DNA of 44,319 bases from Deltaproteobacteria bacterium (lineage in GTDB: Bacteria > Desulfobacterota > Desulfobaccia > Desulfobaccales > 0-14-0-80-60-11): positions 1-44,319 of the forward strand of contig VGSJ01000017.1 in assembly GCA_016875015.1 (NCBI GenBank), written 5' to 3'. Positions 1 through 44,319 of the stretch are shown one piece after another (within the stretch, counting starts at the first letter, position 1; every line of letters begins with the position of its first letter). The position numbers were made by a program, and so were the translations under genes. The notes beneath the pieces are model-generated. The model had not been told where the DNA came from. It saw only the letters and a program-made list of their open reading frames with translations, and did not search any database.

Positions 1-328
1 ATTGCCATTAATCAAGTTATTAATTATAATTACATGGGTACATATCTTAAGCTCAAAAACCAATTTATTTTTTAATTATCAATATGTTAACCTCAATTTT
101 GCCCAGAAAAAGTGTGGAACTTCCGTTAAAATAAGCCTGAATAGCCTCTGATCATGCCGGACAATAAAAGATATCCATAAATTCCCGATGTAGTCGGCAT
201 ACCCACAGGGGCCTGGTGGGCGGGAGATTTTCCAGGGTCCACCGGGGAAAAACCGGAACCCCGGGAGAGGTTAGATCTCAAAAATTAATTGGGGGCAGCC
301 CCCCTTATCCGGGAGGATAATCCCGGGC
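1..328. other. AT-rich intergenic left edge
   Basis: I see no gene in this stretch. The first 150 bases are AT-rich. Positions 200-280 are GC-rich with short C/G runs. The only interpretable structure is the terminator-like hairpin at its right end, which serves the response-regulator gene reading leftwards. Confidence 0.5.
280..305 (-). terminator. Probable rho-independent terminator of the regulator operon
   Basis: Read on the minus strand, a GGGGGC-TG-CCCCC type hairpin is followed by an A/T stretch ending in a short T run. It lies just past the stop codon of the NarL-type regulator at 329, where the two-gene kinase/regulator transcript should end. Confidence 0.5.
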
Positions 329-982
329 TCAGGCCTCCAGAGAGGTCAAGCCTTCCCGGATGGCATACTTGGTGAGTTCCGCCACGCTCCGCAGATTCAA
401 TTTTTGCATGACCTGCTGGCGATGGCTCTCCACGGTCTTGACGCTCACATGGAGTTGGTCGGCGATTTTGGCGGTGGACTGGCCTTCGGACATGAGTTGG
501 AGGACTTCCCGTTCCCGGGAGGTCAGAATCCCGAAAGCCGAAACCTCATTCAAGGGGGTCCCCATCTTGCAGTCCTTCACCAAAATATCGGTGACTCCGG
601 GGCTGAGATAGGTCTTGTGGGCCAGCACCACCCGGATGGCCCGGGTCAGTTCCTCGAAGGCGCAATCCTTCAAGAGATAGCCCGAAGCCCCGGCCTTCAA
701 CATATTCACCACAAATCGGCGGTCGGCATACATGGACAGGGCGATCACCTTGATGCCTGGAAACTCGGCAACGATCTGGCGCGTGGCCTCGATGCCGTTG
801 AGATCAGGCATGGCGACATCCATAATGATCACCCCAGGATTCAACTCCCGGGCCAACCGCACCGTGGTCCGCCCATCCTCAGCCTCGGCCACCACTTTCA
901 GGTCGGACTCCTTCTCCAGCAAAAAGCGGAGTCCCTGACGGACAATCTGGTGATCATCGGCGATCAGAATTTTTACGGCCAT
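329..982 (-). CDS. NarL/FixJ-family response regulator (REC + LuxR HTH)
   Basis: This is a two-domain transcription factor of 217 residues, the usual NarL length. The receiver domain (about 1-120) has the acidic pair D9-D10, phospho-acceptor D55 (in IIMDVAMPD) and the conserved Lys in YLLKD. The LuxR-type helix-turn-helix (about 150-205) contains LTSREREVLQLMSEG and VKTVESHR. A GGGGGA ribosome-binding site precedes the ATG. It starts 21 bases after the histidine-kinase gene ends, so the two form an operon and a cognate pair. Its receiver domain is very similar to the one fused to the kinase next door. Its targets are not visible here; the neighbouring pilus genes are an obvious candidate, but that is inference. 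Confidence 0.93.
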   Translation of the reverse strand: MAVKILIADDHQIVRQGLRFLLEKESDLKVVAEAEDGRTTVRLARELNPGVIIMDVAMPDLNGIEATRQIVAEFPGIKVIALSMYADRRFVVNMLKAGASGYLLKDCAFEELTRAIRVVLAHKTYLSPGVTDILVKDCKMGTPLNEVSAFGILTSREREVLQLMSEGQSTAKIADQLHVSVKTVESHRQQVMQKLNLRSVAELTKYAIREGLTSLEA

Positions 983-1003
983 CTGTTTCCCCCTGTCCTC
1001 GGT

Positions 1004-2473
1004 TTAATATTTCAAGGGTACCTGCAAGGTGACCCTGGTTCCCCAGCCCGGTTCAGATACCACTTCCAGGCGACCGCCCAAATACCTCAACCGCTCTCCG
1101 ATGCTAAAGAAGCCAAACCCAAAGGGGCCATTGGCGGCGTCGGCGGAAATCCCCATTCCCAGCCCGTCGTCTTCTATCTTGACCTGCAGGGCGGCATCCT
1201 CTCGGGCAATGAAGACCCGGATATTCTTAGCACTGGCATGTTTGACCACATTACCCAGTAATTCCCGCACGGTCTGGAAAAGGATGACGCGGATCTCATC
1301 ATCCATGGGCTTGGCCGACCGATCCGCCTGGACTTTGACGGTAATGCCTTGTTGCTTCTGAATCAATTCGGCCAACCACTCCACCGCGGCTTCAAAGCCG
1401 AGATCATAGAGGATGGGCGGGCTCAGCTCAAAGGTCAATGACCTGGTGTATTGAATGGTTTGTTCGATGAGGCGCCGGACTTCATCCATGGGCTCGGCCA
1501 GTTGGGTGGAGGAGGCGGATTCCCGGATGGCCCCCAGCTTGATCTGGGCCAGGGCCAGGATCTGTCCCACGTGGTCATGGAGTTCAGTGGCCAGGCGCCG
1601 TCGTTCCCGCTCTTCCGTCAGGGACAATTCCGAGGCCACGGACCGGAGTTGTTCCTGGTAAGTCCGGATGGCTTTTTCGGCCTGTTTCGGTTCCGTGATA
1701 TCTTCGATCATGCAGATGGCAAGGTGGTCCTCGACCTTGACGCCGCGGATCAGGGAGACGTTCAGGCGGCCCCAGGCCGTTCGGCCATCTTTGCGGATAT
1801 ATTTTTTTTCTACTTGATAAGAGTCTTGGTGCCCTTGCACCAATTCCCGGAAGAGCGCCATGCACCGGGAAGCATCGTCCGGCAAGATGAAAACGGTGAA
1901 CACCTGGTTGACGATCTCTGTCAGACTATATCCCAGCATCTGTTGCAAGGCAGGATTGCATTCGCCGATGCGCCCATCTTTATCCACCAAGGCAATACCC
2001 ATGGTCGTTGCTTCGAAAATCGTGCGAAAGCGCGCCTCACTGTGGCGCAACGCCTCGATATAATCCTGGGCCACGATATCCGAAAGGCCGGGGCTGATGA
2101 AGGTCTTGGGTTCCTGAACGGTACGGATAGCTTTAATCAATTCTTCGAAAGCGCAGTCTTTCAAAAGGTACCCGGAGGCGCCGGCTTTGAGGATATTGAC
2201 CACAAAGCGCCGGTCGGCATAAATGGACAAGGCGATGATTTTAATATGGGGGGATGCAGCCAGGATTTGCCGGATCGCCTCCACGCCTTGAAGTCCGGGC
2301 AGGGCCAGATCCAAGATAACTATGTCTGGGGCCAAGTCCTGCACCTGCCGCAACACCGCCGGTCCGCTGGCGGCTTCTCCCACCACCTCCAGCCCGGTTT
2401 CTTTCTCCAATAAAGCGCGGAGCCCCTGACAGACGATCTGGTACTTATCGGCAAGGAGAATTCTGGTCGTCAT
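1004..2473 (-). CDS. Hybrid REC-PAS-histidine kinase (HisKA_3, NarX-like)
   Basis: This is a soluble sensor kinase of 489 residues from the ATG at 2473. The frame stays open upstream to 2554, but the downstream start matches the start of the receiver domain. Domain order: NarL-type receiver (about 1-125), linker, PAS (about 145-265), HisKA_3 dimerisation domain with the phospho-accepting His in TELHDHVGQ (near residue 300), and a C-terminal HATPase with DDGLGMG and a G-rich lid. No membrane segments are visible, so it should sense an intracellular signal through PAS. An N-terminal receiver on a HisKA_3 kinase is unusual. It closely resembles the receiver of the downstream regulator, which suggests gene duplication and fusion. 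The phospho-acceptor Asp (D55) is kept, but the second residue of the acidic pair is Lys (ADK instead of ADD), so phosphorylation chemistry may be altered. Confidence 0.88.
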   Translation of the reverse strand: MTTRILLADKYQIVCQGLRALLEKETGLEVVGEAASGPAVLRQVQDLAPDIVILDLALPGLQGVEAIRQILAASPHIKIIALSIYADRRFVVNILKAGASGYLLKDCAFEELIKAIRTVQEPKTFISPGLSDIVAQDYIEALRHSEARFRTIFEATTMGIALVDKDGRIGECNPALQQMLGYSLTEIVNQVFTVFILPDDASRCMALFRELVQGHQDSYQVEKKYIRKDGRTAWGRLNVSLIRGVKVEDHLAICMIEDITEPKQAEKAIRTYQEQLRSVASELSLTEERERRRLATELHDHVGQILALAQIKLGAIRESASSTQLAEPMDEVRRLIEQTIQYTRSLTFELSPPILYDLGFEAAVEWLAELIQKQQGITVKVQADRSAKPMDDEIRVILFQTVRELLGNVVKHASAKNIRVFIAREDAALQVKIEDDGLGMGISADAANGPFGFGFFSIGERLRYLGGRLEVVSEPGWGTRVTLQVPLKY

Positions 2474-2665
2474 GGTCAGTTCCCGCGCATTCTCCCTGTC
2501 GATGGTGATAAAATTCACCATGTAATATTTAGCAACAATCAATAGTAACGTCAAACAATTTTATGATCGATCCTCTTCTCTAATCAGGGCTGAGTGTTAA
2601 CCTATTTCCCGTCTGAAACCGGTTTGTCGGGCTGGACTGGCCGGCCAGCCCCTAGAGCCGCGGCT
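2474..2665. other. Short intergenic stretch between kinase and 174-bp element
   Basis: This holds the kinase leader and no recognisable gene. The AT-rich first half (2500-2590) probably carries the kinase promoter. I could not fix its -10 and -35 boxes. Confidence 0.4.
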
Positions 2666-2839
2666 TATAGCGTTTGCCATAAATTCCTTCCAGTTGGCGG
2701 TTCTTAAATCCCCCTAAATCCCCCTTTGCCAAAGGGGGACTTTAATAGTTATTCTTTATAGTTACCCCCTTTTCTAAAGGGGGGTTAGGGGGGATTAGAA
2801 TGATTCTGCTATCGGAAAATACTTTTGGCATTCGCTATA
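2666..2839. mobile_element. 174-bp MITE-like element, copy 1
   Basis: The element is bounded by inverted ends TATAGCGTTTGCCA and TGGCATTCGCTATA (two mismatches). Its interior is built from complementary runs of the AAATCCCCCTAA / TTAGGGGGGATT type that would fold into long hairpins. It has no coding capacity. An inverted copy of exactly the same length lies at 14746-14919. The outer 26 bases of this copy's left end are identical to the complement of the other copy's right end. This is the structure of a non-autonomous miniature transposable element. It sits just after tadC and supplies the stop codon of the truncated TPR reading frame. Confidence 0.75.
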
Positions 2840-2928
2840 TATGCCTGCAGGGCTTCGGCCGCGCCCAGATTGCCGGGGTCCAGGCGATGGGCTTCTGCAC
2901 GGATAACGCCTCCCGAATCATGCCTCAT
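2809..2928 (-). pseudogene. Truncated TPR-like (tadD-like) remnant
   Basis: A 39-codon frame begins 16 bases after the tadC stop, behind an AGGAAGA ribosome-binding-like motif. Residues 8-30 (VIRAEAHRLDPGNLGAAEAL) match the helical period and the LDPGN turn of a tetratricopeptide repeat. TadD, a TPR lipoprotein, is a standard neighbour of tadC in Flp/Tad loci. The last ten codons come from the terminal inverted repeat of the 174-bp element, which also provides the stop. I read this as a tadD-like gene destroyed by or adjoining that element. It could instead be a short accidental frame. Confidence 0.5.
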
Positions 2929-2943
2929 CTGGTTCTTCCTGGG

Positions 2944-3876
2944 TTAGGGACCGGCAAAAAAGGAGGATTTGGACATCTGGATGGCGGCGGGCCCCAGTAC
3001 CACCACAAAAATGGCGGGAAAAATGAACATGAGCAGGGGAAACAAGATCTTCACCGGCATTTTGGCGGCCTTTTCTTCAGCCCGCTGGGCCCGCTGGACC
3101 CGGAGAAAAGCCGCGTGAGTCCGGAGAGATTGGACGATACTGGCGCCCATTCTATCCGATTGGATCATCAGGCCCACCAGGGCTTTAACATTCTGCACCC
3201 CGGTACGCTCCCCCAAACTCTTGAGCGCCACCTCGCGGCTGATCCCGGTTCTCAACTCGGCGTTGGTAAGCTGCAATTCTCTATACAGATCCGTGGAAAT
3301 GCTCTTAACTTCATCCGACACCCGATTGATGGAGGCCTGCAGAGACAACCCTGCCTCCATGCAGACAATGAGCAGGTCCAAAACATCCGGGAGGGCTTTA
3401 TCAATGCGATCCTGACGACGGCGGGTGACAAATCTCAGCAAATAGGGAACAACATAAAATCCTGATGCGGCTAACATGAAACAAACCAGGAGATTCCCCC
3501 GGTTCATAACTCCGTGCATCACATTGGCCAACAGGTAAAACAGCGGCAGCAGCAGAGCTAACAAAAACCGGAGACCGAAATAAATGGCCGTTCCCTTGGG
3601 ATGGCGAAACCCCGCCTGGATCAAGGACTGGCGAAGATTGGAATCGTCCTCTTTGTCATCTTTGGCAAAATTTCCCAGAGAGGATATCCATTCCAAAAAT
3701 TGCTTTTTAAAGCTATTGACTTCTCCCCGGTACATCAACGGCACCGAATCAGTGGAGGCGTTTTTGAAGCGGTCCCGCACCATCTTCCGATTATTGTAGT
3801 AACTGAGGGCGCCGTAAGTGAGGAAAGCGACTGTGGCGAAAGAGGTCATGGCTATGACCCATAAAGTGACCGTCAT
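2944..3876 (-). CDS. tadC: TadC, Flp pilus inner-membrane platform protein
   Basis: This is a 310-residue T2SSF-domain membrane protein, one of the two GspF-like platform subunits that couple the TadA motor to pilin assembly. An N-terminal membrane segment (about 5-27) is followed by a hydrophobic pair around 95-140, the T2SSF domain (about 160-280, with DLLIVCMEAGLSLQASI) and a C-terminal membrane segment near 275-295. The start is set by GGAGGAG just before the ATG. It follows tadB after an 11-base gap. TadB and TadC arise from the same ancestor and normally act as a pair, as here. Confidence 0.92.
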   Translation of the reverse strand: MTVTLWVIAMTSFATVAFLTYGALSYYNNRKMVRDRFKNASTDSVPLMYRGEVNSFKKQFLEWISSLGNFAKDDKEDDSNLRQSLIQAGFRHPKGTAIYFGLRFLLALLLPLFYLLANVMHGVMNRGNLLVCFMLAASGFYVVPYLLRFVTRRRQDRIDKALPDVLDLLIVCMEAGLSLQASINRVSDEVKSISTDLYRELQLTNAELRTGISREVALKSLGERTGVQNVKALVGLMIQSDRMGASIVQSLRTHAAFLRVQRAQRAEEKAAKMPVKILFPLLMFIFPAIFVVVLGPAAIQMSKSSFFAGP

Positions 3877-3887
3877 CCGCTCCTCCT

Positions 3888-4892
3888 TTAGACCTTGATG
3901 GTTATCATTCTTTTCATGACAAAGATGCCGAAGCCGCTACTGATCAGCGCGCCCGTTAATAATTTTACCCCTACAGGGTCCCGGAACAAAACCAAGACAT
4001 ACTCCCGGTTGAGGGCATAAAGAGCGAGGAAGGTGACCACCGGCAAGAGGCTCAGGATCAACGCGGAGAAACGTCCTTCGGCGGTGAGGCCCTGGACCTT
4101 CCCCTTCAAGGTGAGCCGGTCGCGGATGATGACTCCAATATTGTCAAGAATTTCCGACAGGTTGCCCCCGGTCTCCGCCTGGATGATTACCGCGGTGACG
4201 AAATAGCGCAGATCCTGACTGGCCACCCGTTCACCCATGCGCCGGAAAGCCTGCGGCATGCTCAACCCCAGCTTCTGCTCTTCAAAGGTGATCCGCATCT
4301 CGGTCCCGAGCGGCGCGGGGATCTCCTGGCTCACCAGGTCCAAGGTTCCCGGCAAGGTGTGGCCGGCCCGGAGAGACCTGGACAGCATCTCCATGGCTTC
4401 GGGCATGTAGCGCTCGATCTTGAGGGTCTTCCGCCTCCGCTTCCACCGCAGGAGCATGAGGGGAAACACCCCCAGGAGGAAAGATAAACCCAGGGACCAG
4501 GTCCACACTCCCAACAGGTACCCGATCATAAAACCCAACCCGGCCAGGAGGATGGTTATACAGATAAAGGTGTTCGGGGCCAGGTAGATATCCGCCTGGA
4601 GCAATTGGCGTTGGAGATTATCCACCTTCCCCCAGCCAAAATAGCGCTCCGCCAGGTTCAAGACCCAGCTCTCCTTGGTCTCCTGGAAGGCCTTGAAAAT
4701 TTGGGCCCGAACCTCTTGTTCCCGTTTATTCCCCCGCAGGCGCTGATTGATCAGGCGTCGCTTGCGGATGGGTTCCACCAGGCCATAATTAATCCCGGTA
4801 ATTAAAAGACACACCCCCAGAAATAAACCCAGCAGTCCCAGGGCATACTGGAATTCCATCCCAGCCATGTTGAAGTTTTTCAGTATATCCAT
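3888..4892 (-). CDS. tadB: TadB, Flp pilus inner-membrane platform protein
   Basis: This is a 334-residue T2SSF-family protein and the first of the tadB-tadC pair. Membrane segments lie near residues 15-35, 100-150 (a long hydrophobic stretch around FICITILLAGLGFMIGY) and at the C-terminus. The T2SSF core at about 165-290 includes the typical MLSRSLRAGHTLPGTLDLV and QAETGGNLSEILDN motifs. It lies 30 bases after tadA in the same direction. It forms the inner-membrane base on which the TadA ATPase drives Flp subunit extrusion. Confidence 0.93.
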   Translation of the reverse strand: MDILKNFNMAGMEFQYALGLLGLFLGVCLLITGINYGLVEPIRKRRLINQRLRGNKREQEVRAQIFKAFQETKESWVLNLAERYFGWGKVDNLQRQLLQADIYLAPNTFICITILLAGLGFMIGYLLGVWTWSLGLSFLLGVFPLMLLRWKRRRKTLKIERYMPEAMEMLSRSLRAGHTLPGTLDLVSQEIPAPLGTEMRITFEEQKLGLSMPQAFRRMGERVASQDLRYFVTAVIIQAETGGNLSEILDNIGVIIRDRLTLKGKVQGLTAEGRFSALILSLLPVVTFLALYALNREYVLVLFRDPVGVKLLTGALISSGFGIFVMKRMITIKV

Positions 4893-4922
4893 GCTCCCCG
4901 TCTCCTCGCGGGTACGATGGCG

Positions 4923-6326
4923 TTAGAGGCGCCCCTGAGGTCGCTGCGGCGGCACAAAAATGCCTTCCGGCAGGGGCGCTCCAAAGAGCCGGCAGCGCTC
5001 GACGAAGCGGGGCCGCACCCCGGTGGGGACAAAGCGCCCCAAAACCTGGCCGTGCTCATCTATCCCCTGCCGCTCATACACGAAAATATCTTGCATGCTG
5101 ATGATGCCGCTTTCCATGCCGGTGACTTCCGCCAGGGCCACCATGCGTCTGACTCCATCACTGTGCCGTACTAATTGGATGATCACATCTAAAGACGAAC
5201 TGATCATCTGGCGCATGGCCTTCTCCTGGATGGTGATGCCGGAGAGGGAAATCATGGTCTCCAGGCGCAGGAGCGCATCCCGGGCGGCGTTGGCATGGAC
5301 GGTGGTCATGGAGCCTTCATGACCGGTATTCATGGCCGTGAGCATGTCAATGACCTCGGCGCCCCGGACCTCGCCCACGATGACCCGGTCCGGCCTCATC
5401 CTCAAGCAGTTCTTCACCAATTCTCTCTGGGTGACCTCGCCTTTGCCTTCGATGTTGGCCGGGCGGGTTTCCAGCCGGCATACGTGCTCCTGTTGCAGTT
5501 GCAGTTCGGCCGAATCTTCGATGGTGATGATGCGCTCCGTGGGGGGGATAAAACCTGAAAGGATGTTGAGCAGGGTGGTTTTCCCGGCGCCAGTCCCTCC
5601 GGAGATAAGCACGTTCAATTTGCTCACCGCGATGGCCTTGAGGGTTTCGCCGATCTCCGCGGTAATGCTGCCTTTTTCGATTAAATCCTCCAGGCTGGGG
5701 CGTTGGACGGAAAACCGGCGGATGCACAGCATGGGGCCATCTAAGGTCAGAGGGGGAATGATGGCGTTGACCCGGGAGCCATCCGGCAACCGGGCGTCAA
5801 CCATGGGGACGGATTCATCTATCCGCCGGCCCACATTGCTCACTATCTTGTTGATAATTTTTAGGAGATGTTCGTTATCCTGAAACCGCACCTCCGACAG
5901 TTCCAGGCGGCCTTTCCGCTCGACGTACACCTGATTGTAGCGGTTGACCAGAATGTCTGAGATGGCAGGATCCAGCAGCAGCGGTTCCAGGGGGCCCAAT
6001 CCCAGGATTTCGAATTCCATCTCCCGGGCCAGCCGCGCCCTCTCCCTCATATTCAGGGGTTCTTTCTCTTCTTCCAGCAGCACACTGATGGCCTGCCGGA
6101 TTTCTTTGGCCCTCAGTTTCTCATCCAGTTCCTCCAACTGACTGAGGTCCAAGCGCTCCAGCAGGCAATGGTGCACCCGTCTCTTGACTTCATAGAGGCG
6201 GGTTTCCCGACCTTCATCTTGCCGGGTTGGCGCCTCCGCCACCGCCAGTGCCTGGGGTTGCTTGGGGACAGGTTTAAGCCCCTTCGAGTTTTTGCTTATT
6301 TTTTTATTGTATTCCAGCCAGCCCAT
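4923..6326 (-). CDS. tadA: TadA/CpaF secretion ATPase
   Basis: This is the hexameric motor ATPase of the Flp/Tad pilus (467 residues, VirB11/PulE superfamily). Visible signatures are Walker A GGTGAGKTT (about residue 245), the Asp box ITIEDSAELQL, the Walker B-region VGEVRGAEVIDML and the His-box region GHEGSMTTVHANAARDAL. The N-terminal domain includes ILVNRYNQVYVERKGRL. The C-terminus is slightly extended with Pro-Gln-rich residues. The ATG at 6326 has AGGA upstream. It lies between tadZ (13-base gap) and tadB. Confidence 0.96.
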   Translation of the reverse strand: MGWLEYNKKISKNSKGLKPVPKQPQALAVAEAPTRQDEGRETRLYEVKRRVHHCLLERLDLSQLEELDEKLRAKEIRQAISVLLEEEKEPLNMRERARLAREMEFEILGLGPLEPLLLDPAISDILVNRYNQVYVERKGRLELSEVRFQDNEHLLKIINKIVSNVGRRIDESVPMVDARLPDGSRVNAIIPPLTLDGPMLCIRRFSVQRPSLEDLIEKGSITAEIGETLKAIAVSKLNVLISGGTGAGKTTLLNILSGFIPPTERIITIEDSAELQLQQEHVCRLETRPANIEGKGEVTQRELVKNCLRMRPDRVIVGEVRGAEVIDMLTAMNTGHEGSMTTVHANAARDALLRLETMISLSGITIQEKAMRQMISSSLDVIIQLVRHSDGVRRMVALAEVTGMESGIISMQDIFVYERQGIDEHGQVLGRFVPTGVRPRFVERCRLFGAPLPEGIFVPPQRPQGRL

Positions 6327-6339
6327 TTACTCGGTCCTT

Positions 6340-7533
6340 TTAAAATAGCCAGAATTTCTTTTTGGGTGCGGCGGCGCCGTCAGACTCGCTTTCCTTATCG
6401 CCGATTTCCTGGACAACCCGGGCCGCCAGTTCTTTGATGCCGCGACAAAGTTTGGAGCGCGGCGCGGCGCTCATCAGGGGGGTTCCTTGGTTCAGGCATT
6501 GCATCATGGCCGGATAGTCGCTGGGCAACGTCGCGAAGGTAGGGTGTTGCAGGATATTTTCTATGTCCCGCAACTGTAAACCACTGCTGTTATCATACCG
6601 GTTGACGACGATCTTAATCTTGCGCTTATCCTGGTGCCACTCTATGGTATAGGGCCAAAGTTTTTTCAAGTTTCTGAGGTCAGGAACGGTAAGCCCGGTC
6701 AGCATCAACACCAGGTCGGACTCGGTCAGCACCTTGAGGAAAAGTTCGTCCAGCCAATGACTGAGATCGATCACGATGAAATCGTACATGTTGCGCAGGA
6801 GGACAAAGATCTGCTCCAGGCTCTCCAGATCAATGCTGTCCTGCTCTTTAAAATCCGAGGCCCCGTGCAGGATTGACAGTCTGGCGCCGTAAGGCTGCAT
6901 GATTCTCTGGATGAAAGATTTATCCAGGGTGGCGATATTCTGGATCAAGTCCGCGATGGAATAATTCGATTCCTGGTCCAGGAAGGTTCCTACGTCGGGG
7001 AAAGGCCGCCCCAAGTCCACCAGGGCCACTCGTCCTGGGGTCGATTCCGCCAGAGCCTGAGCCAGGTTGACGGCGACCGTGGTGCTCCCCGCCCCGCCCT
7101 TGTGGCCGGTGACCACGATGATCCGTCCCTCGGGGGTATCCACGGGCATCAGCTGCTTCCTGGCCGTTCGCACCCGGCTTAACGCGCCCTCCAGGTCGCC
7201 TTGGGTCAGGGGCAGGGGTAGGAATTCCCGAATTCCCACTTGCATGGCCCGGATCAAAAAATCCGGCTCACGATTATATGAACAAACCAGGACCTGAGTG
7301 TGGGGCATCTCTTGAGGGAGGTTCTCCAGCCACTCGGGGACCCGACTCTCCCCATTCATTTCCACCAGGACTACATCCGGGGATACACCCTTATGTTGCC
7401 CGACAAAGCTCTGGGGATCAGTGGTCTGGCCCAACAGCTTCAGTTGGGGAAACTTGTCCAGCACCGCCTTGATTTCCTGGCGCTGGACCCCGGTCCCAAA
7501 GAGTAGCGAAATGGTTAGCTGGTCAAGATACAC
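6340..7533 (-). CDS. tadZ: TadZ/CpaE localisation ATPase
   Basis: This 397-residue protein has an N-terminal receiver-like domain (about 1-120, with DVVLVEMNG at the pseudo-acceptor position) followed by a MinD/ParA-type ATPase domain (about 135-390). The deviant Walker A is GHKGGAGSTTVAVNLAQAL. TadZ/CpaE proteins position the pilus machine at the cell pole. The initiation codon is GTG at 7533 behind AGGAG. It is immediately followed by tadA. The second conserved Lys of ParA-type P-loops is replaced (GSTT), as in many TadZ proteins. Confidence 0.9.
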   Translation of the reverse strand: MYLDQLTISLLFGTGVQRQEIKAVLDKFPQLKLLGQTTDPQSFVGQHKGVSPDVVLVEMNGESRVPEWLENLPQEMPHTQVLVCSYNREPDFLIRAMQVGIREFLPLPLTQGDLEGALSRVRTARKQLMPVDTPEGRIIVVTGHKGGAGSTTVAVNLAQALAESTPGRVALVDLGRPFPDVGTFLDQESNYSIADLIQNIATLDKSFIQRIMQPYGARLSILHGASDFKEQDSIDLESLEQIFVLLRNMYDFIVIDLSHWLDELFLKVLTESDLVLMLTGLTVPDLRNLKKLWPYTIEWHQDKRKIKIVVNRYDNSSGLQLRDIENILQHPTFATLPSDYPAMMQCLNQGTPLMSAAPRSKLCRGIKELAARVVQEIGDKESESDGAAAPKKKFWLF

Positions 7534-7542
7534 GCTTCACTC

Positions 7543-8349
7543 CTAAAGCTTGGCGTCGCTCCGGTCCAACCCCTTGATAACCTCTACTACGATCTTCTCT
7601 TCCCGTGTGGGTTGAACGGCAACCTTCTCCTCTTTCATGCCTACCCCGCTGATAAGAGCTGAGGTGGTTATACCCGGGGTTTGGGCGATGGTCTTATTGT
7701 TGCGGTTGCGGAGCGCCAGCCGGATCTTCCCCTGGTTGCTGGCCAGATTGAGCACCTCGGCCTCTTCCGGGGTCAACTCCAGGGTGACGGTATTCACCAC
7801 TATCGGTTTGTTGTCCCCCTTTTGCTCCCAAAGCTGCCCGGTGGTCAGAACCGTAACATTATGCAGGATAGTCTTGGAAAAATGCTCCTCCTTCTTCAGG
7901 GACAGATCCACCAGCACATCCACATGATCCCCGGGGTGAATGAAGCCGGCCACTCCCGCCACTTCGTCCACTTTGACGGTGAGGGCCCGTTTCCCGTCCT
8001 CCAAAATGCCGCTCAACCCGGCGGCAGTCCCCGCCGGGGCCAGCATGGAGAGGAGGACGGGGTTCCCTTGAGGAATGAGCCCCTTGACCACCCGGCCCTC
8101 AATCTCCCGCATGGTGGCGGGGCAATTGGGCGGCACCAAGGAGGGGGGCCAGCTAACGGCCTTCACCGAGCCTCCGGAGAGGGCCGTCCCGGGAGAAATG
8201 TCTGCGGTCGCGATGAAGACTTGCCGGGTTGCCGCGACCGGAACTGTGGTCTTGACGCTGACGTATCGGTGGATGGCAAAGGTGGCCACCAGCCCGGCCA
8301 CCACGGCCGCTACCAGAAAAATGGCGCCTCTCGGCATATTTAATTTCAT
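7543..8349 (-). CDS. cpaB: CpaB/RcpC, Flp pilus assembly protein
   Basis: This 268-residue protein has one N-terminal membrane anchor (about 8-28), a SAF domain (about 40-110, VFIATADISPGTALS) and the CpaB C-terminal domain with VDEVAGVAGFIHPGDHVDVLV. RcpC/CpaB works in the periplasm with the outer-membrane secretin. It stops 9 bases before tadZ begins. Notably, its usual partner, the secretin RcpA/CpaC, is not in this locus, where it would normally be next door. The ATG has only a weak Shine-Dalgarno sequence. Confidence 0.92.
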   Translation of the reverse strand: MKLNMPRGAIFLVAAVVAGLVATFAIHRYVSVKTTVPVAATRQVFIATADISPGTALSGGSVKAVSWPPSLVPPNCPATMREIEGRVVKGLIPQGNPVLLSMLAPAGTAAGLSGILEDGKRALTVKVDEVAGVAGFIHPGDHVDVLVDLSLKKEEHFSKTILHNVTVLTTGQLWEQKGDNKPIVVNTVTLELTPEEAEVLNLASNQGKIRLALRNRNNKTIAQTPGITTSALISGVGMKEEKVAVQPTREEKIVVEVIKGLDRSDAKL

Positions 8350-8666
8350 GACGGTTACTCACATTTCATCAGGGTTGGGGCCGAAAACTTGATGCCGGCC
8401 AGACTCGGGATCAAGCCGCTCGAGAAATCCAGCGGTTGCGAAAATTTCCGCGGGGTGCGCCCTGGTTGAGGGCGGACACGCAGGTCCGCCCCTACATAAA
8501 ATATCCGGTTGATTGCGATTTATATGAAAATATCCCGGTGGGGCGGGCCTCCGTGCCCGCCAGCCAGAGGCGGCCAGGGACGGCCGCCCCACCAACACCA
8601 GCCACTTTTTCATGCTTCGTTGTGTCCGTAAGGAAATGACCGTTGGTATGAGGCGGTCGGCAACCA
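8350..8666. repeat. Gap inside the tad operon holding palindromic repeats
   Basis: There is no credible gene here. Two GC-rich palindromic units lie near 8468-8500 (GGCGGAC...GTCCGCC followed by CCTAC) and 8536-8595 (GGGGCGGGCC...GGCCGCCCC). They belong to the same family as those at 10633-10661 and 12512-12571. They separate tadV from cpaB and would form strong RNA hairpins in the tad transcript. Confidence 0.6.
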
Positions 8667-9233
8667 TCACGGCCCCCCTCCCGCCCCTGCCAGGACCGCC
8701 ATGCCCACGGCGATGGCGACCCCGTAAGGTATCCCTTCGGTTAATTGGGCCGGAGACGGCGGGCGGGGGGGGCCGTCCGGCCGGCACAGGATCATATTGA
8801 GCAGGAAGACCCACCCCTCCTTGATTTTCCGCCAGAGGATGCCTTGCCACCCCAGATACCCCAGGGCGATGACCCCGCCGGCGATCCCCATGTAGCAAAA
8901 CAGAAATACGGTGAGCTTAGGCCCCAGCCAGGCCCCCAGGGCGGCCAGGGCCTTGACGTCTCCGGCCCCCATGCCGCCCCACAGGTAGGGCAGGATGAGG
9001 AAGGCGAATCCCAGGAGCATCCCCAGGACGCCGTCGGCCAGCCCGGGCAGGCCCTGGCTCATGAAGTTATAAGCCAGTCCGGCCACCGCGGTCCCTAAGG
9101 TCAGATAGTTGGGAATCCGCCGGGTCTTAAGGTCCCCCCAGGCGATCCACAGAGTAAGAGCCAGGGGTATGAGCAAATTCCCCCGGGAACTCATCCAACC
9201 GACCGCGTCAAGCATAGAACCGGCCACGGGCAT
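8667..9233 (-). CDS. tadV: TadV/CpaA prepilin peptidase (A24 family)
   Basis: This 188-residue integral membrane aspartic protease matures Flp prepilins. Both A24 catalytic motifs are visible: Asp in WGDLKTRRIPN (about 33) and the GMGAGDVKALAALG motif (about 85-98). Several hydrophobic helices follow. As in other TadV proteins, it lacks the N-terminal methyltransferase domain of PilD. A GAGAGGA ribosome-binding site precedes the ATG. It lies between the pilin cluster and cpaB. Confidence 0.9.
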   Translation of the reverse strand: MPVAGSMLDAVGWMSSRGNLLIPLALTLWIAWGDLKTRRIPNYLTLGTAVAGLAYNFMSQGLPGLADGVLGMLLGFAFLILPYLWGGMGAGDVKALAALGAWLGPKLTVFLFCYMGIAGGVIALGYLGWQGILWRKIKEGWVFLLNMILCRPDGPPRPPSPAQLTEGIPYGVAIAVGMAVLAGAGGGP

Positions 9234-9274
9234 CGTCCTCTCAGCCTGAAAGTTCAGCGTTCGGGGTCAGGGGC

Positions 9275-9379
9275 CTAAACCCACCGCCCCATGAGCATCA
9301 AGCTCAATACTGCCAACCCCATTGCTAACAGCGCCACCGTGGTCTGTAAGACCATCTCCCTGGTGCCTGCGTCTTTCAT
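9275..9379 (-). CDS. 34-aa hydrophobic protein paired with Flp pilin, copy 1
   Basis: The short frame runs from ATG at 9379 to TAG at 9275, with CCTCC upstream on the + strand acting as a Shine-Dalgarno sequence. The protein starts MKDAGTREMVLQTT and continues as one hydrophobic helix ending GRWV. The same frame is repeated at 9689-9793 with conservative changes (MKDDGAREMVLQTT...GRRV), and both copies keep exactly 34 codons. That conservation across a duplication argues for real translation. I do not recognise a family. A small membrane partner of the pilin is a guess. Confidence 0.55.
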   Translation of the reverse strand: MKDAGTREMVLQTTVALLAMGLAVLSLMLMGRWV

Positions 9380-9423
9380 GGGCTGGTCCCTCCTGTGATC
9401 CGGCGCCCAGTCAAGGGAAATTA

Positions 9424-9456
9424 GGCCCGGCGGGAGCGGCGCCATGCCGCCGGGCC
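9424..9456 (-). terminator. Hairpin after pilin copy 1 (attenuator-like)
   Basis: A strong inverted repeat, GGCCCGGCGG / CCGCCGGGCC, lies between the flp stop and the 34-aa frame and is followed on the minus strand by TAATTT. The copy at 9837-9869 is nearly the same. Such hairpins could stop part of transcription or protect the upstream mRNA, giving pilin mRNA in excess over downstream genes. Confidence 0.5.
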
Positions 9457-9475
9457 TCCATGATCCGTTAGATCA

Positions 9476-9637
9476 TTACTTGATCCCGGTTTCCGCTGCT
9501 TCAAACTTGGTTTTGAGGGTGGTCCCCAGAGTGGTGACCGCAGCGATGATCACCACTGCAATCAGCGACACCAGCAGGCCGTATTCCACCGCGCTCGCGC
9601 CAGACTCATCTTTGAAAAAATTCTTGATCCGTTCCAT
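9476..9637 (-). CDS. flp: Flp-type pilin, copy 1
   Basis: A 53-residue class IVb prepilin starting MERIKNFFKDESGASAVEYG, with an AGGAG site upstream. The short charged leader, the processing region GASAVEYGLL (Glu-Tyr at +5/+6 of the mature pilin, the hallmark of Flp pilins) and the hydrophobic helix are all present. It differs from copy 2 by a single residue (Ala-Ala instead of Leu-Ala near position 32). TadV next door should cleave it. Confidence 0.93.
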   Translation of the reverse strand: MERIKNFFKDESGASAVEYGLLVSLIAVVIIAAVTTLGTTLKTKFEAAETGIK

Positions 9638-9688
9638 GGTAATTCTCCTTTAATCCCGGAAATTTATTTTTCGTTCGAGGCCGGAAGC

Positions 9689-9793
9689 CTACACCCGCCG
9701 CCCCATGAGCATAATGCTCAATACGGTAAACCCCATTGATAACAGCGCCGCCGTGGTCTGTAAGACCATCTCCCTGGCGCCGTCATCTTTCAT
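9689..9793 (-). CDS. 34-aa hydrophobic protein paired with Flp pilin, copy 2
   Basis: The second copy of the 34-codon frame (see 9275-9379) runs from ATG at 9793 to TAG at 9689 with AGGAGGA upstream. Most of its differences from copy 1 are conservative or silent, such as Val-Ile and Arg-Trp near the C-terminus. It sits after pilin copy 2 exactly as copy 1 sits after pilin copy 1, so the duplicated unit is pilin plus this frame. Function is unknown. Confidence 0.55.
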   Translation of the reverse strand: MKDDGAREMVLQTTAALLSMGFTVLSIMLMGRRV

Positions 9794-9836
9794 GGGGGAT
9801 TCCTCCTGTGATCTGGCGCCCAGTCAAGGGAAATTA

Positions 9837-9869
9837 GGCCCGGCGTGGGCGGCGCCATGCCGCCGGGCC
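9837..9869 (-). terminator. Hairpin after pilin copy 2 (attenuator-like)
   Basis: Inverted repeat GGCCCGGCG / CGCCGGGCC between pilin copy 2 and its 34-codon partner, with TAATTT downstream on the minus strand. It matches the hairpin after copy 1. Confidence 0.5.
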
Positions 9870-9888
9870 TCCATGATCCGTTAGATCA

Positions 9889-10050
9889 TTACTTGATCCC
9901 GGTTTCCGCCGCTTCAAACTTGGTTTTGAGGGTGGTCCCCAGAGTGGTGACCGCAAGAATAATCACCACCGCGATCAGCGAAACCAACAGACCGTACTCC
10001 ACCGCGCTCGCGCCAGACTCATCTTTGAAAAAATTCTTGATCCGTTCCAT
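9889..10050 (-). CDS. flp: Flp-type pilin, copy 2
   Basis: A 53-residue Flp prepilin and the first gene of the tad transcript. I place the start at the ATG at 10050, which has GGGAGA in front and gives the standard length; the open frame running up to 10134 is not needed. The GASAVEYGLLVSLIAVVI core carries the class IVb processing site and assembly helix. The gene and its downstream partner were duplicated as a unit of about 400 bp, giving 9275-9637. Confidence 0.93.
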   Translation of the reverse strand: MERIKNFFKDESGASAVEYGLLVSLIAVVIILAVTTLGTTLKTKFEAAETGIK

Positions 10051-10620
10051 TTTTATTCTCCCTTTTTTTATGGTATTTGTTTTTCCATGTGGTTTTGGGT
10101 TTTTCCGGTTAATCAGCTTTTGAACTTTCGCCACGGGTATTCATGTTATGTGTCTTCGGCTCATCACCTCCCGGTCAGCTGACCTCAACCTTGCTCAACT
10201 ATTTTTTAAGATTGCTTAATGTAACTGGAATATGCTTGAAATCACTTCAGGCGTAAATCAGGCTGCCCCTCATTCTTCACCTCCAAACCCCTGGAAGTGA
10301 TCTGCGGGTAATTGCTGACTCGGATCGGGAAAACCCGGCGGTTTCTCGGGAGAAAAACCTTAGGAAGACGGGGTAAGCAGGAGAACTGATTGTTTAACTG
10401 CCTGATTTAACTAATTTTTATAAAACAGGCCCGGGCGGCGGCGGGGCCGGGGGAACCGGGGAGGGATTGGCCGGAGCATCAGGGATAACCTGAGAAAAAG
10501 GGAAACCGGCGATGGCGGGCCGGACAGGATGAAATCCGCAGCTTGCCGGCGCCTCCCCCCTCAACCGGTCATGCCAATATGCGCTCAAAAAGGCAATTTC
10601 CCTTCGTAGGATGCGTCTTA
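10051..10620. promoter_or_regulatory. Leader/promoter region of the tad operon
   Basis: There is no firm gene here. A perfect 12-bp palindrome, GGTCAGCTGACC, lies at 10173-10184 about 120 bases upstream of the first pilin and is a candidate operator. AT-rich sequence at 10200-10250 is the likely promoter zone; no clear sigma-54 site was seen. A Pro-rich frame of up to about 50 codons on the minus strand ends at 10418 (...PPAPPPPGPVL). It may be the tail of a lost gene. Confidence 0.4.
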
Positions 10621-10720
10621 TACCGTGTTCGTTTTGTAGGGGCGGGTTTGAAACCCGCCCCTACGAGAGATATCAATAGGTTATCTGGATGGTTTGTTTC
10701 ATTTCAAAGGGAACACGGTA
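10621..10720. repeat. 100-bp element with 10-bp terminal inverted repeats
   Basis: The segment starts TACCGTGTTC and ends with its exact complement GAACACGGTA. It encloses a near-perfect palindrome at 10636-10664 (arms GTAGGGGCGGGTTT / AAACCCGCCCCTAC around one base). It has no coding capacity and looks like a tiny non-autonomous mobile element carrying a REP-like hairpin. A further small palindrome (GGCGCG/CGCGCC) sits at 10736-10752. Confidence 0.55.
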
Positions 10721-10895
10721 TTACGCACCAAGAGCGGCGCGTGAGACGCGCCCTACGGATTTTAGCGCCTTGGGGAACCATTCTCCGGACCTGAAAATAC
10801 TTTTCTGAGAGCAACCTGGTATCAGAGGAGCGGCTAGAGTTATTATAGCCGCATGTCAATCCCGCGGCGAGGCGGCCCGCGGCCCATCCCGGGCC
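10721..10895. other. Intergenic stretch downstream of the AAA+ gene
   Basis: This holds a stem-loop at about 10832-10854 (GCGGCTA / TAGCCGC, nine-base loop) without a T run, and a GC-rich stretch just after the AAA+ gene stop. Transcription of that gene may end here. No gene is visible. Confidence 0.4.
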
Positions 10896-12233
10896 TTAGG
10901 CCACAAAATAGCTGTGGCAGGCCCGGTCCAGGTTTTCCGGGGTGAGGCGGGGAGCCACTTGGTGAAACCGGCAATAATCCAGGATCTGTTCCAGGAGGTC
11001 CCGGGGGTGACAGGCAGTCAGCGGGCGTTGGCCGTTGTCATAGTGCCGGCCCAGGAGATACTCCACCGCCTCCGGATCAAACTCCAGATGGTATTGATCG
11101 CAGCAGAGGCGGAAGATCTCCGCAAACTGGGTCCGGGTCACGTAATCCACCTTGACCTTGGAGCGCAGGCGGCGCAGAAAGGCGTCATCCACCAGGGTGT
11201 GGGGCTCAAGGTTGGTGGCAAAGACAATGAACTGGTCAAAGGGGATGGCGAACTTCTGACCGGTGCGCAGGCGCAGGAAATCCTGGCGGTTTTCCAGGGG
11301 AATGATCCAGCGGTTGAGCAACTCCTGGGCCGGAAGGCGCTGGCGTCCGAAGTCGTCCATGACGAACACCCCGTTGTTGGCCTTTAACTGGAGCGGGGCC
11401 TCAAAATATTTGAGCGTGGGCTTATAAGCCAGGTCCAGCATGTCCAGGGTGAGTTCGCCCCCGACCGTCACCACTGGCCGGCGGCACCGCACCCACCGGC
11501 GATCCAATCTCTCCCCCCCTGAGACCGCCTCCTCCGAGGGCGCATGGGTGATTTCATCAAAGACCTGAATTACCTGGCCATCCACAAAGATGGCGTAGGG
11601 CACCAGGATTTCATCCTCCCAAATCCTGCTTAAACGTTGGGAAATGACGGTCTTGCCGTTTCCCGCGGGGCCATAGAGGAAAAGGGGCTTGCCGCTTACC
11701 GCCGCCACTCCCAAGTGCTCCAGGATCTCGGCGGACAGCACCAGCCCCTTCAAAGCCCGTTGGATGTGGTCGGGGGTGACGCCGGCCTTCCCGATACTCT
11801 GGCGGCTCACCTGTCGCCAGTAATCTTTAAGCGCCACCGGGGCCGGTCCCGTATAGGCGTCGTATTCCAGCAACTGCGCCGCCTGCCTCCTCCCACCGTC
11901 AGTCAGGGAATGCCGGTTAGCCAGACTCAAAGCAGTTACCACCGGATTCATGGGGTCGGGCCCCCGCACCTCAACCCACTTGGCCTTTTTTAAGTAGTCC
12001 AGCACCTGGGAGATGATGCTGGGCGAGATCTTCAAGCGTTCCGCCAGATCCCCCAGGGTGAAGACATCCATATAGAAGCAGTGCTTCAAGGTGAGTTGGC
12101 CCAGGAAGAGCGAGGGCAGGCCTAAATCCTGAAGTGACTGGGGCGCGGCGCGGCTCATCTCGCCTAAACCCCCGGCTTCCGGCCCGGGGACGCCGCCCGA
12201 CGCAACGCCGTAGCGGTTATCCATGGCATCCAT
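10896..12233 (-). CDS. AAA+ ATPase with N-terminal winged-helix domain
   Basis: This is a 445-residue cytoplasmic protein. Residues about 40-125 resemble a winged helix (DLAERLKISPSIISQVLDYL, then a wing with WVEVRG). The AAA+ module occupies about 160-440, with Walker A GPAGNGKT (188-195), Walker B GVFVMDDFG (near 290), sensor I IVFATNLEP and an arginine-rich stretch FLRRLRSKVKV. It is a MoxR-like/remodelling ATPase by overall pattern. Its substrate cannot be read from sequence. It stands alone as a minus-strand gene upstream of the pilus operon, so a link to pilus control is only positional. Confidence 0.8.
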   Translation of the reverse strand: MDAMDNRYGVASGGVPGPEAGGLGEMSRAAPQSLQDLGLPSLFLGQLTLKHCFYMDVFTLGDLAERLKISPSIISQVLDYLKKAKWVEVRGPDPMNPVVTALSLANRHSLTDGGRRQAAQLLEYDAYTGPAPVALKDYWRQVSRQSIGKAGVTPDHIQRALKGLVLSAEILEHLGVAAVSGKPLFLYGPAGNGKTVISQRLSRIWEDEILVPYAIFVDGQVIQVFDEITHAPSEEAVSGGERLDRRWVRCRRPVVTVGGELTLDMLDLAYKPTLKYFEAPLQLKANNGVFVMDDFGRQRLPAQELLNRWIIPLENRQDFLRLRTGQKFAIPFDQFIVFATNLEPHTLVDDAFLRRLRSKVKVDYVTRTQFAEIFRLCCDQYHLEFDPEAVEYLLGRHYDNGQRPLTACHPRDLLEQILDYCRFHQVAPRLTPENLDRACHSYFVA

Positions 12234-12609
12234 TCATCTCTCCCGGACCCTGGCGAAATAGCCTGAGCCGCCGGCCCGTCAAGGCTAACCCTCCCGCCGC
12301 CGGATGACGCGGTCCGGTCCGCAATGGTCGCCGGTTACTGAGATTATCGGCAGTCCGGCTTTATTTATTCAATTTGTCCTCTATTGATGAATGGAACCGG
12401 TTTCCCGATGGGGGATACAACCCAGGTAAAGGAAGGAAAGGTATGACTTCCAGATAGACGTGCGGGGTTTAAATCAAGTTGCGCTCATAGAAGTAAGAAA
12501 AGCTTACGGTCTGTAGGGGCGCACCCGCGTGTGCGCCCATCCTGAGGGCGGACACATGGGTCCGCCCACAAAAGATAAATTACTTGTATGATCGCAGTTT
12601 GGTATGAGA
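12234..12609. repeat. Intergenic region with paired palindromic repeats
   Basis: No gene is seen. Two GC-rich palindromic units lie back to back at 12512-12571 (GGGGCGCAC...GTGCGCCC and GGGCGGACAC...GTCCGCCC), the same family as at 8468 and 10636. The rest is unremarkable and probably holds the AAA+ gene promoter near 12340-12400. Confidence 0.5.
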
Positions 12610-12906
12610 CTACTTGTCACCCTTGGAGAGCTGCTTGGCCACCACCTTGCCGTTGACGAACTGAACGGTGATGGTGGCGTCTCCGGCTTTCCACTTGGAT
12701 ACGGTGCCGGAAAACACGGCCACGTCCACACTGGAGGATTCCGTGGGCTCCCCCAGGATGGCCGTCACCTGCGCCAGGGGCATGCCGGTTTGAATTTTCT
12801 CAAAGTTTTCCTGGGAAATTTTAGAGCCGCTGCACGACACCAGGCTCATGCAGATCACCAGACTTAAAGCCACTGCCCTCAGTTGATACAATCGACGCAA
12901 CGCCAT
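12610..12906 (-). CDS. Small lipoprotein (SmpA/BamE-like fold)
   Basis: A 98-residue protein from the ATG at 12906, which has a perfect GGAGG six bases upstream; longer starts lack this. A signal peptide with a lipobox (LVSC, cleavage before Cys near residue 25) predicts lipidation. The mature part, with FEKIQTGMPLAQVTAILGEP followed by beta strands, has the pattern of the SmpA/OmlA (BamE)/DUF3862 family of small outer-membrane-associated lipoproteins. It lies just upstream of the tail of the MBL hydrolase gene, in the same direction. Its specific role is unknown. Confidence 0.78.
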   Translation of the reverse strand: MALRRLYQLRAVALSLVICMSLVSCSGSKISQENFEKIQTGMPLAQVTAILGEPTESSSVDVAVFSGTVSKWKAGDATITVQFVNGKVVAKQLSKGDK

Positions 12907-12940
12907 AGGAAACCTCCGGGTTTTTTCAGATATCTCGAAC

Positions 12941-13696
12941 TCACACGGCGAGGCGCAGGCCGTCTTCGGCCCGCAGGACCTCTCCGGAAAACTCTTGGGC
13001 TGCCAGGGCCACCACGTCCACTTCATCGCAGGGCGGGTAGAAGTGAGTCAGGAGCACCCTCCCCACCCCGGCTTTGGCCGCCAGGCGTCCGGCTTCCCGG
13101 GGGGTGAGGTGCCCCGGGACCTTGAAGGGATTGGCGGCCTCCAGCACCAGGAGGTCAGCCCCCCGGGCCAGATCCACCAGGAAGTCGCTCTCATCCGTAT
13201 CCCCGGAATAGACCAGGGACCGGCCTTCGGCCTCCACCCGGTAGGCCAGGCTCCCTTCGGCGTGATTGGTGGGGGCGCTCCGGATCAACAGGCCTGCTTC
13301 CCGCACCTCATCCGGGCCGTCCGGGGCGAGTTCCCGGAGGTCCATGAGGCCCGGGGGCGGCTCCACCCACCCCGCAAAGGCTTCCATGAGCCGGTGGTGA
13401 AACCGGGCAAACCCCCGGGCGGCCAAAAGGCGGAAGGGCTCCTGGCGGGTGTAGCCCAGGGAGTAGCGGGTGGCAAACAAAAAAGGGATGAGGTCCCCCA
13501 CGTGGTCGGGATGGAGATGGGTCAGGGCCAGAACGTCGATGGCCGAGAAATTGAGGCCGACGCGCAACAGGGACCGCAGGCTGCCGGCACCCAGGTCCAG
13601 GACCAGGAGCCGGCCGGCGGCCTTGAGCGCCAGGCACGGCGACCCCCGGCGCAGGGAGGGCACCCCGGTGCCTGACCCGATGACGATCAGTTCCAA
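12941..13696 (-). CDS. MBL-fold metallo-hydrolase (RNase Z-like)
   Basis: This 251-residue enzyme has the metallo-beta-lactamase metal-binding set: HLHPDHVGD (about 62-69), a His in the NHAEGS segment, Asp in YSGDTDES and a C-terminal His in LLTHFYP. The first strand VIGSGTGVPSLRRGSPC and overall length match the RNase Z/ElaC-like branch. It lacks the long exosite arm typical of true RNase Z, so a general phosphodiesterase or hydrolase role is as likely. It is a single gene with no obvious pathway neighbour. Confidence 0.85.
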   Translation of the reverse strand: MELIVIGSGTGVPSLRRGSPCLALKAAGRLLVLDLGAGSLRSLLRVGLNFSAIDVLALTHLHPDHVGDLIPFLFATRYSLGYTRQEPFRLLAARGFARFHHRLMEAFAGWVEPPPGLMDLRELAPDGPDEVREAGLLIRSAPTNHAEGSLAYRVEAEGRSLVYSGDTDESDFLVDLARGADLLVLEAANPFKVPGHLTPREAGRLAAKAGVGRVLLTHFYPPCDEVDVVALAAQEFSGEVLRAEDGLRLAV

Positions 13697-13774
13697 GGCC
13701 TTTTATTTCTCCTCAGTTATCCTGGGCGGCGCGACTTTTTATCAGTTTCAGCGTTTGGGGCGAAAAGGTTAAAA

Positions 13775-13846
13775 GGGGAAAAGGCGAAAGGGATTTAGAA
13801 AAAAATCTAGCCCCGGCGTTTCGGTTCTCATCCTTTTCGCCTTTTT
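13775..13846. terminator. Long stem-loop between MBL and ferritin genes
   Basis: A GGGGAAAAGGCGAAAGG-type arm and its complement CCTTTTCGCCTTTTTCCC flank a loop of about 40 bases. The A-rich left arm gives a T run on the minus strand, so this can terminate transcription of the ferritin-like gene. The right arm could serve + strand transcripts. Confidence 0.45.
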
Positions 13847-13871
13847 CCCTCTTCCCCTTTTTCCCTCTTTT

Positions 13872-14402
13872 CTAAGCCCCATCCACGTTGCTCATCTGGG
13901 TAACGTAGAACCAGTCTTCCGGCAGGGTCAGGTAGTTGTGCATGTCCATCAGGGTCAGGTAGTGACCCCGCTCTTCGTGGGCCACGCTCATGAAAAAGCG
14001 CCGGGCCAGGGGGCTGGTGGTTTCCTTGGCCAGCTTGGTGTAGTAGTCGATGGAACACTCCTCCATCTTGATGCCGGTCTTCAGCGCCTGGAGATCATCG
14101 TCGCCACCCGTGCCCTGCTCATCCTTGGTCATAGCCATGACGCAGACATAGGGTTCGTGCTGCGGCGGCTTGAAGGCCGCTATGGTCTCGGTCCAGCCCG
14201 CGTCCTGCTCCAGGCTCCGGTAGACCTCGTTAAATTTTTCGATGTGGTATTTTTCCGACTCCGCCAGGTACTCCATGATCTCCCGGACCCCTGGGCTTTT
14301 CACCTTTTTGGCCGCCTCCAGGTAGAACTGGCGGCCTTCGACCTCCATCCGCACCGCGTCCTTCAATGCCTTGAGCATATATTCCTGCACTTTCATGTTC
14401 AT
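13872..14402 (-). CDS. Ferritin-like/rubrerythrin-type di-iron protein
   Basis: A four-helix di-iron protein of 176 residues from the ATG at 14402 (or 174 from the Met two codons later, which is better spaced from GGGAG). Ligand-type motifs appear once per helix: MEVEGRQFYLEA, ESEKYHIEKF, MEECSIDYY and AHEERGHYLTLMD, that is E, ExxH, E and ExxH. It lacks a rubredoxin domain, so it is an erythrin-type ferritin-like protein rather than a full rubrerythrin. Such proteins protect against peroxide and oxygen in anaerobes. Confidence 0.85.
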   Translation of the reverse strand: MNMKVQEYMLKALKDAVRMEVEGRQFYLEAAKKVKSPGVREIMEYLAESEKYHIEKFNEVYRSLEQDAGWTETIAAFKPPQHEPYVCVMAMTKDEQGTGGDDDLQALKTGIKMEECSIDYYTKLAKETTSPLARRFFMSVAHEERGHYLTLMDMHNYLTLPEDWFYVTQMSNVDGA

Positions 14403-14745
14403 TGTCTCCCTTTCAGCCGTCTCCCGAGCGGTGACGTTCCGGTTACTGCCGCAGGCGCCACAACCCGTGCCTCTTTTCTCCCTCAACATAAGGTTCACAA
14501 TTCACCTTGTCAATTACCGGGAAGGCAGAACTCGGCCTCAATGGCCTTATCCGCAGGGATTGAGGGGTTCCCCGCGGTTGGCCGATTCTTTCGCCGGGCG
14601 GGAACCCGGAGGGTTTCCGCCCCCGGGGAATGACTGAACCCCGTCTGCCCTCGGTTTCGGACCGCAATCTGAGAATATCATGTTTGGCCCATTTTTTTAA
14701 GGATTATAGCCAGGTCCACCCTCGGGGACGCGCCGGGACTCCGCG
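14403..14745. other. Intergenic leader of the ferritin-like gene
   Basis: It contains an imperfect palindrome near 14595-14625 (GGCGGGAACCC / GGGTTTCCGCC) and no convincing gene. The ferritin-like gene's promoter should lie here, but I could not place its boxes with confidence. Confidence 0.4.
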
Positions 14746-14919
14746 TATAGCGATTGCCAAAAGTTTTTTCCTAGAGCGGAATCATTCTAATCCCCCCTAA
14801 CCCCCCTTTATAAAAGGGGGGAACTACAGAGAATTGCTGGGAAAGTCCCCCTTTGAAAAAGGGGGATTTAGGGGGATTTGAGAACCTCCAAGGGGAAGGA
14901 ATTTATGGCAAACGCTATA
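14746..14919. mobile_element. 174-bp MITE-like element, copy 2 (inverted)
   Basis: Ends are TATAGCGATTGCCA and TGGCAAACGCTATA, enclosing the same CCCCCT/AGGGGG hairpin interior as copy 1 at 2666-2839, in the opposite orientation and with exactly the same length. It adjoins the end of an adhesin-like remnant, so it probably inserted into or next to that gene. Confidence 0.75.
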
Positions 14920-15201
14920 GAGGGCTTCGGGAGAGTTGCGGTGGCCGCGATGGTGGCCGGGGAGTCCAACTCCAGGATGCCGGCGCTGGAGGCGGACGCG
15001 GCCCGCAGGGCGCCGGAGGAGTTGGCGACGTTGCCCGAGATCCCCAAGCGGTTTGAGCCTCCCGAGGCGTAAACCTTGCCGCGGTTGGTTAGGGCGGCGG
15101 AGATTAGCCCCTATCCCCCAAAGTTGCTGCCGCGGTTGGTGAAAGAGCCCCTGGAGACTTTCAGTTCGCCACCGGTCATCACCACTGTGGGGAGATTCAG
15201 G
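14920..15201 (-). pseudogene. Remnant of a beta-helix/autotransporter-type adhesin
   Basis: On the minus strand one frame reads as repeated short beta-strand units such as SFTNRGSNFGG and LTNRGKVYASGG, followed by ISGNVANSSGAL. This is the repeat style of filamentous-haemagglutinin or autotransporter passenger domains. The frame has an internal TAG right after the first unit, no start codon, and is cut at its far end by the 174-bp element. It is therefore a dead fragment. The family call rests on the repeat pattern alone. Confidence 0.45.
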
Positions 15202-15234
15202 TGTACGTGCTATTGACAGAAATGGCCCCGGGAA

Positions 15235-15263
15235 TTGACAGGGGAATATCCTCTTGATATATA
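15235..15263 (+). promoter_or_regulatory. Promoter of the tRNA-Pro gene
   Basis: TTGACA at 15235-15240 and TATATA at 15258-15263 are separated by 17 bases, a near-consensus sigma-70 promoter ending 10 bases before the mature tRNA start. Confidence 0.8.
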
Positions 15264-15273
15264 ACATTGTTGT

Positions 15274-15350
15274 CGGGACGTGGCGCAGACTGGTAGCGCA
15301 CCTGAATGGGGTTCAGGGGGTCGGAGGTTCAAATCCTCTCGTCCCGACCA
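15274..15350 (+). tRNA. tRNA-Pro (anticodon GGG)
   Basis: The full cloverleaf can be drawn. The acceptor is CGGGACG/CGTCCCG with A discriminator and encoded CCA. The D arm is GCGC...GCGC. The anticodon stem CCTGA/TCAGG has loop ATGGGGT, giving anticodon GGG, which reads CCC/CCU codons. The T arm contains TTCAAAT. The 3' half is the attachment site of the integrated element that follows. The gene stays intact after integration. Confidence 0.95.
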
Positions 15351-15356
15351 GCAATA
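15309..15356. repeat. attL: left attachment repeat in tRNA-Pro
   Basis: This 48-bp segment covers the anticodon loop to just past the CCA and is identical to 31033-31080. The match extends 7 bases further left with one mismatch (G at 15308 against A at 31032). It marks the left boundary of the integrated element. Confidence 0.9.
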
Positions 15357-15455
15357 TCAAAGGGTTAGCTCAAATGGCTGACCTTTTTTATTTATCAAAG
15401 TAAAATATTACCCCCCAGTTAACCCCCTCAGATTTTCCACCTGGCTTTCAGGCTG
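15357..15455 (+). terminator. Terminator after tRNA-Pro and AT-rich element edge
   Basis: At 15363-15390 the stem GGTTAGC/GGCTGACC type hairpin is followed by TTTTTTATTTA, a rho-independent terminator for the tRNA. The rest of the stretch is AT-rich with no gene. Confidence 0.65.
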
Positions 15456-15563
15456 CCGATCCGGGAAAAAATTTGCTCAAAAAGGGTTAAGGGAAAATCC
15501 TGACCTTACCGATTAAATTTGTGCTATCATGGCTTTAAGGATTTAACAGAGGAAACTTTTTAG
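15456..15563 (+). promoter_or_regulatory. Duplicated leader/promoter repeat, copy 1
   Basis: About 110 bases starting CCGATCCG and ending GAGGAAACTTTTTAG recur at 16320-16435. Both copies keep a CTGACC/CTGACT -35-like box, a 16-base spacer and TGCTAT/TACTAT as -10. This copy lies about 110 bases before the first cargo gene. It probably drives cargo expression independently of the element's minus-strand genes. Confidence 0.6.
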
Positions 15564-15673
15564 GTCTAACTCTCAGGGAAAAGAGGGCACCAAATAATTT
15601 TTGAATGCTGTAGCTGATCCTGCCCCATACAAATCCTTCCTCCTTGTAAAATAGAAATTAAGGGAGAATGACT

Positions 15674-16237
15674 ATGTCCGCTATATCAAAAGATTCAAAA
15701 TTTATTAAATCAACGACGTTGATTATTATAAGCTTGCTTTCCTTAATCGGTTGTATTAATTCTGATCGAGGCAAACTTGCTGAAGATGCTATACTTTCAA
15801 TGAAAAAGCTGGAGGCGAAATGCAATATTGGAATCAATTACAATGACTACACTAAAGATTTAGGAGAGACTGCTTACTCAGTTCGTCTATTCGTAGATAG
15901 TAAAAGCGCTGATAAGTTTCCAAATACAAAAACACATCTTGTTAAAGCCTTTGAACACTATAAATTTGCAAAAGATGTCTGGGAATTTACAGTGATTAAT
16001 TTCCGTAGGCAGCCTCCTGGATTTATTGGTATGGGAGGACCACATGAGGAAACCATGAGAAGCCACATATTAAAAACCTATCCGGATGCACCAAACGCAC
16101 TTTCAAGTCCCCCTCCTTGTTATCAAAAAGACTCATTATTGCCATACATTTGGAATCAAGCGTCTGTAGAAATAAAGAAAGCATCTGACTCCCTCGAAAA
16201 AGAAAATAAAAGCTGGTTTTCAAAGTTATGGGGGTGA
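15674..16237 (+). CDS. Putative lipoprotein cargo, paralogue of 17599-18249
   Basis: The 187-residue protein starts at the second ATG, which is properly spaced from GGGAG. A signal sequence ends in a lipobox (SLIGC, Cys near residue 30), so it should be a membrane-anchored lipoprotein. The mature region has MKKLEAKCNIGINYNDY and LGETAYSV. The protein at 17599-18249 shows the matching LKKLESRVQVGISYKDY and LGETHYKV, then a similar helix ending near a Trp (KDVWEF / NNIWGY). The two form one family of unknown function. The region is markedly more AT-rich than the structural genes, suggesting separately acquired cargo. Confidence 0.7.
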   Translation: MSAISKDSKFIKSTTLIIISLLSLIGCINSDRGKLAEDAILSMKKLEAKCNIGINYNDYTKDLGETAYSVRLFVDSKSADKFPNTKTHLVKAFEHYKFAKDVWEFTVINFRRQPPGFIGMGGPHEETMRSHILKTYPDAPNALSSPPPCYQKDSLLPYIWNQASVEIKKASDSLEKENKSWFSKLWG

Positions 16238-16319
16238 GGCTTGATGGGTTTGAAAAGAACCCCAGTCTCATGCTTTTTAATCCCACCATCATTTTTGCGC
16301 CGTTAGGAGTTTATAGGCC

Positions 16320-16435
16320 CCGATCCGCGAAGAATTCGCACAAAAGGGTTAAGTAAAATCCTGACTTTGCCGACTAATTTTGTACTATGATGCTTTCTTA
16401 AGGGCAATTCGGGTTTAAAAGAGGAAACTTTTTAG
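16320..16435 (+). promoter_or_regulatory. Duplicated leader/promoter repeat, copy 2
   Basis: The second copy of the leader repeat lies just upstream of the CoiA-like gene. The -35-like CTGACT and -10 TACTAT are 16 bases apart. The shared end GAGGAAACTTTTTAG lies 19 bases before the ATG. Confidence 0.6.
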
Positions 16436-16454
16436 CCTTGACATTGGGGCCTAT

Positions 16455-17249
16455 ATGCAGGTTGCCCACGATCAGGCAAATTCCAGGTGCATAGCTTGGG
16501 AAGTCGAAAAGTCTCAAGGGCCTTTTTATTGCCCGGAATGCAAGGGCGCGTTGATTCTCAAGAAGGGCAGAGTACGTGAACACCACTTTGCCCACAGACC
16601 GCCCTTCACATGTCAGTACAGTAGCGGCGAATCTGAAATACATTACAGAGCTAAACGTGAACTATTTACCGCGCTTTCTGCCCATCCCCTCTGTAAAAAA
16701 TGTGAGCTTGAAAGAAGTCTTAAAGGCGTACGCCCTGACATCAGCCTCTACATTGAAAACCATCCGGTCGCGATAGAGATTCAAAGGTCCTCAGTAACGG
16801 TTGACGATATAATTAAGAAAGCGGAAGCCTATAATAGGCTTGGAACATATCTCCTATATCTTTTCCCAGAGTCAGGACCTAACCTTACCTGGCGGGACAA
16901 TGAACAAGAATACGTATGCAGGCCGAATCAATGGGAAAAGTTCCTTCACTCTATGTTTTTTGGAAGAGTTTACTACTGGGTAGGAGGGTTACAGGTAAGG
17001 CCGTATCATTTCTCCGAATTCAAAATATGGGTAGAACCAAGGTGGTGGTATGATGAGGATGGTGATTCCCATTATGGTGGCGATTATGATAAAAAATCAA
17101 AATTAATGAAGATGCCAATAGATCACCCGGATGTAACATTGAATATTGTAGAAGATTTCCATGGGAGAAATAGAGAAAGATACGAGTTGGCTAATTTTAC
17201 TATTCCAAGCTGTAAGCTTTGGATGGATGGTTATGACATTTGGTGGTAA
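16455..17249 (+). CDS. CoiA-like nuclease-domain protein
   Basis: This 264-residue protein resembles the competence-protein CoiA family. An N-terminal zinc-ribbon-like part has FYCPECKGAL and REHHFAHRP. Next come SGESEIHYRAKREL and a PD-(D/E)xK-type nuclease core, GVRPDISLYIENHPVAIEIQRS (split here as RPDISLYI and VAIEIQRS), with the expected Asp and Glu-x-Gln. CoiA itself acts on incoming DNA during transformation; stand-alone relatives occur on mobile elements. The C-terminal third is Tyr/Trp-rich and unfamiliar. The gene is AT-rich and sits in the cargo segment. A role in acting on competing DNA is inference. Confidence 0.75.
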   Translation: MQVAHDQANSRCIAWEVEKSQGPFYCPECKGALILKKGRVREHHFAHRPPFTCQYSSGESEIHYRAKRELFTALSAHPLCKKCELERSLKGVRPDISLYIENHPVAIEIQRSSVTVDDIIKKAEAYNRLGTYLLYLFPESGPNLTWRDNEQEYVCRPNQWEKFLHSMFFGRVYYWVGGLQVRPYHFSEFKIWVEPRWWYDEDGDSHYGGDYDKKSKLMKMPIDHPDVTLNIVEDFHGRNRERYELANFTIPSCKLWMDGYDIWW

Positions 17250-17309
17250 GTATAGAGTGTAATATTATTCTATAGAATTTAAAATATTAGCAAAAAACAA
17301 TTTTCCAGA

Positions 17310-17528
17310 TTACAAAAGCTTAGGATGCGGACGCAAATCATTAGCTTTAATCTCAGCCTCACGATCGTTTTCTGCAAAGAACATAGTGATAAAATAATCA
17401 TGTCCTTCGAGATGCCGAACTGATTTCAGATTTTCTTCAAATTTTTGAGCATCTGAAAAATATTCAAAGTAGTTAACCAAATGGTTATCTCTATTATCAG
17501 TGTGAATTCGATACACATAATAAGGCAT
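17310..17528 (-). CDS. Hypothetical 72-aa protein
   Basis: A small soluble, acidic-aromatic protein starting MPYYVYRIHTDN, with an AGGGAGGGA ribosome-binding site upstream. It contains alternating charged segments (FEYFSDAQKFEENL, then FFAENDREAEIKAND) suggesting a compact alpha/beta fold. I do not recognise the family. It lies in the AT-rich cargo region and reads towards the CoiA-like gene. Confidence 0.6.
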   Translation of the reverse strand: MPYYVYRIHTDNRDNHLVNYFEYFSDAQKFEENLKSVRHLEGHDYFITMFFAENDREAEIKANDLRPHPKLL

Positions 17529-17598
17529 TAAACAAATCCCTCCCTTTGGGTGTTAGACATAATATCCATGTCTTCGGTTATTGATAGCCTTGTTAGGC

Positions 17599-18249
17599 TT
17601 ACTGAGCTTTTCTTGTCTTTGATTTAGATGGGCGGGGGGGTGATTCAATTTCTGATTCCGTATTTTCAATCTTAATTTCATCAGCATTTACTAATTTAGA
17701 TGCTATTTTAATTTCATCAGATGCTTCGTTCCAAATAACAGATAGAACTTGTGTAATTGATATAAATGTTCCACCGCCACCATAAGAGCTTAATTTAACT
17801 TTACGATAGTCTTTCATTATCTGATCGACAAATATCTTCGCAGCCTCCTTCCTTCTTTCATCACCTTTCTTTATTAAATCATTAGTAATGCTATTAGTGC
17901 TATATTGATATTGATGTGGCAAAGGCGGTTCTTCTCTATATATTATATCAGATCCCTTACCAGCGAATTTATATCCCCATATATTGTTGGCATAAATATA
18001 ATGGTTTAACGCCTTCTCTATTGAATTTCTTAACTTAGGATTTTTGTTAGACTCAGGACTATCTAAATAGTGTTTGACTTTATAATGTGTTTCTCCCAAA
18101 GCTGGTCCATAGTCTTTGTAAGAAATGCCCACCTGCACCCTTGACTCAAGTTTTTTCAGAGCTTCAATAGCCTCTTTAGCTGATTGGGCATTTGCTATCC
18201 CAGCAAACCAAAAAATTAAAATAATAGAAATTGGCAGTAATTTTTTCAT
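17599..18249 (-). CDS. Secreted protein, paralogue of the 15674-16237 lipoprotein
   Basis: A 216-residue protein with a classical signal peptide (KKLLPISIILIFWFAGIANA, likely cut after ANA). The mature part shares the LKKLE-x-VGISYKDY, LGETHY and IWGY landmarks with the lipoprotein across the cargo region, but here the signal is cleaved rather than lipidated. A central Gly-rich SSYGGGGTF loop and a C-terminal lysine-rich tail (RPSKSKTRKAQ) follow. Function is unknown. Two divergent members in one 3-kb cargo segment suggest they act together or are alternatives. Confidence 0.72.
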   Translation of the reverse strand: MKKLLPISIILIFWFAGIANAQSAKEAIEALKKLESRVQVGISYKDYGPALGETHYKVKHYLDSPESNKNPKLRNSIEKALNHYIYANNIWGYKFAGKGSDIIYREEPPLPHQYQYSTNSITNDLIKKGDERRKEAAKIFVDQIMKDYRKVKLSSYGGGGTFISITQVLSVIWNEASDEIKIASKLVNADEIKIENTESEIESPPRPSKSKTRKAQ

Positions 18250-18363
18250 GGCAATTCCCCTTTTGCCTCAGAGATTATTTAGGAAGCCAGCATAGCAAGC
18301 TTTTGAGGAGAAATAAAGGGTTATGGGAAGTCACTTTTGAAAAACACAGATTGTATGTGTGGA

Positions 18364-19143
18364 TCAGCCTTCTTTAGACTTCTTCTGGCCGTATGACTCA
18401 CGCCGTTTAGCGGTTATCAGGTCCTTGTTTTTGGCGTGTCTCTCCCGCCGCTTCGCCCGTTTAGCCTCAAGGCGGGCCTTGGCCGCTTCCGCCTCTTCCG
18501 GGTCCTTCTCGAAAAGGCTGATTTCCCCACAGCTTAATTGATCGCTTACCCTGATAATCATGCCCCGGACGGCGTGGGGTTGTTTGTCCTCCATTCTGGC
18601 GATTTCGGCGGGCCGGAGTTGAAAGAGCTTGTTTAAGAGATAGAGTCTTATCCCTTCGGAAAAGCTCCCGGAGCGCTCTTCCACCATCTTTTTCCAGGGT
18701 TCAAAATTGTGGGTATCCTTCCCCCCGTCCAGGGCTTCAATTATGGCTTGTAGGCGCTTGAGGGCGGCTTGATAAACCTTCCTGGCCTTCTCAACAGTCG
18801 TGTCATACTTGACGGCCAGGTCCTTATAGGTCCATTTATGAAAGAACCGGTCAATGAAAATCCCGGTCTGCTTCAGGTCAGGGTTGAAGCCCCCAAAGGG
18901 AGATTCCGCTTCCGTGGTGAAAACCTCTATGGGTTCACCAGTCTTATCCGAAACCTGGGGTAGCTCGGATTCGCGGATAAACTTCTTTGACTGGGCAAAA
19001 ATGATGCTGATTTCCTCCCCATTTTCGCCTACCCCCGTCTTCTCGAAAACGGTCAAGTTATCCTGGGCAAGGTAAAGTTCAACCGGCCTGCAAGGGATAC
19101 TGCACCCTTCCCGGCGGGCGCATTTTTCACAGACGCCTTTCAT
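18364..19143 (-). CDS. Putative regulator with Cys cluster and sigma-like helices
   Basis: The start is placed at the ATG at 19143, one base after the previous gene's TAA with AGG just upstream, so it is translationally coupled. The protein of about 259 residues opens with CEKCARREGCSIPC, a four-Cys cluster that could bind zinc or an Fe-S centre. Near 110-150, YKDLAVKYDTTVEKARKVYQAALKRL has the spacing of a sigma region 4-type helix-turn-helix. A second helical segment is LRPAEIARMEDKQPHAVRGMI. The tail is Lys/Arg/Glu-rich. It is the last gene of the packaging operon. A DNA-binding late regulator is my best guess. Confidence 0.55.
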   Translation of the reverse strand: MKGVCEKCARREGCSIPCRPVELYLAQDNLTVFEKTGVGENGEEISIIFAQSKKFIRESELPQVSDKTGEPIEVFTTEAESPFGGFNPDLKQTGIFIDRFFHKWTYKDLAVKYDTTVEKARKVYQAALKRLQAIIEALDGGKDTHNFEPWKKMVEERSGSFSEGIRLYLLNKLFQLRPAEIARMEDKQPHAVRGMIIRVSDQLSCGEISLFEKDPEEAEAAKARLEAKRAKRRERHAKNKDLITAKRRESYGQKKSKEG

Positions 19144-19144
19144 T

Positions 19145-19591
19145 TTACCTGAACCGGCCCACGGCCCCTCTTTTGATAAGGGGCCGTAAAATATCCAAAG
19201 CTCTTTGGCTGTGGCGGGGCGGATTCTGGCCGGGGTCAAGCTTGAATGAAAGCATTCCCCCCAGGCTCACGGCCTGCAAGCCCACGCCCTCAGTATCATA
19301 CCGGAGCAAATGCAGGGCTTCTTCCGCTTGGGCCTGCTTCAGGGCGGCCAGGATTTCGGCCTTTTGGATAGCCGTGTAACGATCCGCCAGGGTCTTATCA
19401 AGCTTCCACCACAGATTGAACTCAAGCTCATTCAGGGACCGGAAGGCCATAAGCAGGGCCGCGGCCTGGGTTGCCGCGTCCGCCGCTAACCAATCATCGG
19501 TATGGAGACGGTCTGCAAAATGGGCTTCCGCCCCGTCTTCATCTATCCAGGTGTTATATCCCGCGTCCGGGTAAGCGATTAGATCACTCAT
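19145..19591 (-). CDS. Head-tail connector candidate (DnaT-like/gp6-type family)
   Basis: A 148-residue phage protein starting MSDLIAYPDAGYNTWIDEDGA. Small phage proteins with this opening (IAYPDAGYNTW and a following WLAADAATQAAAL helix) are usually labelled DnaT-like or head-completion proteins and stand just after the minor head gene, as here. It overlaps the end of that gene by four bases. It would close the portal and offer the docking point for a tail, which in a satellite would come from a helper. Confidence 0.6.
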   Translation of the reverse strand: MSDLIAYPDAGYNTWIDEDGAEAHFADRLHTDDWLAADAATQAAALLMAFRSLNELEFNLWWKLDKTLADRYTAIQKAEILAALKQAQAEEALHLLRYDTEGVGLQAVSLGGMLSFKLDPGQNPPRHSQRALDILRPLIKRGAVGRFR

Positions 19592-20730
19592 TGGCTCATT
19601 AACTCCTTTAAATCCTTAACGCTTTTGAGTTTGCCTTGATAATAAAGGGACTCAACTTTCAGCTTGCCGGATTCCACCAGGTTAAAACGGGTAGGGCCAA
19701 GGGCTTCACGGGCAAAGGCCACGTCTCCGGGGTCTGAACTCTTGACCATGGATTGCATCCAATCGCGGTAGTTCATTTTTCGGTCCACAAACTTGACCTC
19801 ATAGCCCCGGTAAGCCGTGGAGGTTGTCCCGTCCTTGTGATGAACCGTCCGGGGATCGGTGTCAAGGCGGGCTATGCGCCGGGCCGCTTTGTCATATGCA
19901 GGCCCCGCGGCGTCTTCAAAGGGCACGGTTTTCCCGTCAACTATCACGTCTTTCATGACCGGGTAGAGGAAGCAGCGGCAACCATAATGCACGGGCGGCG
20001 CGGGGGCGTCTTTAAGATCATATTCCTGACTGTCCAGGAAGGCGCAATATTCACAAGTCTGGCGGTCAAGTTCGGCCTGAAAACGGAAACCCCTAAACCG
20101 GTCTGCATTCGCCAGGTACATTTCCCGTTCGGCCCAATTCGCCGCGCTATGCAGGGCGGTCCTCAAGACGCGCTGGGCAGACCTCGCGCCAATGTCCAGG
20201 GCCTTTTGAATGCTGGCCGCGGACTCTTTCATGCTTTCATCCAATAGCAGACTTTGCCGGGCCGCTTGAAGTACCCGCTCCGCGGCTGAGGTTTCCAACT
20301 TTTTCAGGTAGTCATTGAAGAAAGTTCCCTCAATTTGGCTGCTATCCCACCAGGCCAGGGCGCGTTCTTTTGTGACATGTGACCACTTCAAACCCGCCGA
20401 CACGTTTTCGGGAAGACTTCCTTCAATGATCCCGTTGATAATTTCCGGCGTGGCCATGGCCGTTTCAACAGCCTTGGCCTTCATGTCCTGGCCTATGCCC
20501 TGGTAGATTTCGGCCAGGGTTTTTTCAATTTCGGCCTTCCGCTTGAGAAGAAGGGCCTTCTTCCTTTCCAGGGAAGGGGTTGATTCCGCCGCCGCGGTCA
20601 ACCTCATGAGCTTGCCGGTGATGGTTTCTAAGGCCCCTTCCAAGGTTTGGGCAATATCATCCCCGTAGGCATTGACCAAGCCTTCAAGCCTGTGGGTGAA
20701 TTTATAGCGTTCGTCAAAATAATTATTCAT
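19588..20730 (-). CDS. Phage minor head protein (SPP1 gp7 / Mu F-like)
   Basis: A 380-residue head-morphogenesis protein. The C-terminal domain carries the family landmark RQTCEYCAFLDSQEY followed by HYGCRCFLYPV, the Cys-rich gp7/MuF signature (about 225-275). The N-terminal part is long and helical. Such proteins are packaged in the procapsid and can be ejected with DNA. The ATG overlaps the stop of a small upstream frame (ATGA) and the 3' end overlaps the connector gene. Both overlaps support a single operon. Confidence 0.85.
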   Translation of the reverse strand: MNNYFDERYKFTHRLEGLVNAYGDDIAQTLEGALETITGKLMRLTAAAESTPSLERKKALLLKRKAEIEKTLAEIYQGIGQDMKAKAVETAMATPEIINGIIEGSLPENVSAGLKWSHVTKERALAWWDSSQIEGTFFNDYLKKLETSAAERVLQAARQSLLLDESMKESAASIQKALDIGARSAQRVLRTALHSAANWAEREMYLANADRFRGFRFQAELDRQTCEYCAFLDSQEYDLKDAPAPPVHYGCRCFLYPVMKDVIVDGKTVPFEDAAGPAYDKAARRIARLDTDPRTVHHKDGTTSTAYRGYEVKFVDRKMNYRDWMQSMVKSSDPGDVAFAREALGPTRFNLVESGKLKVESLYYQGKLKSVKDLKELMSQ

Positions 20731-20952
20731 GTTATTCCCATAGAAAGCCGGGCGTATTCGGGAGAAGAAAGGTAATAAATATCAAGCGCTTGCACGAAGG
20801 GCAGTCTCCCCGGAAGGCCGAAGCCCTCCGGGGATTCCGCTTTGCTGCATTGACCACAACGACAACGTGGGAGTTGCCCCCAATGGGCTTCCCGCCTGTT
20901 GGCCGCCAGGCGGTAGGCCGTCTCCCCCGGCCTGTCTGGTAAGGGCGCGCCA
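20727..20952 (-). CDS. Small unassigned phage frame with no standard start
   Basis: A reading frame ends with TGA at 20727, overlapping the minor-head ATG as ATGA, the usual coupling in this operon. Its residues look like protein: LPDRPGETAYRLAANRREAHW, then RCRCGQC, LPGRLPFVQALDIYYL and SPEYARL. It opens after a TAA at about 20953 and has no ATG, GTG or TTG early on. Either a non-standard start (CTG), a frameshift from the overlapping frame that begins ATG at 20971, or a sequencing error must be assumed. A 79-codon frame in another register covers the same bases but has a less protein-like composition. Confidence 0.4.
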
Positions 20953-20985
20953 CGACTCGCGCCCCGCCCATATCGTTACACCACG

Positions 20986-21489
20986 CTAACCGGCTGTGGT
21001 GGTTGTGGTTGAAGTGGTGGTAGTCGTTGTGCTGGTGGTGGTTGTGGTAGTCGTTAAGCCGGTAAAAGGCCGCGTGCTGACTTCCCGCGTTAGGTGGGCG
21101 GAAAAATTAATCCCCGTGGCCACGGACCCGGAAACCTCAGTATAGAGCCGCACGTAAGGCCAGACGTAAAGCCCCTTCACATTAGAGAAGGGCAACACGT
21201 ACCGGCCCGTCAAGGAATCCTGATCCCCGCCAAGGACTTCTTTGGCCCCGATTTCCAGAATGGCCAGGTCTTCCACATAGGCGCTGAAGTCATGGGCGGC
21301 GGAACCTTGAAGCTTGACCCGGTAAAGCTCATCGCCAGAGTCAATCTCCAAGGCCGCCACGTCAATAACCAGCTTCCCTTCTACCAGTTCACGCCCCAGG
21401 TTGACCACCTTGGCTTGACCGCCCATGGCCCCGGCCAAATTGGAAGCCACCAGGCCCGCTTCTTTCAGTTCATGTTGTACGTCAAACAT
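20986..21489 (-). CDS. Capsid cement-like protein (Bbp16-type) with Thr-rich tail
   Basis: A 167-residue structural protein encoded directly after the major capsid gene. The start MFDVQHELKEAGLVASNLAG, the acidic strand-rich middle (LVIDVAALEIDSGDELYRVKLQGS) and its position resemble the Bbp16 cement protein of BPP-1-like podoviruses. The last 25 residues are almost only Thr and Ser, encoded by ACC/ACT-type triplet repeats. This is unusual for a cement protein and may form a flexible surface spike on the capsid. Confidence 0.65.
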   Translation of the reverse strand: MFDVQHELKEAGLVASNLAGAMGGQAKVVNLGRELVEGKLVIDVAALEIDSGDELYRVKLQGSAAHDFSAYVEDLAILEIGAKEVLGGDQDSLTGRYVLPFSNVKGLYVWPYVRLYTEVSGSVATGINFSAHLTREVSTRPFTGLTTTTTTTSTTTTTTSTTTTTAG

Positions 21490-21507
21490 GGCTCACCTTC
21501 CTTCCGC

Positions 21508-22428
21508 CTAAGCGTTCTTCACGCCGCGGAGACGGGCGGCGGCGCGGGGATGAAAGACGGCCAGGCCGCAAATCCACTCAATCAGGGTCCGGTAGGCCGT
21601 CCCTCCTGAGTATAGGCCCATGTCAATTACGTCCATTTTGCCGCATTGCAGGCCGGAGACGTATTCCTTCGCGCCGAAGCGGACGGCGTAAATGCTGGTA
21701 CAAACGGAAGACCCGCCGCCAGGGGCCGCTTCATCAAAGGCCAGGATCGGGTTATCGGCTTCATCGTTTTCGATAACGGCGATAGGCACGCCCGCATAAG
21801 CCGTAAGCAGACGGCCAAAGGCGTCCGAAACGGTTTCAATGGCCTGGTTAGCCGCCCTGACCAAGGTGGAGATTTTCCGGCGCATGGTCTTGTTCATGAA
21901 AAGCACGTCCGGGCCGCCCGCCACGGCGTCAATGAGTTCGTCCAGTTTAGGTAGGCTCAAGACGTCTCCCCCGGAAGTCGAACCCATGTTAATCACCTGG
22001 CCGCCGGTCAAGCGTTTTTGTAGGCCGTCAAACCCCTTGGGGTCCTCGTCCGTGTCGCCCTTGAAAAAATTTTTGCAGTGGAACAGGGCCGCGGCCTTGG
22101 CCTTCAGTCCGTCATGAATGGCCCGAAGGTCATTGATGTTTCCCTGAGTCTTAACCAAGGCCCGGTCAACATCGGAGACGCCGCCCATAATGGCCAGGGT
22201 TTCGGTAATGGGGTTGATTACCCCGGTTGATTCCGTGTAGCCTTCGCCGATCCCGCGGAAGGCGATACCCGGAAGGGCCTCTTCCTGATTGTACTTATAG
22301 GAGTCGGACGCCACGTCCCGGAAGGGCAACCGTTCCAGGATCGGGGAAGTCCGGGGGAAGACTTCAATCACCCCGCGCTGCAACGGGGTCTGTGAGAGTT
22401 TCGCAGCTTCAAGCAAAGTCAGAGACAT
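21508..22428 (-). CDS. Major capsid protein (HK97 fold, BPP-1-like)
   Basis: A 306-residue capsid protein starting MSLTLLEAAKLSQTPLQRGV. Its landmarks follow the order seen in capsid proteins of this type: an N-arm with VIEVFPRTSPILERLPF, an E-loop region with YTESTGVINPITETLAIMGG, then a P-domain helix and the A-domain with LDELIDAVAGGPDVLFMNKTMRRKI. No separate protease gene and no long N-terminal delta domain are seen, which fits use of the separate scaffold-like protein encoded just upstream. Confidence 0.85.
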   Translation of the reverse strand: MSLTLLEAAKLSQTPLQRGVIEVFPRTSPILERLPFRDVASDSYKYNQEEALPGIAFRGIGEGYTESTGVINPITETLAIMGGVSDVDRALVKTQGNINDLRAIHDGLKAKAAALFHCKNFFKGDTDEDPKGFDGLQKRLTGGQVINMGSTSGGDVLSLPKLDELIDAVAGGPDVLFMNKTMRRKISTLVRAANQAIETVSDAFGRLLTAYAGVPIAVIENDEADNPILAFDEAAPGGGSSVCTSIYAVRFGAKEYVSGLQCGKMDVIDMGLYSGGTAYRTLIEWICGLAVFHPRAAARLRGVKNA

Positions 22429-22440
22429 GATTCACCTCGT

Positions 22441-22836
22441 TTAAGTTTTGTACCCCGACACGCGCATTTGGTGGGGGGTCATGGCGTTAAGGTCCGCCAC
22501 TTTTTTGTCACCGGGCCGTTTGGAATCCAAGGCGTCCGCCTTGGGCGGGTTGAAAATCCCCTTGGCCTGGGCCTGGCGAATCCACTTGATTTGCTGGCCG
22601 GGCGGCATGTCGGGGATTAAATCCCGGAATTCTTCCGGCACTTCTTCTTTCAGACCGTCCGCCACGGCCTGAAGCTCGGTTTCCGCCTGTTTCTTGGCCT
22701 CATTCACCTGTTGAAAGCGGGCATAGGGGACGGTCTTTTCCTGGTTTTGATCCGCCCGGTCCTTACCATCGCCTTTATCGGGTGCGTTCCCGGCGGGCTG
22801 ATCCTGGGTATTTTGGTCATTCGGGGTATCGGCCAT
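22441..22836 (-). CDS. Scaffold-like capsid assembly protein
   Basis: A 131-residue protein from the ATG at 22836, eight bases after GGAGG; the upstream ATG would bury that ribosome-binding site. The first 40 residues are Asp/Asn/Gln-rich and disordered. A coiled-coil-like stretch follows (YARFQQVNEAKKQAETELQA), then PGQQIKWIRQAQAKGIF, and a basic C-terminal tail ends RVSGYKT. This is the composition of phage scaffolds, and it lies between portal and major capsid genes where scaffolds belong. Confidence 0.65.
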   Translation of the reverse strand: MADTPNDQNTQDQPAGNAPDKGDGKDRADQNQEKTVPYARFQQVNEAKKQAETELQAVADGLKEEVPEEFRDLIPDMPPGQQIKWIRQAQAKGIFNPPKADALDSKRPGDKKVADLNAMTPHQMRVSGYKT

Positions 22837-22879
22837 TTCTTGAACCTCCATTTAACGCCTGGGAGGGCGGATTTTTCGG

Positions 22880-24202
22880 TTACAAAACGCTTTTGCCGGA
22901 GTTCAGTTCCCGGCTTTCTTCCTGAACCTGAAGGAGATACGCCAGGGCTTCTTCACGGGTCTTCAGGTCCGGGTTTTGTTGCATGGCTATATCTACGGGG
23001 CTGATAACGCCGAACCCTAACAGCTTCTCCCAAGCTTCCGCCTGGGATTTCGGGTCAACTTCGGGGCGCGGATCGGCGAAGTCAATGTTGAGCGTGGCCG
23101 ATTCTGAGAGTTTCCGGCTTGGCGAATGGGCGTTCCATACCGTGCGGATAAGCGAGAAAAGCCGCTTTTCATAGGAGCGCCACAGGGCCACGTCTTCAGC
23201 CCGCATTTCCGCCAGCTCGCGGGTGTCAACAATTTTGCTCAGGCCGCTTGCTTCCTGGGGATCGGTTGACATGGACGCGGCGGATAGGCCATGGCTGACA
23301 CAACCCCACTTGATGAGCTTGTCAATGGCCCCCACCACTTCTTCAATCCGGGCCTGTTGATTCGCAAACCCTATTTCTCCATTTTCAGGGAGTTCCACCA
23401 GGGAGCCGGGGTCAACCTTCAAGGACCCGCCGCCTTGACCGCCCTTGATGTAGCCGACGCCGAAGGACTGGGTTGACAAGAGATAGAGAAGATCAGTCAG
23501 CTTCAGGTTAACGGCTTCCTGCATGGAGATAAGATCGTCTCCACCCGGAAGCCAAAAGTTTGAAGAGGGCGGCGGATAATCGAAAACCGAAAGGAAGGGC
23601 AGGACGCCGTAAGGGTTCGCGGCTTCCTCAATCGTCTGGCCCCTGTAATTCAATCTTTCCCAGGTTTCCGGCGTCCAGTAGGAATACTCAACCTCTTCAA
23701 TCTTGTCAGAGGTACCGAAATCAGTAACCAGGACCTTAGACAAGATTTCCGGGCTTTCCCCGGTTTCCACGTCCAGGATATTGCCGGTCAATATGTCCAG
23801 GTCCAGCCGCTCGTTGCGCCAAACCGGGCGGAGCAGGATCGTCTTTAAGAGCTTGGCGTACCGGCTGGCCAGCTTCAGCTTCACGTCCAGGGCCATTGAT
23901 TCAACAATCCCGGTGTAAAGCTCCTTATCGCTATCGGTCCCGTCAATTAGCCTGGTGGGGGCTTCCCGGTAAACCTGGGCAAGATTAACAATCACCTTTC
24001 GAACCACGTTCAGGCACACCTTGACCATGGCGGAAGGATCGGAGAAAAGCTGATTAAGCCGGGTTTCCAGGTGGTCAAGCTGGCTATCGTGAAAATAATC
24101 AAGCCGCTTGGCCGTTTCTGTCTTGCGCGCCAAGGAAGTCGCGCTGTCGGCCTGTAGGTTCAGGCGGCTAAAAACTATGGGGACTTGGCTGGCAAAGAGC
24201 AT
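22880..24202 (-). CDS. Phage portal protein
   Basis: A 440-residue protein from the ATG at 24202, ten bases after the terminase stop; the frame extends upstream into the terminase gene without need. It starts MLFASQVPIVFSRLNL. Portal-like landmarks are the N-terminal helical clip region, KVCLNVVRKVIVNLAQVY, the wing segment with FLSVFDYPPPSSNFWLPGG and DLISMQEAVNLKLTDLLYLL, and a long C-terminal crown helix region. The portal dodecamer forms the DNA entry vertex of the capsid and docks both terminase and the tail or connector. Confidence 0.85.
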   Translation of the reverse strand: MLFASQVPIVFSRLNLQADSATSLARKTETAKRLDYFHDSQLDHLETRLNQLFSDPSAMVKVCLNVVRKVIVNLAQVYREAPTRLIDGTDSDKELYTGIVESMALDVKLKLASRYAKLLKTILLRPVWRNERLDLDILTGNILDVETGESPEILSKVLVTDFGTSDKIEEVEYSYWTPETWERLNYRGQTIEEAANPYGVLPFLSVFDYPPPSSNFWLPGGDDLISMQEAVNLKLTDLLYLLSTQSFGVGYIKGGQGGGSLKVDPGSLVELPENGEIGFANQQARIEEVVGAIDKLIKWGCVSHGLSAASMSTDPQEASGLSKIVDTRELAEMRAEDVALWRSYEKRLFSLIRTVWNAHSPSRKLSESATLNIDFADPRPEVDPKSQAEAWEKLLGFGVISPVDIAMQQNPDLKTREEALAYLLQVQEESRELNSGKSVL

Positions 24203-24212
24203 GGTTTTTCCC

Positions 24213-25973
24213 TTATGCGGCCTGGTAAATCCTGGCCCCGTCAAATCTGACCTTGCTTTCAAAGAATTCCTGCAAGTTCAGATCATCGTCTAAGCGGATT
24301 TTCTTGAACTCTTGAAAGAATGCTTCCACCTGCTTATGGGCCTGGCAGTAATCGGCGCATAAAAGTTGTTTTGATCCGCCCATGAGGTAGCAGAGTTGAC
24401 GGCGGGGACTCTTGTTCTTGCACTGGAAGCTTCCCAGGACATAAGCGTGTAGGATTTGCTCACGGAGTGAATAGACTGCCCAGTTCAAAGCGTATACGCA
24501 GTCATCGTGCAGCTTGCTTGAGGCTGCGCCGAAGGAATATCGCCCGGCCCTGCCACTCGTGAAGGTAAAGTTCTTGAGTTCGTTCTCCAGGACCTTCAAT
24601 TCATGGCTGAATTTGATTCGACCTTCCCGGAAAATTCTCGCCAATTCTACGAAACTCGAATGTTGCGCCCGCTCAGATGCTGTCAAAACCTCGTGAGGTA
24701 TCCCCTGGCTGTCCAGAAATGGTAAAACATCGACGATTTCATAGTTTTCACAGATGATATTCGTCAATTTGTATCGTTCATGGGCCTGGAGAATTGCCTT
24801 CTTAATGGCCCTCCCGGTGTTGAGGGTGAAAACGGTCATGTCCAGAACGTAATAAATCGGCTCGCCTGTCTCCAGTGAGGCAATTTTTGCAACCGTCACC
24901 AGCACTGAGCTATCACCGCCCAAAACCGGGGATAGATTTTTAGCCCGGTCCAGGCCCGCCCCGACACGGTGTGCTCTGCCGTTTGTAAGCGCCTGTAAAT
25001 CGGCCACAGGGATTTTGTATGGTTCTTTCGCCGCCTGAATATCGGCAAGAGTGAACAAGCTGTTGCGGGCCTGTGACCGCAAACCCAGCAGGTCTCTTTT
25101 CCAATCCGGCTCCAGGCCCGTTTTCATCAGCCTCTTAGCTCGGTTTCGGTCAATCCAGGCCGGGGCCTTGGCTTCAAATTCTCTCCAATCCCGATAACAG
25201 ACATGGCGGCAAAAAATGGTGGGGTCTGCTTCCGCTTCTTTCTGGAGGGAATGGACAGGCCCGCCGTCAACGTCAACGTTGCTGTCCAGGAGGATCAGAG
25301 AATTTTCACTGTCTAATAAGCTGGCCTGCAAAGCGTTAAAGGGGCCAAGATCGGGGGAGGCGTGGAAATCGGAAACCCACAGGCAGTTAAGCCGGTCCCC
25401 GAATGCCGATGACAGGCTCAACCCCTCCCCAAGCTGAATAGCCGATTGCAGGGGCGGGAAGGTGATTTCATTGACAAAAATAAACTCTTCCGGGATCAGC
25501 CGGGCCAGACGCGGGGTGTTGGCGATGATCCGTTTTAGGGTCCTGAACTGAGTGCGGCGGGAGTGGTCAGCCGTGTTGCCTAAAAGCTGGGTTACGTGAT
25601 TTTGCCGGGAAGTCGTGAGCCATAAGACCACCAGGGCGAAGGTTGTACTTTTTCCGTGTCTCCTGGGTTCAATAAGCAGGGATAGGCTATGCAGAAACCG
25701 CCCGCTTTCGTCTGTGGCCAGGATTTCATCAATGGCCCCCCTTTGCTCCTGGGTAGGCTCCCATGGCGCATATTGGTTATTGCGCTGCAAGACACAAGGC
25801 TGAACGTCTGCAACCCAGTTCCAAAATCCATAGGGGCCGGGGGCGTTCCACCTGGCCAGAATCTCCCCGTCCCGGTCGCGCCGGTTGCCACGGCCAGGGC
25901 CGCCGGGGTTGCCGGGTTGGAATTGGCGGGAAGCCGGGTCAGGGGCCAAAAAGAGGGGCTGATAAGGGATCAT
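24213..25973 (-). CDS. terL: Terminase large subunit
   Basis: A 586-residue packaging motor. The ATPase half (about 80-330) has the Arg-rich Walker A-like EPRRHGKSTT, then LLGNTADHSRRTQFRTLK and a Walker B-like LNCLWVSDFHA. The nuclease half (about 350-560) has an RNase H-like arrangement with Asp in GAGLDRA, Glu in IICENYEI and a distal Asp in LHDDCVYALNWA. Its first codon overlaps the stop of the preceding small gene (ATGA). It cuts concatemers and pumps DNA into the portal. Confidence 0.88.
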   Translation of the reverse strand: MIPYQPLFLAPDPASRQFQPGNPGGPGRGNRRDRDGEILARWNAPGPYGFWNWVADVQPCVLQRNNQYAPWEPTQEQRGAIDEILATDESGRFLHSLSLLIEPRRHGKSTTFALVVLWLTTSRQNHVTQLLGNTADHSRRTQFRTLKRIIANTPRLARLIPEEFIFVNEITFPPLQSAIQLGEGLSLSSAFGDRLNCLWVSDFHASPDLGPFNALQASLLDSENSLILLDSNVDVDGGPVHSLQKEAEADPTIFCRHVCYRDWREFEAKAPAWIDRNRAKRLMKTGLEPDWKRDLLGLRSQARNSLFTLADIQAAKEPYKIPVADLQALTNGRAHRVGAGLDRAKNLSPVLGGDSSVLVTVAKIASLETGEPIYYVLDMTVFTLNTGRAIKKAILQAHERYKLTNIICENYEIVDVLPFLDSQGIPHEVLTASERAQHSSFVELARIFREGRIKFSHELKVLENELKNFTFTSGRAGRYSFGAASSKLHDDCVYALNWAVYSLREQILHAYVLGSFQCKNKSPRRQLCYLMGGSKQLLCADYCQAHKQVEAFFQEFKKIRLDDDLNLQEFFESKVRFDGARIYQAA

Positions 25974-26356
25974 GCTTCGCCCCCCAGGATTGCGGCCAGG
26001 CTTGGGGCGTCTTTTGGGACGGCCTTGCCCTTCGCGACCTTGGGGCGGAAGCCCACCAGGATGTGGCGTAGGGCATGGAGCTTGGGGAGGTAGTCTTTAG
26101 GGATAGGCTTCCCGGAAATGAAGCCCTCATGGGCGGCTGATAGCTCAAGGATAAGCACAACCGCGGCGGCGATTTGCAGGCGTTGCGTCTGGGTAGGCTT
26201 CCGGGCGGGGAAGAACTCAGCTTTGAGTTTTTCAGCCCAAATACAGACCCGTGCCTTCCGGTCATAGATCGGCTGGCCGGTGTTAGGGTCTTTCCAATCG
26301 GGATCGCGGTCTTTCCACCTGGTACGGCCCACAATAAACCCCCGCCACAAAGGCAA
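25970..26356 (-). CDS. Probable terminase small subunit
   Basis: A 128-residue basic protein encoded directly upstream of and overlapping terL, the standard place of the small subunit. It starts MPLWRGFIVGRTRWKDRD, has a helical centre (TQTQRLQIAAAVVLILELS) and a Lys/Pro-rich end. I see no clear helix-turn-helix, so the call rests on position and size. It would recognise the packaging site of the element and so decide which DNA enters the capsids. Confidence 0.5.
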   Translation of the reverse strand: MPLWRGFIVGRTRWKDRDPDWKDPNTGQPIYDRKARVCIWAEKLKAEFFPARKPTQTQRLQIAAAVVLILELSAAHEGFISGKPIPKDYLPKLHALRHILVGFRPKVAKGKAVPKDAPSLAAILGGEA

Positions 26357-26934
26357 AGTTGCCCTGTGGCAATGATGAAAACTCAGTGGGGATTTCAGGC
26401 GATGTGAGCCTTAATCGGGTCTATGACAGGAACCCAGGAAGGAAGATTTTAGGTCCTGTTGACTGCCGCACTCCCGGCGCTATATGGTCAGGCTATACTA
26501 CTAAAGAGCATGGCCTGTCAAGTTGTTTTGCCCTTTGGGGGGCTAATTAAGTGGGTAATATCTGCATATCCATGATACCTACTACCAGATTAAGCCGAAA
26601 ATTAGCCACTTTCTCTTTCATAGACCCCCTGAATATGAATCAGTTGCTCTATTCAGATTGGGGTTTAAAAAGACCTTCCTCCCCTGGAAAAAAGTGGTAC
26701 TGATATTCTGTGCCTGTTCGGCCCTTATACGGTTGATATTCCCAATTTGTCTCTACGCTGTCAACCTGGCCTTTGGCCCGGTTTACCGCCTTGGGGCCTG
26801 GGTTCCCAGGTTCATAGCGAGTCTGTCTCTCCCCTCTCTGTTATAACGGTCTGGATTAGCTCTCATTGCTTCTCCCCCTCCCCGCCGGGTGTACGCTATG
26901 ATCCGGTTATCCTCCCTCCCGCCGCCCCGCTTCA
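26357..26934. promoter_or_regulatory. Non-coding gap between HNH gene and terminase genes
   Basis: Nearly 580 bases without a convincing gene; the few frames here are short and lack ribosome-binding sites. It is richer in A/T than the flanking genes in 26520-26720. Its place between an HNH nuclease and the terminase pair is where cos sites lie in HK97-type phages, so a packaging site and the promoter of the packaging operon are plausible. I could not identify either. Confidence 0.4.
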
Positions 26935-27594
26935 TCAAAGACCGGCGCACGCCCTGGCCAGGGTGATATAGTATTCAATTTGGGGCGGTTGTTTTAATCC
27001 CCGCTCACGAAGTTCCTGTTGAATGTCCTCTAATAAGTCCAGGGTTTCTTCCATCACTTCGCAGCAGCCCCCCAAAATGACATGACGCCAACTCCGCCCC
27101 TCCCAAATGGCACGTATGGTGCTCTCCGCCACAAAGAAATAATCGGCCACTGTAGAGGCGGGGAGCATTCCCTTCACCATCTTAATATGCAGAACTTCTT
27201 CTTCCCTTAATTTAGCCTGGCTGTTGCGCTCCCCCGCCCATGCGCCCGAGGCGGCGTGCAACCTCAAATGAGGGCCATGGGCCATAGGCTCTATGTGCCG
27301 GGGGTTAACGCAGCTCCTACAGCCGCATACATGGTGCGCGTCGTAACCTTCGGGGATCGGCCCACGGTGAAGCTCATACGCGACACGGGCGGCCCGATGA
27401 GTCTGGCCGTCCAGACTCACAAGCGGGTACCCGCGCTGATCTGTGTGGCCAGTCCACAGCCGACAACCACCAGGCCCGCGCCTGGAATTGGCCCGTAATT
27501 TTTGCCAGACCGCCCGCTCTTCCGGGGTCAAGATTTTGACCACCATTGGCCGCTCTTCCCGCAACTCTGCTCCCGTACTTGGAACGACAACCAT
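26935..27594 (-). CDS. HNH endonuclease
   Basis: A 219-residue protein from the ATG at 27594, which has AAGGGGGG eight bases ahead. The HNH/beta-beta-alpha-metal core reads YDAHHVCGCRSC then VNPRHIEPMAH (about 95-125), with the Cys pairs expected of a structural zinc. The N-terminal part (GGCRLWTGHTDQRGYPLVSL) is typical of HNH_3 proteins. A C-terminal helix-turn-helix-like stretch is TVADYFFVAESTIRAIWEG. HNH proteins encoded just upstream of terminases assist cos cleavage in HK97-like phages and are part of known capsid-forming satellites. Confidence 0.82.
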   Translation of the reverse strand: MVVVPSTGAELREERPMVVKILTPEERAVWQKLRANSRRGPGGCRLWTGHTDQRGYPLVSLDGQTHRAARVAYELHRGPIPEGYDAHHVCGCRSCVNPRHIEPMAHGPHLRLHAASGAWAGERNSQAKLREEEVLHIKMVKGMLPASTVADYFFVAESTIRAIWEGRSWRHVILGGCCEVMEETLDLLEDIQQELRERGLKQPPQIEYYITLARACAGL

Positions 27595-27677
27595 TTTGCT
27601 TTCCCCCCTTATTTTATTTTGCAAGCAGTTTCGATATGTTGCCCGATTTATCCCAATTTATAACTGCTTGCACTTGA

Positions 27678-28502
27678 TTACCACCTGTGGGGGTTCATAA
27701 CAATCAGTCCATGCACTTCCTGCAAGTGCCGCCCTTTAGGAAGCAGTTCATGAAGCTCTTTTAAGAAACCCTCAAAGTCCTTAACCGGTCCCTGGCGTCG
27801 AAGGAAGTCGAACGCCGGTTTATAAAATTCAAGAAAATTCACACAGTCTTCTATCAGGCCATACCCAAATCTTGCTAATTTTGATTTGAACTCTTTTGTA
27901 AGTGGGAGGTACCCCCCAAAATCGTCTCTGGTTTTGAACTCTACCCCGTCCAGGGCGTTCCAGGATGAGTCCTTGGCTTCCAATTCCGACACTACGGCTT
28001 CTTCCCACCGCATTTTGGTTAGCTGAAGAAATCCTGGCAAATTGATCCCGTACAACGGCGTGATGGCAACTTTCGGGTCAAGGCGGACCTTTATGAGGTA
28101 GTGATACTCAGAAAGAGAAGCAAGTATCCGGGCGATTGTGCGCTCTCCCAGCCCACAACCTCCAATACCGATGGCGGGTTTACCCCTCACAATGTCCAGG
28201 ACGCGGATGAATTCCACCGGCTTTTCAAAAACCAGCGTCCGGTAAATCACATGCCTGAGAACAACCGCGGCGGCTTCCCATGAAAAGGACTTCCTGTCGC
28301 CGCCATCGGCGGCCAGGCTGCCAATTAACATATCAAGGCCGCCGCCCTCAATCAGGGCTTTGAAACACTTCCGGTAAAACGGGGGTAGCAGGTTCATTGC
28401 GGCGGAAATCTCAGTTCCAAGGTGATATGGAATTTTGCTCATTTCTGCCTGTAATTTGCTCTGCTGTTTTTTTTGATGCAGATGCCGCCTGGCGGCTGCC
28501 AT
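27678..28502 (-). CDS. Putative winged-helix replication initiator
   Basis: A 274-residue protein. The first 25 residues are basic; a start at the Met at residue 21 (MSKIPYHLGTEI), behind AGG, is also possible. The middle has a winged-helix pattern: GERTIARILASLSEYHYLIKV followed by a wing and YGINLPGFLQL, reminiscent of plasmid and satellite Rep proteins. No primase or helicase motifs are present. A cluster of repeated palindromes lies directly upstream, as with origin iterons or autoregulatory operators. Replication initiator is my inference from fold pattern plus context. Confidence 0.45.
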   Translation of the reverse strand: MAAARRHLHQKKQQSKLQAEMSKIPYHLGTEISAAMNLLPPFYRKCFKALIEGGGLDMLIGSLAADGGDRKSFSWEAAAVVLRHVIYRTLVFEKPVEFIRVLDIVRGKPAIGIGGCGLGERTIARILASLSEYHYLIKVRLDPKVAITPLYGINLPGFLQLTKMRWEEAVVSELEAKDSSWNALDGVEFKTRDDFGGYLPLTKEFKSKLARFGYGLIEDCVNFLEFYKPAFDFLRRQGPVKDFEGFLKELHELLPKGRHLQEVHGLIVMNPHRW

Positions 28503-28537
28503 TATACTTTCTTAGCTTTTCTTCTATAATTTCTTTA

Positions 28538-28660
28538 AATATACCCGTAAGGGTATATTCTTATAGACTGCCAAATTGGCAGTACCTTACATGGGGGATA
28601 CTGCCATTATGGCAGTATGGTACTGCCAATTTGGCAGTACCCCCAGTCCCACCAGTGGGA
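28538..28660. repeat. Cluster of five palindromes (iteron/operator array)
   Basis: Five inverted repeats lie within 123 bases: AATATACCC-GTAA-GGGTATATT (28538-28559), ACTGCCAA-A-TTGGCAGT (28567-28583), ATACTGCCA-TTA-TGGCAGTAT (28598-28618), GGTACTGCCAA-T-TTGGCAGTACC (28619-28641) and TCCCA-CCAG-TGGGA (28647-28660). The middle three share the core ACTGCCA-N3-TGGCAGT, with centres 33 and 22 bp apart, close to whole helical turns. They lie between the excisionase-like gene and the replication-like gene. Confidence 0.8.
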
Positions 28661-28670
28661 CTCCGCTCAT

Positions 28671-28892
28671 TTATTCTTCCGGTGTCACTTTCTTCCTTTC
28701 CAAGTATTCCAGTACATCGCTCAATTTAAATAAGCGCCTGTGGCCGAACTTGTAATGAGGAATGAGACTCTTGCCGGAAGAAACCCAGTTATAAACAGTC
28801 TTCGCCGATCCCACCACTCCCATAATTTCCAAATCACCGGGAGACAAATATAATTTCGACATAACCTCTTGTACTGTAGGCTTCCGTGGCAT
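28671..28892 (-). CDS. AlpA/excisionase-like HTH protein
   Basis: A 73-residue protein from the ATG at 28892, eight bases after GGGAGG. It has a MerR/HTH_17-type helix-turn-helix (MGVVGSAKTVYNWVSSGK) followed by the wing HYKFGHRRLFKLSDVLEYLE. That is the fold of phage excisionases and AlpA-type activators. AlpA-like proteins are master regulators of satellite excision and replication in Gram-negative PICIs. It is encoded just beyond the palindrome cluster, which it may bind. Confidence 0.75.
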   Translation of the reverse strand: MPRKPTVQEVMSKLYLSPGDLEIMGVVGSAKTVYNWVSSGKSLIPHYKFGHRRLFKLSDVLEYLERKKVTPEE

Positions 28893-29165
28893 TCTCATGA
28901 CCTCCCGCAATTTAATTATTAGTTAGAATACATCACATTATCAAGATTGCAAGTTGCTTTTGAGTTGTTTTTTAGTTGACAAAGAATGTTACTTATACAT
29001 GATACATATTATAGGATACGTGTTCATTCTTCCCATATCACCTAATTGATTGCATTATTTAATTATTTCTGCAAAATTACCTAATGACATTAGTCGCACA
29101 AAATAAAAATGGCCCGGACGCGGGAAACGCCGGGCCATGGGTAACAGAGTCTTTGTTTTAGGGGA
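28893..29165 (-). terminator. AT-rich control region with terminator
   Basis: At 29104-29140 a hairpin ATGGCCCGGCG...CGGGCCAT is followed on the minus strand by TTTTTATTTT, ending the lipoprotein/integrase transcript. The AT-rich rest (28915-29090) should hold the promoter of the AlpA-like gene. Confidence 0.65.
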
Positions 29166-29435
29166 TCATCTGCATTTTGCGGCCCTGATTCCGTTAGCAA
29201 TCGCCGCGGAAACCGCCATGCCTTCCGGTGACCACTGCCACACGACCGGGGGGCCGCCCAAGCCGCTCGAACTGTATTCTTGTCGGGCGGCCTGTAGGTC
29301 AGCCTCATTCTTGAACATGCCGGGCACCCCTTCCGCCCACATATACTTCCCGGCCTGGTGAACCGTGGGGCCGGTCGCGCAGCCGCAAAGGCTAATACAG
29401 AGCAATAGCATGGCAGTCAGGATTTTAGGTTTCAT
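29166..29435 (-). CDS. Small lipoprotein in the integrase operon
   Basis: An 89-residue protein from the ATG at 29435 behind GGGGGG. The signal sequence KPKILTAMLLLCISLCGC carries a lipobox with Cys near residue 18. The mature part (GKYMWAEGVPGMFKNEADLQ, then WSPEGMAVSAA) is not a family I know. It starts seven bases after the integrase stop and is followed by a terminator, so it is co-transcribed with the integrase. A surface lipoprotein in this position could be a superinfection-exclusion factor; that is speculation. Confidence 0.7.
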   Translation of the reverse strand: MKPKILTAMLLLCISLCGCATGPTVHQAGKYMWAEGVPGMFKNEADLQAARQEYSSSGLGGPPVVWQWSPEGMAVSAAIANGIRAAKCR

Positions 29436-29442
29436 TTTCGAA

Positions 29443-30720
29443 CTACCCCCCGTTTTCCGCCATCGCTTCTTCTTTCTTAATTTTGGGCGAGAGCAATTCA
29501 CCACTCCGGGCCGCTGCCGCATTGACTACACTGGGGGCCAGGCTCGCATATTTTAAGGTCGTTCTGAAATCCCGATGGTTCATTAACTGTTGGATAACCT
29601 GCAAGTCGGTTCCATTCATGGCGTGGTAGCTTCCGAAGGTGTGCCTCAGATCATGGAAGCGGATGGTATCGGACAACCCCGCCGCTTTCCTAATCCGCCG
29701 CCAGGGACCTTTAAAATCAACTCGCTCGCCGCCGTTCTTGCCTGGAAAGACATAGGGTGATTCCGTCTTAGGTACAGCTTTAAGAGCCTCAATCGCTTCC
29801 GGGGGGACTCGCTTAATCACCGTTTCGGTTCCCTTGCGCCGGTGTGAGATCAGCAGGGTTATCATTTCCCTTTCAAAATCTATGTGCTCCCACTTCAAGG
29901 TAAACAGTGTTCCCCGACGCACTCCGCAGAATAAGGCAACCTTGATAAAACCCACGCTCGCCTTATCCGGCCACGTCTCCATAGCGTCCCATAGGGCCGC
30001 TAACTGTTCCTCAGTCAAAAACCTGGGAAGCTCATTATCCAGGTGAGGCATAACAACCTGCTTATGGTCAAAGGGGGTTGGCCCTGTATATTTGAAGTCC
30101 GGGCCTTGAGCGAATTTGTAAAGCCGATGCAATAAGACAAGCTGATGTTTGATAGTGGCCGCAGTAAACACTTTGCCCCGCTTGCTCAGATAAGGCTTGC
30201 CGTCTTTAGTCTTCCCTTTGGTCATGTCTTGCTTTAGGCGGTTCACGTCCATTGCGGAGATAGCATCCAGGCGCTTCGCGCCAAACCTGGGGGCCAAGTG
30301 TTTTTTATAGTTCAACAGATCATCATCCCAGGTCTTTTTATCCGTCTTGGCCGATTCGAGATACTTCTCGAAGACTTCGCCAAGCGTTAAGCTTTCCTTG
30401 CGAAGGCGCTCTTTTTCGGCTTCTTCCTCTTGGCGCTCTTTCTCTGCCAGTTCCCGCTTTTGCTTCAAGGTAATGATTTTTTTTCCATGTAAGTGGTCCA
30501 GGCGACATTCATCACGTTTTGTTTTGGCCTGAGTGACATTCATTCCCTCAGACGCCCAACCCACGCGCTCTTGAATAATTTTTCCGTTCACTTTGTACCG
30601 GATATAAAATGATTTATCCGGCTCGCCGCGATACATCCGGGAATGATGCTCCAAATACCTTATACCCCCACCTGCATTATGCCACTTGAGTTTAGCTTTC
30701 GGTTCGTTTGGCTCATCCAT
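29443..30720 (-). CDS. int: Tyrosine-type site-specific integrase of the satellite
   Basis: A 425-residue recombinase from the ATG at 30720, placed behind GGAGGTGG; the upstream ATG would precede that site. It has an N-terminal arm-binding domain with a long Glu/Lys coiled coil (about 80-110), the core-binding domain, then the catalytic domain with Arg in CGVRRGTLFTLKW, HDLRHTFGS (His-x-x-Arg), MNHRDFRTTLKYA with the second His and the nucleophilic Tyr in LKYASLAP. It lies about 300 bases from the right attachment repeat and should catalyse integration into and excision from tRNA-Pro. Confidence 0.92.
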   Translation of the reverse strand: MDEPNEPKAKLKWHNAGGGIRYLEHHSRMYRGEPDKSFYIRYKVNGKIIQERVGWASEGMNVTQAKTKRDECRLDHLHGKKIITLKQKRELAEKERQEEEAEKERLRKESLTLGEVFEKYLESAKTDKKTWDDDLLNYKKHLAPRFGAKRLDAISAMDVNRLKQDMTKGKTKDGKPYLSKRGKVFTAATIKHQLVLLHRLYKFAQGPDFKYTGPTPFDHKQVVMPHLDNELPRFLTEEQLAALWDAMETWPDKASVGFIKVALFCGVRRGTLFTLKWEHIDFEREMITLLISHRRKGTETVIKRVPPEAIEALKAVPKTESPYVFPGKNGGERVDFKGPWRRIRKAAGLSDTIRFHDLRHTFGSYHAMNGTDLQVIQQLMNHRDFRTTLKYASLAPSVVNAAAARSGELLSPKIKKEEAMAENGG

Positions 30721-31032
30721 TTTTACCACCTCCAAATATTACCCCCGGCTGAATTACCCCCCTGGTTACCCCCCCTGAACGGGCAATATATTGCAATCAA
30801 CCCCCGGTTTTTTGCGGTTAAACCCTGCTTTCAGAGAAAATAATTGCAAATAACTTATTGTTTGTCAAGCATTTTTAGGTGATTGGGAAATATTGGGAGA
30901 AGGGGGGAATATCTTTGCAATCCCTAAATCCAGAACTTATTGAGATAACTATCTTATTTAAATTTCTAATTTATTTGATATCACTAACTTATTGATATCA
31001 CTATATTTATTAATATTTAATGAAACTGAATA
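30721..31032. repeat. AT-rich attachment arm with repeated integrase-site motifs
   Basis: No gene lies between the integrase start and the right attachment repeat. Three related direct repeats occur: CTTATTGAGATAACTATC (30936-30953), TTTATTTGATATCACTAAC (30970-30988) and CTTATTGATATCACTATA (30988-31005). Repeats of this size beside a core site are typical arm-type binding sites for integrase or excisionase. The very AT-rich context would ease bending. Confidence 0.55.
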
Positions 31033-31080
31033 GGGTTCAGGGGGTCGGAGGTTCAAATCCTCTCGTCCCGACCAGCAATA
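31033..31080. repeat. attR: right attachment repeat (tRNA-Pro 3' fragment)
   Basis: Identical to 15309-15356. Just outside, the anticodon-loop base differs (A at 31032 instead of G), so this partial copy would carry an AGG rather than a GGG anticodon. The same fragment also lies 9 bases from the stop codon of the next integrase, so it can serve as left end of a second element. Confidence 0.88.
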
Positions 31081-31088
31081 AGCAGGAA

Positions 31089-32207
31089 TTACAAAGGGTT
31101 GGCAATCGAAGGGTTGTCAGCCTTTTTAATTTTTTGGGGCTTGGTGTCCATTTGGTGTCCAGTACCCAAATCATTGAGCACGGCCACAGCCTCCTGGAGA
31201 TGGGCTTGGGAAAGGTGGGCATACCTCATGGTCATTTTTAAATCAGCATGGCCCAGGAGCTCCTGCACCGCCTTCAATCCCACGCCGTTCATTACCAGGT
31301 GCGAAGCAAAGGTGTGTCTCAGATCATGAAAGCGGAAATCTTCTAACCCTGCTCTCCTGCAAGCTGAGACAAAAGACCGTTTAACCTCATGGAATCTCCT
31401 TCCCTGAGAATCACAGAACACATAAGGGGATTTAAGCTGATTGCCCCGGCGAACTTCCCGCAAAACTTCGGCCAGCCGGTCATTAATGGGGATTTGCCGG
31501 GCCTTGCCGCTTTTTGTCATCGCAGCCTCAAGATATATGAAGTCGTTCCTGATTTGCTCCCATTTCAAGCTAAGCAGTTCCCCCCGCCTCATGCCGGTCA
31601 AGAGGGCCGTTGCCACAATGGGCTTGAGGTGTGGGCTACAGGCGCCAAGGATTCGGTTAATCTCTTCCTCTGAGAGAAACCGGAGTCGGTGATTGTTTTC
31701 TTTGAACATCAGACGTTTACCCTTCTTGAAGGGAGAGCTTTCCAGCATGTCCCACTCAACCGCCTTGCTTAACATATGCCCCAAGATTGCCATGTCTCGG
31801 TTGACGCTCGCGTCTGTCCTGGGTTTGCCTGCTTTGGTGGGGGTGGCTTTCCGCCGGTTGCGGTAAGTCTCCAAATCAAGATAAGAGATTTCAGAAAGGC
31901 GCTGTTCGCCAAATACTTCCTGTAAATCTTTCACCACGTGGCGCTTGAATCCCACAAAAGATCGTTGTTTGCCGAAATTCTCCACATGCCTTTCTGCCAA
32001 TTCATTGAAGGTTATGCGGGTTTCCTTCTTCACATCAAACACATCGAAATAGCGGTCTTCCTTCTTGGCCGCCATGACTTTGCCCAGGTATGCCTCAGCA
32101 TCCTTTTTGAGGGGGAAATCCTTGCGGATTCGCCGGCCGTCCGGGTCGTAATAATCAACCCGCCAGACCGTGCCTCCCTTGTTGACCTTCTTCTTGATGT
32201 TAGCCAT
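31089..32207 (-). CDS. int: Second tyrosine integrase, at the same tRNA fragment
   Basis: A 372-residue integrase with an N-terminal MANIKKKVNKGGTVWRVDYYD strand-rich arm-binding domain, SAM-like core-binding domain and catalytic residues in TGMRRGELLSLKW (Arg), HDLRHTFASHL (His-x-x-Arg), LGHADLKMTMRYAHL (His and Tyr). GGGAGG precedes the ATG. It differs strongly from the satellite integrase, so it belongs to another element. Its 3' end adjoins the tRNA fragment, as in islands whose integrase gene borders the attachment site. It probably inserted the restriction island to its right. Confidence 0.9.
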   Translation of the reverse strand: MANIKKKVNKGGTVWRVDYYDPDGRRIRKDFPLKKDAEAYLGKVMAAKKEDRYFDVFDVKKETRITFNELAERHVENFGKQRSFVGFKRHVVKDLQEVFGEQRLSEISYLDLETYRNRRKATPTKAGKPRTDASVNRDMAILGHMLSKAVEWDMLESSPFKKGKRLMFKENNHRLRFLSEEEINRILGACSPHLKPIVATALLTGMRRGELLSLKWEQIRNDFIYLEAAMTKSGKARQIPINDRLAEVLREVRRGNQLKSPYVFCDSQGRRFHEVKRSFVSACRRAGLEDFRFHDLRHTFASHLVMNGVGLKAVQELLGHADLKMTMRYAHLSQAHLQEAVAVLNDLGTGHQMDTKPQKIKKADNPSIANPL

Positions 32208-32209
32208 AG

Positions 32210-32287
32210 TCAGCCTCCCTGTACCTTAATGAAAACCCACCAAGGCTTGCCCTTGCCATTCTCTTTTTGCCTTACCGTTACCTCCAT
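32210..32287 (-). CDS. 25-aa frame just upstream of the second integrase
   Basis: ATG at 32287 with AAGGAGG six bases ahead, ending TGA two bases before the integrase ATG. The peptide (MEVTVRQKENGKGKPWWVFI plus five residues) resembles the first strands of other integrases (KGKPWWVF is common there). It is either the cut-off start of another integrase or a translated leader coupled to the integrase gene. Confidence 0.5.
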   Translation of the reverse strand: MEVTVRQKENGKGKPWWVFIKVQGG

Positions 32288-32402
32288 GAAAGCCTCCTTC
32301 GCCACGGATAGGAATTCGCAATCCGCCCCGCCCCTGTAAAGGATAAAGGGGTGTATCCCTTTTGCATGGCCATCAGTCCCCAATTGTCTTTCGATTCACA
32401 AC
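32288..32402. other. Gap between HsdR end and integrase leader frame
   Basis: This holds the upstream region of the integrase leader frame; no gene or clear terminator was found. Confidence 0.35.
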
Positions 32403-35400
32403 CTACGGCCGAGAATCCTGTGCATCTGCGTCTCTAATTTGGCTATAGACCTGCTCCAGGAGGTGTTTAGTAACCGCATCCTGGAAATCCTTTTCGTTCA
32501 TAAATTTGGCCGTGATCTCCTCATTTTGCTCCATGCGGTCGATGAAAAGCCCTTCCAGCGCCTTGCGGAAAACGTAACCGAAGTTTTCCATGGTGTTGGC
32601 GATCGCCGCCTGGCGCAGGTTCGTATCGGCCACGGCATCCTCGCAGATCGAATCGAAGAAAAGCTGGTCCCCAGGCTTGAATTCCGTGCCAAACCGCTCG
32701 TTGAGGATGTCGATCAGCTTGGAAAGCTCTATCTCCACGCCTCGGGCAATCCCGGTACCCACGGCTGTCGGTCCCGATACCGGCTCCTGCTTGCCTGGCT
32801 CCAGGCTGATAGATCCCTCGCTGATTTTCTGCAGCCGGTAGAACTTGAGCGCCACGTCATCGTCAAAGTTATAGACCGGCCCCCGGTCGCCCCGGGGCAA
32901 CTTGGTCAGCAAGAAACGGATGTAGGAATACAACTTCTCCAGGTCCGAATCCTGGAAGGGGATGATCTGTGAGAGGAAAGCGTAAAGGTTCCGGTAGGCC
33001 ACCAGGGTCTTGCGGAATTCCTCCCGGTCCTCGTCCTCAAGCTCACGGTAACGGCTTACTGCCGGGTCAATGCAGGCATTCATTTGCGCATGGTCGGCAG
33101 TAGTCTGGTGGGGCTTAGGCTTGTAGAAGACCCGGCAAAACTCTGCCACCTCCGCCGTGTAATAGACCTGCTGCGCTTCCAGCTTCGCCTGTAGCTCATA
33201 AAGCTGCTTCGGGTCGGCCCGCTCGCCGATGAGCGTCTGCTCGTAATAGGGTTGAAACGCCGCCAAAATCTCCTCCGGCTCATTCACGAAGTCCAGAACG
33301 AAGGTATCTTCTTTGCCGGAGTGGGTGCGGTTAAGGCGCGAGAGCGTTTGCACCGCCTGGATGCCGGACAGGCGTTTATCCACATACATCGTATGCAGCA
33401 GCGGCTGGTCAAAGCCGGTCTGGTACTTCTCGGCCACGAGCAACACCTGGTATTGTTCCGTCCCGAACCGCTCGGGCAGCTCCTTTTCCCGGATACCCTG
33501 GTTCATGCCGACTTCGGTATATTCCACGCCCGGCGCGTCGGGATCCACCACCGTGCCGGAGAAGGCCACCAGGGTCTTAATGCCCCTGTAGCCTTTCTCG
33601 GCGATATACTTATCGAAGGCCTGTTTGTACCGGACGGCGTGGAGCCGGCTGGAGGTTGTCACCATGGCCTTGGCCTTGCCGCCGATCTTGTGCATGGTGA
33701 AATGGCGAAAGTGCTCTACCATGACTTCCGTCTTCTGCGCGATGTTGTACGGATGCAGGCTCATAAAGCGCGCCAGGGCCAGGCCGGCCTTGCGCTTGTC
33801 CACTTTGGGATCGTCCTCGATGGATTTGATCAGCCGGTAGTACGTGTTGTACGTCGTATAGTTCAGGAGAACGTCAAGAATGAAACCTTCCTCGATGGCC
33901 TGCCGCATGCTGTAGAGATGGAAAGGTTGCGGCTTGCCATCCGCCCCCGGCCGGCCGAAGACCTCCAGCGTCTTGTATTTCGGCGTGGCCGTGAAGGCGA
34001 AAAAGCTGATGTTGGGCTGATGACCGCGCTTGGCCATGGTCTTGAGGATTTCTTCCTCGTAGTCGGGCAACCCTTCTTCCTCGGCTTTCGCCTTGGCCTC
34101 TTCCTTAATAGCCGCACCGGCAAGCACGCCCTTGAGCTCAGTCGCCTTCTCGCCGCCCTGGGAGCTGTGCGCCTCATCGACAATGACCGCATACCGGTGC
34201 ATGGGCAGGTCGCCAATCTTTTCCGTCACAAAGGGGAACTTTTGGAGCGTGGTGATAACGACCGGCACACCGGAACCGAGGGCCTCGGCCAGTTGGGTCG
34301 AGTTGATTTCGATCTTTTGCACCACACCCTGCTTATGCTCGAACTGATAGATGGTGTTCTGCAGCTGCTGGTCCAGGACTACCCGGTCGGTCACCACTAT
34401 GATCGAATCATAAACCTTTTCGTCCTTATCATCGTAGAGGCTGGCGAGGCGGTGCGCCAGCCAGGCAATGGAGTTCGACTTGCCGCTGCCGGCCGAGTGC
34501 TGGACCAGGTAGTTGGTTCCGGCGCCGCTCTCCCGGGCGTCGGCCACCAGTTGGCGCACGCAATCAAGCTGGTGATAACGCGGGAAGATCATCGTCTCGC
34601 GCCTTACCCTCTTGCCGCCTATCTTCCTCTCCTCGACCTGCAGGTGAATGAACCGCGCCAGAATATCCAGAAAGCTATGCCGCTCCAGGACCTCTTGCCA
34701 CAGGTAGGCGGTCTTGTAGCCGCCGGGATTGTCCGGGTTGCCCGCGCCACCTCCGCAGCCCTTGTTGAAGGGTAGGAAATAGGTGCTACGCCCCGAAAGG
34801 CGTGTGGCCATGTAGACCTCGTCGGTATCGACGGCGAAATGGACCAGGGTGCGCTTCTTGAACTGAAAGATCAGGTCCGTGGGGTCGCGATCATGCTTGT
34901 ACTGGGTCACGGCGTGCCGCCAGGTCTGGGCGGTCATGGGGTTCTTGAGTTCCACCGTGGCCACCGGGATGCCGTTTAGAGCCAAGGTCACGTCGAGAGT
35001 ATTGCCGTGCTTAGCCGAGTAGCGGAGCTGGCGGGTTACGGTGAGGCGGTTGGCGGCATAGAGCTTCTGCGTGTCCGGGTTGAGGTGGCTCGCCGGGGCG
35101 AAGTAGGCGGCTCGGAACAGCCGGCCGAAGCACTTGAATCCATGACGCAGTACGGACAAACACCCTTCCTGGGAGGAATTCAGCGCCCGGCAGAGATCGT
35201 CCAGCAGGGTCTCCTCGGCTTTGCCTCTCTGAAGATTGGCCAGATACTCCCACTCTTGGGGCTGCGTCTCTTTGATGAAGGCCAGGACCTCTGGGGCGAA
35301 TAAACCCCGGAAGGGATCGTAGGTTTCACGCTCTCCTTTCCCGTAGCCGCCCGCGGTGGTCAGATGGTACTCGATCGCGGTTTCAAAGGCCTTTTCGGTG

Positions 35401-35414
35401 TGTTGTCCCGGCAT
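32403..35414 (-). CDS. hsdR: Type I restriction enzyme, R (motor/nuclease) subunit
   Basis: A 1003-residue subunit from the ATG at 35414 (GAGGG upstream; a GTG 18 bases earlier is less likely). The N-terminal PD-(D/E)xK nuclease shows LDVTLALNGIPVATVELKNP (about 150-175). The SF2 translocase has Walker A SAGSGKSNSIAWLAH (about 310), DEAH in VIVDEAHSS, motif III FAFTATP, and the later motifs EKYQTGFDQPLLHTMYVDK and QTLSRLNRTHSGK. The C-terminal helical region binds the methylase core. It is separated from hsdS by the BrnTA pair and the GxxExxY gene, so it is not in a simple operon. Confidence 0.95.
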   Translation of the reverse strand: MPGQHTEKAFETAIEYHLTTAGGYGKGERETYDPFRGLFAPEVLAFIKETQPQEWEYLANLQRGKAEETLLDDLCRALNSSQEGCLSVLRHGFKCFGRLFRAAYFAPASHLNPDTQKLYAANRLTVTRQLRYSAKHGNTLDVTLALNGIPVATVELKNPMTAQTWRHAVTQYKHDRDPTDLIFQFKKRTLVHFAVDTDEVYMATRLSGRSTYFLPFNKGCGGGAGNPDNPGGYKTAYLWQEVLERHSFLDILARFIHLQVEERKIGGKRVRRETMIFPRYHQLDCVRQLVADARESGAGTNYLVQHSAGSGKSNSIAWLAHRLASLYDDKDEKVYDSIIVVTDRVVLDQQLQNTIYQFEHKQGVVQKIEINSTQLAEALGSGVPVVITTLQKFPFVTEKIGDLPMHRYAVIVDEAHSSQGGEKATELKGVLAGAAIKEEAKAKAEEEGLPDYEEEILKTMAKRGHQPNISFFAFTATPKYKTLEVFGRPGADGKPQPFHLYSMRQAIEEGFILDVLLNYTTYNTYYRLIKSIEDDPKVDKRKAGLALARFMSLHPYNIAQKTEVMVEHFRHFTMHKIGGKAKAMVTTSSRLHAVRYKQAFDKYIAEKGYRGIKTLVAFSGTVVDPDAPGVEYTEVGMNQGIREKELPERFGTEQYQVLLVAEKYQTGFDQPLLHTMYVDKRLSGIQAVQTLSRLNRTHSGKEDTFVLDFVNEPEEILAAFQPYYEQTLIGERADPKQLYELQAKLEAQQVYYTAEVAEFCRVFYKPKPHQTTADHAQMNACIDPAVSRYRELEDEDREEFRKTLVAYRNLYAFLSQIIPFQDSDLEKLYSYIRFLLTKLPRGDRGPVYNFDDDVALKFYRLQKISEGSISLEPGKQEPVSGPTAVGTGIARGVEIELSKLIDILNERFGTEFKPGDQLFFDSICEDAVADTNLRQAAIANTMENFGYVFRKALEGLFIDRMEQNEEITAKFMNEKDFQDAVTKHLLEQVYSQIRDADAQDSRP

Positions 35415-35766
35415 GGGGTGGACCCTCTGCACTTATTAAGAAAAGCACAAAAGCAGTTGCAGCTTTTTCCCCTCTCCCCCGATGGGGGAGAGGGTCAGGG
35501 TGAGGGGGAAGTAATTCCTTTCCCCCCCCATTAATACATGAGGTCAATAGACATAACCTATTAATTTTATAACAATTAAGTCTTTATTTGCAGAGAGCGG
35601 CAAGCCCGCCAGTTACATCGCGCTACCTAAACTTGGGTTTTTGCATCAAGTCAGTTTGCCGCAACATACTTTGTGTCAAGTAAATAATCAATTGCTTTAC
35701 ACAACCGGGCGTCTCCCCGGTTTTACGGCTTGACAAGAAGACCTCATGTGCATACAATAAATGCAC
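35415..35766 (+). promoter_or_regulatory. hsdR/brnT intergenic region with promoter and operator
   Basis: A perfect sigma-70 promoter for brnT is visible: TTGACA (35730-35735), 17-base spacer, TACAAT (35753-35758). An inverted repeat CATGTGCAT-ACAATAA-ATGCACATG (about 35745-35769) overlaps the -10 and the start codon, the expected place for BrnA-type autorepression. A separate palindrome CCCTCTCCCCC-GAT-GGGGGAGAGGG lies at 35470-35494 near the hsdR start. Confidence 0.8.
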
Positions 35767-36039
35767 ATGAATTACCAATGGGACCCGGCCAAGGCCACCG
35801 CCAACCTCAAGAAACATGGCGTGGAGTTTGCCGACGCCGTGGGGGTCTTTGACGACCCCGGCGCCATCACCATTGAAGACCCGGACTCCCAGGGGGAGCA
35901 GCGGTTTTTATCCATCGGTCTGGATGTCTTGGGGCGCCTCATCGTCGTGGCCTATACGTATCGGGGTGATGATCTGCGCCTGATTTCGGCCAGAAAAGCC
36001 ACCCGGAAGGAGATCAGCGTTTATGAGAAAGGAATATGA
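35767..36039 (+). CDS. brnT: BrnT-family ribonuclease toxin
   Basis: A 90-residue RelE-fold toxin. The start is the second ATG (35767), which gives the family's standard opening MNYQWDPAKATANLKKHG; the first ATG at 35761 adds two codons and lies before the predicted transcription start. Further landmarks are GVEFADAVGVFDDP, RFLSIGLDVLGRLIVVAYTYRG and the C-terminal RLISARKATRKE, with the Arg/Lys residues used in RNA cleavage. It overlaps brnA by 17 bases. With no room for a 5' leader it may be translated from a leaderless mRNA. Confidence 0.92.
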   Translation: MNYQWDPAKATANLKKHGVEFADAVGVFDDPGAITIEDPDSQGEQRFLSIGLDVLGRLIVVAYTYRGDDLRLISARKATRKEISVYEKGI

Positions 36040-36277
36040 TTTCAGCCAGGGCCAGCGCGGCCCGGTGGTCCCGGCGCCGCCCGGCAAGACCCGCATAACT
36101 ATCCGGATCGACACCGATCTCCTGAACTGGTTCCGGGAGCAGGTGAACGCCCGGGGCGGCGGCAACTACCAGACCCTGATGAATGAGGCCTTGCGGGCCT
36201 ATATCCGGCAGCAGGATCAGACCCTGGAAGAGACCATCCGTAAGGTGATCCGGGAGGAATTGCAGGCCCAGGGCTGA
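36023..36277 (+). CDS. brnA: BrnA-family antitoxin
   Basis: An 84-residue antitoxin beginning MRKEYDFSQGQRGPVV, the toxin-binding N-terminus of the family. The ribbon-helix-helix part is KTRITIRIDTDLLNWFREQV followed by YQTLMNEALRAYI. It should neutralise BrnT and repress the shared promoter through the inverted repeat over its -10. The C-terminal helix (TLEETIRKVIREEL) is a bit longer than in short BrnA proteins. Toxin-first order is normal for this system. Confidence 0.92.
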   Translation: MRKEYDFSQGQRGPVVPAPPGKTRITIRIDTDLLNWFREQVNARGGGNYQTLMNEALRAYIRQQDQTLEETIRKVIREELQAQG

Positions 36278-36286
36278 CCCGGGTCT

Positions 36287-36355
36287 CACGCCAAGACGCC
36301 AAGAACGCCAAGCATATTTTTTCTTTGCGCCCTTGGCGCCTTTGCGTGACATCAA
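36287..36355. repeat. GCCAAG-type tandem/inverted repeat, copy 1
   Basis: Repeated ACGCCAAGA units followed after an AT spacer by their complements (CTTTGCGCCCTTGGCGCC). The same repeat style recurs at 36743-36823 and 38190-38312, so the hsdS and GxxExxY genes are bracketed by these units. Confidence 0.65.
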
Positions 36356-36357
36356 GA

Positions 36358-36735
36358 TCATAACCCGTTCACCACCCTGGTAATGCCATCCTTAATCAAT
36401 GCCTCTCCAAAATTGATCAGCAGTCCCAATTTCATATTCGCCAGCCTGAGATAGGTCAAAAGCTGCTTTTTATGCACCGGAGCCACTTTCTCCACCGACT
36501 TCAACTCTACCATGACTTTGCCGCCCACCACCAGGTCGGCTCGGAAGCCTTCTTCCAAACGCACCTCTTCATACACTACCGGGATGGGGGCCTGGCGTTC
36601 CACTGGCAGTCCCCGCTTCCGCAATTCGTGGAAGAGGGCCGCTTCATACACCGATTCCAACAGGCCGGGGCCTAAACTGGTATGCACCTTGAAGGCCGAG
36701 TCCACTATCTCTCTGGCAAGGTCGTTCTCGTGCAT
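36358..36735 (-). CDS. GxxExxY family protein
   Basis: A 125-residue protein from the ATG at 36735 behind AGAGG. It carries the family-defining GPGLLESVYEAAL (G-x-x-E-x-x-Y) and downstream FRADLVVGGKVMVELKSVE, a PD-(D/E)xK-like strand pair with Asp and Glu-x-Lys, then KKQLLTYLRL and LGLLINFGE. The fold resembles a small nuclease but its role is unestablished. It stands between hsdS and the BrnTA pair inside the restriction locus, flanked on both sides by GCCAAG-type repeats, which suggests it arrived as a unit. Confidence 0.9.
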   Translation of the reverse strand: MHENDLAREIVDSAFKVHTSLGPGLLESVYEAALFHELRKRGLPVERQAPIPVVYEEVRLEEGFRADLVVGGKVMVELKSVEKVAPVHKKQLLTYLRLANMKLGLLINFGEALIKDGITRVVNGL

Positions 36736-36742
36736 GTGGTTA

Positions 36743-36823
36743 CCTCTTGTTTCTCGCAAAGGCGCCAAGATCGCCAAGGTATTTATTTCTTAGCGAACTT
36801 TGCGCCTTGGCGTGAAACCTCCT
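36743..36823. repeat. GCCAAG-type repeat, copy 2 (includes hsdS 3' end)
   Basis: Units of CGCAAAGGCGCCAAGA on one side and TTTGCGCCTTGGCGTGAAA on the other. The last codons of hsdS (SRQGAKFAKK) are read from this repeat, so it overlaps coding sequence. Confidence 0.6.
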
Positions 36824-38174
36824 CCCGGACGTCGATCCGGCCCGTCACCGCCGCCGAGATGAGGGCGGTGCGGTATTCTTTGAGTTTGTCGATGCTCTCC
36901 TGAATCTTGGCGATGAGGTCTTCCATTTTTGCGGTTTCCTGGTCTAAGAAAACCGCAATCTGGCGCTGTTCATTAATCGGAGGAGACACGGTTTTAAGAG
37001 GCCCGATGCGTTCTATGTTTAGGTTTTGTTGGGTGTTCAATGGAGCCGTTATCTTGAGTTCTTGCTTCATGGATTCGAGGTTGTAATAAAGGTAATTAAG
37101 ATCGACCTGCGTTTTTGGGAAAAACCCAACGATGCTGTCAGGAAAGCATGCGGGAAATTCCAAAATTGCAAGGTCACCAATATTAGCGGCAATGGACATG
37201 ACCAGTGTACCCCTGGGAAATTCCTTGCTAACGGCAAAACCTAATTCGTTCAAGGTTTGCTGATAGTCATTGATATATTTATTGGCCCTTACAATATCAC
37301 CAGTTTGGATAAATGGGTAAGGCCCATCATATAGTTGCGGATCATTACGCGGTCGGTGAGAAAATTTCCCGCGAAGAATTTCTGCAAGGAATTTGACCTT
37401 CTTAACCTCCCAATGCATCGGTATTTTGCCGAGCCACTCCACCCCGGAGTCCTTCATCTTGATTTTGGGGCCCAGGCCCTTGGTGACGGCGTGGCTGATG
37501 AGGGCGGTGCGCTTTTCTTGCAATAACTCAATCTGCCGCTGCTTCTTCTCCATCAGGGCGTCGATCCGCCCCGTCTCCCGGTCCAGAAAGTCGGCAATGG
37601 CACGTTGCTCATCAAGGGGCGGATGAATGAGGTGCATATTTGCGTACTTCTGGCCATTAACATTTCCGATCGTTGAAGCAATCACAGAGAGACTAAGCCA
37701 CTGCTCAAAGCTATTCGATTTCGTAAAGTACCATAGAAAGCGTGGAATGACAGATGATCCCGGTACGAATCGCACCAGATATCCGGCATACGCGCAAGGA
37801 CCGTGTCGCTCAGCCTCGTATTGGAAAGCTCGGCCAATGGTTCCGCTGCGCGAAATAAGTAAGTCACCATTCGATAGGATGTAATCTCGTACAACTTCAC
37901 GCTCCAGGTACACACCTTCTTCGAGAAGATTTCCGTGGTCAGTAATGTCAGTAGTACGAAGAAAACGAACCCCGCCGTCAACGTATGAGGTTGCTGGTTC
38001 GTTTGCTCCGTACAACGCCGAGCGCCGACATAGATTCTTCAAGCGCATGATCGCCCAATGCTCCGGCACCTCCCCCAGCCACTCGACGCCGGAGGGCTTG
38101 TAAGCCGGGTAGGGGCGCAGCCGGCGGTGGTGAGGTGCCGAAGGTTGCACCGTCATGAACCCATTATGCTTCAT
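36783..38174 (-). CDS. hsdS: Type I restriction specificity subunit HsdS
   Basis: A 463-residue subunit with two target-recognition domains. TRD1 begins EWLGEVPEHWAIMRLKNL and TRD2 begins EWLGKIPMHWEVKKVKFL. Each is followed by a conserved coiled-coil spacer (LDRETGRIDALMEKKQRQIELL near 205 and LDQETAKMEDLIAKIQ near 420) ending KRTALISHAV / YRTALISAAV. These domains set the bipartite DNA sequence recognised by the methylase and nuclease complex. The start could also be the Met at residue 7; neither has a strong ribosome-binding site. The final ten residues come from a GCCAAG-type repeat, a possible 3' end exchange. Confidence 0.94.
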   Translation of the reverse strand: MKHNGFMTVQPSAPHHRRLRPYPAYKPSGVEWLGEVPEHWAIMRLKNLCRRSALYGANEPATSYVDGGVRFLRTTDITDHGNLLEEGVYLEREVVRDYILSNGDLLISRSGTIGRAFQYEAERHGPCAYAGYLVRFVPGSSVIPRFLWYFTKSNSFEQWLSLSVIASTIGNVNGQKYANMHLIHPPLDEQRAIADFLDRETGRIDALMEKKQRQIELLQEKRTALISHAVTKGLGPKIKMKDSGVEWLGKIPMHWEVKKVKFLAEILRGKFSHRPRNDPQLYDGPYPFIQTGDIVRANKYINDYQQTLNELGFAVSKEFPRGTLVMSIAANIGDLAILEFPACFPDSIVGFFPKTQVDLNYLYYNLESMKQELKITAPLNTQQNLNIERIGPLKTVSPPINEQRQIAVFLDQETAKMEDLIAKIQESIDKLKEYRTALISAAVTGRIDVREEVSRQGAKFAKK

Positions 38175-38189
38175 AATTTAATAATCTTT

Positions 38190-38312
38190 AATCTTTTCTT
38201 TGCGTCCTTGGCGCCTTGGCGTGAAAAAGAAGTTTCTCGCCAAGGCGCAAAGCTCGCAAAGTTTTTTCTCTTGGCGTTCTTAGCGTCTTGGCGAGAAATC
38301 TCTTCTTCTGCG
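38190..38312. repeat. GCCAAG-type repeat, copy 3, between hsdM and hsdS
   Basis: A run of TTTGCGTCCTTGGCGCC-type units and complementary GCCAAGGCGCAAAGC units between the hsdM stop and hsdS start. It would form stable hairpins in the hsdM-hsdS transcript and increases the gap to about 150 bases, unlike the usual overlapping hsdM/hsdS arrangement. Confidence 0.65.
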
Positions 38313-38321
38313 TCTTCCCTC

Positions 38322-40334
38322 TCAAGCCGTCACCTCCGCCAGCATCCCGGCGATGTCCTGCTCGATGCTCTTGAGGTCGGCCTCGATCTCCGCCAGGGGC
38401 CGGGGCGGGGTGTATTGATAAAAGTGGCGGTTGAAATTGATCTCGTAGCCCACCCTGGTCTTGGACTCGTCCACCCAGGCATCCGGCACGTGGGGCAGGA
38501 CCTCCCGCCGCAGATACTCAATCACGTCCTCTTTGAGGGGCACGTTTTCGTAATCCCGCAGCTCGGGGGCAGGCTCGGGGTGGCCGGAGGCCGCGGTGCA
38601 GACGTCCGCGGTCTCATCCCGCTCGGACAGCGCCGCCAGGATCGCCTTGAACAGCGGGGCCGGGACCACAACCCCGGCCTTCCGGAAGGCCGCCTTTACC
38701 AGTGCCGTGAACTCCTCCCGGTTCTTGAGCACCCCCTGAGGGTCGAGGGTAGCGAGGGCTGCGAGTATGGCCTTCTGGAGTTCCAGCCCCGCGGCGATTT
38801 CGGCCCGGGCTGCCTTGGAGTCCACCCGTTTTTTACTGATGGCGAGCCGCTCGAAGGCCGGAGTCTGTTCCAGTCGCGCCAGACGATCCGGGGTCGCCGC
38901 GAAGTTGAGTTTCAAGGGGCGTTCCACGGTGAGCCGCCGGTAGCCGAAGTCCTGGTTGTCGAAGATGCGGACGTACCGGTTATCCTGATGCGCCCCGTAG
39001 AGACGGGTAATCTCCGCGCCCTGATCCTCGCAGACCTCGTTGCGCTTGTTGCCCAGGCTTTTGCGCATCTTTTTGAAAAAGCTGGTGCCGTCCACCAGCT
39101 GAATCTTGCCGCGCCGGCCCCGCACCTTGCGGTTGGTGACAATCCACAGGTAGGTATAGATGCCGGTGTTGTAAAACAATTGATCCGGCAGCGCCACGAT
39201 GGCCTCCAGCCAGTCCTTTTCGATGATCCAGCGCCGAATTTCGCTCTCGCCGGAGCCCGCCGCGCCCGTGAACAACGGCGAGCCGTTGAAGACAATCGCC
39301 AGACGCGTCCCGCCCTCCCTGGGGTCCTTCATCTTGCTGATCATGTGCTGGAGGAAGATCAGCGAGCCGTCGTTAATGCGGGGCAGCCCGGCGCCAAAGC
39401 GGCCGCCAAAACCCTGCTCCTCGTGCTCGCGGCGGATGAACTGCTCCTCGGGCTTCCACTCCACCCCGAAGGGCGGATTGGCCAGCATGTAATCGAACTT
39501 GTACCGGGGGAAATGGTCGTCGGTGAAGCTATTGCCGAAAGCGATGTGCTCGATCTCCTGGCCCTTGATCATCATATCCGAGCCGCAGATGGCATAGGCC
39601 TGGGCGTTGTAGTCCTGGCCGAAAACCTCTAAGCGGGCGTCGGGGTTGAGCTTGCGGACGTACTCCTCAGAGACCGAGAGCATCCCGCCCGTGCCGCAGG
39701 CCGGATCGTAGAGGGTCTTGACGATGCCCTTGGTGGTCAGCACGTCGGTGTCCGGCAGGAAAAGGAGGTTCACCATCAGACGGATGACTTCCCGGGGGGT
39801 GAAGTGGTCGCCCGCCTCTTCATTCGAGGCCTCATTAAACCGCCGGATGAGTTCCTCGAAGATATAGCCCATCTCGATGTTGGTCACCGTGTCGGGGTGC
39901 AGGTCGATCTCGGCGAATTTTAAGACGATGAGGTAAAGACGGTTGGCCTTGTCCAGCTTGCCGATGTGCTCCTCAAAGCCGAAGTGGTCAATAATTTCCC
40001 GGGCCCGGGTGGAGAAGCCCTTGATGTAGTAGGTGAGATTGGCGGCGATGTGGTTGGGATCGCCCTTGAGTTTCTCAAAGGTATAGCGGCTGGTGTTGTA
40101 GAAGGGGACACCGGAGACCCGGCACAGGATCGGTTCCAAGTCCTTGATCTTGCCGCCCTGGCGGCGCTTGAGTTCAGCGAGGACTTTGTCCTTGGTGGGC
40201 TCCAGCACACAGTCGAGCCGCCGCAGGACGGTCAGGGGGAGCATGACATCTTTATATTGGTTGGGCCGGTACGGCCCGCGCAGCAGGTCGGCCACCGACC
40301 AGATGAAGCTGACTTTATCGCTGAAGTTGTTCAT
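38322..40334 (-). CDS. hsdM: Type I DNA methyltransferase subunit HsdM
   Basis: A 670-residue N6-adenine methylase. The N-terminal helical domain starts FSDKVSFIWSVADLLRG. The catalytic domain has the SAM-binding motif DPACGTGGML (about 230) and NPPFGVEW (about 285). Further conserved segments are HFTPREVIRLMVNLL and GIYTYLWIV. The long C-terminal extension, including NVPLKEDVIEYLRREVLPHV and INFNRHFYQY, is typical of this HsdM subgroup. Together with HsdS it modifies self DNA. The XRE gene lies 29 bases upstream, so they are probably co-transcribed. Confidence 0.95.
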   Translation of the reverse strand: MNNFSDKVSFIWSVADLLRGPYRPNQYKDVMLPLTVLRRLDCVLEPTKDKVLAELKRRQGGKIKDLEPILCRVSGVPFYNTSRYTFEKLKGDPNHIAANLTYYIKGFSTRAREIIDHFGFEEHIGKLDKANRLYLIVLKFAEIDLHPDTVTNIEMGYIFEELIRRFNEASNEEAGDHFTPREVIRLMVNLLFLPDTDVLTTKGIVKTLYDPACGTGGMLSVSEEYVRKLNPDARLEVFGQDYNAQAYAICGSDMMIKGQEIEHIAFGNSFTDDHFPRYKFDYMLANPPFGVEWKPEEQFIRREHEEQGFGGRFGAGLPRINDGSLIFLQHMISKMKDPREGGTRLAIVFNGSPLFTGAAGSGESEIRRWIIEKDWLEAIVALPDQLFYNTGIYTYLWIVTNRKVRGRRGKIQLVDGTSFFKKMRKSLGNKRNEVCEDQGAEITRLYGAHQDNRYVRIFDNQDFGYRRLTVERPLKLNFAATPDRLARLEQTPAFERLAISKKRVDSKAARAEIAAGLELQKAILAALATLDPQGVLKNREEFTALVKAAFRKAGVVVPAPLFKAILAALSERDETADVCTAASGHPEPAPELRDYENVPLKEDVIEYLRREVLPHVPDAWVDESKTRVGYEINFNRHFYQYTPPRPLAEIEADLKSIEQDIAGMLAEVTA

Positions 40335-40363
40335 GGGCGGGTCTGTCCTCAGGCCAGGCAGAT

Positions 40364-40591
40364 TCAGTCAGGAATGCCCTGGGACAGGTTCAGCTTTCCT
40401 TGTTGAATCATGCCAGCGCAGAAGGCGTCGAATTGGGCCTTGCCCAGTTTTGAGGGTCGAACTTGCCCGTTTTCCCACCGGTTAATCGTGGCATAGCTGA
40501 CCCCCAAAGCCCGGGCCAAGTCCTCTTGACTCAGGGCCAGCTGCCGGCGCACGTCCTTTACCAGGGCTGGGTAGTCTCGGTTTTCTTTCAT
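40364..40591 (-). CDS. XRE-family HTH regulator upstream of hsdM
   Basis: A 75-residue single-domain protein. The helix-turn-helix (LALSQEDLARALGVSYATINRWENGQ split over residues 17-42) is of the Cro/C1 type, followed by a short tail FDAFCAGMIQQGKL. It is the first gene of the hsdM-hsdS transcript and may act like a control protein that times methylase and nuclease expression after transfer. The direct evidence is the fold and the tight spacing only. Confidence 0.85.
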   Translation of the reverse strand: MKENRDYPALVKDVRRQLALSQEDLARALGVSYATINRWENGQVRPSKLGKAQFDAFCAGMIQQGKLNLSQGIPD

Positions 40592-40800
40592 AGTCCAAAG
40601 CCTTTCTGGCGGTGGGCCGCCATGGGAAACTGCACCACATAGATAGCATATGTTATTGCAAGTGTAAGGACTATATCAAGAGAAAAACAGGGGGACGGGT
40701 TGTAAATCGGATTGGGATCGATCTTTGAGGAGGCGGGCTCACGGGACCAACACCCTGGTGGGCAAACTGGGTCTGCCTGGGACGCCGGTTAGATCTGGGC
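40592..40800. other. Intergenic region upstream of the XRE gene
   Basis: The AT-rich part at 40630-40690 is the likely promoter zone of the restriction operon. No gene is visible. Confidence 0.4.
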
Positions 40801-40989
40801 TTATTTGATCCAAAACAGGAATCCTGCGATAAGGATCAGAGCCAGGACGGGAATGAGGCAACCCATGGCCGCCCCAATTTTGCGCTGCCGCCCCGACCTG
40901 GTCAAAGGGATGCCGATTTGCCGGCTGAGCCTCGCCTTGGCCTGGGAGATTCCCAGGAACCTTTTCCAGGAAAAACCACCTTTATTCAT
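40801..40989 (-). CDS. Small single-pass membrane protein
   Basis: A 62-residue protein from the ATG at 40989 (MNKGGFSWKRFLGISQAKAR). The basic N-terminal half is followed by one membrane helix, GAAMGCLIPVLALILIAGFLFW, near residues 38-60. The positive N-terminus predicts it stays inside. I know no family with certainty. It lies between the restriction system and the phage-like genes to the right. Confidence 0.5.
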   Translation of the reverse strand: MNKGGFSWKRFLGISQAKARLSRQIGIPLTRSGRQRKIGAAMGCLIPVLALILIAGFLFWIK

Positions 40990-41134
40990 GATTGCCAGCT
41001 TTCTTCCCAAGTTTGGGACACTCCCACCATACCACAAATGTTCCCCAAAAAGAGAACACCATTATCGGTTGTGGGGGCCAATTCCCCTATCTCCGACTAT
41101 CTCCGGGGATTGATGAAAGCGTACCACCAGATCC

Positions 41135-41458
41135 CTATCTCAACAGCCCGCACCGCCATCTCTTGTGGACGGTGCAATAACCGGCGCCCTCGTAATGGTG
41201 CCCGGAGGCATCCGGCAGCGGGGCCATGTGAGTGTCGTCATGGTAAGTCACGCCGTTGGGAATCCCCGTGGCATTGCAGCGTTCATGGTCATATCCTACT
41301 ACCCACCACGGGGCCCGGCAAACCTGGCACCGCCATTTAAGGCAGCCGGCCATGGACTCGCACCGGGGCTCCAGGTTGCAGCCCAGGTTGTCGGCGCAGG
41401 TGAAACAGGAATGCAGCCCGGGGAGGGTTCCAATTTTCTCAGCCGCCAAAGAGGTCAT
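41135..41458 (-). CDS. Cys/His-rich small protein
   Basis: A 107-residue protein with an excellent AGGAGG seven bases before the ATG. It has Cys/His pairs throughout: HSCFTCADNLGC, WRCQVCRAPWW and a C-terminal GYCTVHKRWRCG, consistent with one or two zinc sites. Function is unknown. It follows a strong terminator after the sigma-like gene, so it needs read-through or its own promoter. It resembles small zinc proteins of phages and islands only in a general way. Confidence 0.65.
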   Translation of the reverse strand: MTSLAAEKIGTLPGLHSCFTCADNLGCNLEPRCESMAGCLKWRCQVCRAPWWVVGYDHERCNATGIPNGVTYHDDTHMAPLPDASGHHYEGAGYCTVHKRWRCGLLR

Positions 41459-41479
41459 CGCCTTGCCTCCTAAAGAAGA

Positions 41480-41497
41480 GGGGGCCCGAAGGCCCCC
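41480..41497 (-). terminator. Rho-independent terminator between two island genes
   Basis: On the minus strand GGGGGCC-TTCG-GGCCCCC followed by TCTTCTTT, a textbook hairpin with a stable tetraloop. It lies 10 bases after the sigma-like gene stop and directly before the ribosome-binding site of the Cys-rich gene. Confidence 0.8.
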
Positions 41498-41506
41498 GGT
41501 AGTGGA

Positions 41507-42208
41507 TTATGCCGCCTCCTGCATCGCGCCGATAATGGCCCGCCCCCTTGCCGTAATCCTCAGAGCGTGACCCTTGCAGCCAGTGATGCCGCCGCCGTTT
41601 TCTATCAGTCCTTCCTTAATCGCTATGGACACCCGCTTAGAGACGCCTCCTGAACTGATATCAAGATGCCGTCTCAGTTGAGCCTGGTTCACTCCCTCAC
41701 CCATCTCGTAAATCGCCCGGACTATTTTTTCGGTCGCCTGCTTCGACCGGCGCCAGGTGTCGGGGCTGCTGGATCCTGACGCCCGTTGCTCGGCATTGCG
41801 CTCATCATTGTACCGTTGCCGGTTTGTGCGCCAGTCTCCCAGGTCATTTGACCGGCCGTACTTCGTGATGTATGCCCGCATGGCATGTTTGCATGTGTAA
41901 AACTGGAACCGGCGCTCACCGGCCCGGGGATGGCCGCCAAGCTCCACCAGCCGCAGGACCGCCTCCTGCACGCAATCTTCAGGGGCAATGTTCCATGGGC
42001 AATGGTGCCGAAAAAAGCGCTCAAAGGTAAACCAAGCCATTTTGTAGCAGCCCTCCGCATCGATGGGCCCGGGGACGCAGGTCCGTTTTTTGTAATTCAC
42101 CACGTAATAGCCACGCTTCAGGGCGTTCTTGGCTGTGGTCTTGGAGCAGTTTACCAGTGCCACGACTTCTTGCCAGGTCATCCCGGTGATGTCGACTTTG
42201 TCTTTCAT
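41507..42208 (-). CDS. Sigma-like/winged-helix regulatory protein of the island
   Basis: A 233-residue protein from the ATG at 42208, seven bases after GGAGG. Its N-terminus (ITGMTWQEVVALVNCSKTTAKNAL) looks like a helix-turn-helix. The middle resembles a sigma region 2 (IAPEDCVQEAVLRLVELGG, then RRFQFYTCKHAMRAYITKYG). The C-terminal part is a winged helix (NQAQLRRHLDISSGGVSKRVSIAIKEGLI, read as two segments). This domain set suggests a transcriptional regulator from a phage or island. No exact family is recognised. Its stop is followed by a strong terminator. Confidence 0.6.
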   Translation of the reverse strand: MKDKVDITGMTWQEVVALVNCSKTTAKNALKRGYYVVNYKKRTCVPGPIDAEGCYKMAWFTFERFFRHHCPWNIAPEDCVQEAVLRLVELGGHPRAGERRFQFYTCKHAMRAYITKYGRSNDLGDWRTNRQRYNDERNAEQRASGSSSPDTWRRSKQATEKIVRAIYEMGEGVNQAQLRRHLDISSGGVSKRVSIAIKEGLIENGGGITGCKGHALRITARGRAIIGAMQEAA

Positions 42209-42537
42209 TGCAGCCTCCATAAGTAATAATGTATTGATACTTATAGGGGATGCACTCAGTATGCCTAAGCACTCGAAATAACGTATATAATAGCGCCTTT
42301 AAAACTTAGTACGGTTAATAAGTTACGCATGTTGTTTTATAGTATTGCTTACAGATTGCGCCGTAATGCACTGACGATACAGTATTTTATACCCACCATA
42401 ACTCTTTTATTCGTAACAACCTTTTGTGTAATACGTAGTTAAAGTTACATGGTACAGTTTGCTTAACCCGTGGCATGGCAAAGTACAAGTAATTGCACGG
42501 AATTACAAACGTACAAACCAGTAACGCCGGTCTGACT

Positions 42538-42666
42538 CTAAGCAACGTGCCCGAGACAGTCAAACATCTCGTAGATCATCGCCAGCTGGCTGGGAATTTT
42601 GCAGAGCTCTCCCAGGTTTTCTGAGAGACTTTGCTCCTGGTAAAATGAAGCTTTTTTAACGGGGTA
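42538..42666 (-). pseudogene. Protein-like C-terminal fragment, unidentified
   Basis: A 42-codon frame without a start reads KKASFYQEQSLSENLGEL, then CKIPSQLAMIYEMFDCLGHV, ending TAG at 42538. The composition is clearly protein-like and helical. It appears to be the tail of a destroyed gene, possibly at the scar of the island's right end. I cannot name the family. Confidence 0.35.
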
Positions 42667-42805
42667 TCAGGAGGGAGATCTTGCGTTGAAGTGAGTGGTG
42701 TCCAATCGGAAATTAAATGGGGGGATACGAGATATACAGACAATATCACAAATTTCTAAGGAATTTCGATAAGTTTTGACAGTGGCAAGCGGTCTGCTAT
42801 TTCCC

Positions 42806-42937
42806 TTACTCCTTCTTAGCCACTGAAAAATCTTCAATCGTCTTGCTTGCCGTTCTCAGGTCCGGTTCTGTGAAGAAAACGCAATGGTGCACTATTCTCC
42901 TCCCCGCTACAATCGAATAACATATTGTTTTTATAAA
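42806..42937 (-). pseudogene. Second protein-like fragment, unidentified
   Basis: The minus-strand frame reads CYSIVAGRRIVHHCVFFTEP, then DLRTASKTIEDFSVAKKE, ending TAA at 42806. No start codon or ribosome-binding site fits. It has protein-like composition and probably derives from a different lost gene than the 42538 fragment. Confidence 0.35.
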
Positions 42938-42962
42938 AATACCTTGACTATCCAATAATATT

Positions 42963-44225
42963 GTGAAACTAATAAATAAATATCAACTCAAACCAAGGCT
43001 AACAACAATGGGGAAATCCCGGGCAAGCCCCGAACTTGGCAAGCAGCAAGGTTCCGTAAGCCCAGAATTCACCCGTCCCAATGATTTCCTCATCCCTATT
43101 TCTTCTTTTGCTAAACCCGAAGCTCGGCAAAAAATCGGACAGAAGGCAAGGCGATGGTCCTTATCTATCCGGAGAGAATTTCGCATCGCAGCGTTATTGA
43201 GCCTGGTGGTAATAGGCCCAACCACTTCCACGGCCGGCGGCCCCATTCATGGAGCCAAAGCCGCGGGTATGGGAACCGCCTTTGTGGCTGTGGCGGACGA
43301 CCCGTCGGCCATACTCCACAACCCCGCCGGCCTTGCCAACTTGAAGGGAACCAACTTGTACGGTGGTGGAACCGCCGTCATTCTCTCCAGCGAGTTTAAG
43401 AGCCCGGAAGGTGGTAGAGAAAGAACCGGCTTCCAGGTATTTCTCCCGCCTCACTTCTATGTCTCGTCAGACCTGGGGACAAATTCTCTGGTGCTGGGTC
43501 TGGGTCTGTATTCGCCCTTCGGAATCGGCGGGCGAAAATGGAGCGAACCCGGTCTGCCCCGGTTTGCTTCTACAGAAGGCACCATTGGAACCGTTTCCGC
43601 CAATCCTACCGTTGTGTGGCGGGTTCTGCCCCAGGTAGCGGTGGCAGCTGGGGTGGATATTCTGTATGCGTTCAACCGCATGGTGAAGATGGTGGACCAA
43701 CCTTTGCCGGGGGGTGGGGATGGCAGGCTCAGCTTCAAGGGCGACGGCTTGGGTTGGGGCTATAATTTCGGCCTGCTTGTTTTCCCAGGGGGAAAGGTCA
43801 GTTTTGGTTTTGCCTATAGGGACGCTATCAGAGTCAAACAGAAAGGAACCCTGGCCTTTGAAAGGATTGCCCCTCCCTTGCAGCCAGCCTTCGGGGGCGG
43901 GGTGTTTCGAACCGATGCCTCCATGGTGGTGCATTTCCCTGAGATCTTCAGCTGGGGCGTAGCCTTCCGGCCAACCGCCAAATTAACTTTGGCGGCCGAT
44001 GTGGAGTGGGTTCGGTGGTCGAGTTTCGACCAGACAATGCTGAATTTGAAAAGACAGGTTCCACAAGCCCGCTTTTTCAATATCCCCCTGGATTTTCGCT
44101 GGGAAGATTCGTGGCAGATAAAATTTGGGGGGGAATATAAAGTAAGTGAGAAGTTATCCTTACGGGCTGGCTACGCCTTTGTGGAAACTCCTGGTAATCG
44201 TTCAGGCCACATCTGCGAGTTGTAA
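42963..44225 (+). pseudogene. FadL/OmpP1-type outer-membrane channel, 3' end lost to an IS
   Basis: FadL-family proteins are outer-membrane beta barrels that pass hydrophobic compounds such as long-chain fatty acids or aromatics. After a signal-like stretch (RREFRIAALLSLVVIG) the mature start GGPIHGAKAAGMGTAFVAVADDPSAILHNPAGLA is diagnostic (conserved N-terminal plug and NPA motif, here quoted in part as ADDPSAILHNPAGLA). Many barrel strands follow up to LRAGYAFVETP near residue 410. The remaining residues (GNRSGHICEL) are encoded by the insertion sequence that starts near 44193, so the last strands are missing. The 5' end is also doubtful: the frame opens at a GTG, and about 70 residues before the signal sequence look non-native. 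Confidence 0.75.
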
Positions 44226-44319
44226 TTTCAAGGGCAATAGAGACGGAGCAAGTTGACCGGTCCGATGAGCTTGGATAGCCGCCACCACATATTCCACGAT
44301 ATTTCGGTCTTGCTGCCTC
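44193..44319 (-). mobile_element. End of an IS66-like insertion sequence (partial transposase)
   Basis: Reading leftwards, a transposase-like frame enters from the window edge (RNIVEYVVAAIQAHRTGQL, then APSLLP) and stops with TGA at 44202. This is the style of IS66-family TnpC C-termini. The FadL-like coding sequence breaks at about 44193, where GTAATCGTTCAGG begins; GTAA is the usual terminal tetranucleotide of IS66 elements. The rest of the element lies outside the window. Confidence 0.55.

Follow-up and report, generated by a model that had tools for sequence, protein, structure and literature searches.

Capsid-forming PICIs (cf-PICIs) average approximately 14 kb (PMC10803314), and a PF05065-type capsid and a head maturation protease are listed for them (PMC13230959; PMC10690885). 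Their hosts are Enterobacteriaceae, Lactobacilli and similar bacteria. In Streptomyces, MulchRoom (14.8 kb) and MiniFlayer (17.4 kb) have small heads by microscopy, and the tails of MulchRoom are of helper length (PMC10690885). The episomal Vibrio satellite cf-PISP (TG54) has a PF05065-type capsid and is maintained as a plasmid (PMC13230959). No described satellite of sulfate reducers and their kin was found in the literature searched. The element reported here lies in a 44,319-nt contig of a Deltaproteobacteria bacterium (GCA_016875015.1, VGSJ01000017.1), referred to below as the window. We consider it highly probable that this element is a temperate phage satellite which builds heads of its own and takes tail and lysis functions from a co-resident phage. 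The family of head-encoding, tail-less elements to which it belongs had not been named before.

The element is 15,724 bp long and is inserted at the 3′ end of a tRNA-Pro gene, flanked by 55-bp repeats:

15274–15350, plus strand: tRNA-Pro with GGG anticodon, the integration target (ARAGORN)
15302–15356, plus strand: left attachment repeat (3′ end of tRNA-Pro plus 6 nt)
31026–31080, plus strand: right attachment repeat (direct repeat; empty site in L126 and L127)

The two direct repeats are identical at 54 of 55 nt (98%), and their 25-nt core, with up to three mismatches allowed, occurs at only two places in the window, which are the repeats themselves, and at none in 100 shuffles. In two related genomes from the host's own family (L126 and L127) the site is empty, with tRNA-Pro joined to the sequence found past the right repeat in the window; no joined attP was found in IMG/VR. 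An earlier reading of the same DNA, made without database searches (the sequence-only reading), had proposed integration in tRNA-Pro between perfect tRNA-derived repeats. ARAGORN, the repeats and the empty sites bear out the integration, while the repeats are one base short of perfect.

Inside the right repeat lie the genes for integration, regulation and replication:

29443–30735, minus strand: tyrosine integrase (Pfam PF00589, 2.4e-26)
29166–29435, minus strand: small lipoprotein-like gene (lipobox-like N-terminus read from the sequence)
28671–28910, minus strand: AlpA-like HTH regulator/excisionase (Pfam HTH_17, 2.1e-9; phrog_66, 2.9e-5)
28567–28641, no strand: three palindromic iterons, candidate origin (spacing 22/33)
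27678–28502, minus strand: replication initiator-like protein, 274 aa (homologue in L032 at the same place beside equivalent iterons)
26935–27624, minus strand: HNH nuclease (Pfam HNH_3, 3.9e-8; phrog_826, 7e-25)

In L032 the three iterons at the equivalent place have a spacing of 23/33. The HNH gene precedes TerS/TerL and is also similar to free-standing homing nucleases; it was recognized in at most a minority of the relatives. Packaging and head genes follow:

25970–26356, minus strand: candidate small terminase (by position; kept directly before TerL in L006 and L032)
24213–25973, minus strand: large terminase (phrog_9, 2.8e-6; Terminase_6C, 1.2e-3; alignment A1)
22880–24202, minus strand: portal protein (Pfam SPP1_portal, 1.1e-5, slightly below the cut-off; in 27 of 27 elements)
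22441–22851, minus strand: scaffold-like protein (between portal and capsid; kept in all 27 elements compared)
21508–22428, minus strand: major capsid protein (phrog_212, 3.2e-80; Pfam GP7, PF20911, 1.5e-19)
20986–21489, minus strand: predicted cement protein, a Bbp16-like jellyroll with a Thr-rich C-terminal tail (AlphaFold model)
20732–20971, minus strand: small ORF between cement and MuF, function not assigned (56–71% identical in L005 and L006)
19588–20730, minus strand: MuF-type minor head protein (Pfam PF04233, 4.7e-9; phrog_241, 1.2e-35)
19145–19591, minus strand: head-tail adaptor Ad1, the last structural gene (phrog_477, 1.7e-4; homologues score better, 2e-28)

The large terminase has a Walker A-like motif and a conserved Cys-rich C-terminal part (alignment A1). 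In family searches the replication initiator-like protein and the candidate small terminase had no family match, and the scaffold and the cement had no informative match of their own; these four were therefore assigned by position and conservation in relatives, and the cement by structure too. On its model (mean pLDDT 70), the cement is Bbp16-like: in VIA it reached Z 11.9 to the BPP-1 cement 3j4u_H (rmsd 2.5, 114 residues) and Z 11.0 to that of Carin1, with the next unrelated fold at 8.9. A capsid profile search matched the BPP-1, epsilon15 and Carin1 capsids, the BPP-1 match (1.7e-8) covering residues 19–155. The capsids of BPP-1 and epsilon15 are absent from the best 50 matches of the capsid structure comparison, which is not evidence against kinship. 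The capsid model was closest to Family 2 encapsulins; we did not build on this match, because the capsid profile recovered no encapsulin by sequence.

The element is like cf-PICIs in size class and in its integrase, AlpA-like regulator, HNH, terminase, portal, capsid and connector genes; as cf-PICIs do, it carries TerL, portal, capsid and connector genes of its own and no tail genes. It is also like them in the proposed use of helper tails. Despite this common logic, we regard true membership of the cf-PICI family as very unlikely, because the capsid is of the phrog_212/PF20911 type, with no PF05065 match in the Pfam scan, and a head maturation protease is missing. None was recognized among the window genes, phrog_595, the sole PHROG so named, being matched by the MuF gene. 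A separate scaffold and a cement of BPP-1 type also set the element apart from cf-PICIs, and so do the named hosts of its family, which are mostly Thermodesulfobacteriota. The candidate cf-PICI label of the sequence-only reading thus fails on capsid family and protease, while our results agree with its description of a head that has a scaffold protein of its own and a Bbp16-like cement and lacks a protease; for the BPP-1-like head that it proposed, the capsid match to BPP-1 and epsilon15 spans the first ~150 residues only.

MulchRoom and MiniFlayer have a near-identical layout (TerS-TerL-portal-scaffold-capsid-adaptor), likewise without a protease, and MulchRoom shares a tyrosine integrase with the element. 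However, neither HMM nor profile comparison revealed homology between their terminase, portal, scaffold, capsid or adaptor and those of the element, with hhalign probabilities of at most 31% for all pairs and at most 8% for TerL, capsid and adaptor, and the Streptomyces satellites differ in having phrog_10 capsids, no primases and long direct terminal repeats. cf-PISP (TG54) is like the element in having its own head genes and no tails. The published Charybdis elements are unrelated, and AH14b has no head genes (PMC4936722).

Between Ad1 and the left repeat the element carries five further genes:

18364–19143, minus strand: sigma-70 region-4-like protein, proposed late regulator (Pfam 6e-4, below the cut-off)
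17599–18249, minus strand: accessory exported protein, paralogue of 15668–16237 (cluster F16; 88% identical in L005)
17310–17528, minus strand: accessory small protein, function not assigned (a relative with 52% identity occupies the corresponding place in L005)
16455–17249, plus strand: accessory CoiA-like nuclease gene (Pfam CoiA_N, 1.6e-13; CoiA_nuc, 6e-10)
15668–16237, plus strand: accessory exported/lipoprotein-like gene, paralogue of 17599–18249 (cluster F16 with L029 and L042; no Pfam match)

The replication and structural genes all lie on one strand, as had been read for the whole element; the last two genes above are on the other. The place of the sigma-70 region-4-like gene, immediately behind the connector or MuF gene, is conserved in several elements. 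No window gene matched a tail or lysis family at a meaningful E-value in family searches, and no tail or lysis gene was recognized in the element, in agreement with the sequence-only reading. Among the window and relatives' genes scanned singly, no tail family matched at E ≤ 0.01, and the only neck matches were Ad1 and, in L058, Hc1. One pooled family scan listed the best 25 of 62 matched families, so that a lone tail match could escape it; for this reason, most of the genes located where a tail module would be expected were also scanned singly, with one sub-threshold tail-family match (phrog_5260, E 0.02) in a small reverse-strand gene of L006.

Some of the genes past Ad1 have no assigned function, and very small tailed phages exist, so that the element could be a self-sufficient small virus with a short or unrecognized tail of its own, or one that spreads without a tail. 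A conserved tail module would be common to the elements, yet the genes past Ad1 or MuF vary between them (methyltransferase, DndB/DpdB-like, CoiA-like, exported proteins), and in L033 the MuF gene ends ~430 bp short of the repeat with almost nothing after it. No lysis gene was recognized either, and we judge self-sufficiency to be quite unlikely. Since nothing recognizable as structural is encoded past Ad1, tail and lysis would have to come from a co-resident phage.

The relatives of the element form a coherent group. Six integrated copies, the one in the window included, are bounded in five kinds of tRNA gene and measure 14.6–15.9 kb; the others are of 15,708 (tRNA-Ala), 15,228 (tRNA-Met), 15,077 (tRNA-Lys), 14,597 (tRNA-Asn) and 15,922 bp (tRNA-Lys). 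Two contigs with direct terminal repeats are of 14,455 and 15,577 bp. TerL, portal, scaffold and capsid are present in 27 of 27 elements compared, and the element in the window has the marks of the family defined by TerL A1 and portal A6: the TerL-portal-scaffold-capsid order, ~15 kb and no tail. Capsid-bearing contigs of at least 10 kb with this portal (n = 30) reach 19.9 kb at most, save one 27-kb contig with two tandem copies, while those without it (n = 23) reach 57 kb (Mann-Whitney p = 0.0014); metagenome contigs may be short as fragments, a bias that the tRNA-bounded and terminal-repeat examples escape. On the capsid tree the satellite label requires 2 changes, against 17.7 when shuffled, and the satellite capsids are nearly one clade. 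The dN/dS values of 0.14–0.35 indicate purifying selection. Comparison of TerL and portal with 50,697 phage records, and of TerL with 72,556 plasmids, gave no real match, and two divergent TerLs gave only partial matches (20–25%). The gene order in 27 elements, the contrast in contig size and the capsid clade bear out the proposal of a distinct satellite lineage. Named hosts are mostly Thermodesulfobacteriota, but the range is wider than the probable Desulfobacterota of the sequence-only reading and includes contigs assigned to Pseudomonadota. Desulfosarcina widdelii carries a member (L030) that has insertions and a portal gene in two pieces. A 16S comparison for the host phylum gave 86% to D. 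widdelii over 838 bp, too distant a match to decide it.

Full-size phages related to the family share only part of its head. Among long-tailed phages with the same capsid, the identity in Paenibacillus phage Tripp is 53%, and contigs G413 and G416 have homologous capsid, cement, MuF and Ad1. These phages (28.7–54 kb), in contrast to the satellites, encode a tape measure and tail genes, and their TerL and portal are unrelated or barely related. After the same capsid, cement and Ad1, where the structural genes of the satellites end, G413 continues with further genes at neck positions and a tape measure of 1066 aa. The searches recovered no prophage of full size that has the complete head module of the family; what the full phages have in common with it is limited to capsid, cement, MuF and Ad1. 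The podoviruses BPP-1 and epsilon15 are alike in the N-terminal half of the capsid, and BPP-1 in its jellyroll cement, with no whole-length capsid match by sequence and no tail type in common. The podovirus-like head of the sequence-only reading was thus half right: the cement is of BPP-1 type, but the relatives that have this shell and neck carry genes for tape measures and have long tails.

Since the head genes as far as Ad1 are like those of larger phages, a complete tailed phage that lost tail and lysis in the present host and is now decaying would look much the same. Against such a remnant, which we consider very improbable, the same cut after the neck adaptor or MuF and a near-equal size recur in at least eight bounded elements, whose tRNA sites differ and whose hosts are divergent. 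In addition, purifying selection acts on the reading frames, which are intact, empty sites exist, and portal and TerL are confined to small elements. Head genes kept under selection without tails would also suit a domesticated gene-transfer agent or defence particle. This is extremely unlikely given the precise boundaries, an integrase, a Rep and iterons that belong to the element, insertion in different tRNA genes and the empty sites, as well as a rare and patchy presence (TerL and capsid profiles each matched 5 of 395 genomes, weak matches counted) and contigs with terminal repeats.

For a satellite that borrows tails, we infer that it depends on a helper, is induced, packages its own DNA and captures tails. 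The element would integrate into tRNA-Pro by its own tyrosine integrase and be induced, presumably by a helper phage acting via the AlpA-type regulator, leading to excision; replication would then start at the iterons, driven by the Rep that the element encodes. Capsids would assemble on the scaffold around the element's own portal, the TerS/TerL pair would package one ~15-kb genome, the BPP-1-type cement would lock the shell, and the neck would be closed up to Ad1, with a complete tail and lysis supplied by the co-resident phage. Ad1, shared with the related full-size phages, points to a long-tailed helper. Helper searches of the host assembly (tape-measure, sheath, HK97-capsid and Ad1) found only a 4.8-kb HK97-type capsid/portal fragment, with no match to PF10145, PF20155 or sheath. 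The G295 locus, which has an HK97 capsid, was rejected as helper after ten of its proteins were scanned with no tail match.

We think it likely that the family is a clade of nearly single origin, with a capsid unrelated to that of cf-PICIs, which arose from the head module of a long-tailed phage cut after Ad1 and spread over Thermodesulfobacteriota and Pseudomonadota. Given this separate origin, tail theft with own heads would have evolved at least three times, in cf-PICIs, in MulchRoom/MiniFlayer and in the present family. Profiles of TerL and of the portal are diagnostic and could serve to detect further members, which PF05065-based satellite finders are expected to miss. Ad1 would be the clean cut point where the parts of satellite and helper have to match, making tail compatibility testable with the relatives available. 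If this history is true, an own head with a stolen tail would be an arrangement that evolved repeatedly instead of one particular to PICIs, and capsid-making satellites would extend to sulfate reducers and their kin.

The element lies in a tRNA-Pro gene, the 3' part of which is contained in direct repeats at both of its ends:

15274-15350, tRNA-Pro, integration target in the window
15302-15356 and 31026-31080, direct repeats of 55 nt, with 1 base different between the copies

Elsewhere in the window the repeat core has no match (0 expected). The tRNA-Pro of two genomes from the same family continues uninterrupted into the sequence found beyond the window's right repeat, aligning to the window flank over 158 bp (91%) in one and 136 bp (90%) in the other. 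Given this unbroken gene in two relatives and the repeats at both ends, the insert of 15,724 bp must have integrated precisely, and an unoccupied site exists. A second integrase (31089-32207), with its end 9 bp past the right repeat, and the type I restriction HsdR-like gene that follows (32403-35432) probably belong to an island that entered this tRNA-Pro earlier.

The genes nearest the right repeat are a tyrosine integrase, a small lipoprotein-like gene and an AlpA-like HTH. Going left, there are then three palindromic iterons and genes for a Rep-like protein, HNH, a candidate TerS, TerL, portal, scaffold, capsid and cement, then a small ORF and lastly MuF and Ad1, with TerS and scaffold named by position. 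Beyond Ad1 lies a sigma-region-4-like gene, together with accessory genes for exported proteins and a CoiA-like nuclease. Family searches gave no meaningful match to tail, lysis or protease families among the element's genes; the only PHROG with protease in its name was matched by MuF. Nine structural and late genes had dN/dS of 0.14-0.35 between the window and L006, a related satellite. Near-duplicate stretches at 15478-15563 and 16339-16435 (78% over 54 nt, 92% over 25 nt) sit upstream of both + strand accessory genes and are possibly a shared promoter. A small exported protein family has two copies in the element (15668-16237, 17599-18249) and recurs in the satellites L029 and L042.

The element is no isolated case but belongs to a family. 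Searching with an alignment of TerL found 59 loci in IMG/VR and seven in GTDB genome contigs, the latter labeled Thermodesulfobacteriota (four), Pseudomonadota (two) and, for a 'Deltaproteobacteria' MAG, Myxococcota.

Family members with bounded ends or direct terminal repeats
L006, 15,708 bp, bounded, tRNA-Ala
L029, 15,228 bp, bounded, tRNA-Met
L032, 15,077 bp, bounded, tRNA-Lys
L033, 14,597 bp, bounded, tRNA-Asn
G295, 15,922 bp, bounded, tRNA-Lys, one-contig genome
L058, 14,455 bp, contig with direct terminal repeats
L071, 15,577 bp, contig with direct terminal repeats

TerL, portal, scaffold and capsid were present in 27/27 elements compared, and cement, Ad1 and MuF in most of them. Replication modules are swapped among members, which carry DnaG/AAA primase-helicases, D5-type primases or the element's small Rep; L032, with the same Rep type, has three iterons spaced 23/33, vs. 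22/33 in the element. The contig L058, which has terminal repeats of 110 bp and on which no integrase was found, is possibly an episomal satellite; a ParA-like gene was 1 of 72 accessory genes scanned as one pool across members. On the 27.4-kb contig L084/L085, two related satellites lie in tandem at a distance of ~16 kb, with patches of 83-91% identity. The member in a Desulfosarcina widdelii isolate (L030) is probably defective, because its portal is split and large ORFs are inserted.

When genes at the expected tail position were scanned in bounded members, the only neck genes recognized among the matches listed were Ad1 and, in L058, Hc1, with no tail genes. Genes encoding a methyltransferase, a DndB/DpdB-like protein and a lectin-like domain also turned up there, alongside unknowns. 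In L006, a small gene on the reverse strand had a tail-family match below threshold (E 0.02), and in L033 MuF ends ~430 bp short of the repeat. A second subfamily (L294 and kin, 12.6-16.2 kb, several contigs isolate-derived) has an identical head gene order, and the scan recognized no tail gene in L294.

Because this capsid is also found in full-size phages, contigs carrying it were compared by portal and size. Among capsid-bearing contigs of at least 10 kb, the 30 with the satellite portal reached 19.9 kb at most, except the tandem one, whereas the 23 without it reached 57 kb (Mann-Whitney p = 0.0014, though metagenome contigs may be fragments). A tape-measure gene was present in the larger contigs G413, G414, G416 and G420 and absent from the satellites L006, L071 and L294. 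The full phage G413 has a barely similar portal, then MuF, a scaffold-position ORF, capsid, cement and Ad1, after which come more genes in neck positions and a tape measure of 1066 aa; unlike in G413, the last structural gene in satellites is Ad1 or MuF. In a 54-row tree of capsids, the label for satellites, defined by portal and size independently of capsid, needed 2 changes, vs. 17.7 when shuffled; L284, a 24.6-kb contig on a long branch, means that satellites are not strictly one clade.

The sequence-only reading proposed a podovirus-like head with a Bbp16-like cement. The cement prediction held, as the cement model was closest to the BPP-1 jellyroll cement (VIA Z 11.9; Carin1 11.0; next 8.9). 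Within the first ~150 residues, the capsid profile matched BPP-1 (1.7e-8), epsilon15 (3.4e-6) and Carin1 (8.6e-6). However, the nearest whole-length capsids in named phages, at 53%, were those of Paenibacillus phage Tripp and kin, which have a tape measure; the head is therefore not specific to podoviruses. The cement (20986-21489) has a Thr-rich C-terminal tail shared with L006 and L032 but not with the other 13 members aligned. Family 2 encapsulins were the closest fold to the capsid model (21508-22428) among the matches listed (VIA Z 21-22, vs. ≤18.1 for the phage capsids listed), and the capsid profile found no encapsulins by sequence; on the modeled fold, encapsulins and this family of phage capsids are possibly linked.

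cf-PICIs, with a mean size of 14 kb (PMC10803314), encode capsid, head maturation protease, portal, connectors, TerS, TerL and HNH (PMC10690885), their capsid being PF05065 (PMC13230959). The element follows the same logic but differs in capsid family and lacks the protease. A separate locus in G295 (L136-L137, about 3,408,000-3,432,000), with an HK97-type capsid, portal, Hc1, and methyltransferase and helicase genes, had no tail match among ten proteins scanned and is possibly another head-encoding island. MulchRoom and MiniFlayer share gene order and the absence of a protease with the element, but their head genes showed no homology to its own. The element's family and the known head-making satellites thus likely represent the same strategy with separate origins.
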